Origin: Prevotella sp. | Lineage (GTDB): Bacteria > Bacteroidota > Bacteroidia > Bacteroidales > Bacteroidaceae | Reading direction: 5' to 3' | DNA length: 38,767 nt | Assembly: GCA_017561825.1 (NCBI GenBank) | Contig: JAFZBK010000031.1 | Span: 1-38,767, forward strand | Part shown: positions 1 to 38,767 of the stretch, piece by piece | Numbering within the stretch: position 1 is the first letter of the stretch | Layout of the letters: each line of letters opens with the position of its first letter | Translations under genes and position numbers: made by a program | Notes under the pieces: generated by a model | What the model was told of the DNA's origin: nothing | Seen by the model: only the letters and a program-made list of their open reading frames with translations | The model's database searches: none

Positions 1-48
1 ACTCTTTTGTAGGTCTGATTGTAATACTACAAAATCTTCTTTTGTCAT
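1..48 (-). CDS. IS66-family accessory protein (N-terminal fragment, runs off window)
   Basis: A minus-strand ATG at 48 opens a frame with no stop to the window edge, giving 16 residues, MTKEDFVVLQSDLQKS. From memory this resembles the start of the small accessory ORF carried by Bacteroidetes IS66-type elements, which precedes the transposase. The position fits: it lies about 70 bases inside an inverted repeat that begins GTAA, the usual IS66 tip. A TAccTTTG box at 88-95 on the same strand could drive it. Only 16 residues are visible, so the family call rests mostly on the terminal repeat and the position. Confidence 0.5.
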   Translation of the reverse strand, partial: MTKEDFVVLQSDLQKS

Positions 49-116
49 GATACAGTAACAGTTGTAGTTGGGTGCACTATTGCGGGGCAAAGGTACAACT
101 TAACTACAACTGTTAC
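1..116 (-). mobile_element. Right end of a probable IS66-family insertion sequence
   Basis: A 15-base motif starting GTAACAG occurs in perfect inverted orientation at 55-69 and 102-116. The copy ending at 116, read inward, starts GTAA as IS66-family ends do. The first gene of the element would begin at 48 and read off the window. If 116 is the tip, the flanking octamer AAGGTGTA (117-124) should recur at the other end as the target duplication. The inner copy at 55-69 may be a second transposase-binding site or an operator over the promoter. The rest of the element is outside the window. Confidence 0.55.
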
Positions 117-119
117 AAG
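88..119 (-). promoter_or_regulatory. Outward-in promoter of the IS element
   Basis: TAccTTTG reads on the minus strand at 88-95. A CTTG at 116-119 lies 20 bases upstream and straddles the proposed insertion-sequence tip. Both lie within or beside the 15-base inverted repeats, so transposase binding could shut the promoter off. The -33 match is imperfect. Confidence 0.4.
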
Positions 120-141
120 GTGTATTTCTACGAATGCTTAC

Positions 142-196
142 AAAAATCTGTGCGTGCTTTTAACTAAATTGTCCCTTTGACCGAGTCCCTTTGACC
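142..196. repeat. 55-base repeat, inverted copy of 9215-9269
   Basis: Bases 142-196 are, by reading, the exact reverse complement of 9215-9269 over 55 bases. The element contains the GGTCAAA heptamer motif and the start of the 215-base structured repeat. It lies 26 bases from the insertion-sequence tip and directly downstream of the reverse transcriptase stop, so it bounds that gene on one side. Confidence 0.9.
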
Positions 197-199
197 TCC

Positions 200-1405
200 T
201 TACTCCTTATAAAACTCATTGACTAGGCTGCGGTAGCCAAGTCGTTTTAGTTGCGCATAATCCGTTCGGTAGTTAGCCTTGTTATGTTTCCCTGTGCCCA
301 GGAACCGGATGTTCTGCTGGAGATAATGGTCGATCTCCTTGAGACCGTCAGTCTTGTTGATCACTGGGAAGAACCAGCGCGACCAGGTGAGCGTTTCGGT
401 ATCGTCATTCTCAAAGAACACGCGGTTGAAACGGTTGATGAGACCTTTCATCGCCTTTTCGGGCTCGATATGGTTCTTGCTGCTCCAGCGTAGCAACGAC
501 ATCGTAGCACGCTTGATCTTCCCCTTCATCTTCTTTTTCGTGGCCTCCGAGATATCGATGTCATGACCATGACACTTGAATCCTAAGAACTCATAGGGTT
601 CATCGGGTGCGTATATCTTTTCTTTGGTGGGGTTTACTTCCAGTTGGTATTTCTGGAGGAACTCCGCCATCTTGTTTCTATAGGTATCCAGTGTGGCACG
701 GTTAGGCGCAAACAGGATGATGTCATCAGAATAGCGGGCATAAACCACATTGGCATCATGGAAATATTGGTCCACCTCTTTCAGATACACATCGGCCAGG
801 AATGGGGAGGTGGGCGTGCCTGCCATCACACCATGATGCTCCTGGATGATCTCACCGTTGTAAACCACCCGGTTATCGGTCAGCATCTTTTCAAAGAAAC
901 GATATAGCGGTTGATCGTTAGCTATCAGTTCTGCCAGCATCGGCAACAGGATGTCGATGGAAATGGAGTTGAAATAATCATGGATGTCGAGCTTGTAGGC
1001 CCACATCTGTCGGTCACCAATGGCTCGCCGTAAGTGGAAGATGGCATCACTGGCTTTGATGCCCCGTCGGAACGCGTAGCAGTTGGGCGAAAAGCATGCA
1101 TCGTAGTTGTAGAGCTGGAAGGCGATGAGTTTGAGGATCATCATCTCGTCGGGTGCGAAACTGTACACCACCCGTTTCTTGCCCGTACCCATCTTGTTGA
1201 TGATCTTCTTTTGGGGAATACCCAAGCTACCCCCCTGAGCAATCTTCAGTGCCAGCGGGAGGTATTCCTCGCGTTCCACATAAGTGTCGGCATCGACAAA
1301 CTCATGCCAGGTGAAACGACCTTTCATCAAACGGTAGGCAAGAAACGCTTCCCATGTTTCCTGTTGGGTTAGATCCTGTAAAATGGTCAAATGGTCAAAA
1401 GTCAA
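200..1405 (-). CDS. Orphan reverse transcriptase (group II-like, no maturase or HNH domain)
   Basis: The product is an RNA-directed DNA polymerase of about 400 residues. The polymerase core is intact: YKLDIHDYFNSI with the first catalytic Asp (about 137-148), MAGTPTSPF (194-202), YARYSDDI with the catalytic Asp pair (222-229) and FLGF (273-276). The C-terminal part, with HNKANY and LGYRSLV, is basic and has no recognisable endonuclease or maturase X domain. I see no retron NAxxH or VTG motifs. The listed start is a TTG inside a heptamer array, with an in-frame stop just upstream; a start a few codons later is equally possible, so the N-terminus is uncertain. A structured 260-base gap and a 172-residue gene lie upstream on the same strand. 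The lineage is unassigned; a defence-associated or unknown-group reverse transcriptase is possible but unproven. Confidence 0.88.
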   Translation of the reverse strand: MTFDHLTILQDLTQQETWEAFLAYRLMKGRFTWHEFVDADTYVEREEYLPLALKIAQGGSLGIPQKKIINKMGTGKKRVVYSFAPDEMMILKLIAFQLYNYDACFSPNCYAFRRGIKASDAIFHLRRAIGDRQMWAYKLDIHDYFNSISIDILLPMLAELIANDQPLYRFFEKMLTDNRVVYNGEIIQEHHGVMAGTPTSPFLADVYLKEVDQYFHDANVVYARYSDDIILFAPNRATLDTYRNKMAEFLQKYQLEVNPTKEKIYAPDEPYEFLGFKCHGHDIDISEATKKKMKGKIKRATMSLLRWSSKNHIEPEKAMKGLINRFNRVFFENDDTETLTWSRWFFPVINKTDGLKEIDHYLQQNIRFLGTGKHNKANYRTDYAQLKRLGYRSLVNEFYKE

Positions 1406-1490
1406 AGGTCAAAGGGATTCGGTCAAAAGTCAAAGGGATTTGGTCAAAGGTCAAAGGGAATCGGTCAAAGGGACTCGGTCAAAGGTCAAT
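1383..1490. repeat. GGTCAAA heptamer array
   Basis: About ten units of GGTCAAA, TGGTCAAA or AAGTCAAA alternate with short GGGATTC-type spacers. The array covers the 5' end and leader of the reverse transcriptase. Bases 1463-1485 are an inverted copy of part of 171-196 beyond the other end of the gene, and match 9215-9237 in direct orientation. Confidence 0.9.
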
Positions 1491-1514
1491 TTAAAGAAAA
1501 AGGGGAATGGTTTT

Positions 1515-1625
1515 GAATCCGCAAAATTGCGGATCACGAGAGGATACCTTGCCCAGTTGCCTGCAAAACATCGTTCTGTGGGTAAGGCTGCCTCCTCTGC
1601 AGGCGCAGCGTTGCTGCATCCCCTT
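1515..1625. other. Structured leader region upstream of the reverse transcriptase
   Basis: Three stems can be drawn by eye: a perfect 7-base stem (1517-1523 with 1528-1534), a 9-base stem with one G-U pair (1547-1555 with 1579-1587), and a small GCCT/AGGC hairpin (1590-1593 with 1601-1604) inside a CTGC/GCAG pairing. There is no open frame of note. On the minus strand it would be the 5' leader of the reverse transcriptase, or a separate small RNA. No known RNA family was recognised. Confidence 0.45.
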
Positions 1626-1639
1626 TTTCAAGTAATCTC

Positions 1640-1667
1640 TTGTTTCTTACTTCTTGCCTCTTGCTTC
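1640..1667. repeat. TTGcTTC heptamer array
   Basis: Four in-phase 7-base units (TTGTTTC, TTACTTC, TTGCCTC, TTGCTTC) end at the stop codon of the minus-strand gene at 1667-2185, so they lie in its 3' untranslated region. Confidence 0.75.
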
Positions 1668-2185
1668 TAATTTAAGAACTTGCGGATACGCCCGATGACA
1701 TAGCCTCTTTCGTTCGGCATCTGTGTGTAGAAGTTGATGTAGGGCATGCCTGACTTCTTGGCATACATCCGCGCAACGAGGTACTTCACATTGCTGTCGT
1801 GACTGTGTCCCTTGCCGAGCATGACCACTGCCTTGGGCGTTCCAGCGCTCTCAAGCACGAACGTGTAGGGCTGACCCCATTCGGCTTTATAGGCCTGCGT
1901 TGGACGCGTCTTGTAGAGCTGGAACTCATCGCTGACGAATCCAGCCAGGTCGGTCACCTTCACGTTCTCACGGATCGTGTAGGAAGAGAACTCGCTCTGC
2001 AGGATCTCCTTGAAGAAGGCATGCCATTCAGCGTCAGTCCTATAGATCTCCTCCGGCTCGGGTTCCGGCTCATACCGCTGTGCCGGACGTTCCTGTTGTG
2101 TCGGTGTCGCATCTTTCATGGAGTTGTCAATATAGTCTTTGGCAACATCCACAATCTTCTTTAATAAGATTTTTCCTAAATCCAT
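1667..2185 (-). CDS. Conserved-looking hypothetical protein, 172 residues
   Basis: I do not recognise this family. An amphipathic N-terminal helix (LGKILLKKIVDVAKDYI) is followed by a Pro/Glu-rich linker at about 38-48 and then an alpha/beta domain of about 120 residues. That domain contains TFVLESAGTPKAVVMLGKG and an Arg/Lys-rich end (GYVIGRIRKFLN). The C-terminal half loosely recalls nuclease-like or small-molecule-binding alpha/beta folds, but no catalytic signature is clear. It lies upstream of the reverse transcriptase on the same strand with a 261-base repeat-filled gap, so co-transcription is uncertain. A good promoter at 2213-2243 gives a leader of about 20 bases. Confidence 0.7.
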   Translation of the reverse strand: MDLGKILLKKIVDVAKDYIDNSMKDATPTQQERPAQRYEPEPEPEEIYRTDAEWHAFFKEILQSEFSSYTIRENVKVTDLAGFVSDEFQLYKTRPTQAYKAEWGQPYTFVLESAGTPKAVVMLGKGHSHDSNVKYLVARMYAKKSGMPYINFYTQMPNERGYVIGRIRKFLN

Positions 2186-2212
2186 AGTTTTCGTTTTTTA
2201 ATTAGTAGCATG

Positions 2213-2243
2213 CAAATATACGAATAAGTGAGCAAAGTACAAA
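2213..2243 (-). promoter_or_regulatory. Promoter of the 172-residue gene (shared-spacer family)
   Basis: TTTG, a 19-base spacer, then TATATTTG read on the minus strand toward the ATG at 2185. The spacer contains GCTCACTTATTCG, shared with promoters at 24928, 32484 and 35122. A degenerate second copy of the spacer and TACCTTGA lies just upstream at about 2286-2310. Confidence 0.8.
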
Positions 2244-2318
2244 ATAAATCTTGTTTATTTTTACTTTCGAGCGTGAGTATCTTCAAGGTACGATTAAGCG
2301 AGCAAAGTGGCTCTTCGT

Positions 2319-2533
2319 CAATTTAGTTGAAAGCGCGCACAGAATTTAAAAAAACCTTGAAAACCCTTGTTTGTGCTGTATGCTATTCAAGCATTCATCT
2401 ATAGGTATCAGTCAAATCCTCTTTATGCAAGCATAACCATTCTTTGACTAACACCTATAGATAGCCTTCGGCTTTACAGCCCAACCAAGAAAAACTACCG
2501 CTATCGCTAAAAAACCGAAATAGTTTTGGTATT
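2319..2533. repeat. Structured dispersed repeat, copy 1
   Basis: This copy matches 9240-9455 at nearly every position over about 215 bases. It forms a long stem: 2397-2406 with 2453-2462, then 2410-2416 with 2443-2449, with an apical TTATGC/GCATAA hairpin at 2423-2436. Smaller AUGCU/AGCAU and AGCC/GGCU hairpins lie on either side. In the minus orientation it directly follows the GxxExxY stop codon and includes the last nine codons of that gene. With 2186-2318, it accounts for the gap between that gene and its neighbour. Confidence 0.85.
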
Positions 2534-2803
2534 CACATCGTAATAGTACTTCTCGCATTGGTCTTTGACTGGAGCGAAATTATACAGTATACCTACTGGG
2601 GTGTTGGTCAGGCGCATATAATTCCACAACTGCTGACGCTGCTCGATGCCCAAAGAAGAAATGGCTTCCTGATAAACATATTCGTTCAGCCAAGGTCCTA
2701 GTTCCTTGTGAACATCTTGACAACAACCAATAATGTCGTAGACGTGTGATTTCAGTTGCGTTATAATATCTGTGTCGATGCTTGGACTATTGACGATCTT
2801 CAT
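2507..2803 (-). pseudogene. GxxExxY-type protein with its catalytic core deleted
   Basis: The N-terminal third (GCCQDVHKELGPWLNEYVYQ) is a clear GxxExxY signature, a family related to PD-(D/E)XK nucleases and usually about 125-140 residues long. The C-terminal part (QRQQLWNYMRLTNTPVGILYNF) also matches. Between YQEAISSLGIE and that segment, the roughly 40-residue stretch that normally holds the D...ExK-like core is missing, while the frame stays open for 98 residues. It is therefore an internally deleted, probably inactive copy. A second locus at about 9425-9455 keeps only the last nine codons. The cellular role of the family is not established. Confidence 0.75.
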
Positions 2804-2908
2804 TGTATTATCTTTTTTATGTAACGGGGCTTTTCTGCCTATTATTGCGTGAAACCATTGTTTTTGGGGTTTTTCGATTCTGTTGTTGATGCCGTAAGGC
2901 AGTTTGCG

Positions 2909-2958
2909 ATTCGTGTGTCAGTGAATACAAGTGCACTTGTATTCACTGATGCACGGAT
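2909..2958. repeat. Near-perfect 50-base palindrome
   Basis: Bases 2918-2949 form a perfect 32-base palindrome centred on GTGCAC. Pairing continues to 2909 and 2958 with three wobble pairs. It lies about 115 bases upstream of the GxxExxY remnant with no T-tract beside it. The rest of the 2804-3162 gap holds flank shared with 9468-9517, a short hairpin near 3054-3072 and a heptamer array. Confidence 0.8.
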
Positions 2959-3000
2959 TGAAAACAAGCGGGTGTTAACCCACAGACAACAGAAGCGGGT

Positions 3001-3050
3001 TTTCTTTGGTTTTTGTTTCGCTTCAACATAAATACGAGCGACGAGGAGGA
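3001..3050. repeat. Outer flank of structured repeat, copy 1
   Basis: About 50 bases nearly identical to 9468-9517. In copy 2 this flank lies only 12 bases beyond the structured element; here it is separated from it by 467 bases holding the GxxExxY remnant and the palindrome. This indicates that both loci come from one larger ancestral unit. Confidence 0.8.
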
Positions 3051-3122
3051 GTATGATAAAGCGCTGCTTTATGAAAATTGAAAAGTTGAAAAATTAATAT
3101 ATTGAATTTCAAAGGTAATCAT

Positions 3123-3147
3123 AAAGTTCAATGTTCAATGTTCAATT
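3123..3147. repeat. AATGTTC heptamer array
   Basis: AAAGTTC, AATGTTC, AATGTTC and a partial unit lie in 7-base phase, ending about 15 bases beyond the minus-strand stop of the sugar-phosphate transferase gene. Confidence 0.8.
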
Positions 3148-3162
3148 TAATCGGCTTGCCGA

Positions 3163-4278
3163 TTAAATGCTGTGGGGAACCCCTTCAACTTTTTTAATAA
3201 AATGATTAATGATTGCATGGAGCCCAATCCATAGGGCGAAATCAATGATCAGGATGTACGTGACATTCAGGTACCGGTTGATCAGGTAGTTGAACACCAT
3301 GTAGAACAGGGATAGACTGACAATGGTGATCACTACATAGCGCTTTGCCATGCCTGCCCGGATAAGCTTATGATGGATATGGTTACGATCAGGCATGAAC
3401 GGGTTACGTTTCTTGCGGATACGGTGCACCGCCACACGGAACACATCGAACAACGGTACCAGAAGGGCGCTGATGGCCACGATGACATGGTTGGTGACGT
3501 TCACTCCTTGTGCGCCCGTCAGACAGATGCGGAGGGCGAGGAAGCTGATAATGAAGCCAAGCGTGAGACTGCCCGTGTCGCCCATGAACAGCTTGTGTCC
3601 CCGTTTCTGGTTCCCGAACACATTATAGAACCAGAAGGGAACAACCACACCTAAGGTGGAGAAGGCTACGAGGGCATAGATGAGCTGTCGCTCCTTGATG
3701 AAGATGAGTCCGAAGGCCGTGAGGGCCAGGATGACCAGTCCGGAGGCCAATCCATCAACACCATCGATGAGGTTGAACGCATTGGTGATATACACCACGA
3801 TGAAGATGGTGAGCGGGTAGCTATACCGTGCCCGGAGCACATTGATGCCTAAGAACCCGTCGAGGTCGTGCAGCCATAAACCAGAGACTGCTAACAGCAG
3901 TCCGCAGATGATCTGTGCGATGAACTTGGAGCGGTAGGTGATACCGATCAGGTCGTCGCCCACGCCCACCACATACAGGATGGTGCCTCCCGCCAATAGG
4001 AAGAGGAACTCCTCGAGTACGATACGTTCAGGTACGTGGATGATATCGTAGCCCATGAGGTAGCGTACCGCCATGATAAGGGAGATGGAGATCACTACCA
4101 CGGGGTAGAACGACAGACCGCCGAGTCGCGGCACAGGCGTGTCGTGAATCTTCCGCTCATCGGGAACATCGTACAACTGGTGCTTGTGCGAGATCAGCAG
4201 GATGCGCGGGATGATGATGCAGGCCATGAGGGCTGACATCAGGAAGGCGGCGATGATGAATATGTAGGCTGCGGGCAC
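3163..4278 (-). CDS. WecA/MraY-like undecaprenyl-phosphate sugar-1-phosphate transferase
   Basis: This integral membrane enzyme would move a sugar-1-phosphate (in the family, usually GlcNAc-1-P) from a UDP-sugar to undecaprenyl phosphate, the first step in building a lipid-linked glycan. Evidence includes many membrane segments, GVGDDLIG (about 106-112) with the catalytic Asp pair, NLIDGVDGLASG (about 169-180), FMGDTGSL and the HIHH metal/UDP motif (about 301-304). The open frame extends to a GTG at 4332, but those 18 extra codons are encoded by a heptamer repeat, so I place the start at the GTG at 4278, before PAAYIFIIAAF. It follows the HAD, autokinase and rmlA genes on the same strand, which suggests capsule, exopolysaccharide or O-antigen synthesis. 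The exact sugar cannot be read. Confidence 0.88.
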   Translation of the reverse strand: MPAAYIFIIAAFLMSALMACIIIPRILLISHKHQLYDVPDERKIHDTPVPRLGGLSFYPVVVISISLIMAVRYLMGYDIIHVPERIVLEEFLFLLAGGTILYVVGVGDDLIGITYRSKFIAQIICGLLLAVSGLWLHDLDGFLGINVLRARYSYPLTIFIVVYITNAFNLIDGVDGLASGLVILALTAFGLIFIKERQLIYALVAFSTLGVVVPFWFYNVFGNQKRGHKLFMGDTGSLTLGFIISFLALRICLTGAQGVNVTNHVIVAISALLVPLFDVFRVAVHRIRKKRNPFMPDRNHIHHKLIRAGMAKRYVVITIVSLSLFYMVFNYLINRYLNVTYILIIDFALWIGLHAIINHFIKKVEGVPHSI

Positions 4279-4284
4279 GTGATA

Positions 4285-4325
4285 TAGTTTATAGTTGAAA
4301 GTTGAAAGTTTATAGTTTATAGTTT
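4285..4325. repeat. TAGTTTA heptamer array
   Basis: Six in-phase units (TAGTTTA, TAGTTGA, AAGTTGA, AAGTTTA, TAGTTTA, TAGTTT) sit between two minus-strand genes and include the stop codon of the upstream one. An apparent N-terminal extension of the downstream gene is encoded by this array. Confidence 0.85.
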
Positions 4326-4739
4326 CCACCACTTTTTCTTGGGTGGTTCGGGGTTATTCTCGGGCTGGCGCTCACGGATGATGTCGCGCCAGGTTTTGTT
4401 CTCAGAGATCATGCGGTAGATGGTGCCCCAGTCGGGCAGACCACCGATGTTTCGGTCATCAATGAAGACATCGACCTTGAGCTTGCGGGAGAAATGGATG
4501 TTCTTTTCCACATCCTCCTCGGGGAAGTCGCGGTTGATGGCATAGAAATCCACCCCGCGCTCATGGCACCAGTCGATGGCCTCCTGCAGGAGGTCACCCT
4601 CGCGCACCGACCATAGGATGAGCTGGTGCCGGTCGTTGATCAGCATGCGAAGGGTCTCTGTGGCGAACGGGATCTCCCGTCCGATGCGTGGATACTCATG
4701 CTCCACAATGGTTCCGTCGAAATCTACTGCTATTAACAT
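4317..4739 (-). CDS. HAD-superfamily hydrolase
   Basis: This is a small soluble phosphohydrolase-type protein of 140 residues. DFDGTIV at 6-12 supplies the nucleophile and acid/base Asp pair, LWSVREG supplies the second motif (Ser), and FIDDRNIGG at about 91-99 supplies the acidic pair. The length and pattern match the small Bacteroidales hydrolases often found in polysaccharide loci; the substrate is unknown. It starts two bases after the autokinase stop and ends within the heptamer array before the transferase, so the genes are probably co-transcribed. A short Pro/Lys tail (PEPPKKKWWKL) follows the fold. Confidence 0.8.
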   Translation of the reverse strand: MLIAVDFDGTIVEHEYPRIGREIPFATETLRMLINDRHQLILWSVREGDLLQEAIDWCHERGVDFYAINRDFPEEDVEKNIHFSRKLKVDVFIDDRNIGGLPDWGTIYRMISENKTWRDIIRERQPENNPEPPKKKWWKL

Positions 4740-4741
4740 TT

Positions 4742-7255
4742 TTATCTCTTCACTGAGTCATCCTCCTTATTACTGTACCGGCTCTTGGAGTAGTTGCCGT
4801 AGGTGCCGTAGGTACCGTAGCTGCCGTAACTGCCGTATTTACCGTATGAGCCGTAGCGACCATATCGACCGTAACGACCGTAGGAACCGTAGCGACTGTA
4901 CTTGCCGTAACGACCGTAGCCATAGTAGTAGCCGTACTTCTTCTTCGACATGTCGATGCCGTTGATGACGATGGCCATGTTCGGCAACTTCTTGTCGGCA
5001 CTCAGTCCGTTGATCAGCTCAAAACTGCTCTTCGGGGTGTAGTCGGCACGACACATATATACAGTGACGTCGCACACGCGACCGATCTGGAGGGTATCAG
5101 ACACCAGACCCACAGGCGCGGTATCCACGATGATATAGTCGTATTCGTTGCGGAGGATCTGGAAGATCTCATCTAACGACTGTCGTGACACGATTTCGGT
5201 GGGGTTGGGCGGTATTGGACCGGCCAGCAGCAGGTCGAGATCATCGTGTACACCTGATGGCAGGATCTGTGCCTGTACATCCTCTAATGTGGGATGGTCG
5301 TGGGTGAGGATCGGCGTGATGCCATGCACCTCATCGTCGATATCGAACTGCTCCGCCAGACGGGGCTTACGGATGTCGAGACCTACAAGGATGACTTTCT
5401 TGTGCAGCAAGGCAAAGCTCACCGCGAGGTTGGCCGCGTTGAACGTCTTACCCTCGCCCGAGGTGGTGGAGGTGAACATGATGACCTTATCGTTCTCCTT
5501 CATCATGAACTGCAGGTTGGTACGCATGGCGCGGAACACCTCTTCCATCTGGTTGTTCTGGTTCTCGTGTACTACAATGTCGGCCTTGGTCTTGGCTGAT
5601 TCGTTGGCCACAGCCACATCGGCTAAGATGGGCAGGTCGGTGAGCTTGGCCACATCCTCGTGTCCTTCGATGCGATAGCGGAAGAAATAGACGAGGAAGA
5701 AGATCAGACTCGGGATGGCCAATCCGATAGCTAAGGCTGTGAGGTATTCTTTGTTGGGATTGGGGGATACCTGACCACCGTATTTTGGGGTATCGATCAG
5801 CTTACCTTTGTCGGCCGTGGATGACAGGGAGATGGAGTTCTCCTCACGCTTTTGGAGAAGCATCAGGTAGAGGCCGGATTTTACTTCCTGCTGACGACCG
5901 ATCTGTGAGAGCATACGCTCGTGCTCGGGCGACTGGTTGGCGGCGCTCATATACTGTCCGTGCTGCTGCATGAGCATGTTACGACGGAACTCGGCATTGT
6001 GGCGGGCCTGGTCGAGTGTCATCTTGATGTTGGTATAGAGCTCGTCTAACTGCTGGGTGAGCGGTTCTACGGCCGGACTGTTCTCTGCTGCCGTACGGAG
6101 CAGACGGTTACGCTGGCCCACAATGGTGTTGTATTGCGCAATGAGCTGTGAAACCGAAGCATCGGTTACGTTGGCCGGCATCATCTGGTATTTGCTACTT
6201 GGATTACTGATGGCGTTGCTCAGGTCGTTGATGAACATCAGCTGCATGTTCACCTCGTTCATCGCCTTCTCGGTTTGGTTGGCATTCTCGGAAGCTTTCT
6301 GCACGGTGGCCTTCATCTCGCTGAGAGCCTGACGGTTGCGGTAGCTCTCGATGGTGCTCTCCGTACTACTCAGCTCACCACTGATCTTCGCGATACGGTC
6401 GTTGATGAACTCCTCAGTGCGCACGGCCACCTCGTTCTTGTCCTCGTTGGCCTGACGGTTGTAGCTGGTCACAATCTGACGGAGGTAGTCGATAGCCCGC
6501 TGGGGCAGATCATCCACAATAGACAAGGTAAGGATAGAGGATTCTTCCAAATCCGCCACCTGAAGACGATTGGCGTACGAGCCTGCCAAACGGGAAGGGG
6601 AATTAATGGTCACCAGCTCTGAATCCCCATCATCCAACACACGGTTGGTAGTATAGAACGTCAGGTAACCTGCCTTTGTGCGGATGGTGCAGGGGAACTT
6701 CGACAGCATGCGATCGATGCCGTACGGTCCCTTCGAGGTTACCTCATCCACAGGAATGTAATAGGTACCCTGCACATGGTATTCATCCCCCTTACGGGTG
6801 ATCTTCAGGTTAATGGGGGCATTAAGGCGCTCCAAACTGACCTGATCGATCTCCACGGTAACGGGCTGATCTTTGTACAAGCCTCTATTTCGAATCAGTC
6901 CTTTCGTGGTATATTGGGTATAGAGCTTCAGGTCGCGGATGGTCTCCTCGGCGATGGCGGTGGATTTGAGAATGAGCTTCTCGTTCTCCATACCGTAGCT
7001 CTGAACTACCTCTCCCAAAGCATTCGTTGTACGCAGACTGGTGGTGCTATTGGTCTTGACGAACATCTTGGCATAGGCAGCGTAATACGGGGTGGTATAG
7101 CGCAGATGCAGCCAGGCGAGGCCGAGGCAGATGATCAGCGACAGCAAGAACCATTTCCAGTTCAGGATGAGCACATCGATGATGGCTCGAAGATCGAAGA
7201 AGGAACTTTTTTCTTCTTCGGCTTCTAAGGGGTTTTTTACAATTTCTTCAGACAT
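4742..7255 (-). CDS. Polysaccharide chain-length/export protein fused to BY-kinase (Wzc-type tyrosine autokinase)
   Basis: This inner-membrane protein of 837 residues would control polymer length and export of capsule or exopolysaccharide. Its N-terminal Wzz domain has membrane segments at about 33-52 and 505-525 with a long periplasmic coiled-coil part between them. The cytoplasmic kinase has Walker A (TSGEGKT, about 595), Walker A' (ILVGLDIRKPR, about 620) and Walker B (YIIVDTAP, about 705). The C-terminus is unusual: about 20 tyrosines in roughly 60 residues (774-828), mostly YGR, YGS, YGK and YGT triplets, far more regular than the usual loose Tyr cluster that is autophosphorylated. It lies between rmlA and the HAD hydrolase. 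A phosphatase partner is not in the window. Confidence 0.93.
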   Translation of the reverse strand: MSEEIVKNPLEAEEEKSSFFDLRAIIDVLILNWKWFLLSLIICLGLAWLHLRYTTPYYAAYAKMFVKTNSTTSLRTTNALGEVVQSYGMENEKLILKSTAIAEETIRDLKLYTQYTTKGLIRNRGLYKDQPVTVEIDQVSLERLNAPINLKITRKGDEYHVQGTYYIPVDEVTSKGPYGIDRMLSKFPCTIRTKAGYLTFYTTNRVLDDGDSELVTINSPSRLAGSYANRLQVADLEESSILTLSIVDDLPQRAIDYLRQIVTSYNRQANEDKNEVAVRTEEFINDRIAKISGELSSTESTIESYRNRQALSEMKATVQKASENANQTEKAMNEVNMQLMFINDLSNAISNPSSKYQMMPANVTDASVSQLIAQYNTIVGQRNRLLRTAAENSPAVEPLTQQLDELYTNIKMTLDQARHNAEFRRNMLMQQHGQYMSAANQSPEHERMLSQIGRQQEVKSGLYLMLLQKREENSISLSSTADKGKLIDTPKYGGQVSPNPNKEYLTALAIGLAIPSLIFFLVYFFRYRIEGHEDVAKLTDLPILADVAVANESAKTKADIVVHENQNNQMEEVFRAMRTNLQFMMKENDKVIMFTSTTSGEGKTFNAANLAVSFALLHKKVILVGLDIRKPRLAEQFDIDDEVHGITPILTHDHPTLEDVQAQILPSGVHDDLDLLLAGPIPPNPTEIVSRQSLDEIFQILRNEYDYIIVDTAPVGLVSDTLQIGRVCDVTVYMCRADYTPKSSFELINGLSADKKLPNMAIVINGIDMSKKKYGYYYGYGRYGKYSRYGSYGRYGRYGRYGSYGKYGSYGSYGTYGTYGNYSKSRYSNKEDDSVKR

Positions 7256-7272
7256 ATACTTTGTTTTTATTC

Positions 7273-7300
7273 GAGGAAGGAGTAGGGAGGAGGGAGGAAG
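7273..7300. repeat. GAGGAAG heptamer array
   Basis: Four in-phase units (GAGGAAG, GAGTAGG, GAGGAGG, GAGGAAG) lie in the 152-base gap between rmlA and the autokinase gene. Nothing else is evident in that gap. Confidence 0.7.
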
Positions 7301-7407
7301 GAGATTACCTTCAAGTATAGTCTCCGTTTCTTTCCTTCAATCTTACACCTTTCTCTTCATATTATTATTAATTCATGATCTCAGTATCATTTCTCCTTAC
7401 TCGAGAA

Positions 7408-8283
7408 TTATCCCTCCGCGAGGGCCAGCAGGTAGCGGCCGTAATCATTTTTAGCCATGGGCTGCGCCACCTTGATGAGTTGTTCCTTGGTGATCCAGCC
7501 TTTCTTGAAGGCGATTTCCTCGAGACAGGCGATCTTCAGGCCCTGGCGCTTCTCGATGACCTCGATGAAGGTGGAAGCCTCCGAGAGACTGTCGTGCGTG
7601 CCGGTATCAAGCCAGGCAAAGCCGCGGAGGAAAGGTTTCACCAGCAGGGCATCCTGCTTGAGGTATTCCTGGTTCACCGTGGTGATCTCTAATTCGCCAC
7701 GGGCGCTGGGCTTGATATGCTTGGCGATTTCCACCACGCTGTTGGGGTAGAAATACAGGCCCACCACGGCATAGTTGCTCTTGGGATGCTGGGGCTTCTC
7801 CTCAATGGAGAGACAACGACCGTTGGCATCGAACTCAGCCACACCGTAGCGTTCGGGATCGTTGACATAATAGCCGAACACCGTGGCCTTGCCATTCTGC
7901 TCGGCATCAATCACGCTCTGTTTTAATAAAGAGGTGAAGCCGGCACCATGGAAGATGTTGTCGCCCAAGACCAGACAGGCACAGTCGTCGCCGATGAACT
8001 CCTCACCGATGATGAACGCCTGGGCGAGTCCGTCGGGAGAGGGCTGCTCCGCATACTCGAAGCGCACACCGAGGTCGGAGCCGTCGCCTAACAGTCGTTT
8101 GAACCCCGGCAGATCATGGGGCGTGGAGATGATCAGGATCTCCCTGATTCCTGCCAACATCAATACCGAAATGGGATAGTAAATCATCGGCTTATCGAAT
8201 ATCGGGATAAGCTGCTTGCTGATTCCTTTTGTGATGGGGTAGAGACGGGTGCCGCTACCGCCTGCTAAAACGATTCCTTTCAT
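7408..8283 (-). CDS. rmlA: Glucose-1-phosphate thymidylyltransferase
   Basis: The enzyme joins glucose-1-phosphate and dTTP to give dTDP-glucose, the first step of dTDP-L-rhamnose synthesis. [11 protein letters not shown] (6-16) is the nucleotide-binding loop, [15 protein letters not shown] follows, and LGDNIFHG and the EEKP region match the active site. A start at the ATG at 8283 gives 291 residues, the normal length; the longer open frame to 8529 runs through heptamer repeats. No rmlB, rmlC or rmlD is in the window. A TAtcTTTG box at 8324-8331 may be its promoter. Confidence 0.95.
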
Positions 8284-8323
8284 ATCGTTTAGAAACTTAA
8301 GTCCAATTCTTATAAAAACTGTG

Positions 8324-8331
8324 CAAAGATA
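8324..8331 (-). promoter_or_regulatory. Candidate -7 box for rmlA
   Basis: TATCTTTG reads on the minus strand about 41 bases before the ATG. No good TTTG lies at the usual distance upstream, so only the -7 half is supported. Confidence 0.4.
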
Positions 8332-8412
8332 ATAATTTTCAACCATAGAATGCGAAGAATCCGCGGATTTTTTGTAATTTTGCATCGATTTTTCTGATTT
8401 GAGGAGGAAATT

Positions 8413-8527
8413 GAGGAGTGAGGAGTGTGGAGTGAGGAGTGAGAATAGTGCTGAGATACTGTATTCATTATCAAACCACCTGTACTTGAAACATATCTCA
8501 CTCCACACTTCACACTCCACACTCCAC
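8413..8527. repeat. Two facing heptamer arrays (GAGGAGT and ACTCCAC)
   Basis: Four perfect 7-base units at 8413-8440 (GAGGAGT, GAGGAGT, GTGGAGT, GAGGAGT) face four at 8500-8527 (ACTCCAC, ACTTCAC, ACTCCAC, ACTCCAC). The two arrays are near reverse complements, so a long imperfect hairpin with a 59-base loop is possible. They occupy the gap between divergent rmlA and the gene at 8577. Confidence 0.85.
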
Positions 8528-8576
8528 AAGAGTTGAGTATGTGAAACATGCGAAACGATATAAATTTATATAGAAA

Positions 8577-9197
8577 ATGGGAATATTTGACAAAATCTTC
8601 GGAAAGAAGAACCAAGACGAGAAGAAGACCGGTGGCATGGAAGACTACATGACACTCATCCGGGTGTATTTCCAGGCTGCCATCGCAGAGACCGCAGGCA
8701 TCACCAACCTGGCTATGCTGCCCGACCTCCGTGTGTTCAAGAATACATTAAAGGTGCCGACGATGAAGAACAAGTTGGGCATCGCCGAGAAGATCCAGTG
8801 CAAGAAGATGCTGAAGGATTTCTACAAGACCGATGACACCTTCTTCAAGGAGATCGATAACAGCGTGAAGAAGAACTGTAGGAAGCTGCAGGATGTGCAG
8901 ACGTATCTGATCCAGTTCCAGAATTTCTCGCAGGACCTGATGATGCTCACGGGGAACCTGATGAAGTTCAAACTGCGCGTTCCTTCGATCTTCAAGAAAA
9001 CCATTTACGCGGCCACGGAAAAGACTGTGAATGACATCTTTACGAAGAATGATTTCTCTGATGCCGGTGCCCTCAAGGCCGTAGCTGGCATCCGCACCTA
9101 CAACAAGCGTCTGGGCTTCAGCGAGAAGTGGGTCACCGACTTCGTCTATCAGATTGTGATGCTGGCGAAGAAGGAGAAGAAACCGAAAGAGGAGTAA
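8577..9197 (+). CDS. Hypothetical protein, 206 residues, helical and Lys-rich
   Basis: I do not recognise the family. It begins MGIFDKIFGKKNQDEKK, a membrane-proximal or linker-like start, followed by a mainly helical body with many Lys and Phe residues and no signal peptide or membrane segment. FQNFSQDLMMLTGNLMKF and a Lys/Glu tail (AKKEKKPKEE) stand out. It is isolated, divergent from rmlA and followed by repeats. A 14-base palindrome (8558-8571) lies just before the ATG and may be an operator. Confidence 0.7.
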   Translation: MGIFDKIFGKKNQDEKKTGGMEDYMTLIRVYFQAAIAETAGITNLAMLPDLRVFKNTLKVPTMKNKLGIAEKIQCKKMLKDFYKTDDTFFKEIDNSVKKNCRKLQDVQTYLIQFQNFSQDLMMLTGNLMKFKLRVPSIFKKTIYAATEKTVNDIFTKNDFSDAGALKAVAGIRTYNKRLGFSEKWVTDFVYQIVMLAKKEKKPKEE

Positions 9198-9203
9198 GGA
9201 GGG

Positions 9204-9269
9204 ATTCGGTCAAAGGTCAAAGGGACTCGGTCAAAGGGACAATTTAGTTAAAAGCACGCACAGATTTTT
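9204..9269. repeat. GGTCAAA heptamers plus 55-base repeat
   Basis: GGTCAAA units begin a few bases after the stop of the gene at 8577. Bases 9215-9269 are an exact inverted copy of 142-196. The end overlaps the start of structured repeat copy 2. Confidence 0.9.
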
Positions 9270-9455
9270 AAGAAAACCTTGAAAACCCTTGTTTGTGCTG
9301 TATGCTATTCGAGCATTCATCTATAGGTATCAGTCAAACCCTCTTTATGCAAGCATAACCATTCTTTGACTAACACCTATAGATAGCCTTCGGCTTTACA
9401 GCCCAACCAAGAAAAACCACCGCTATCGCTAAAAAACCGAAATAGTTTTGGTATT
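9240..9455. repeat. Structured dispersed repeat, copy 2, with GxxExxY remnant
   Basis: This is the second copy of 2319-2533 with the same stems; loop bases vary (ATTCG versus ATTCA in the AUGCU/AGCAU hairpin). Read on the minus strand, its right edge (about 9429-9455) encodes NTKTISVF and a stop, the exact C-terminus of the GxxExxY gene. The rest of that gene is gone. Confidence 0.85.
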
Positions 9456-9714
9456 GTTTTTTAGGTTTTTCTTTGGTTTTTGTTACGCTTCAACATAAAT
9501 ACGAGCGATGAGTAGGAGCGGAAAAGAAATCATGGCTCACCCCGAAGGGGCAAAGGCTGGATGGCTTTGCCAAATTGAAAATTGATAATTGAAAATTGAA
9601 AATTTCAATGCGCAAGCCGAAAGAAAAACACGCCAGGGCTTAGATGCCCTGAGCGTACCTTAATGAACGAGCGACGAGTAGGAGCGGTTGAGCCTTCCCA
9701 TATAGGGAACTGAT
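9456..9714. other. Repeat-filled intergenic stretch, no gene
   Basis: This stretch holds the outer flank shared with copy 1 (9468-9517), two ACGAGCGAyGAGTAGGAGCGG units (about 9499 and 9668), and an AATTGAA heptamer array at 9573-9600. Short open frames here look like chance. No RNA gene was recognised. Confidence 0.7.
9573..9600. repeat. AATTGAA heptamer array
   Basis: Four in-phase units: AATTGAA, AATTGAT, AATTGAA, AATTGAA. It lies in a long gap between genes and is not beside a stop codon. Confidence 0.8.
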
Positions 9715-9778
9715 GGAGCAGCGAGAGCAGAGCGATGTTTGCATCAGCTATGCCGAGAGGCGACAGAAGTCGACGAAG
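9715..9778 (+). repeat. Two-hairpin dispersed repeat, copy A
   Basis: This is one of three related copies of about 62 bases (others at 14501-14560 minus and 22163-22223 plus). It starts GGAGCAGCGAGAGC and ends CGACGAAG. The left stem pairs AGCGATG (9731-9737) with CATCAGCT (9742-9749); the right stem pairs CGAC with GTCG. Both stems differ in sequence from the other copies yet still pair. Confidence 0.75.
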
Positions 9779-9919
9779 TCAAATGATGGGGGTAGGTGGA
9801 TGTTTCTTTTGGATCTTTTCTTTGCGCCAAAGAAAAGAGGAAAGAAGTTTCTTTATTCAAAGAAAAAGAAGAGATAATTTACTAATTCGTGGAATTATAC
9901 GAAAAATTGTTCGATAAAT

Positions 9920-9950
9920 TTTGTCGTATTGAGTTTTTTCTTTATCTTTG
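9920..9950 (+). promoter_or_regulatory. Promoter of the coiled-coil/zapA/rny cluster
   Basis: TTTG at 9920-9923, exactly 19 bases, then TATCTTTG at 9943-9950 match the Bacteroidetes consensus fully. The ATG at 9968 follows 18 bases later, giving a short leader. Confidence 0.88.
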
Positions 9951-9967
9951 TAGGCAAATTCAATCCT

Positions 9968-10261
9968 ATGGCTGAGGAAAGTAGTATCTTGAAGTTGTTT
10001 ACAACCCGCATGCGGCAGCTGATTCTCCAATACGAAACGACGAAAAAGGAGAATGAAGAACTGTGTGCGCAGGTGGCACAACGCGACAGCGAAATCCAAC
10101 AACTCCAAGCACAACTTGATCAGGCAAGGAACGACTATCAGAGCCTTCAGATGGCCAAGATGATCGAGATCACCGACGGTGACATGGAAGCCGCCAAGAA
10201 ACGAATCGCAGGGCTCATCAGGGAGGTGAATAAATGTATCACACTGCTAAGTGATCAATAG
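9968..10261 (+). CDS. Small coiled-coil protein upstream of zapA
   Basis: This 97-residue protein is dominated by a Gln/Glu-rich coiled coil (about 20-65, including EIQQLQAQLDQARNDYQSLQ) with a short C-terminal helix. The open frame runs upstream, but the ATG at 9968 fits the promoter at 9920-9950. It stops three bases before zapA, so translation is probably coupled. Position and shape suggest a ZapB-like partner in cell division, but I see no family signature, so this is inference from neighbours. Confidence 0.75.
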   Translation: MAEESSILKLFTTRMRQLILQYETTKKENEELCAQVAQRDSEIQQLQAQLDQARNDYQSLQMAKMIEITDGDMEAAKKRIAGLIREVNKCITLLSDQ

Positions 10262-10263
10262 CG

Positions 10264-10554
10264 ATGGCTGAAGATAGACTACACATAAGATTGCATCTTT
10301 ACGATACAGACATGGCGGTTGTTGTGAACCGCGATGAGGAGATTCATTATCGTAACGCTGCGAAACTTATCAACGATACAGTGAATACCTACTCGAATAT
10401 CCTCAAGGGAAGGAAAAGCGAGAAGGAGATCCTGTATGCCGCTATGCTCGTGATTGCCTTGGAATATGAGAAGAACAAGGACAATAACGACACCAGCGAG
10501 TATGATGGTATTCTGAAGAAGCTGACGCAGGAGATTGAGGCAGCGCTGAAATGA
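10264..10554 (+). CDS. zapA: Cell division protein ZapA
   Basis: ZapA binds and bundles FtsZ at the division ring. The 96-residue length, the N-terminal beta segment (LHIRLHLYDTDMAVVVNRDEE) and a long C-terminal dimerisation helix fit the family. It lies between the coiled-coil gene and rny, and zapA next to rny is, to my knowledge, a common arrangement in Bacteroidetes. The 68-base gap to rny contains one small hairpin near 10559-10576 and is too short for a 6S RNA. Confidence 0.85.
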   Translation: MAEDRLHIRLHLYDTDMAVVVNRDEEIHYRNAAKLINDTVNTYSNILKGRKSEKEILYAAMLVIALEYEKNKDNNDTSEYDGILKKLTQEIEAALK

Positions 10555-10622
10555 TTTGCCGTGCCTGTGGGCATGGAACGGACAGAATACGTATCATACA
10601 TTAATAATATTAAAGAACAGAA

Positions 10623-12158
10623 ATGGTTTTAACGATTATCGCTGCTGCGGTTGCACTCATCGTGGGTGGAATCTGCGGATATCTTATCTTTCGTTATGTT
10701 GCCAAAGGCAAATTCAACGAAATGATGCAAACAGCCAACAAGGAGGCTGAGGTACTGAAAGAAAAGAAACTGTTGGAAGTGAAGGACAAGTTCCTGAACA
10801 AAAAAGCCGAACTGGAGAAGGAGGTGCAAGCCCGTAACCAGAAGATCCAACAGAACGAAAACCGACTGAAACAGCGTGAGATTAGTCTGAACCAGCGCCA
10901 GGAGGAACTGGGAAGAAGGAAACAGGAAGTGGAACAGCAGCAGCAGCGCGTGGACAACGAGAAAAAACTGCTGCAGGTGAAGCAGGACGAACTGGAGAAG
11001 ATGCGCCTGCAGGAACGTGAGAAACTGGAGGAGCTGAGCGGACTCAGTGCGGAGGAAGCCAAGACCCGACTGGTGGAGAGTCTGAAGGACGAGGCTCGCA
11101 CGGATGCGGCCAGCTATATCAACGAGATCATGGACGAGGCGAAGCTGAATGCGAACGCACAGGCCAAGAAGATCGTTATCCAGACCATCCAACGCGTGGC
11201 TACGGAAACAGCCGTGGAGAACTCCGTGAGCGTGTTCCACATTGAGAATGATGAGGTGAAAGGACGCATCATCGGTCGTGAAGGACGAAACATCCGTGCC
11301 CTGGAGGCTGCTACCGGCGTGGAAATCGTGGTTGACGATACCCCCGAGGCCATTGTGATCTCTGCCTTCGACCCGATCCGTCGTGAGGTGTGCCGTCTGG
11401 CCCTGCACCAACTGGTGGCTGACGGTCGTATCCACCCCGCCCGTATCGAGGAGGTGGTAGCGAAGGTGAAGAAGCAATTGGAGAACGAGGTCATCGAGAC
11501 CGGTAAGCGTACCGCTATCGACCTGGGTATCCATGGTCTGCACCCCGAGCTGATCCGTATCATCGGTAAGATGAAATACCGTTCTTCCTATGGTCAGAAC
11601 CTGTTGCAGCATGCCCGCGAGACCGCTAACCTTTGTGCGGTGATGGCATCGGAGCTCGGACTGAACCCGAAGAAGGCGAAACGTGCCGGACTGCTGCATG
11701 ATATCGGTAAGGTACCCGATGAGGAGAGCGAGCTGCCGCACGCACTCTATGGTGCCAAGATCGCCGAGAAGTTCAAGGAGAAGCCCGATATCTGCAATGC
11801 CATCGGTGCGCACCACGACGAGATGGAGATGAACACCTTGTTAGCTCCAATCGTACAGGTGTGCGATGCCATCTCTGGTGCCCGTCCAGGTGCCCGTCGT
11901 GAGATCGTGGAGGCTTACATCAAGCGTCTGAACGATCTCGAGGCTATCGCCATGAGCTATCCAGGTGTAACCAAGACATACGCCATCCAGGCGGGTCGTG
12001 AGCTGCGTGTCATTGTCGGTGCCGATAAGATGGACGACAAGGAGACGGAGGCTCTGTCAGGCGAGATCGCAACAAAGATTCAGAATGAGATGACGTATCC
12101 GGGACAGGTGAAGATTACCGTGATCCGCGAGACACGAAGCGTGGCGTACGCGAAATAA
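10623..12158 (+). CDS. rny: Ribonuclease Y
   Basis: This membrane-anchored endoribonuclease starts mRNA decay. A single N-terminal membrane segment (about 3-22) is followed by a long charged coiled coil to about 200, a KH domain with [15 protein letters not shown] (about 214-228), and an HD domain with HARETAN and LLHDIGK (about 355-361) that binds the metals. The length of 511 residues is normal. It probably shares the zapA transcript. Its stop is followed at once by an AATTGAC heptamer array. Confidence 0.95.
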
Positions 12159-12159
12159 G

Positions 12160-12194
12160 AATTGACAATTGACAATTGACAATTGACAATTGAT
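12160..12194. repeat. AATTGAC heptamer array after rny
   Basis: Five in-phase units (four AATTGAC and one AATTGAT) begin one base after the rny stop and fill the gap to the converging gene. Confidence 0.9.
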
Positions 12195-12203
12195 AATTAA
12201 CCA

Positions 12204-12794
12204 CTAGATTTGGTGGATATCGACATAGCCGTGAGTGACCGCATAGATTGTGAGGGCACTCACGCTTTTCATTCCTAGCTTTTCCATGATATTCTTCCGA
12301 TGCGTGATCACGGTGGTAAGACCGATGTTCAGCTTATCGGCAATCTCCTTATTGATAAAGCCTTTCACAATGAGTGAAAGTACCTCGAGCTCGCGGTCGG
12401 ACAGCACCTTCTGCTGCAACGCCTGGGGCATCGGAGGAAGGTTCTGTCCATGGCCATGGGCATGCTGTTCCAAGGCTAAGAGGGAGCGTACCAGGGTTGA
12501 CTCGGGTACGTTGACACAGATGCTATGGAACCCTGTCAGCGGGGAGAGGTCGGAGGCAGGGGAGAGGACGATGGTCTTACGACGGCGTTCCGTGAAGAAC
12601 GACATGTTTTCCAACACCACATTCATCGCCACAAAGTAGTGGTAGAACGAATCGGGATCATTGACCGAGAGTTCAGCAAACGAGCCGAACGTCTCGACGG
12701 TCATGATGGGCATCACGTTCTGCAGCATCGACTTCAACCCCAACGCCGAAAGGGTGTTGGGGTCGATAATCGCTACTTTGGGACTTCTACTCAT
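12204..12794 (-). CDS. LuxR/NarL-type regulator with a degenerate receiver
   Basis: The C-terminal part is a typical LuxR helix-turn-helix (SDRELEVLSLIVKGF, NKEIADKLNIGLTTVITHRK, MEKLGMKSVS). The N-terminal receiver-like half (VAIIDPNTLSALGLKSML) seems to lack the phosphoacceptor Asp: the matching strand reads HYFVAMNVVLEN. It may therefore respond to something other than phosphorylation. The start is the ATG at 12794, since a longer frame from a TTG at 12812 runs into a heptamer array. It is the last gene of the decarboxylase cluster, 25 bases after the beta subunit, and may control that cluster. Confidence 0.85.
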   Translation of the reverse strand: MSRSPKVAIIDPNTLSALGLKSMLQNVMPIMTVETFGSFAELSVNDPDSFYHYFVAMNVVLENMSFFTERRRKTIVLSPASDLSPLTGFHSICVNVPESTLVRSLLALEQHAHGHGQNLPPMPQALQQKVLSDRELEVLSLIVKGFINKEIADKLNIGLTTVITHRKNIMEKLGMKSVSALTIYAVTHGYVDIHQI

Positions 12795-12803
12795 TGCATT
12801 CGT

Positions 12804-12817
12804 AATTGACAATTGAC
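12804..12817. repeat. AATTGAC heptamers
   Basis: Two full AATTGAC units and a partial third lie in the 25-base gap between the beta-subunit gene and the regulator. Confidence 0.65.
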
Positions 12818-12819
12818 AA

Positions 12820-13977
12820 TTAGGAGAGGAATCCTAAGAGGGCACCTGCTGCTACGGCAGAGCCGATCACACCAGCTACGTTCGGACCCATGGCGTGCAT
12901 GAGCAGGAAGTTATGACGATCGTACTCCAGACCGAGGTTGTTGGAGATACGGGCAGCCATCGGCACAGCCGACACACCGGCATTACCAATCAGCGGGTTG
13001 ATCTTCTTATCCTTCGGCAGGAACAGGTTCATGATCTTCACGAAGCCTACACCACTCATCGTAGCTACGAAGAAGGCACCGGCACCGATGGCGAAGATAT
13101 AGATGGTGTTCAAGGTCAGGAACTCGCTGGCCTGGGTGGAGCAACCTACCGTCAGACCGAGCAGGATGACCACGATATCGTTCAGCGCAGAACCGGCTGT
13201 CTTGGCCAGACGGGTGGTCTTACCACTCTCCTTCAGCAGGTTACCGAAGAAGAGCATACCCAGCAGGGGCAGACCCGACGGTACGATGAAGGTGGTCATC
13301 AGCAGACCGATGATGGGGAAGAGGATACGCTCTGTCTGACTGACGTGACGTACGGGCTTCATACGGATGAGACGCTCCTTCTTGGTGGTCATCAGACGCA
13401 TTACCAACGGCTGGATCACCGGTACGAGGGCCATATACGAATAGGCACACACGGCGATGGCACCCATGAGGTTCGGTGCGGTCTTGGATGACAGGAAGAT
13501 GGCGGTAGGACCGTCGGCACCACCGATGATGGCGATACCTGCTGCCTGGTTCGGCTCAAAGCCCAAGGCCAAGGCCAGCATATAGGCACCGAAGATACCG
13601 AACTGTGCCGCAGCACCGATCAGCACCAGCTTGGGATTGGCGATCAGTGCGGAGAAGTCGGTCATGGCACCAATGCCTAAGAAGACGAGTGGGGGATACC
13701 ATCCCTGTCGTACACCCTGGTAGAAGATGTTCAGTACGGAGTTGTCCTCATACAGACCGATCTCCAGTCCGGCATCCGCCCGGAACGGGATGTTACCGAG
13801 GATGATACCGAGTCCGATGGGTACGAGCAGCAACGGCTCGAAATCTTTCTTGATGGCGAGCCAGATAAAGAAGGCTCCCACGGCAATCATGATGAGGTTG
13901 GGTATCGTCGCATTGGCGAAACCCGTATAGGTGAGGAACTCGTTAAAGTTGCTTACGATGAATTCTGTGAAACTCAT
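12820..13977 (-). CDS. oadB: Sodium-pumping decarboxylase beta subunit
   Basis: This integral membrane subunit of the oxaloacetate/methylmalonyl-CoA/glutaconyl-CoA decarboxylase family couples decarboxylation of carboxybiotin to Na+ export. The 385-residue length, many membrane spans and family segments such as GGADGPTAIFLSSK, NAGVSAVPMAAR and HAMGPNVAGVIGSAVAAG fit well. The biotin carrier and gamma subunit precede it on the same strand. In Bacteroidales the methylmalonyl-CoA form, in the succinate-to-propionate route, is most likely, but the carboxyltransferase that would decide this is not in the window. Confidence 0.93.
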   Translation of the reverse strand: MSFTEFIVSNFNEFLTYTGFANATIPNLIMIAVGAFFIWLAIKKDFEPLLLVPIGLGIILGNIPFRADAGLEIGLYEDNSVLNIFYQGVRQGWYPPLVFLGIGAMTDFSALIANPKLVLIGAAAQFGIFGAYMLALALGFEPNQAAGIAIIGGADGPTAIFLSSKTAPNLMGAIAVCAYSYMALVPVIQPLVMRLMTTKKERLIRMKPVRHVSQTERILFPIIGLLMTTFIVPSGLPLLGMLFFGNLLKESGKTTRLAKTAGSALNDIVVILLGLTVGCSTQASEFLTLNTIYIFAIGAGAFFVATMSGVGFVKIMNLFLPKDKKINPLIGNAGVSAVPMAARISNNLGLEYDRHNFLLMHAMGPNVAGVIGSAVAAGALLGFLS

Positions 13978-13982
13978 ATCTT

Positions 13983-14003
13983 AAAGTTCAAAGTTCAAAG
14001 TTC
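13983..14003. repeat. AAAGTTC heptamer array
   Basis: Three perfect AAAGTTC units lie between the biotin-carrier stop and the beta-subunit start. Confidence 0.8.
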
Positions 14004-14017
14004 AAAAATTAAAGTTA

Positions 14018-14458
14018 TTACCCAATGGTAATAAGTGTAGCACCTTCCATGACGGCATCACCCTGACCGACTAACACGGAGGTGACCGTTCCGCTGGTCT
14101 CTGCCTCGATATTGTTCTGCATCTTCATGGCCTCGAGGATGATGACGGTCTCGCCAGCTTTCACGGCCTGACCCATCGCCACCTTCACCTCGGTGATGGT
14201 ACCGGGCAGCGGAGCCGTTACCTTGGCGCCCTCTCCAGCCACTGCGGCAGGCTTGCTGGCAGGTGCAGGAGCAGCAGCGGGTGCTGCGGCAACAGGAGCC
14301 ACCACCTTGGCGGGCTTGGATGTAGTGGCCTTCACCGGCTCCTTGAGTTCCACTTCGAACGCTTTACCGTTCACTGTGACCTTAGCGGTCGTTCCTTCAA
14401 TCTCTTCTATCTCTACTTTGTAGTCAACACCGTTGACCTTATATTGATACTTATCCAT
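14018..14458 (-). CDS. Biotin carrier subunit of the decarboxylase
   Basis: This 146-residue protein has a C-terminal biotinyl domain with EAMKM, whose Lys would be biotinylated, an Ala/Pro-rich flexible linker at about 45-75, and an N-terminal small beta domain. It carries CO2 from the carboxyltransferase to the beta subunit. It lies 40 bases before oadB and 101 bases after the gamma subunit. The role follows from the neighbours and the EAMKM motif; a general acyl-CoA carboxylase carrier is less likely here. Confidence 0.9.
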   Translation of the reverse strand: MDKYQYKVNGVDYKVEIEEIEGTTAKVTVNGKAFEVELKEPVKATTSKPAKVVAPVAAAPAAAPAPASKPAAVAGEGAKVTAPLPGTITEVKVAMGQAVKAGETVIILEAMKMQNNIEAETSGTVTSVLVGQGDAVMEGATLITIG

Positions 14459-14471
14459 AGGTCTAATATTT

Positions 14472-14492
14472 AATGTTCAATGTTCAATGTTC
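14472..14492. repeat. AATGTTC heptamer array
   Basis: Three perfect AATGTTC units lie 14 bases upstream of the biotin-carrier start on the minus strand. Confidence 0.8.
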
Positions 14493-14500
14493 AAAGTTAT

Positions 14501-14560
14501 CTTCGATGACTTTAGTCACGACTCGGCCAAACGTGCAAGCACGATGGCTCTCGCTGTTCC
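14501..14560 (-). repeat. Two-hairpin dispersed repeat, copy B
   Basis: Reading the minus strand, this is related to copies A (9715-9778) and C (22163-22223). It directly abuts the stop codon of the gamma-subunit gene. Left stem: GCCA/TGGC plus CGTGC/GCACG at 14526-14548. Right stem: TGAC/GTCA plus CG/CG. Confidence 0.8.
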
Positions 14561-15492
14561 TAAAGTTCGTTGTTCCACATCGTGTGGCGCGGACGGATAG
14601 TGATGATACCACTCTCTTCGTCGTGTAAGTTGTCTTGATACTCCTTCAAGGCCATGGCGATGACAGCCATATAGACATCGATGTCCTCTTCCTTCTTCTT
14701 GCTGGGAGGAATCTTCGAGTCCTTAGCCTCAATCGGCATACGACTCTTCACCTTCACCCAACCGGCCTCGCGACTGGCACGGTCGGCCTTTTCTTTCCTG
14801 ACCATGATCTTGCCGAGGATGCTGAAGAAAACAAAGAGAAGGGCCAGACAAGAGAACACGATACCCATGGAGAGTACGGTGATACCGAACCCGTGGGGAT
14901 CGTCGCGCTTCAGACGGGCGATCTTGGTCTCGTTGATCTCGATGTAGTTACCGATACCGGGTGTGACAGCCTCCGCAGGCTTGATGTCCCACTTCAGTTC
15001 GCCGTCCTTGATGCGGGCATACGACTTATCCTCAGCCAGTGCGGGAACAGAGACGGAGTCGATCAGGTCGATGCCGTTACCGTCGTACAAGGCGAACCAC
15101 AGGGGCTGACCAGCCTCTGCCTTCGTGGCATAATGCATGGCACCCTTGGCGGGATTGGAGTTGAGGAACAGGATCAGATGGTCGCGACCAGATAGTACGG
15201 TGCGCTCGTCACCGTTGGGGATCACCTGCATCTTGGCGATGCGTTGCGGAGCGGAAAGAGAGGAATTGAGCACATCACGGTCGGTCGTGATGTACATACC
15301 CCGGATGTTGTAGGTGGAGAACGAGGTGTTCACCAGTTCCACCCAGGGCAGGTGCTGTCCGAATTCGTCCTGCAGACTGGCGGTATTGTTGGTCAGGACC
15401 TCATTGATCTTGATGTTCTTCGCTCCTTGTGCGAACATCGTCGAGGTTCCTGTCAGTAACATACCGCAGAGCAGTATTCCAAGTTTTCTCAT
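14560..15492 (-). CDS. Decarboxylase gamma subunit (OadG) fused to an N-terminal exported domain
   Basis: The C-terminal half has one membrane segment (GFGITVLSMGIVFSCLALLFVFF, about 200-222) followed by a Lys-rich cytoplasmic tail ending near MWNNEL, as in OadG/MmdD subunits that anchor the decarboxylase. The first half is not part of a standard OadG: a signal peptide (about 1-21) leads into about 140 residues (KINEVLTNN, WVELVNTS, LSGRDHLILFLNSNPAKG) that resemble a lamin-tail beta domain, which would lie in the periplasm. Total length is 310 residues, against about 80-100 for simple OadG. The lamin-tail call is by resemblance of the NEVL and WVELVN segments. It precedes the biotin-carrier gene. 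Confidence 0.8.
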   Translation of the reverse strand: MRKLGILLCGMLLTGTSTMFAQGAKNIKINEVLTNNTASLQDEFGQHLPWVELVNTSFSTYNIRGMYITTDRDVLNSSLSAPQRIAKMQVIPNGDERTVLSGRDHLILFLNSNPAKGAMHYATKAEAGQPLWFALYDGNGIDLIDSVSVPALAEDKSYARIKDGELKWDIKPAEAVTPGIGNYIEINETKIARLKRDDPHGFGITVLSMGIVFSCLALLFVFFSILGKIMVRKEKADRASREAGWVKVKSRMPIEAKDSKIPPSKKKEEDIDVYMAVIAMALKEYQDNLHDEESGIITIRPRHTMWNNEL

Positions 15493-15546
15493 GTTGTTGA
15501 ATATTATATAAGTTTTTAGTATATCTTAAATGAAAGTGTTACTAGT

Positions 15547-17232
15547 TTAGGTACCGCAGAAGAAGAGTACGATGATCTGGGCGGTGAAGATGCGCAGGAA
15601 CATCGATAACGGATACACCGTGGAATAGCCCACGGCAGGCGCCTCCTTGGAACATACGCTGTTGGCGTAGGCCAGGGCTGGCGGATCGGTATAACTGCCG
15701 GCGAGCATTCCCATGATGGTGAAATAGTTGAATCCGTAACGCTTGCGGGCAATGGTGCCTATTATTAGTATAGGTATGATCGTGATCAGGATACCGGAGT
15801 GCACATAGAGCAGTCCGTCGCCTTGCACCACGGTTTCCCAGAACCCGTTGCCTGCCTTAATGCCCACACTGGCAAGGAAGAGCACGAGACCGATCTCGCG
15901 CAGCATCATATTGGCACTGGTGGTGGTATAGGTAACGAGTCGTATCTTATAGCCGTAACGACCGATAAGGATTGCAATGATCAGCGGACCGCCTGCGATG
16001 CCGAGTTTCACGGGAATGGGCATGCCGGGAATGGCGATGGGCAGGGAACCGAAGATGATACCGATGATGATGCCGATGAAGATGGTGGCGATGTTCGGCG
16101 CATTCAACCGGTGGGCGGAGTTACCCATGAGATTGGTGACGCGGTTCACCGCATCCTCAGGACCCACCACCATGATACGGTCGCCTACCTGCAGCGGCAG
16201 ACTCACGCTGGCGAAGAGATCCATGCCATGACGGGTGACACGGGTGACGTTCACGCCGTGAACACTGGAGAAATGCATCTTTCCTAAGGTCTTGCCGTTG
16301 ATCGACGGGTTGGTGATGACGATGCGACGGCTTACCATGGGCATGTCCTGCTGCTCCCAGTCGATCTCGATCTCAGGACCGATGAAGGCGATGATGGCCT
16401 CAGCATCTGCCTCGGCACACACGATGTTCAGCTGGTCATCGAGATGGAAGATGGTATCGCGGTTGGGAATGCTCACATGACCGTCGTGCAGGATGCGTGA
16501 ACAGACGAAATCGCGGTTCAGGAAATCGTGCACCTGTAACATGGTTTTCCCCTCCAGGTAGTTATTTGTCACCTTCAGTCGCAAGCGGTAGGGCTTGACA
16601 TTACCGTTATCATCTTCCTCCTCTTTCAACCGGCGTTCCTCGTTATCGAACTTGATGCCGCAAAGGAAACGGATGGCGATGGTGGCACCGATCACGCCAA
16701 GAACACCTAAGGGATAGGCACAGGCATAGCCGGAGGCGATCTGCGGAGGATCGTTGGAGAACACACTGGTGAGGGCCTCGTTGGCGGCACCCAGACCAGG
16801 GGTGTTGGTGACGGCTCCGTAGAGCGTACCCACCAGCATCGGAAGATTATTGGGATCCGAAGTGTCGAAGAAAAGGTAATAACAGCCGAACATCACGGCG
16901 ATGTTCAGCAGGATGGTGGCTGTGGCCAGACCGTTCAACTGAATGCCGGCCTTGCCGAAGCTCTCGAAGAAACCGGGTCCTACCTGCATACCGATCATGA
17001 ACACGAAGAGTACCAAGCCGAAGTCTTGGACGAACGTGAGGATGTCGATGGGACCGGTGAAGCCGATATGTCCTGCAAGGATACCGATGAACAGGACGAA
17101 GGTGACACCTAACGAGATGCCGCCCACCTTTACTTTTCCTAATAAGACACCGATAGCAATGACGATAGAGTACAGTAGCACGATGTGTGCCACCGAGTTC
17201 GTGTTTGTGAAAATCTCAGTTATCCAATCCAT
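15547..17232 (-). CDS. AspT/YidE-type transporter with two RCK_C-like domains
   Basis: This membrane transporter of 561 residues has two halves of about five spans each (1-170 and 380-561) around a central cytoplasmic part with two TrkA-C/RCK_C-like domains (about 200-370, including [10 protein letters not shown] and [13 protein letters not shown]). This matches the aspartate:alanine exchanger/YidE duplication family. The start is the ATG at 17232 (MDWITEIF); a frame up to 17280 has a Lys/Arg/His-rich lead unlikely to be real. It is first in the decarboxylase cluster, 54 bases before the gamma subunit, and may bring in a dicarboxylate or amino-acid substrate, which is inference. Confidence 0.85.
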
Positions 17233-17296
17233 AACACATTCCGTATGATGAGAAGGAAGACCATGTCTTCTCTTCTTCAAAATCGCAAATTTGATG

Positions 17297-17355
17297 CAAA
17301 GGTACGAAAATTCTTTTTATTTTCTTCTCGCTTACTCAGAAATTTAGTACCTTTG
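17297..17355. promoter_or_regulatory. Divergent -7 boxes between the transporter and lipoprotein genes
   Basis: TAccTTTG reads on the minus strand at 17297-17304 (toward 17232) and on the plus strand at 17348-17355 (toward 17398). Neither has a perfect TTTG at 19-20 bases upstream. The boxes lie 43 bases apart in the 165-base gap. Confidence 0.5.
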
Positions 17356-17397
17356 CAACAAATTTGAGAGGATAACCAAGAAATTGGGGATAAGAGG

Positions 17398-18243
17398 ATG
17401 AAAAAGGGACTTTGGATAGTCGTCATTTCATGTGTTTGCATGATGCTATGGACGGCAGGCTGTACCGACAAAAAGCCTGTGCCCATGGTAGATAGTATCT
17501 TGGTGGATTCCCTGGCCGACACGTTGGCCATGGACACGTTGGAGGAACTGATCTCTGAGCAACCCATCCCCAAGGCGGCCGATGAGCTCTTCGATGATTT
17601 CTTCTTCAATTTCGCCAGTAACCGCAAGTTCCAGATGAGCAGAATCCAGTTCCCGCTGATGGGCGAGGGGCAGAAGCCTGTTGCCCGCAGCAAGAAGGAA
17701 TGGAAGATGGAACGTTTCTATTTCCCGCAGAATTTCTACACGCAGATCCTGGATTCGAAGAAGGATCTGAAGCTGTCGAAGGATACAAGCATCAACCAAG
17801 TGGCCGTGGAGAAGATCTTCCTGGACGAGAAGATGGTGATGAGCTATCATTTCGACCGTATCGACGGACAGTGGATGCTCACATCTGTTAAGCAGAATGA
17901 TATCGATGTGAACGGGAATGCCTCGTTCCTGAACTTCTACCAGCATTTCGCCACCGACAGCGCCTTCCAGATGGCGAGTCTGAACGAGACCATGGAGTTC
18001 AGAGGTCCTGATCCTGATGATGACTCGAAGGAGACGCACGAGGAGATTACGCCTGATCAGTGGGAAGAGGTGTCGCCAGGAGAGTTGCCTTCGGGTACCT
18101 TATATAATGTAATATATGGTGGGAACCTGACGAAGGGTAACCAGAAGATCCTGCTGTTGCGCGGTATCTCCAACGGACAGGAACTGGAGATGACCTTCAA
18201 GAAGACGGGTAACGGCTGGAAGCTGGTCAAGTTGGTGGAATAA
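17398..18243 (+). CDS. DUF4348-like lipoprotein
   Basis: A 281-residue protein with a lipoprotein signal (VVISCVCMMLWTAGC, lipidated Cys near 21), an acidic spacer, and a soluble domain with FDDFFFNFASNRKFQMSRIQFPL that fits, from memory, the Bacteroidetes family DUF4348. Function is unknown; it should sit in the periplasmic or outer membrane. It is followed 10 bases later by murB, which hints at an envelope role but proves none. Confidence 0.7.
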   Translation: MKKGLWIVVISCVCMMLWTAGCTDKKPVPMVDSILVDSLADTLAMDTLEELISEQPIPKAADELFDDFFFNFASNRKFQMSRIQFPLMGEGQKPVARSKKEWKMERFYFPQNFYTQILDSKKDLKLSKDTSINQVAVEKIFLDEKMVMSYHFDRIDGQWMLTSVKQNDIDVNGNASFLNFYQHFATDSAFQMASLNETMEFRGPDPDDDSKETHEEITPDQWEEVSPGELPSGTLYNVIYGGNLTKGNQKILLLRGISNGQELEMTFKKTGNGWKLVKLVE

Positions 18244-18253
18244 ACAGGACTGC

Positions 18254-19270
18254 ATGAAAGACTTACGCAACTATAGTTTGAAACCCCATAACACCTTCGG
18301 CATGGAAGCGAAGGCGAGTCGTTTCATGGAGTATGCCAACGTAGCGGATGCGCAGGCGATTGCCTCCGTGTTGCGTACAGAACAGATGCCTTATCTTATT
18401 ATCGGTAGCGGGAGTAACCTGTTGCTGACGAATGATTTCGATGGCATCGTGGTGCATTCCGCCATCAAGGGCATTGAGAAACGACCCTGTGAGGATGGTT
18501 CCACGCTGATTCGTTGCGGCAGTGGCGAGCTGTGGGATGATGTGGTGGCGTGGTGCGTAGGAGAGAGACTCGGTCATCTGGTGAACTTATCGCTGATACC
18601 TGGTGAGGTTGGTGCCTCCGTGGTGCAGAATATCGGGGCGTATGGCTCTGAGGTGAGCGAGTTCGTGGCATCGATAGAGGCTGTGGATATTGCCACAGGT
18701 GAGGTGGTGACGATTGCGCCAGCCGACTGTGACTATGGTTATCGGAAGAGTAAGTTCAAGTCGGATTGGAAAAACAAATACCTGATTACCGCCGTGGAGT
18801 ACCTTCTTCCTGCTGAGACACAGCTGAACGTGGCGTATGGAAACATACGGGCGGAGCTGGAGCGCAAGGGGATTGACAAGCCGACGGCTGATGATCTGCG
18901 CCAGACGATTATCGAGATCCGTCAGGCCAAACTGCCTGATCCTGCCATCGAAGGGAATGCGGGGAGTTTCTTCATGAACCCCATCGTGCCGCGTGAGAAA
19001 TACGAGGAGCTGGCAGTCATCTACGAGGGAATGCCCCATTATGATATCGATGACGATCATGTGAAGATTCCTGCAGGATGGATGATCGAGCAGTGCGGAT
19101 GGAAAGGGAAATCATTGGGACGCGCAGGTGTCCACGCCAAGCAGGCCCTGGTGCTGGTAAACCGTGGTGGTGCCACAGGAGAAGAGGTGGTGAAGCTCTG
19201 CGAGACTATCCGTCAGGATGTGAAGGAGAAGTTCGGCATCGAAATCTTTCCGGAAGTCAACATTATTTAA
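18254..19270 (+). CDS. murB: UDP-N-acetylenolpyruvoylglucosamine reductase
   Basis: This FAD enzyme reduces UDP-GlcNAc-enolpyruvate to UDP-MurNAc in peptidoglycan synthesis. FAD-binding segments LIIGSGSNLLLTNDF (about 50-64) and PGEVGASVVQNIGAYGSEV (about 117-135) are clear, with YGYRKSKFK, GSFFMNP holding the active-site Ser, and AGWMIEQCGWKG. Its 338 residues match the type I form. It follows the lipoprotein gene after 10 bases and precedes the metallo-hydrolase by 7. Confidence 0.95.
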   Translation: MKDLRNYSLKPHNTFGMEAKASRFMEYANVADAQAIASVLRTEQMPYLIIGSGSNLLLTNDFDGIVVHSAIKGIEKRPCEDGSTLIRCGSGELWDDVVAWCVGERLGHLVNLSLIPGEVGASVVQNIGAYGSEVSEFVASIEAVDIATGEVVTIAPADCDYGYRKSKFKSDWKNKYLITAVEYLLPAETQLNVAYGNIRAELERKGIDKPTADDLRQTIIEIRQAKLPDPAIEGNAGSFFMNPIVPREKYEELAVIYEGMPHYDIDDDHVKIPAGWMIEQCGWKGKSLGRAGVHAKQALVLVNRGGATGEEVVKLCETIRQDVKEKFGIEIFPEVNII

Positions 19271-19277
19271 TTGAACA

Positions 19278-20045
19278 TTGAAAATTATATTTTTAGGAAC
19301 TGGAACATCGGTAGGCGTACCCGCCATTGGCTGTACGTGCAAGGTGTGTAAGAGTCAGGATCCGCACGATAAGCGTTTGCGCGCTTCGGCACTGGTGGAG
19401 ACTGACCAGACACGCATCCTGATAGATCCAGGTCCTGACTTCCGTCAGCAGATGCTCGCTCAACCGTTCAGGAAGATCGATGCCGTGCTGGCCACTCATA
19501 TCCATTACGACCATGTGGGCGGACTGGATGATATCCGACCGTTCTGTCAGTTCGGTGAAGTGAACGTGTATGCTGACGAGAGGACTTCCCGAGGACTCAT
19601 GAGCACGGTGCCTTACTGCTTTGCCGAGAACAGGTATCCGGGTGCCCCAAAGATCAATCTCCATACCTTACAATACCACCAGCCGATTCAGGTGAACGAG
19701 CTGGAGGTGATGCCTTTCTGCGTGTATCACGGTAAACTGCCCATCACGGGGTTCCGCATTGGGAACCTGGTATATATCACGGATATGAAGACCATAGATG
19801 ACAGTGAGCTGTCTTTCGTGATGCATGCCGACACCTTGGTGGTGAATGCCCTGAGATTCTTCCCCAGTCATCACTCCCATCAGGGTGTGGACGATGCCGT
19901 GGCCTTTGCCCGTAGGGTAGGGGCAAAGAAAACATTCCTGACACACATGTGCCATGATGTGGGATTACATGAGGAAGTGAACAAACTACTGCCCCCCGAT
20001 ATCCAATTGGCTTACGACGGACAGGTGGTGGAGGTGGGAGAGTAA
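19278..20045 (+). CDS. PhnP-like metallo-beta-lactamase-fold hydrolase
   Basis: A 255-residue metal-dependent hydrolase. THIHYDHVGGLDD supplies HxHxDH, and further metal ligands lie in ITDMKTID and the HHSHQG and LTHMCHD segments. The GCTCKVCKS cluster near the start is typical of the PhnP-type branch, which acts on cyclic phosphodiesters, though the substrate here is unknown. The only usable start is a TTG at 19278, since a stop lies just upstream. It probably shares a transcript with murB. Confidence 0.88.
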   Translation: MKIIFLGTGTSVGVPAIGCTCKVCKSQDPHDKRLRASALVETDQTRILIDPGPDFRQQMLAQPFRKIDAVLATHIHYDHVGGLDDIRPFCQFGEVNVYADERTSRGLMSTVPYCFAENRYPGAPKINLHTLQYHQPIQVNELEVMPFCVYHGKLPITGFRIGNLVYITDMKTIDDSELSFVMHADTLVVNALRFFPSHHSHQGVDDAVAFARRVGAKKTFLTHMCHDVGLHEEVNKLLPPDIQLAYDGQVVEVGE

Positions 20046-20108
20046 AGATGAAAGATGAGAGATGAAAGATGAGAGATGAGAGATAAGAGATGAGAGATAA
20101 GAGATGAG
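20046..20108. repeat. AGATGAG heptamer array, nine units
   Basis: Nine unbroken 7-base units (AGATGAA, AGATGAG, AGATGAA, AGATGAG, AGATGAG, AGATAAG, AGATGAG, AGATAAG, AGATGAG) start immediately after the TAA of the metallo-hydrolase and fill the gap to the convergent gene. It is the longest and clearest array of the window. Confidence 0.95.
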
Positions 20109-20111
20109 AGA

Positions 20112-20366
20112 TTATCTCTTGAATTTACGATAGAGTTTCCAGGCAAGCAGCAGACCGTCGAACACGCCGGCACTGGTGCTCATCAAACCCTGCATGCTCA
20201 CCTTCCTGCCCCTTCGGGTGGTCAACGCCGTGGGCTTGGCAAACAACTGTTTGCGTAGCTTGGTGATCTGATGGTTATCCTTGCGGATCTCCTTCAGCAA
20301 CTGCATCTTACGTTCCTCAATCGACCGTAAGGTGGTGTAGGTGGGCGCGTTCTCGTTCTCTATCAT
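20112..20366 (-). CDS. Small hypothetical protein, 84 residues
   Basis: This small protein has a charged helical N-terminal half (EERKMQLLKEIRKDNHQITKLRKQ), a Thr/Arg/Lys segment and a C-terminal stretch VFDGLLLAWKLYRKFKR that may lie at the membrane. No family is recognised. It is the third of a three-gene minus-strand set (YtxH-like, holin-like, this), 7 bases apart, and is likely part of the same envelope-stress or membrane-spacing unit. Confidence 0.65.
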   Translation of the reverse strand: MIENENAPTYTTLRSIEERKMQLLKEIRKDNHQITKLRKQLFAKPTALTTRRGRKVSMQGLMSTSAGVFDGLLLAWKLYRKFKR

Positions 20367-20373
20367 ACATCCG

Positions 20374-20724
20374 TTATTTTTCCATGAGCAGACTGGCCAG
20401 GAAGCGCACCAGCGGCTTCTCTACCCACGACTTTCTGAAAGCTAAGAACAACAAGAATACCAAGATGTAGAATGCCGCCACTATCAGGAACGCAGCTGGA
20501 TACCCCAAGTGGGGAGCCATGGCGTAGGCGGCAGCAAACGACAAATAGATGAAGATGATCAAGATGATAAGGAAGGTGACGGCAGCAATGGCCAAGGCCG
20601 TGATCAGACGCACCACCTTCTCAATGACGTCAAGCCGCAGATACTCGTTCTGCAGTCCGACGTAATGCCTGATTACCTCCACCAGTTGTCCGATGGTCTC
20701 GATATTCTTGTCGCTCGAAAACAT
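20374..20724 (-). CDS. Holin-X-like (Phage_holin_3_6) membrane protein
   Basis: A 116-residue protein with two strong membrane segments (about 42-67 and 77-97), preceded by an amphipathic helix (VEVIRHYVGLQNEYLRLDVIEK). This layout is that of the chromosomal holin-X-like family, which despite the name is not phage-related here. It lies 8 bases after the YtxH-like gene. Function is unknown. Confidence 0.72.
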   Translation of the reverse strand: MFSSDKNIETIGQLVEVIRHYVGLQNEYLRLDVIEKVVRLITALAIAAVTFLIILIIFIYLSFAAAYAMAPHLGYPAAFLIVAAFYILVFLLFLAFRKSWVEKPLVRFLASLLMEK

Positions 20725-20732
20725 GTGCCTGC

Positions 20733-20951
20733 TTATTCTGCGATGTCAGCAGCCGCATCCTTGATATCGTCAGCAAGATCCACGATCTCCTTGCGGCTCA
20801 GGTTGATATTATGCTTCTTGCAGAAGTCATCAATGGCATCTGTAATCCTTTCACGTGTGTCAGAACCCTTCTCGGGGGCAGCCAACAGTCCAAGAGCAGC
20901 ACCTGCGATGGCACCGCTGAGGAATGCACCAATAAAACTGATTGTTTTCAT
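20733..20951 (-). CDS. YtxH-like small membrane protein
   Basis: A 72-residue protein with one N-terminal membrane segment rich in Gly and Ala (FIGAFLSGAIAGAALGLLAAP), then PEKGSDTRERI and a helical tail. This is the YtxH pattern. The start is the ATG at 20951; the longer frame to 21020 reads through the AT-rich promoter region. It leads a three-gene set with the holin-like gene. Confidence 0.78.
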   Translation of the reverse strand: MKTISFIGAFLSGAIAGAALGLLAAPEKGSDTRERITDAIDDFCKKHNINLSRKEIVDLADDIKDAAADIAE

Positions 20952-21116
20952 ACGCTTATTATTTTTAATTCTTGATAATCCTAAATCATTCGCAAATATA
21001 AGCATTCTTTTGCATTCCACCGCAAAAAAACCGCCCTTTTTTTGTTAAAACATATGTATTTTTGTCATTTAACAAACTTTATGCACGTTTTTTCCTTGTT
21101 TTTACGCGAATTTGTG

Positions 21117-21124
21117 TAACTTCG
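21117..21124 (+). promoter_or_regulatory. Candidate -7 box for the SPOR lipoprotein
   Basis: TAACTTCG, one base from TAnnTTTG, has CTTG 18 bases upstream at 21095-21098. It predicts a leader of about 55 bases before the ATG at 21184. Confidence 0.4.
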
Positions 21125-21183
21125 CACAATAAATTATTATTTGTCAATAACTAAGTTCAATATTAAACAACAAAGAGAAAGTT

Positions 21184-21681
21184 ATGAAAAAGTACATGTT
21201 TGTTTGCGCAGGTTTAGCTGTTGCACTGGCTTTTACAAGTTGTAAATCCTCTGAGAGTGCCTATCGTAAGGCTTATGACAAGGCAAAGGCTCAGGAAGAG
21301 GCCAATCTGGCCAACAACAACTACGGTGAGGAGACTCCTGTCGTTGCTCCGGTACAGACCCGTCCTTCCACAGAGACAGTTGTCGTAGATAATGTTGACA
21401 ATGTGTCTGTACGCCCCGAGAAGCTGCAGGTGGTTGACGGCGCTGGTCTGAAGAGCTTCAGCGTGGTTGTAGGCTCCTTCTCTGTAAAGGCAAATGCCGT
21501 GGGTCTGGCTCAGCGTCTGCGTAATGCCGGCTATCCTGCACAGGTTGCTTTCAACAGCAGTAACAATATGTATCGTGTGGTGGCTACCACTTTCGACGAT
21601 AAGGCAAGTGCCGTGCGCAGCCGCAATGATTTCCGTGCAGGCGAGTATGCTGATGCATGGCTGCTGTTTAACCAGCAGTAA
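21184..21681 (+). CDS. SPOR-domain lipoprotein
   Basis: A 165-residue exported protein. Residues 1-20 form a lipoprotein signal ending ALAFTSC. A variable linker follows, and a C-terminal SPOR domain (about 90-165) starts with FSVVVGSFSVKANA and includes AQRLRNAGYPAQV and YRVVATTFDDK. SPOR domains bind denuded septal peptidoglycan, so this is probably a division or cell-wall protein. It ends 6 bases before ruvX. Confidence 0.88.
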   Translation: MKKYMFVCAGLAVALAFTSCKSSESAYRKAYDKAKAQEEANLANNNYGEETPVVAPVQTRPSTETVVVDNVDNVSVRPEKLQVVDGAGLKSFSVVVGSFSVKANAVGLAQRLRNAGYPAQVAFNSSNNMYRVVATTFDDKASAVRSRNDFRAGEYADAWLLFNQQ

Positions 21682-21687
21682 TCAGCT

Positions 21688-22107
21688 GTGGCACGCATTC
21701 TATCGATAGATTACGGTAAGAAACGTACAGGTATAGCAGTCACCGACCCATTGCAGATTATTGCCAATGGGTTGGCGACTGTTTCTACTTCTGAGCTGTT
21801 CAACTACCTGAAGGATTATCTCTCACGCGAGCAGGTGGAGAGGATCATTATCGGAAGACCGCTACAGACCAACGGACTGCCGAGCGAGAACCTGCAGCGG
21901 GTGGAGCAGTTCGTGAACAGATGGCGGAAAGAGATGCCTGACGTTCCCGTGGAATATGTGGACGAGCGGTTCACCTCCGTTCTGGCTCACCAGGCCATGA
22001 TCGATGGCGGACTCCGCAAGAAGGCGCGACAGGACAAGGCGTTGGTTGACAAGATCAGTGCCACCATCATGTTGGAGGACTACCTGAGAAGGCACGTTTT
22101 GCCTTAA
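21688..22107 (+). CDS. ruvX: RuvX/YqgF-type Holliday junction resolvase
   Basis: A 139-residue RNase H-like nuclease, proposed to cut Holliday junctions or process rRNA ends. SIDYGKKRTGIAVTD near the start holds the first catalytic Asp, GRPLQTNG the central loop, and VDERFTS plus the C-terminal KISATIMLEDYL segment the others. The start is a GTG at 21688. A heptamer array begins right at its stop. Confidence 0.92.
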   Translation: MARILSIDYGKKRTGIAVTDPLQIIANGLATVSTSELFNYLKDYLSREQVERIIIGRPLQTNGLPSENLQRVEQFVNRWRKEMPDVPVEYVDERFTSVLAHQAMIDGGLRKKARQDKALVDKISATIMLEDYLRRHVLP

Positions 22108-22154
22108 TTAATAATTAATAATTAAGAATTAATAATTCTTCATTTTTCATTTTT
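22106..22154. repeat. AATTAAT and CATTTTT heptamer arrays
   Basis: AATTAAT, AATTAAT, AATTAAG, AATTAAT and AATTCTT lie in phase from the last base of the ruvX stop region. Two CATTTTT units follow at 22141-22154. Confidence 0.8.
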
Positions 22155-22162
22155 CAACTTTT

Positions 22163-22223
22163 GGAGCAGCGAGTGCCAATATGCTCGCATGATTGGCCGA
22201 GTCGTGACAAAAGTCAACGAAGT
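22163..22223 (+). repeat. Two-hairpin dispersed repeat, copy C
   Basis: The third copy of the family at 9715 and 14501. The left stem GCCAATATGC pairs with GCATGATTGGC (22175-22197, one bulge). The right stem CGTGAC pairs with GTCAACG. It lies in the ruvX-def gap, ending 18 bases before the def start. Confidence 0.85.
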
Positions 22224-22241
22224 TAATTTTCAATTGTCGAA

Positions 22242-22802
22242 GTGATTCTACCTATTTATATATATGGACAGCCGGTACTCCGCAAGGAGTCGGTGGATAT
22301 TCCCAAGGATTATCCGAATCTTGATGAGTTGGTGACCAATATGTTTGAGACGCTGACAGCCAGTGAGGGTGTGGGATTGGCGGCTCCGCAGATCGGTCTG
22401 AACATCAGGGTGGCTGTCATCGACCTGGATGTACTCTCTGATGACCTGCCCGAATACAAGGATTTCAAGAAGGTGTACATCAATCCGCATATCCTTGAGT
22501 TTGACGATAGTGCGACGGAGACGATGGAGGAAGGCTGTCTGTCGCTCCCTGGAATCCATGAGAGCGTGACCCGCCCAACACGTATCCGCGTGAAGTACGA
22601 GGATGCGGAACGCAACGAGCACGAGGAGTGGGTGGATGGCTATCTGGCACGTGTGATGCAGCATGAGTTCGACCATCTGGATGCGCACATGTTCATCGAC
22701 AGGATATCTCCCTTACGCCGTCAACTGATCAAGAACAAGCTCAAGGCACTCACACTGGGTAAGTACCATTGCTCTTACCGCACAAAGCCCGTAAGAAGAT
22801 AA
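22242..22802 (+). CDS. def: Peptide deformylase
   Basis: This metalloenzyme removes the formyl group from the N-terminal Met of new proteins. All three motifs are present: GVGLAAPQIG (about 43-52), EGCLSLPG with the metal Cys (about 97-104), and QHEFDHLD with the HExxH-type ligands (about 139-146). Its 186 residues are a normal length. The start is GTG at 22242 (GTG ATT CTA CCT) because an in-frame stop precedes it. Confidence 0.96.
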   Translation: MILPIYIYGQPVLRKESVDIPKDYPNLDELVTNMFETLTASEGVGLAAPQIGLNIRVAVIDLDVLSDDLPEYKDFKKVYINPHILEFDDSATETMEEGCLSLPGIHESVTRPTRIRVKYEDAERNEHEEWVDGYLARVMQHEFDHLDAHMFIDRISPLRRQLIKNKLKALTLGKYHCSYRTKPVRR

Positions 22803-22842
22803 TTGATAATTGACAATTGATAATTGACAATTAAGAATTGAT
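22801..22842. repeat. AATTGAC/AATTGAT heptamer array after def
   Basis: Six in-phase units, alternating AATTGAT and AATTGAC with one AATTAAG, begin within the def stop codon and fill the gap to the next start at 22846. Confidence 0.9.
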
Positions 22843-22845
22843 AGT

Positions 22846-24882
22846 GTGAGGAGTTTCAGGAAGACAGTAAGGAACCAGGAAGGGTGTTGGGGTAGTGGAG
22901 GACTCCGCTACCTGTTGTCATCTGTTGCTGTCTTCGTCATGGCCTTGTTCCCCCTTGCCACTCATGCCCAATACAATATCGACCGCGTGTTGAATGCAGG
23001 ACGTGGAGCGCTTTACTATGAAGACTATGTGCTCTCCATGCAGTATTTCAACCAGGTGATCAGCGCCAAGCCTTATCTTTATGAACCATGGTTCTACCGA
23101 GCCGTGGCTAAGTATTATCTGGATGATTTCCAGGGAGCAGAGGCGGATTGTAGCGAGGCCATCAACCTGAATCCTTATATCTCAGGAATATACGACCTGC
23201 GAGGTGTGTGCCGTATCCGAATGAAGAAATACAAGGAGGCAGGGGCTGACTACGACATGGCTATCCTGCATGATCCTACCAGTCAGTCGCTATGGTACAA
23301 CCGTGCGCTTTGTCGTATTCAGGACAAGGATTACGACAAGGCGAACTTCGAGCTCGACTCGATGATGAACCGTTGGAAGACCAACGCGAAGGTGTATCAG
23401 CTGAAGGCGGAGGTGTGCATGCAGCAGAAAGACACTGTGAAAGCTTCCACCTTCCTGGATAAGTCGTTGGAACTGGATCCCTACGACGGTGAGGCATGGA
23501 CGGTTCGCGCCATGATCAGTCTGAGCAGGAGGAAATGGAAGGAAGCAGATGAGCAACTGGGTAAGGCGATTCATCTCAAGCCTTCTGCAGTAGGAAACTA
23601 CGTGAACCGTGCCTTGGCACGATATAACATCAATAACCTGCGGGGTGCCATGGCGGATTATGACAAGGCACTCGAGCTGGATCCGAACAACTTCCTGGCA
23701 CATTATAATCGCGGTCAGTTGCGTGTGCAGGTGGGTGATGACAACCGCGCTATCGATGATTTCGACTTCATCATCAAGATGGAGCCGAATAATATCATGG
23801 CTATCTTCAACCGCGCCTTGCTGCTCGACAGGACAGGTGATCTGCAAGGGGCCATACGCGACTATACCCGCGTGATTGATGAGTTCCCGAACTTCTGGAC
23901 GGGATTGCAATATCGTGCGAACTGCTACCGTCGTTTGGGCATGACCGCCAAGGCGGAGCTGGATGAGTTTCGCATTCTCAAGGCACAGATGGACAAGCAT
24001 TTGGGTATTCAACCACGGTGGAGTAAGAGTAAGCAGAAGGAGGTACGCAAGCAGAGCGACATTGACATGAACAAATACAACCAGCTGGTGGAGGCTGACG
24101 AGAACGAGGTGGAGCATGAATATGCCAGTGCTTACCGCGGAAAGGTGCAGAACAGGAAGGTGGATGACGACTTCATGGCGATGTATGTGCTCTCGTATCG
24201 ACGACAGATGGAGGGCGTGAAGTCGTTTACGGCCTTCGATAACGACGTGGAGCAATTCAACAACACAGCCAAACCCATTCACACGATCTTTATCTGCACC
24301 CATAACAAGGCACTTACACAGGATGAGACAAAGACGTTCTTTGCTTTGATAGATACTTTGTCGGAACGCATCAACCGCATCAGTAACTGGGAAAAGGAAC
24401 GCTCACTGCTCATCCAACGGGCTGTGGCCTATACCGTGGTGCAGAACTTCGATGAGGCTATCAACGACCTGACCGCTTATATCCAGACCGACAGTACTTC
24501 GTCTGTTGCCTATTGGCAACGGGCTGTGTGCCAGGCCATGATGAACGAGGTGTCACAGTCGCAAGGCATGGAGGCGAACCTGAAGACCGCCCGTACCTTA
24601 TCCGACTTCGACGAGGCTATCCGAAGGAATCCGCAGAATGCATTCCTCTATTACGATCGCGGTAATGTCTATGCTTCACGACAGGATTACCAGCGTGCGT
24701 TGGATGACTATACCAAGGCCATTACCTTGGAGCCGAACCTCGCTGAGGCGTATTATAACAGAGGACTAGCTCGACTGCGCTGCGGGAAGCGGAAGGAGGG
24801 TCTTGATGACCTGAGTAAGGCTGGCGAACGAGGACTCTATGATGCGTATAGCGTGATCAAGCAGTATAGGGAGAAGGAATGA
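22846..24882 (+). CDS. Large tetratricopeptide-repeat protein
   Basis: A 678-residue protein with an N-terminal hydrophobic signal-like segment (YLLSSVAVFVMALFPLATHAQ) and about ten TPR units (AVAKYYLDDFQGAEADCSEA, GNYVNRALARYNINN and AYYNRGLARLRCGKRKEG are typical). TPR arrays bind protein partners; here it would act in the periplasm or outer membrane. A GTG at 22846 is the start. In my recollection a TPR gene between def and thrS is common in Bacteroidales, but its role is unknown. Confidence 0.88.
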   Translation: MRSFRKTVRNQEGCWGSGGLRYLLSSVAVFVMALFPLATHAQYNIDRVLNAGRGALYYEDYVLSMQYFNQVISAKPYLYEPWFYRAVAKYYLDDFQGAEADCSEAINLNPYISGIYDLRGVCRIRMKKYKEAGADYDMAILHDPTSQSLWYNRALCRIQDKDYDKANFELDSMMNRWKTNAKVYQLKAEVCMQQKDTVKASTFLDKSLELDPYDGEAWTVRAMISLSRRKWKEADEQLGKAIHLKPSAVGNYVNRALARYNINNLRGAMADYDKALELDPNNFLAHYNRGQLRVQVGDDNRAIDDFDFIIKMEPNNIMAIFNRALLLDRTGDLQGAIRDYTRVIDEFPNFWTGLQYRANCYRRLGMTAKAELDEFRILKAQMDKHLGIQPRWSKSKQKEVRKQSDIDMNKYNQLVEADENEVEHEYASAYRGKVQNRKVDDDFMAMYVLSYRRQMEGVKSFTAFDNDVEQFNNTAKPIHTIFICTHNKALTQDETKTFFALIDTLSERINRISNWEKERSLLIQRAVAYTVVQNFDEAINDLTAYIQTDSTSSVAYWQRAVCQAMMNEVSQSQGMEANLKTARTLSDFDEAIRRNPQNAFLYYDRGNVYASRQDYQRALDDYTKAITLEPNLAEAYYNRGLARLRCGKRKEGLDDLSKAGERGLYDAYSVIKQYREKE

Positions 24883-24927
24883 AAACCAAACGAAATGCAA
24901 GCATTTCTTTGTTTTGCTGCTTCAAAA

Positions 24928-24959
24928 TTTGGTTTTTCGCTCACTTAATCGTAACTTTG
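24928..24959 (+). promoter_or_regulatory. Promoter of thrS (shared-spacer family)
   Basis: TTTG at 24928-24931, a 20-base spacer ending GCTCACTTAATCG, then TAACTTTG at 24952-24959. The ATG is 30 bases downstream. The spacer is shared with promoters at 2213, 32484 and 35122. Confidence 0.82.
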
Positions 24960-24989
24960 CATCCAAATTCTTTATAAACGTATAAATAG

Positions 24990-26933
24990 ATGATTAACAT
25001 TACATTTCCAGACGGCTCTGTTCGCTCGTATGAGCAGGGCGTGACAGGACTCGAAATTGCCGAGAGCATCTCTCCTGCCTTGGCACGTAGCGTGGTTAGC
25101 TGCGGTGTGAATGGGGAGACAGTGGAGTTGAACCGTCCTATCATGGAGGATGCTCCTTTCGCCCTCTATAAATGGGAGGATGAGGAAGGTAAGCACACCT
25201 TCTGGCACACCAGCGCTCACTTGCTGGCTGAGGCCCTGAAGGAGCTCTATCCGGGCATCCAGTTCGGATTCGGTCCGGCCATCGAGAACGGTTTCTTCTA
25301 TGATGTGCTGTTGCCCAATGGCGAGCAGATCAAGGAAGGTGACTTCGCAAAGATTGAGAACAAGATGAAGGAACTGGCTGGTAAGAAAGAGCCAGTGGTT
25401 CGTCGTGAGGTGGCCAAGGCGGATGCCCTGAAGGAGTTTGCCGCCGACGGTCAGACCTATAAGTGCGAACATATCGATCAGGACCTGGAAGACGGTACGA
25501 TCACTACCTATACACAGGGTAACTTCACCGACCTCTGTCGCGGTCCGCACCTCGTGAACACAGGTGAGATCAAGGCCGTGAAGTTGACCAGCGTGGCTGG
25601 TGCTTTCTGGCGTGGTGATGCTACTCGTGAGCAGATGCAGCGCCTGTATGGTATCTCCTTCCCCAAGAAGAAGATGCTGGATGAGTATCTCGTGATGCTT
25701 GAGGAGGCAAAGAAGCGCGACCATCGTAAGATCGGTAAGGAGATGGAACTGTTCATGTTCTCCGAGAAGGTGGGTAAAGGACTGCCCATCTGGTTGCCGA
25801 AGGGAACTGAGTTGCGCCTTCGTTTGCAGGATCATCTGCGCAAGGTACAGAAGCGTTTCGGCTATCAGGAGGTGATCACACCGCATATCGGTAGCAAGAA
25901 CCTCTATATCACATCCGGACACTATGCTCACTATGGTAAGGACTCATTCCGTCCGATTACCACTCCTGAGGAGGGCGAGGAGTATATGCTGAAGCCGATG
26001 AACTGTCCGCACCACTGCGAGATCTTCGCTTCCAAACCTCGTTCATATCGTGACCTGCCCCTCCGACTGGCTGAGTTCGGTACGGTATATCGCTATGAGC
26101 AGAGCGGTGAGCTTCACGGACTGACGCGTGTGCGTTCGTTCACCCAGGATGATGCGCACTTGTTCTGTCGTCCCGACCAGGTGAAGCAGGAGTTCCTGAA
26201 CGTGATGGATATCATCAATATAGTGCTTACTGCCTTCGGCTTTAACTTCGAGGCTCAGATCTCACTGCGTGATCCTAACGACCATGATAAGTATGTGGGT
26301 ACTGATGAGGACTGGGCATTGGCAGAGAAAGCTATCGTGGAGGCCTGCGAAGAGAAGGGCCTGCCGGCCAAGGTGGAATACGGCGAGGCTGCTTTCTATG
26401 GACCGAAGCTCGACTTCATGATCAAGGATGCCATTGGTCGTCGTTGGCAGTTGGGTACCATCCAGGTTGACTATAACCTGCCGAAGCGTTTCGAACTGGA
26501 ATATACGGATGAGGATAATACCAAGAAGACGCCTGTGATGATCCACCGTGCACCGTTCGGATCTATGGAGCGTTTCACAGCCGTGCTCATCGAGCATACC
26601 AGCGGTCACTTCCCCCTCTGGCTCACACCTGATCAGGTGGCTATCTTGCCGCTGTCGGAGAAGTACAACGACTATGCCAAGGAGGTAGCGAAGAAGTTTG
26701 ATGCTCAGGGTGTTCGTGCTACACTCGACCTGCGTAACGAGAAATTAGGTAGGAAGATTCGCGACAACGAGATGAAGCGTGTTCCCTATATGGTGATCGT
26801 GGGTGAGAAGGAACAGCAGGACGGTACCGTAGCCGTTCGTCCGCAAGGTGGCGGTGAGCAGAGTGTGAAGACCATCCAGGAGTTCATCGATGAGGTGAAT
26901 GCTAAGGTGGCTGAAATGACGAAGGACTTTTAA
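24990..26933 (+). CDS. thrS: Threonyl-tRNA synthetase
   Basis: This class II synthetase charges tRNA-Thr and edits Ser. An N-terminal TGS domain (1-60), an editing domain with HTSAH (about 72-76) and later zinc/editing ligands, a catalytic core with [13 protein letters not shown] (about 336), [10 protein letters not shown] and RFTQDDAH-type motif 2, and a C-terminal anticodon-binding domain (about 545-647) are all in order. Its length of 647 is normal. It leads the thrS-infC-rpmI-rplT cluster. Confidence 0.97.
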
Positions 26934-27008
26934 CTTTTATCTTTGAACTTTGAACTTTATGATTTGACCTGAGACCTTTGGCCTTAGATCCAAGACAATT
27001 AAACTTTG
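26932..27008. repeat. Degenerate 7-base-period array after thrS
   Basis: From the thrS stop onward the sequence can be read in 7-base steps (AACTTTT, ATCTTTG, AACTTTG, AACTTTA, TGATTTG, ACCTGAG, ACCTTTG, GCCTTAG, ATCCAAG, ACAATTA, AACTTTG). The period stays 7 while the units drift. Confidence 0.65.
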
Positions 27009-27032
27009 TTAAAATTATGTAATAGTAATCAT

Positions 27033-27060
27033 AAAGTTCAAAGTTCAAAGGTCATAGTTC
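27033..27060. repeat. AAAGTTC heptamer array before infC
   Basis: Four in-phase units: AAAGTTC, AAAGTTC, AAAGGTC, ATAGTTC. They end about 12 bases upstream of the infC -7 box. Confidence 0.8.
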
Positions 27061-27072
27061 AAAGAAAATGAT

Positions 27073-27080
27073 TACCTTTG
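27073..27080 (+). promoter_or_regulatory. Candidate -7 box of infC
   Basis: TACCTTTG lies 37 bases before the ATG at 27118. No good TTTG is seen at the standard spacing, so this is a half-match. Confidence 0.45.
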
Positions 27081-27117
27081 CAGCCGATTTCGAAATAAGT
27101 TGAACTAAAAACAGTTA

Positions 27118-27816
27118 ATGAGGAACGACAAGAAAGGACAGCAGTACCGTGTGAACGAGCAGATTCGGGTACGCGAAGTACGTATTGTGGGTGATGGTGA
27201 TTCAATGGTTCTGCCAACACGACAGGCCTTGGACATGGCGCGTCAACAGGGCGTTGACCTTGTTGAGATCTCACCGAATGCCAATCCGCCTGTTTGTCGT
27301 CTCATCGACTATAGTAAGTTCCTCTATCAGCAGAAGAAGCGTGCCAAGGAAATGAAGGCCAAGCAGGTGAAGCAGGAGGTGAAGGAGATCCGTTTCGGAC
27401 CCCAGACCGACGATCACGACTACAACTTCAAACTGAAGCATGCGAAAGAGTTCCTGGAGGATGGCAACAAGGTAAGAGCCTATGTGTTCTTCCGCGGACG
27501 AAGCATCCTGTTCAAGGAACAAGGCGAGGTGCTGTTGTTACGTTTTGCCAATGACTTGGAAGAGTATGGTAAGGTAGAGCAGATGCCGAGTCTTGAAGGC
27601 AAGAAGATGTTCCTCTATCTGTCGCCGAAGAAAGCTGGCGTAGCCAAGAAGAGTCAGCAGAAGATGGATCGCGAGAAGCGTGAAGCTGAGGCCAAGGAGG
27701 CTGCATTGCAGCAGAAGCAGGCCGAGCAAGAGGAAGTAGCAGCCAACGGCGGTTTGTTCGCTAACGTCAAGGGTGGTGAGGACATCCTGAAGAAGTTGAA
27801 GGAAAATGATGGATAA
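27118..27816 (+). CDS. infC: Translation initiation factor IF-3
   Basis: IF-3 keeps the 30S subunit free and checks initiation. [17 protein letters not shown] and [20 protein letters not shown] (IF3 N-terminal domain) and [17 protein letters not shown] (C-terminal domain) are clear. At 232 residues it exceeds the usual ~180 because of a basic Gln/Glu-rich tail (about 178-232), a feature seen, from memory, in other Bacteroidetes. A normal ATG is used rather than the rare ATT start. Followed by rpmI. Confidence 0.96.
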
Positions 27817-27887
27817 AGCTTGTGCGTAACGTCTGGTATATACGTTACCACGGCACAAATTAATAACAATTAAAACATTAAGAAAAA

Positions 27888-28085
27888 ATGCCAAAAGTAA
27901 AGACAAATTCCGGTGCCAAGAAGAGATTCCGTTTCACCGGTACAGGCAAGATCAAGCGTCATCACGCTTATCACAGCCACATTCTGACAAAGAAGACCAA
28001 GAAGCAGAAGAGAAATCTGGTTCATCAGGCAATTGTAGACAGCAGTAACATGAAGCAGGTGCGCGATTTGCTGTGCCTTCGTTAA
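27888..28085 (+). CDS. rpmI: 50S ribosomal protein L35
   Basis: A 65-residue basic protein. [20 protein letters not shown] and [20 protein letters not shown] are typical of L35. It lies between infC and rplT, the standard order. Confidence 0.97.
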
Positions 28086-28112
28086 TCATTAAATTAAGAA
28101 AGGAAAAGAATT

Positions 28113-28457
28113 ATGCCAAGATCAGTAAATCATGTTGCTTCAAGAGCAAAGAGAAAGAGAATTCTTAAGCTTACCCGTGGTTACTTCGGAGCTCGTAAGA
28201 ATGTGTGGACCGTTGCCAAGAATACTTGGGAGAAGGGTCTTACCTACGCATATCGTGATCGTAAGAACAAGAAGCGTAACTTCCGTTCATTGTGGATCCA
28301 GCGTATCAATGCTGCTGCCCGCATGGAGGGTATGAATTACTCACAGCTGATGTGTGCACTGCACAAGGCCGGTATCGAGATCAACCGCAAGGTGCTCGCC
28401 GACCTCGCCATGAACAACCCTGAGGCTTTCAAGGCCATCGTTGACAAGGTGAAGTAA
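28113..28457 (+). CDS. rplT: 50S ribosomal protein L20
   Basis: A 114-residue protein that binds 23S rRNA early in assembly. [34 protein letters not shown] and [19 protein letters not shown] are standard L20 segments. L20 autoregulates its operon in some bacteria; no leader pseudoknot was recognised here. It ends at a strong terminator. Confidence 0.97.
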
Positions 28458-28482
28458 GACTACAACAACCAAAAGAAGATAG

Positions 28483-28519
28483 GATTGTCTCACACTCGTG
28501 GTGAGGCAATCTTTTTTTT
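28483..28519 (+). terminator. Rho-independent terminator after rplT
   Basis: An 11-base stem (GATTGTCTCAC with GTGAGGCAATC, one G-U pair), a 7-base loop and eight T residues. It separates rplT from the convergent mutS2 and marks the end of the operon. Confidence 0.93.
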
Positions 28520-28523
28520 GTGA

Positions 28524-31067
28524 CTATTCCAAGTCAACAACGGTGATTCCTGCCCCGCCGAACTGTACATGCTCGTCGGCAAAATGGGTGACATTCGGAA
28601 TAGCTGCCAGGTATTCACGGATCAACTGACGGAGGATACCTGATCCCGTACCATGAAGAATACGCACCCTGCTCACACCCACTAAGATGGCATCATCAAT
28701 GAAATAGGTCACGGCATTGATGGCCTCGTCACCTCGCATGCCCCGCACATCCAAATCTTGCTTAAACTGATTCCTGCGCTTATCGATGGTCTCACGGGTA
28801 GCAGAGGAGTAGGAGGGGGAGAAGGTCTGCAGGTTACTGACACCCGAGCCACCGCTTTCCTGTTTCTTCTCGTTCACAGTAGCGGACTCCAGCCGTTCCA
28901 GTCGCATCTTCGTACGCATATCACCGAAGATCACCGTGGCCATCTTCCCGTCAGTGGATTCAATCTTGCCCACAGAGGTAAGACCTTTGATTCTGACCGT
29001 AGAGCCAACGGTGAGGGTTGGGGCTTCGGTGGGTTTGGCAGGAGTAGCCGACTTGTTCGCATCTGCCTGTGCAGCGGCCGCCGCCTTTTCTTTCCTTCTT
29101 TTCTCCTTTCTTTCCTTACGGTCCTGTATCTGTTTGATCTTACGGGCGATCATCTCGTCGTTCGCCGTGCTGTCCACATCCTCAATCTCCTGTTTGAAGG
29201 TGTTCAGTTCCTCACGTATTCGCTTGGCCTCTGCCTTTTCAGCCTGTGCTTCACGAATCTCGCGGATGGTGTTCTCGATTCTGCGGTTACTCTCACGCAA
29301 CAGTTCTGCCGCCTGTTCCTTGGCTCGTTGCAGGATCTCCTTGCGTTGTTCCATCACCTCTTTCACCTCCGCCTCATAGCGGGCGATGGTCTGTTGCATG
29401 TTCTTCTCATGCTGATGGATATTCTGTCGTTTGTTCTCCCAGTAACGCTTGTCGCGAACAATGTCCTGCAGGTATTTGTCACTTTGGATATAATCGCTGC
29501 CCACAATGTCGGAAGCATCTTGGATCACCTCTTCCGGCAGACCGATCTTCCGTGCTATCTCAATGGCAAACGAACTACCAGGCTGTCCTATCTGCAGCTG
29601 GAACAGGGCCTGCATCTGATGACGGTCGTAGAGCATGGCACCGTTGACAACGCCTGGATGACTGTCAGCGAAGTGCTTCAGGTTCTGGTAATGGGTGGTG
29701 ATCACTCCCCATGCCTGCTTCTTACAGAACTGGTTCAGCACGCTCTCGGCGATGGCTCCACCGATCTGTGGTTCCGTACCCGTTCCGAACTCGTCAATGA
29801 GGATCAGCGACTTATCATTTGCGGCCTTCATCATGTTCTTCATGTTGAGCAGATGACTGGAGTAAGTACTCAGGTCATTCTCGATGCTCTGCTCATCACC
29901 GATATCAATCAGGATATGGTGGAACACGCCTGTCTTACTGTTTTCGCGCATCGGTACCGAAAGACCGCATTGCAGCATGTATTGTAATAGTCCGGTGGTC
30001 TTCAGGCACACCGACTTTCCTCCGGCATTCGGTCCGGAGATGATGAGAATACGCTTTTCGGGGGTGAGCAGGATATCCAAGGGAACCACCTTCTTTCCCT
30101 GCTTCTCCAAGGATAGCTGTAACAGCGGATGAACGGCTTGTATCCAGTCGATATGCGGTTTGGAACCAACCTTTGGCTCCATTGCTTTGAAACGCTGGGC
30201 CATGACAGTCTTGGCACGAATGAAATCAATCTTTGCTAAGAACTGATATGATTGTAGGATGTCCTGCACATGCGGTCGTACCTGTTGGGCAAACTCTGTG
30301 AGGATACGGATAATCTCCCTGCGCTCCTCAGCCTCCAGCTCACGGATCCTGTTGTTGGCCTCTACCACTTCCGTGGGTTCAATGAAGACCGTCTTGCCTG
30401 ATGCTGACTCATCATGGACGATACCCTTGATCTTTCTTTTCATGCCGGGTAAGACAGGGATGACCAATCGACCATCGCGCATGGCGGGGGTGACATCCTT
30501 CTCCACCAGTCCTTCGCTCTGTGCGGCCCGTAATATGTTATATAAGGTACGTGAGATACTACCTTCCGTCTTGCTCAGTTCTTGTCGTATCCTTGCCAGC
30601 TCTGTTGAGGCAGAGTCTTTAATCTTGCCTAACTTATCGAGAATCTGGTCGATGCGACGAATCAGTTGCGGGAATGTCATCACTTCTTCCGTCAACCGTT
30701 GCAGGGCAGGATAGAGGAACTTCTCGTCGGTACTCCTGTTCAGGAAGCTGACAATGGCGTGGATGGTTTCCAACGACCGCTTCAAATCGAACAACTCGTT
30801 CTCCTCCAGGTGTGTACCTTCCAAGCGCAGTCTGCTTACAGCCTCCCTGACATCAAAGAAATACTGCAAGGGGAAGTCATCCGCTTCCTCCATGATCCTC
30901 CTGAACTCCTTGGTATGTGCCAGTCGTTCGTTGATCTCTCCTGCCTTCGTGGAGAAGTCGAGCGCATCCACCTCATCCTTGCCCAAGGTACTCAGACAGT
31001 ATCCTTTGAGCAAGGTCCTGATTTCATCAAAGCCGATCTTCTGTTCGAAAGTGGCAGGATAGATCAT
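28524..31067 (-). CDS. mutS2: Endonuclease MutS2
   Basis: An 847-residue MutS-like ATPase with an added Smr nuclease domain; the family resolves or suppresses recombination, and in some bacteria rescues collided ribosomes. Walker A ISGPNAGGKS (about 340-349), Walker B LILIDEFGTGTEP (about 416), a long coiled coil (about 515-660) and a C-terminal Smr domain with LDVRG and HGTGSG (about 775-847) are present. No mismatch-recognition domain is seen, as expected. It starts 5 bases after the sigma-factor stop. Confidence 0.95.
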   Translation of the reverse strand: MIYPATFEQKIGFDEIRTLLKGYCLSTLGKDEVDALDFSTKAGEINERLAHTKEFRRIMEEADDFPLQYFFDVREAVSRLRLEGTHLEENELFDLKRSLETIHAIVSFLNRSTDEKFLYPALQRLTEEVMTFPQLIRRIDQILDKLGKIKDSASTELARIRQELSKTEGSISRTLYNILRAAQSEGLVEKDVTPAMRDGRLVIPVLPGMKRKIKGIVHDESASGKTVFIEPTEVVEANNRIRELEAEERREIIRILTEFAQQVRPHVQDILQSYQFLAKIDFIRAKTVMAQRFKAMEPKVGSKPHIDWIQAVHPLLQLSLEKQGKKVVPLDILLTPEKRILIISGPNAGGKSVCLKTTGLLQYMLQCGLSVPMRENSKTGVFHHILIDIGDEQSIENDLSTYSSHLLNMKNMMKAANDKSLILIDEFGTGTEPQIGGAIAESVLNQFCKKQAWGVITTHYQNLKHFADSHPGVVNGAMLYDRHQMQALFQLQIGQPGSSFAIEIARKIGLPEEVIQDASDIVGSDYIQSDKYLQDIVRDKRYWENKRQNIHQHEKNMQQTIARYEAEVKEVMEQRKEILQRAKEQAAELLRESNRRIENTIREIREAQAEKAEAKRIREELNTFKQEIEDVDSTANDEMIARKIKQIQDRKERKEKRRKEKAAAAAQADANKSATPAKPTEAPTLTVGSTVRIKGLTSVGKIESTDGKMATVIFGDMRTKMRLERLESATVNEKKQESGGSGVSNLQTFSPSYSSATRETIDKRRNQFKQDLDVRGMRGDEAINAVTYFIDDAILVGVSRVRILHGTGSGILRQLIREYLAAIPNVTHFADEHVQFGGAGITVVDLE

Positions 31068-31072
31068 CGTTC

Positions 31073-31747
31073 TTAGAGCAGTTCAGGTAAATGACTATTC
31101 GCTTTGCGCAGTTTCCTGACGGCTTTGTCGCGGATCTGACGAACACGTTCGCGTTTGATGCCCATCGTGGTGGCGATCTCGGCCATGGTGAGATGGTCAC
31201 AGCCGATACCGAAGAGGTGCTTGATTACGGTCTGCTCACGCTCGTCGAGCACGTCAATCACCTTCTGCAACTCAAGGACAAGCGCCTCCTGCTCCGTATG
31301 CTGGTCGGCACGGGGTGCGTCTTTGTCCTCCAAGACGTTCAGCAGACTGTAGTTGTTCTGACTGCCAAGGGGGATAGGTTCATCCACGGAAATGGGCTGA
31401 CTGCTCCCTTCCTGCTTGTCGATGGCCTCTTCGATGCTTTTCCTGATAAAGGGAGCGGCATAGGTCACAAAGCGTTTCCCCCTTGCAGGATCGAACTTCT
31501 CGGCAGCCTTCATCATGCCGATGTTCCCTTCGCTGATCAGGTCCTCTAAGGCAACACCCCTTCCGGTATATTGCTTGGCAACCTTGACCACATAGCGCAG
31601 GTTGGCACTTGTCAGCTCATCCAGGGCAAACTTGTTACCTTTCTGGATCTGCTCTGCTAACATCTTCTCCTGCTCATCAGTGAGCAACTCTCCTTCACTG
31701 ATCTCGCTCATGTAGGCATTCAGTGATTTGATATCCGTTTTATCCAT
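31073..31747 (-). CDS. Short non-primary sigma-70 factor
   Basis: A 224-residue sigma factor. Region 1.2 (LNAYMSEISEGELLTDEQE), region 2 (LTSANLRYVVKVAKQY, GNIGMMKAAEKFDPARGKRF) and region 4 (LFGIG, MGIKRERVRQIRDKAVRKLR) are clear. It is shorter than the roughly 286-residue Bacteroidetes primary sigma factor. Its 2.4 area reads VTYAAPFIRKSIEEAI, lacking the aromatic WWIRQ of primary factors, so promoter choice probably differs. The start is the ATG at 31747; a longer frame to 31861 has an unlikely Cys-rich lead. It lies 4 bases after the M15 peptidase and 5 before mutS2. Confidence 0.88.
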   Translation of the reverse strand: MDKTDIKSLNAYMSEISEGELLTDEQEKMLAEQIQKGNKFALDELTSANLRYVVKVAKQYTGRGVALEDLISEGNIGMMKAAEKFDPARGKRFVTYAAPFIRKSIEEAIDKQEGSSQPISVDEPIPLGSQNNYSLLNVLEDKDAPRADQHTEQEALVLELQKVIDVLDEREQTVIKHLFGIGCDHLTMAEIATTMGIKRERVRQIRDKAVRKLRKANSHLPELL

Positions 31748-31751
31748 ATCT

Positions 31752-32477
31752 TTAGTTATTGGATTTTTCAAAATGCTGATAGTCCTTACTGTTACGCCAG
31801 GCTCCTCCCCATGTGAAGCCATGCTCCAAGAACAGACGGTAGCACAGGTCGCCCCGCACAATCTTGTAGGGGTAGTTGCCCTTGCGGTTGACGTACGATT
31901 TGCCAGTGGCAGGCTGTACTACAACCGTTCCGTTGGTGCGCTTCTTGTAGTAGGGATTATATAAAGGATTAATATCGACCGCCATCCCACGGGCATGGGC
32001 CGACAGCTTCTTTCCTCCTGAGATGGTGCGGAAGTTGAAACTACTGGTATTGTTATGCCGCATGGAGGTCTCGTCGTCAGCGTTATACGCATCTATCAGT
32101 ACCATCCGCTCAATGGGGTAGGAGGCTTCAAATAGTTGTCGGAAGATCCCCACCAGATCATTGGCAATCTTGACGTTACAAACCATCTCGCCCAAAAGGA
32201 TCTCCCCCTTGTTGTTGCGGTGAAGCAGTCGCAGGTAGCGCAGTTGGTTACGGGGAATGGTACAGTTCTTCTTATACGACTTCCCCTGCATCCGTGCAAA
32301 CACCGCGTCGCTGATCTCCTCAGCCACGAAACAGTTATCGATACCGTAAGCCTCCACATCACTCAAAGAGACAACGGTTCCTGCCTTCCATTCCTGCATC
32401 ACTGTCAATGGATTATTGGCGAATGCGGAAACGGACAGACAGAACAGCAGTCCTATGATGTAATCCTTCCATTTCAT
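31752..32477 (-). CDS. M15-type cell-wall peptidase
   Basis: A 241-residue exported peptidase of the VanY/CwlK-like M15 clan, which cuts D-Ala-D-Ala or L-Ala-D-Glu bonds in peptidoglycan. A signal peptide (WKDYIIGLLFCLSVSAFA) leads, and SAHARGMAVDINP plus the GFTWGGAW...DYQHFE region hold the HxxGxAxD and C-terminal His metal ligands. The start at 32477 lies only about six bases after the -7 box, so the mRNA may be nearly leaderless. It is first in a set with the sigma factor and mutS2. Confidence 0.88.
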   Translation of the reverse strand: MKWKDYIIGLLFCLSVSAFANNPLTVMQEWKAGTVVSLSDVEAYGIDNCFVAEEISDAVFARMQGKSYKKNCTIPRNQLRYLRLLHRNNKGEILLGEMVCNVKIANDLVGIFRQLFEASYPIERMVLIDAYNADDETSMRHNNTSSFNFRTISGGKKLSAHARGMAVDINPLYNPYYKKRTNGTVVVQPATGKSYVNRKGNYPYKIVRGDLCYRLFLEHGFTWGGAWRNSKDYQHFEKSNN

Positions 32478-32483
32478 ATTTTG

Positions 32484-32515
32484 CAAAGTTACTGATAAGT
32501 GAGCGAAATACCAAA
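32484..32515 (-). promoter_or_regulatory. Promoter of the M15 peptidase (shared-spacer family)
   Basis: TTTG at 32512-32515, a 20-base spacer containing CGCTCACTTATCAG, and TAACTTTG at 32484-32491, all on the minus strand. The box ends about six bases before the ATG. The rest of the gap to 32767 holds no clear gene. Confidence 0.75.
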
Positions 32516-32694
32516 AGATTTTTGAGTTTTTCTTTGTTCCTTTCTTGAAGTAATTCATACTCAGCAGATAAGTCGTGTTTTTGTAAGTTTACCAAATGTA
32601 TATTGTTACATGTGCCAAAAAGATACCTTTACTTTATGTTTCATTAGCTAATGTTTATGATACATCTCGAAAACTCAGAGTAAATGTTTTTTGT

Positions 32695-32702
32695 TATCTT
32701 TG
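32695..32702 (+). promoter_or_regulatory. Candidate -7 box of the CBM-like/GH43 pair
   Basis: TATCTTTG with no clear TTTG at the usual spacing. The 65-base leader to 32768 contains a small perfect hairpin, GTGCC-TATT-GGCAC, at 32732-32745. Confidence 0.5.
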
Positions 32703-32767
32703 CATCCGTAAAAATAATCTAACGTTTCATTGTGCCTATTGGCACGCTTATTACCAATTTTATAATT

Positions 32768-33448
32768 ATGAGGATTAAATTATTTGTCATGATGGCCGGA
32801 TGTATGGCATGTCTCTGTGGTCATGCACAGAAACAGGCACCTGGCTTGGATGTGTATTTCGCACAGCCCTCCGGACAGACTATGTCGCCTGACAATGAGG
32901 GATTCGTACACCGTTGGCTTCTGCTCGAGCCGATATCCAAACCCAACCGCAGCAATACGGTGTTTACGGATACGTATCTTCGTGCAGCGTTCGACACGGT
33001 GTATTTCAAAGGACAGTTTACTGATGTGCCCAAGGCTGGTCAGAAGGTAAAGGTAGGCGAAGAGACTTTGGAGTGGCATGCACTCGACAGCAAGTTGTAT
33101 AACGTGAAGTTGTTCCGTTTCGCAACAGGTCTGGAGAAGCAGATGTATGGTGTGCTCTTCTGGGCTGTAACCGTGATCAACTGTTCTGAGGAGATCAAGG
33201 ACGTGCGTTTGGCCGTAGGTTCTAACTCCGCTTCCATGTGGTGGCTGAATGGCGAGAAGACGCTTCTGCTTTCTGGCGACCGTCGTATGGTACGTGATGA
33301 CGCCGTTTCTCAGCGTGTTACCCTGAAGAAGGGAAAGAACATCCTGCGCGGTGCGGTGATCAACGGACCGGGTATGAGTGATTTCTGTGTACGTTTCATT
33401 GACGAGAAGGGACAACCAGTCAAGAATTATACTGTCAGTTTTAAATAA
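32768..33448 (+). CDS. Secreted beta-rich protein paired with GH43
   Basis: A 226-residue exported protein. Signal peptide MRIKLFVMMAGCMACLCGHAQ leads into a beta-rich body (HRWLLLEPISKPNRSNTVFT, WWLNGEKTLLLSGDRRMV, GVLFWAVTVINCSEEIKD). Tandem location 10 bases before the GH43 gene, with no catalytic motif of its own, suggests a carbohydrate-binding or accessory role. I cannot assign a family. The ATG at 32768 is preferred over an upstream in-frame one that would add 12 residues before the signal peptide. Confidence 0.75.
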   Translation: MRIKLFVMMAGCMACLCGHAQKQAPGLDVYFAQPSGQTMSPDNEGFVHRWLLLEPISKPNRSNTVFTDTYLRAAFDTVYFKGQFTDVPKAGQKVKVGEETLEWHALDSKLYNVKLFRFATGLEKQMYGVLFWAVTVINCSEEIKDVRLAVGSNSASMWWLNGEKTLLLSGDRRMVRDDAVSQRVTLKKGKNILRGAVINGPGMSDFCVRFIDEKGQPVKNYTVSFK

Positions 33449-33457
33449 GATAAGGTG

Positions 33458-34930
33458 ATGAAAAAGAATTTCAGATATACATTGGCTGGCGCTGCCCTGA
33501 CGGCAGCAGTGATGCTGGCCCAGTCTGCACAGGCACAGATCGGTCGTCCTTATATCCACGACCCCTCGACAATTGCGGAGTGTGACGGAAAATACTATAC
33601 TTTTGGAACAGGTGGCGGCGGTCTGATCTCAGAGGACGGCTGGACATGGAACTCTGGCGCAGAGCGTCCTGGTGGCGGTGCTGCTCCTGATGTAATCAAG
33701 ATAGGTGATCGTTACTTGGTGATCTATGGTGCCACAGGTGGTGGTCTCGGCGGCGGTCATAATGGTCGTATCCTTACCATGTGGAACAAGACCCTCGATC
33801 CGAAGTCACCCGACTTCAAGTTTTCTGATCCTATTGAGGTAGCTGCTTCCGACGGTCTGGAGGATGCTGATGCCATTGACCCGGGTCTGTTGCTGGATCC
33901 TACAACGGGTCGTCTGTGGGCTTGCTTTGGTACCTATTTCGGCTTCATCCGTATGATCGAGATCGATCCTAAGACGGGTAAGCGTGTGGAAGGTAACAAG
34001 GAGAAGGATATTGCAATCGACTGTGAGGCTACTGACTTGATCTACCGCGATGGTTGGTACTATCTGTTGGGTACTCACGGAACTTGCTGCGACGGTGTGA
34101 ACTCTACCTATAATATCGTGGTAGGTCGCTCTAAGCAGGTAACCGGTCCGTTTATTGATAATGTGGGTCGTGACATGCTGCAGGGCGGTGGCAAGATGGT
34201 TATCGCCGCTGGTGACCGTGTGGTAGGTCCTGGACACTTCGGACGCACCGTTATCGATGAGGGTGTAGAGATTATGTCTTGCCACTACGAGGCTGACCTG
34301 GATCAGGGTGGTCGTAGTGTTCTGGGTATCCGTCCGTTGCTTTGGAAGAACGGCTGGCCTGTAGCTGGCGATCGTTTCAAGGAGGGTACTTATGAAATCG
34401 AGTCTGAGCGCCGTGGTTATGCACTCGAGCTGGCTGTTGACTTCGTTCGTATGCAGACTGCCCGCCGTGGATGGTGGGGCCGTCAGGATCCCAACGAGAA
34501 GATCGAGCCTATTGCCAGTCAGCCACTGAGCGAGGTGATCGGTACATGGCCCGCAGGCAACATCGACATCCGTATCGGTGATTATATGTTCCGTCCCCAC
34601 CAGCGTTGGACAGTTACTGCTGTTCCTGAGGCAGGTGGTTACTTAGGTGGTCCGTACTACAAGATCGAGATCGAGGGCACACACCGTGCACTCGCTGCTA
34701 CGGCCAATGCTGAGGTAACATCTGTTCCTGAGTTCACAGGTGATCCCGAGCAGCTCTGGCGCATTGAGCAGCTCATCGACGGCACCTTCCGTATCATGCC
34801 GAAGGTGATCCCTGGTCGTGAGGGTATCAACACCACATTCGTGTTGTATTCTGCTGCTGACAGTACGCCTACGCTGGCCGCTTACGACTTCAACAGCGAC
34901 AACTCTAAGTGGAACTTCCGTAACCACTAA
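33458..34930 (+). CDS. Secreted family-43-type glycoside hydrolase (arabinanase/arabinofuranosidase-like)
   Basis: A 490-residue exported five-bladed propeller enzyme. After a signal peptide (about 1-27), HDPST at about 34-38 offers the catalytic Asp, DADAIDPGLLLDP the central Asp area, CEATDLIYRDGWYYLLGT the general-acid Glu, and GPGHFGRTV the His that binds calcium in arabinanases. The C-terminal part (from about 330) is a beta domain. These fit GH43 endo-1,5-alpha-L-arabinanases, but the sugar cannot be settled from sequence reading. No SusC/SusD pair is in the window. The ATG at 33458 is used over a GTG three bases upstream. Confidence 0.88.
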   Translation: MKKNFRYTLAGAALTAAVMLAQSAQAQIGRPYIHDPSTIAECDGKYYTFGTGGGGLISEDGWTWNSGAERPGGGAAPDVIKIGDRYLVIYGATGGGLGGGHNGRILTMWNKTLDPKSPDFKFSDPIEVAASDGLEDADAIDPGLLLDPTTGRLWACFGTYFGFIRMIEIDPKTGKRVEGNKEKDIAIDCEATDLIYRDGWYYLLGTHGTCCDGVNSTYNIVVGRSKQVTGPFIDNVGRDMLQGGGKMVIAAGDRVVGPGHFGRTVIDEGVEIMSCHYEADLDQGGRSVLGIRPLLWKNGWPVAGDRFKEGTYEIESERRGYALELAVDFVRMQTARRGWWGRQDPNEKIEPIASQPLSEVIGTWPAGNIDIRIGDYMFRPHQRWTVTAVPEAGGYLGGPYYKIEIEGTHRALAATANAEVTSVPEFTGDPEQLWRIEQLIDGTFRIMPKVIPGREGINTTFVLYSAADSTPTLAAYDFNSDNSKWNFRNH

Positions 34931-34955
34931 TTCATAGGAATTAAACAATTACGAT

Positions 34956-35037
34956 AAACAGAGTGTTTCTACGTCAGAAACACTCTGTTTTTCTATGAGA
35001 AACACTCTGTTTCTCACTAAGAAACACTTTGTTTTTC
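34956..35037. terminator. Tandem hairpin array after GH43
   Basis: A perfect 15-base stem (34956-34970 with 34976-34990, loop ACGTC) is followed by two more copies of its right arm at 34998-35015 and 35020-35037, spaced 22 bases apart. All three arms can pair with the one left arm. T-runs follow the arms, fitting a terminator for the GH43 transcript. Confidence 0.75.
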
Positions 35038-35121
35038 TATCAAATACACTTGCTCATTCCAGATATATTTAGTACCTTTGGCTTCGCCGAAAGTACTTCC
35101 GCTCGGAAAAACTCAAATAGA

Positions 35122-35153
35122 TTTGGTTTTTTGCTCACTTATTCGTACCTTTG
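35122..35153 (+). promoter_or_regulatory. Promoter of the Cys-rich gene (shared-spacer family)
   Basis: TTTG at 35122-35125, a 20-base spacer with TTGCTCACTTATTCG, and TACCTTTG at 35146-35153. The ATG at 35178 is 24 bases downstream. Confidence 0.85.
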
Positions 35154-35177
35154 TAACCGAAAAACAATAGAAATAGT

Positions 35178-35612
35178 ATGAAAGACGAAAAAGCATTACG
35201 TGAAAAAGCAGAGAAGTATCTCGTTTGTATGAATGAAAAGTGCCCGCAACATGAACATTGTCTGCGTTGGCAGGTTGGTCAGTATGTATCTGACAAACAG
35301 TTGATCATTACCTGTGTCAATCCGAGAAATCGTGAGATGACTGATGGCAAGTGCCCATTCTATAAGGATGACCAGCCACAAAGGGTGGCCATAGGCATGG
35401 TTCATTTCTTCGATGAGATGCCTCACAAGATGGAATTAGCTATCAAGTCAGCTTTGATAGAACACTTCACCCGTACCGCCTTTTACAAAATGAGAAGGGG
35501 TGACCGACAGATCACCCCTGAGAATATAAGAGTTATCAAACAGATATGCCGTCAACATGACTGGCAGGAAGAACCGGTATTCGACAGTTATTCCAAGGAG
35601 ACTGTGTGGTAA
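35178..35612 (+). CDS. Small Cys-rich protein (possibly DUF6078-like)
   Basis: A 144-residue protein. The N-terminal half has CMNEKCPQHEHCLRW and ITCVNPRNREMTDGKCPFYK, five cysteines that could hold a metal. The rest is helical (HKMELAIKSALIEHFTRTAF) and basic. It resembles, from memory, the Bacteroidetes family DUF6078. No signal peptide. Function is unknown; a nucleic-acid or metal-binding role is inference. A good promoter at 35122-35153 serves it. Confidence 0.68.
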   Translation: MKDEKALREKAEKYLVCMNEKCPQHEHCLRWQVGQYVSDKQLIITCVNPRNREMTDGKCPFYKDDQPQRVAIGMVHFFDEMPHKMELAIKSALIEHFTRTAFYKMRRGDRQITPENIRVIKQICRQHDWQEEPVFDSYSKETVW

Positions 35613-35646
35613 AGCACATAGCCTCAGTTTGCTAATCAAGCATGAA

Positions 35647-36531
35647 TCAGCGTCGCAACTGTTCCAGATAATCAAGATGAGTGAGATCGCATTCTTCGGC
35701 AATACGTTGCCAAACAATGCGGTTGGTATCACACTCCTCCCTGTCCATCACATAGAGACCGAGGAAGGTAAAGGTAGAGTCGCGCAACCCCTTCATAAAG
35801 GTTACTCGCAGTTCTTTGCGGTAACGCAGGTAAGTGTAGTGGTCGATGTTTCGTAAGTGAACAGTCTCGGGGTCGGCACCTTCAACATGCCAGTATTCCG
35901 TGATGGTTGGCATCAGACTATCAGGGTTCCCATCGTTATGCCAATGGGCATTGTGGAACTCCGGTCCCCAGATACAGATCTCAGGATGTCCAGGAAGGGG
36001 TTGTGCCCAAGGACGGTCATCAGGGGTGATACCAAACAAATGCAGGTATTCATCATAGGTAGAGAAAGTTTGTCCGAGACGGATCACATATTTATCGGCT
36101 GTGACTGTTTCCAGCGAATCAGTCATGGATGTGAGTTGATGAGACATCCGACAGTTGCGTAGCAATAGCAAACCGATAGCACAGGCTAATGCGACTAGCA
36201 AGGCGGTTACCCAAACACGTGACATCTTCCTCTTGCTGGCAGATGGTTCTTCATTGGGCAACCCCGCCTCTCCAAGGGTAAACGCGTCCCAATCCTTGAA
36301 TCCCACATACTGTGCCAACACATCGAGCGTTGCCTTACGAGGTGTCACCGGCTCACTAAGGTATCCCCACATTCGTTTGAGTGTAGTGGCACTGATGTAA
36401 GTCTTTGTATCGCCATTGATTCTTTGCGAAAGGTTGTCGAAATCCTTTGGCATCTTTATCTCTTGACCAAAAGTCTCCTCCACCCTCTTGCGTAGCTGAG
36501 CAATAAACTGTTCCTGTGTCTCTTTATTCAT
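35647..36531 (-). CDS. Membrane-anchored protein with N-terminal HTH-like domain
   Basis: A 294-residue protein. The first ~85 residues include ISATTLKRMWGYLSEPVTPRK, LDVLAQYVGF, a helical DNA-binding-like module seen in many Bacteroidales proteins. One membrane segment (VWVTALLVALACAIGLLLL, about 108-126) follows, then about 165 extracytoplasmic residues. The arrangement (cytoplasmic HTH, one span, outer domain) is that of a one-component membrane sensor or transcription regulator. The outer domain is unrecognised. A perfect promoter at 36584-36614 drives it, with the palindrome AATGATCATT at 36629-36638 upstream. Confidence 0.72.
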   Translation of the reverse strand: MNKETQEQFIAQLRKRVEETFGQEIKMPKDFDNLSQRINGDTKTYISATTLKRMWGYLSEPVTPRKATLDVLAQYVGFKDWDAFTLGEAGLPNEEPSASKRKMSRVWVTALLVALACAIGLLLLRNCRMSHQLTSMTDSLETVTADKYVIRLGQTFSTYDEYLHLFGITPDDRPWAQPLPGHPEICIWGPEFHNAHWHNDGNPDSLMPTITEYWHVEGADPETVHLRNIDHYTYLRYRKELRVTFMKGLRDSTFTFLGLYVMDREECDTNRIVWQRIAEECDLTHLDYLEQLRR

Positions 36532-36583
36532 GATCTTCTTTCAAAATACGATATAGATGTAGATAATAATCTTCAAATTTATG

Positions 36584-36614
36584 CAAAGATAGCACTTTTG
36601 TTCTTATTATCAAA
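36584..36614 (-). promoter_or_regulatory. Promoter of the HTH-membrane gene
   Basis: TTTG (36611-36614), exactly 19 bases, then TATCTTTG (36584-36591) on the minus strand. Start ATG at 36531 gives a leader of about 46 bases. A 10-base palindrome lies 15 bases upstream. Confidence 0.85.
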
Positions 36615-36675
36615 TATATTTATCACAAAATGATCATTATAATGACAAATAAACATTCTATTTAGAAGAAATAAA

Positions 36676-36708
36676 GCCCTGCGTCAATCATGGAGAAAGA
36701 CACAGGGC
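36676..36708 (-). terminator. Likely terminator of the MBG-domain gene
   Basis: GCCCTGCGTC pairs with GACACAGGGC (one mismatch) 30 bases after the minus-strand stop at 36738, followed on that strand by an A/T-rich stretch with TTTATTTC. Confidence 0.65.
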
Positions 36709-36737
36709 ATACTTTCTTTTGACCTAGTCTTTGTTTT

Positions 36738-38405
36738 TTATCTTACTACAAACTTTATAGCCTTGGTACCCACCTTTACGATGACGATGGATCCTGGGGT
36801 GAGGGAAGTGTTGATAGTTGCCTTACCGTCAACTGCAGTATCAGATCCGATCAGCATTCCTCCATAGGTGTGGATGCTCACCCTTTGACCATCTGCCAAC
36901 CCTTCCACGGTTATTTCACCATTACTGCTTCTCAGCACAACTGAAGAGTCGGGTATCTTCGCAATAAAGGTTGTAATACCTGTTTGCGGTTCCTCGATGG
37001 TCAGCACACCATTCACATAAGTAATTTCGTAATTGTTTGCACGTGCTCCAGCCACAAGGATCTCATACTCACCAGGCACACTATACTCGTCGGCAAGAGT
37101 GGCAAGTGAAGGCTTCCGTGTCAGCACATCCTCCGTCTCTCCGTTCTTGAAGCCGTCATAGGTGGCCTCGAACTCCGGGAACGCTTCACCTTGTACGATG
37201 GTATAGTTCTGTGCGGTGATGGTCAGCGGGGCCTTCTCGATAGTCAGCGTACCAGTAACATAGGTTACGTTGTAGTTCTCCACGCTTCCCTTGGTAACGG
37301 TAATGGGATACGTTCCCACGGGCGATGCTGATGTCGCCTCGCAGCTCAGGGCGGGCGTGCCATTTAATGTTGCACCATCGGATGTGAACTCCAGCGTTGG
37401 AATGTCATCACCGTACTTGATGGTGTAACTGTTGGCCGTGACTGTCACGGGGTCTGCATCCGTCACTGTGAGCGTACCCTTCGCGTACGTGATCTCGTAG
37501 TTCTGTGCTTCGGCACCGCCCACCTTGATGTCATAGGTTCCTGGAGGGCTGGCTTCGTCGGCACTGCATGTGAAGGCTGGCAGTGTGTTCAGTACGCTCT
37601 CCGTTTCACCGTTCCTGAACCCGTCGTACGTGGCCTCGAACTCCGGCATCGCATCACCCTGCTTCTTAGTGTAGCTGTTGGCGGTGATGGTCAGCGGGGC
37701 CTTGTTCACTGTTAACGTATAATCCTTTGTGAAAGGACGATAATTATTATTACCTGCCTGTGTGGCAGTCACGGTTGTCGTACCTACCCCCATTGTCGTC
37801 AGAACGTCTCCGCTGACCGCAGCCACGGCACTGCTGGCAACTGTCCAAGTAAGGGTAAGTCCTTGATCTGTTTGTGACGGTAGGGTATAAGTATCACCGT
37901 AGGTCTGAGAGGGCAACGATGTCAGTGATAGTGTTTGATCGTCCCTAATCGTGACACCAAATGATGTGTTAGCTGTAGTGATACGTTCAGAATTGCTGGT
38001 AACCAAACGGATGTTCTGGATGCTGGCTGTTGTCACCATGGCTGTTTGTGATGCTGTTAGTGACAAGGTGATAATAGTGCCACTGGTTCCCGAAATAGGA
38101 GTCAGTGAGAACGATGTGGATGTCAGACGATAGGCACCATCACTCTGTTTACCGATGGTCAGTTCATAACTGCTACCGAAGCGGTCGCTCAGCGAGCAAC
38201 CTGTTTTGTTTAGTATAATGCCGTCTGGCAGGTATAAGTCCATCTGAAACGACACTAGGTCTGTATGGCTGTTGGTTAGACTGATGGCAACGGTTTTCGT
38301 CTCACCCTTGTCCATCGCCACATCTTCTACACTGATGCTTTCAGCCTGTGCGCAGACAATTCCCACGAGAATTGCCGCACATATCATGATATATCTTTTT
38401 ATCAT
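36738..38405 (-). CDS. Secreted MBG-repeat protein with type IX-like C-terminal tail
   Basis: A 555-residue exported protein. Signal peptide (MIKRYIMICAAILVGIVCAQA) is followed by a cohesin-like beta domain (about 25-150, with LTNSHTDLVSFQMDLYLPDG), a bacterial Ig-like part (about 155-230), then three MBG-type repeats (TANSYTKKQGDAMPEFEATY, TANSYTIKYGDDIPTLEF, TAQNYTIVQGEAFPEFEATY). The end (HTYGGMLIGSDTAVDG through IVIVKVGTKAIKFVVR) is a type IX secretion sorting-like tail. I use the ATG at 38405; a GTG at 38417 overlaps the upstream stop as GTGA. It is probably an adhesin or surface protein. Confidence 0.82.
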   Translation of the reverse strand: MIKRYIMICAAILVGIVCAQAESISVEDVAMDKGETKTVAISLTNSHTDLVSFQMDLYLPDGIILNKTGCSLSDRFGSSYELTIGKQSDGAYRLTSTSFSLTPISGTSGTIITLSLTASQTAMVTTASIQNIRLVTSNSERITTANTSFGVTIRDDQTLSLTSLPSQTYGDTYTLPSQTDQGLTLTWTVASSAVAAVSGDVLTTMGVGTTTVTATQAGNNNYRPFTKDYTLTVNKAPLTITANSYTKKQGDAMPEFEATYDGFRNGETESVLNTLPAFTCSADEASPPGTYDIKVGGAEAQNYEITYAKGTLTVTDADPVTVTANSYTIKYGDDIPTLEFTSDGATLNGTPALSCEATSASPVGTYPITVTKGSVENYNVTYVTGTLTIEKAPLTITAQNYTIVQGEAFPEFEATYDGFKNGETEDVLTRKPSLATLADEYSVPGEYEILVAGARANNYEITYVNGVLTIEEPQTGITTFIAKIPDSSVVLRSSNGEITVEGLADGQRVSIHTYGGMLIGSDTAVDGKATINTSLTPGSIVIVKVGTKAIKFVVR

Positions 38406-38413
38406 TCTTCTCT

Positions 38414-38767
38414 TCACTTAATTATTACTTTCTTTCCACCTATGATGTTCAGACCCTTACGTGGAACTGTCAATCGCTGGCCGTTCAGGTTGTAAACGTC
38501 CTCTGCATTTCCTTGATTAGCTTGTGATGAACTGATACCTGTGGTAATACCATTGATGATGTGGCTGATACCGAGGGCCTCAAACGGAATATCTATGCCG
38601 CGAGCGGTTACGAAGTGGATATTGTCGATGCGTACATCATCAGTAGCGAAATCATCAAGTGTCATGCTGAGCAGTTCGCCAGAGGTGCCGTTGAAGACAT
38701 TGCCTGAAGTTGAAAGAGCAACTATGCGGTAATGTCCGTCACCCACCTTATTATACAAAAGCTGGTG
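38414..38767 (-). CDS. Secreted cohesin-like protein (C-terminal part, runs off window)
   Basis: The frame stays open to the window edge, so this is the last 117 codons of a larger gene. A beta domain (HYRIVALSTSGNVFNGTSGE, LLSMTLDDFATDDVRIDNIH) is followed by EDVYNLNGQRLTVPRKGLNI and GGKKVIIK, a tail typical of Prevotella surface proteins. It overlaps the next gene's possible GTG by four bases, which suggests the two are co-translated. Confidence 0.75.
   Translation of the reverse strand, partial: HQLLYNKVGDGHYRIVALSTSGNVFNGTSGELLSMTLDDFATDDVRIDNIHFVTARGIDIPFEALGISHIINGITTGISSSQANQGNAEDVYNLNGQRLTVPRKGLNIIGGKKVIIK

Follow-up and report, generated by a model that had tools for sequence, protein, structure and literature searches.

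Repeats with a unit of seven bases are described as the commonest tandem repeats between prokaryotic genes, and no function is known for them (Mrazek 2007, via the relevant passages of PMC4679880 and PMC4692102; SPADE, PMC6344855), and slippage tied to the contact length of the polymerase has been proposed for the heptanucleotide class of long simple sequence repeats (LSSRs) in passages of the same sources (PMC4679880, PMC4692102, PMC6344855). The GGGAATC repeats of Xanthomonas and the GGGGA(C/T)T repeats of Nostoc are reported as heterogeneous heptamers whose length and sequence vary at conserved positions; they lie on average 28 nt past the upstream ORF, 7-11% are at least partly within ORFs, and 70 and 75 convergent inverted pairs are given for two Xanthomonas genomes (PMC4692102). 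TAACTGA direct repeats are reported from Beggiatoaceae, Cyanobacteria and five Bacteroidetes, and their indels between close strains fall mostly in 7-nt steps (PMC4679880). A first-pass annotation of the DNA studied here had pointed to cyanobacterial heptamers as a parallel, which the LSSR, Xanthomonas/Nostoc and Beggiatoaceae/Cyanobacteria accounts bear out; its remark that no mechanism was described in Bacteroidales was incomplete, as five Bacteroidetes are already reported to carry heptamer arrays (MacGregor 2015, PMC4679880). No description of the arrays of the present clade was found in the open-access library searched.

The window, the whole stretch of 38,767 nt that was analysed, comes from a gut bacterium, a relative of Prevotella. 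Tandem Repeats Finder placed a period-7 array within a few bases of each of the 16 sites listed in the first-pass annotation, and found two more, ATTTTTC at 22135-22156 and ACTTTGA at 26926-26958. Exact runs of at least 10 matches numbered 14 at lag 7 in the window and 0-1 at the other lags to 30, save the multiples 14, 21 and 28. A 420-kb sample of the same genome (the window plus 20 stretches) gave 46 noncoding runs at lag 7, with at most one at any other noncoding lag except lag 14 (14 runs), and 0-2 such runs appeared in 20 first-order Markov shuffles, made from noncoding segments of at least 40 nt. That count used a first, cruder gene caller, which assigned 45 lag-7 runs to coding sequence; genes for the later counts were called with a home-made codon-usage program, which is non-standard. 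Because the stretches had partly been picked around matches, the count was repeated on 264 kb of unpicked contigs, where 34 arrays had period 7 and 6, 7, 10 and 13 had periods 6, 8, 9 and 12, respectively, with 19 at the harmonic 14. Array density was 136 per Mb on the unpicked contigs versus 324 per Mb on the partly picked stretches. On these parts of the genome, then, the period histogram peaks at 7 and shuffled sequence holds almost no arrays, in agreement with the original claim that composition cannot produce the fixed period; the lag counts and shuffles rule out chance or composition as the source. An assembly artefact is unlikely, since arrays also turn up in genomes that were assembled independently, of which two have contigs of 3.3 and 2.7 Mb. 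In the stretches taken from further genomes the excess was weaker, G053 having 12 arrays each of periods 7 and 9 and G080 none of period 7. The choice of period 7 is not explained by the measurements made here.

The units had been thought to differ completely between loci, which is too strong: the 136 arrays represent 46 unit types, units recur across loci and species, and GAG or TTGA occurs in 99 of the arrays versus 24% of all 7-mers (37 have neither). The AGATGAG unit, for instance, forms an array of 9.6 copies at 20046..20112 (+; strands are those of the GA-rich strand throughout), flush with a stop at 20045, and used as a query gave 30 matches in the genome, including its own locus. Their units come from a recurring repertoire dominated by GAGNNNN and TTGANNN, and the arrays have a strict strand polarity, sit at tolerant sites and undergo replacement of units at fixed sites between close species.

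Strand polarity is seen most clearly where arrays on opposite strands are neighbours (within 160 bp), their GA-rich strands pointing toward each other. Convergent and divergent pairs numbered 18 and 1 in the window's own genome, 3 and 0 on the unpicked contigs, 13 and 0 in G128, and 10 and 0 in G129; with L011, the clade total was 48 convergent and 1 divergent, alongside 15 pairs in the same direction and 4 ambiguous. Grouping the pairs by BLAST similarity of their cores left 22 convergent and 1 divergent (p=6e-6), and the polarity is therefore not the inheritance of one element. Six further genomes gave 5 convergent pairs (in four of the genomes) and no divergent pair, with 2 in the same direction and 3 ambiguous. 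Stop-adjacent arrays likewise tend to carry the GA-rich strand on the coding strand, with 41 sense and 9 antisense, and 43 and 6 elsewhere (11/4, 12/1 and 9/1, and 11/0 in the six further genomes); the exceptions thus amount to 15 antisense arrays among 99. Arrays of ambiguous polarity (2 of 136, the 4 clade pairs and the 3 pairs in the six further genomes) were left out of the orientation counts.

Comparison of two genomes with 93.5% identity shows several positions where one genome has an array of one unit and the other an array of a different unit, with CAGTTGA versus CTTTGAA (L247:17647) and TGGAGTG versus GAGGAAG (L248:5009) lying between conserved flanks. The window offers several comparable sites. 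The GAACTTT array at 13983..14006 (-; AAAGTTC on +) has AATTATC arrays in its place in L009, L010 and L011, and the GAACATT array at 14472..14498 (-; AATGTTC on +) has AAAGTTC-type units in the same three. The same three stretches hold different foldbacks in the gap of the TAGTTTA/AGTTGAA array at 4283..4325 (+), which overlaps the stop of a gene to which it is antisense. Foldbacks in L010 and L011 occupy the gap of an AATTGAC array at 12804..12821 (+), itself over the stop of, and antisense to, the gene 12820-13977(-). A second AATTGAC array, at 12160..12198 (+) and 3' of the RNase Y stop, corresponds by eye to a single ATTGACAA in L010, a possible seed. Among 31 array clusters mapped between the sister species, 4 were identical, 4 equal in length, 4 differed by a multiple of 7 and 19 differed otherwise, and slippage alone thus does not explain the turnover. 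Two of the five cases mapped as 'no array' were artefacts of the mapping: the sister genome does carry a TTGANNN array at L244:1353, and about two units of L009:18583 are left in L010. Strand polarity and unit replacement at fixed positions set two hard constraints on any mechanism.

The arrays belong to the widespread and known heptanucleotide simple-sequence kind, and we tentatively favour, at somewhat less than an even chance, the reading that they arise by slippage that is polar and proceeds in 7-nt steps, with re-seeding of new units and a filter of selection. Both the birth and the growth of an array would come from a nascent 3' end slipping by 7 nt during synthesis of the GA-rich strand, probably at stalled or repaired forks. 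GA-rich strands laid from either side toward the troubled segment would yield convergent pairs around native gene sequence or a dispersed core, and new units would be seeded again and again at the same tolerant sites, so that units are swapped. Selection would spare arrays just past stop codons, in gene gaps and in frame in proteins, and some cores may have been copied with their arms to other loci in the manner of MITEs or Rickettsia palindromic elements. The first-pass annotation had proposed a 7-base copying process; the polarity counts speak for its directionality, and the 4 of 31 clusters speak against simple 7-base copy-number change as the main difference between sister species. Two possible predictions of the proposed mechanism failed. 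As regards a growth gradient from a 5' seed, in-phase similarity beyond the array did not differ between the two sides (n=130, p=0.35); within the arrays, the 3' half was if anything more mismatched (p=0.054), contrary to the prediction. Separately, a histogram of indel lengths showed no excess of 7, a method blind at arrays because the local alignments end there.

An alternative that we consider unlikely, though the strongest of those weighed, is that the arrays are the ends of small foldback transposons (MITE-like or Rickettsia-palindromic-element-like) that insert anywhere, genes included, and that solo arrays are their broken remnants. Some convergent pairs do frame dispersed, MITE-like cores. 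The window holds a foldback with GAGGAAG arms and core family B at 7273..7402, and one with GAGTGAG/GAGTGTG arms and core family C, of which more copies exist elsewhere in the genome, at 8412..8528; copies of cores B and C, with ends of the type GAG...CTC, are found at several loci and also in sister genomes, and they alone are short sequences with inverted ends at several unrelated loci. Presence in one genome and absence in another at 93.5% identity (L009:5668 vs L010) would also fit insertion. Yet a clear inverted partner no more than 160 bp away exists for just 26 of the 136 arrays, one core type has differing arms between its copies, and left and right arms even differ from each other, with nine convergent pairs of unlike units. 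Another pair frames native gene sequence, its core being native coding sequence, and the few sites viewed by eye showed no clean target duplication.

The arrays had been called intergenic, and this needs correction as well: 24 predicted genes contain 31 of the 136, and 23 of these genes have Pfam families. A core-C foldback that lies in frame within the gene of an M16 peptidase (L159) would agree with insertion of a mobile element into coding sequence. Arrays are present in frame in unrelated conserved genes, as Rickettsia palindromic elements are; only some in-gene arrays, such as L150, L146 and L159, are palindromic pairs. The pair with the native core is that of L150, whose arms, in a gene of the peptidyl-arginine-deiminase family, flank a coding stretch alignable to PDB 1zbr. 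Selection for the reading frame is suggested by the loss of TGA in every third unit of this array. Across 13 sense in-gene arrays, stops numbered 0 in the coding frame (zero by construction) and 16 and 17 in the other frames. By inspection, the peptides encoded by the arrays differ between in-gene sites. That arrays also run in frame through genes of the SufS, LpxB, Tex and FtsH types means that the process reaches proteins too.

Nearness to stop codons, which the first-pass annotation had noticed, is firm: 34 of 75 arrays in tandem-gene gaps overlap a stop or lie at most 10 nt from one, where random non-overlapping placement in the same gaps gives 16.5 (sd 2.3), and 15 lie near a start. Examples are the TAATTAA then ATTTTTC arrays at 22105..22156, over a stop at 22107, and the TTGATAA/TTGACAA array at 22798..22843 (+), which contains the stop 22800-22802. 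It is conceivable, but distinctly improbable in our view, that the arrays function at mRNA 3' ends and are kept as hairpins, terminators or backup stop codons after genes. The flush, sense-oriented position of arrays at stops would suit such a role, as would the many sense units that include stop codons and the gap after thrS, where a convergent pair (GAACTTT ... AAAGTTC) begins at the thrS stop (26926..27064) and where G006 (L090) has a different foldback, of the GAAGAAT type. However, several common units (GAGGAAG, AAGAAGC) have no stop codon, arrays also occur in divergent gaps (8 of 93 classified) and inside genes, and, across 120 genomes of the genus, which had 0 to 419 matches each to a four-unit TTGANNN pattern, 30 gave none.

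We give little probability to the copying of one arm from the other during replication (quasi-palindrome correction). A unit common to both arms (at most 2 mismatches) was found in 35 of 44 convergent pairs compared with ~18% of random array pairs, and a variant unit is mirrored in the arms of L143, but with a permutation p of 0.22. Mirrored unit order reached p<0.1 in 0 of 38 testable pairs (combined p near 1; power is low, with mostly ~4 units per arm), and such copying predicts no preference for convergent over divergent pairs. An in-register excess for the arms (32 of 40 pairs better, 6 worse) was discarded, since core bases had been included and only the observed offset optimised. The window also has an imperfect convergent pair, TTGAAAA ... 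GTTCAAT with inner end AATCAT, at 3072..3146 (paired by eye; the right array, 3126-3146, from Tandem Repeats Finder), and an AATTGAA array at 9572..9604 (+; Tandem Repeats Finder). A long shot of similar standing is a dedicated strand-polar process, telomerase-like, that extends free 3' ends of DNA with short GA-rich heptamer tails in break or gap repair, the unit being fixed per event. If this were true, two facing tailed ends would leave convergent arrays on either side of native or captured sequence, unit replacements would come from breaks recurring at tolerant sites, and the Xanthomonas arrangement would be the sign of a repair route general to bacteria that accounts for the so far unexplained prevalence of period 7.

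Telomerase-like templating by a UG26 reverse transcriptase (RT) and its RT-5 RNA, at the window's left edge, is very improbable indeed. The GGTCAAA array at 1385..1489 (-; TTTGACC on -) does lie between the RT-5 RNA (RF03026; 1504-1608, -) and the full-length UG26 RT gene, whose 3' end carries a short TTTGACC-type array (171..196, +; a lag-14 run, sequences read). That stretch, tail included, recurs as an inverted repeat at 9208..9260 (-), a short GGTCAAA array followed by the tail GGGACAATTTAGTTAAAAGCACGC, and beyond the RNA an AAGCAAG array (1638..1668, -) is flush with the TAG stop of gene 1667-2185(-). Of the 120 genomes, 13 had a strong UG26 match, and these had a median of 48 TTGANNN matches versus 14, a weak association (p=0.011, phylogeny uncorrected). 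Against templating, 18 genomes with at least 100 matches have no strong UG26 match and one UG26-bearing genome has no TTGANNN match, some genomes being incomplete; RT-5 occurs once in the genome, and among the 13 UG26 loci GGTCAAA adjoins the RT only in the window, while 3 of the 12 others hold other heptamer arrays. As a necessary generator the RT and its RNA are rejected, since the RT is not present wherever arrays are. Nothing except RT-5 scored above the Rfam gathering score in the window, L009, L010 and L011. Nor is a Y1 (RAYT) transposase required, as several array-bearing genomes (G008, G027, G055) have no match to it; the window's own genome has one match barely above the cut-off (24.2 vs 23 bits, E 6e-5), in a 351-aa frame.

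What is new here is the polarity, the convergent pairs framing dispersed cores or native gene sequence, and the replacement of units between 93.5%-identical genomes. The arrays belong with the heptanucleotide LSSRs, with which they share tandem units of 7 that are mostly noncoding, patchy among genomes and present beyond chance (PMC6344855); the polarity rule, fixed-site replacement and in-frame arrays in conserved genes were found here and not in the LSSR passages compared. BrickBuilt, a MITE of Porphyromonas gingivalis, is likewise an intergenic inverted-repeat element with tandem repeats, but its passages describe a 23-nt direct unit within the element, whereas the arms here are inverted and of 7-nt units (PMC4596501). 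Rickettsia palindromic elements are short palindromes in frame in unrelated genes, as here, and heptamer arms are a feature of the present arrays that the passages compared do not mention for them (PMC10969869). TAACTGA repeats also lie between genes and are patchy across lineages; as far as the source was compared, they have a single unit that in the main genome lies mainly before start codons, while here many units lie mainly after stops (PMC4679880). The Xanthomonas and Nostoc heptamers share with the present arrays both the convergent inverted pairs and the position after the upstream ORF. In the passages compared they have one G-quadruplex-type unit per species, in contrast to the 46 types among 136 arrays, the dispersed cores and the unit-for-unit replacement seen here, where GGG or CCC occurs in just 5 of 136 consensus units and such G-tracts are not characteristic.

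All 16 heptamer arrays named in the first-pass annotation were confirmed in the window, together with two unlisted ones, and exact lag-7 runs of at least 10 matches numbered 14, versus 0-1 at other lags up to 30, multiples of 7 aside. The proposal that composition cannot explain the fixed period held beyond the window, contig C50 of a genome of 2.98 Mb (69 contigs, 88% complete): 420 kb of it contained 46 noncoding lag-7 runs versus 0-2 in shuffled sequence. In 264 kb of its contigs unselected for arrays, the period histogram peaked at 7 (34 arrays), periods 6, 8, 9 and 12 giving 6, 7, 10 and 13 arrays, respectively.

The arrays are polar. Neighbours at most 160 bp apart, counted in the window genome, genomes G128 and G129, and L011 (from an uncultured Prevotellaceae MAG), comprised 48 convergent pairs, with GA-rich strands pointing at each other, versus 1 divergent, 15 same-direction and 4 ambiguous. 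Grouping by core similarity, with cores shorter than 18 nt each counted separately, left 22 convergent versus 1 divergent group (p=6e-6), so the polarity does not stem from descent of a single element. Six further genomes gave 5 convergent versus 0 divergent pairs, coming from four of the six. Within 15 nt of stop codons, the GA-rich strand was the coding strand in 41/50 (first sample) and 11/15 (second sample) arrays of the window genome, 12/13 in G128, 9/10 in G129 and 11/11 in further genomes; since G128 and G129 are close relatives, some of these counts depend on each other. By start codons, no orientation preference was seen among few cases.

In the first sample, 136 arrays represent 46 unit types after merging rotations and strands; 57 contain GAG, 40 TTGA, 2 both and 37 neither, compared with 24% of all 7-mers having either motif. 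TTGANNN arrays in other genomes of the genus carry differing NNN inside one array with the phase kept, in a search whose pattern itself requires TTGA. Local alignments totalling 148 kb put G128 and G129 at 93.5% identity. A 180-kb sample of G128 contained 36 array clusters, of which 31 were placed in G129, 3 were unmapped and 2 lacked flanks; the placed sites scored 26 with and 5 without an array, two of the latter being mapping artefacts. Four placed clusters were identical and 4 equal in length; the length difference was a multiple of 7 in 4 and some other value in 19. Several sites, including ones in a SufS-type gene, held another unit between conserved flanks, and one G129 site in that gene had ordinary coding sequence in place of the array.

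The RNase Y of the window matches at 98-99% those of three MAGs, L009 (Prevotella sp.), L010 (Prevotella sp., yak omasum) and L011. The gap at 13978-14017 contains AAAGTTC in the window and AATTATC in all three, with no array in loci L012 and L017. At the site of the window's post-RNase Y array, L010 has a single ATTGACAA. Between RNase Y and a LuxR-like gene, L009 (10292-16363) and L010 (10212-16684) carry ~6 kb of extra DNA, the window only an AATTGAC array.

Arrays also occur in conserved genes. Counting only arrays located 45 nt or more from the ends of a predicted gene, itself 450 nt or longer, 31/136 lay within 24 genes, 23 of which match Pfam families (E ≤ 0.001); in unselected contigs, 5/36 arrays lay in genes. 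Hosts include a SufS-type desulfurase, LpxB, an FtsH-type protease, Tex, asparagine synthase and a MurF-alanine racemase fusion. In comparisons limited to the best solved homologue, the first array of the SufS-type protein is gap-free and the second adds ~10 residues; gains are ~2 residues in LpxB and ~5-8 in CobT, Tex and asparagine synthase. The coding frame is stop-free across sense in-gene arrays, at locus L150 through loss of TGA in every third unit. There, array arms enclose native conserved coding sequence of a deiminase-family gene; residues 3-94 and 125-363 align with 1zbr (phmmer), and the ~30 residues between, mostly array, are unaligned.

At a local score of 14 or more, 26/136 arrays had an inverted partner, versus 3 for swapped arrays and 2 for direct repeats. 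The dispersed cores B and C, with ends GAG...CTC, recur at several loci and in sister genomes; the arms of core C vary by copy (GAGTGTG-type, GAGGAAC or GAGGAGT), and 9/49 convergent pairs have unlike left and right arms. By eye, L011 8815-9285 is a long nested foldback of 8-9-base repeats of the CAGAAATC type, so inverted short-repeat arms are not confined to period 7. Nine-base arrays (ACTAGTGTT/ACTAGTATT) occupy L009 19553-19727 and L010 19939-20104, with a single copy in the window's gap. The window also holds a ~110-bp dispersed element lacking heptamer arms (9600-9720; 12 genome places including itself, the others 80-94% identical) and a tandem repeat of a 22-bp unit with internal inverted symmetry (34964-35050; TGTTTCTACTAAGAAACACTC).

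A four-unit TTGANNN pattern occurred in 90/120 genomes of the genus, with counts across the 120 ranging from 0 to 419, and period-7 richness was likewise patchy across 80 RNase Y loci of Prevotellaceae. The reversed control also matched often in several genomes, probably owing to AGTT-containing units, and the counts are thus an index, not a census.

Specific copying models made two predictions that failed: that one arm would mirror the unit order of the other, and that arrays would show a growth gradient. Still standing are the polarity, an origin at tolerant sites and replacement that recurs. We therefore tentatively favour a model in which the arrays may arise by polar 7-nt slippage with re-seeding, mobile foldbacks forming a real secondary layer. 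The UG26 reverse transcriptase and the RAYT-type Y1 transposase, each tested as a general cause, were unsupported. The stretch 200-1608 on the minus strand contains the former at full length (PADLOC E 1.8e-161) and, immediately upstream of it, an RT-5 RNA (RF03026, 83 bits). RT-5 accompanies 12/13 UG26 loci of the genus, suggesting an RT-ncRNA pair; in the exception, L163, the contig begins 65 bases before the UG26 match, so the place of RT-5 is absent.

Heptamer tandem repeats are already known as a kind (PMC6344855, PMC4692102, PMC4679880). As far as literature searches show, what is new is the combination of core-independent polarity, the exchange of one unit for another at a fixed position and the presence of arrays in conserved genes.
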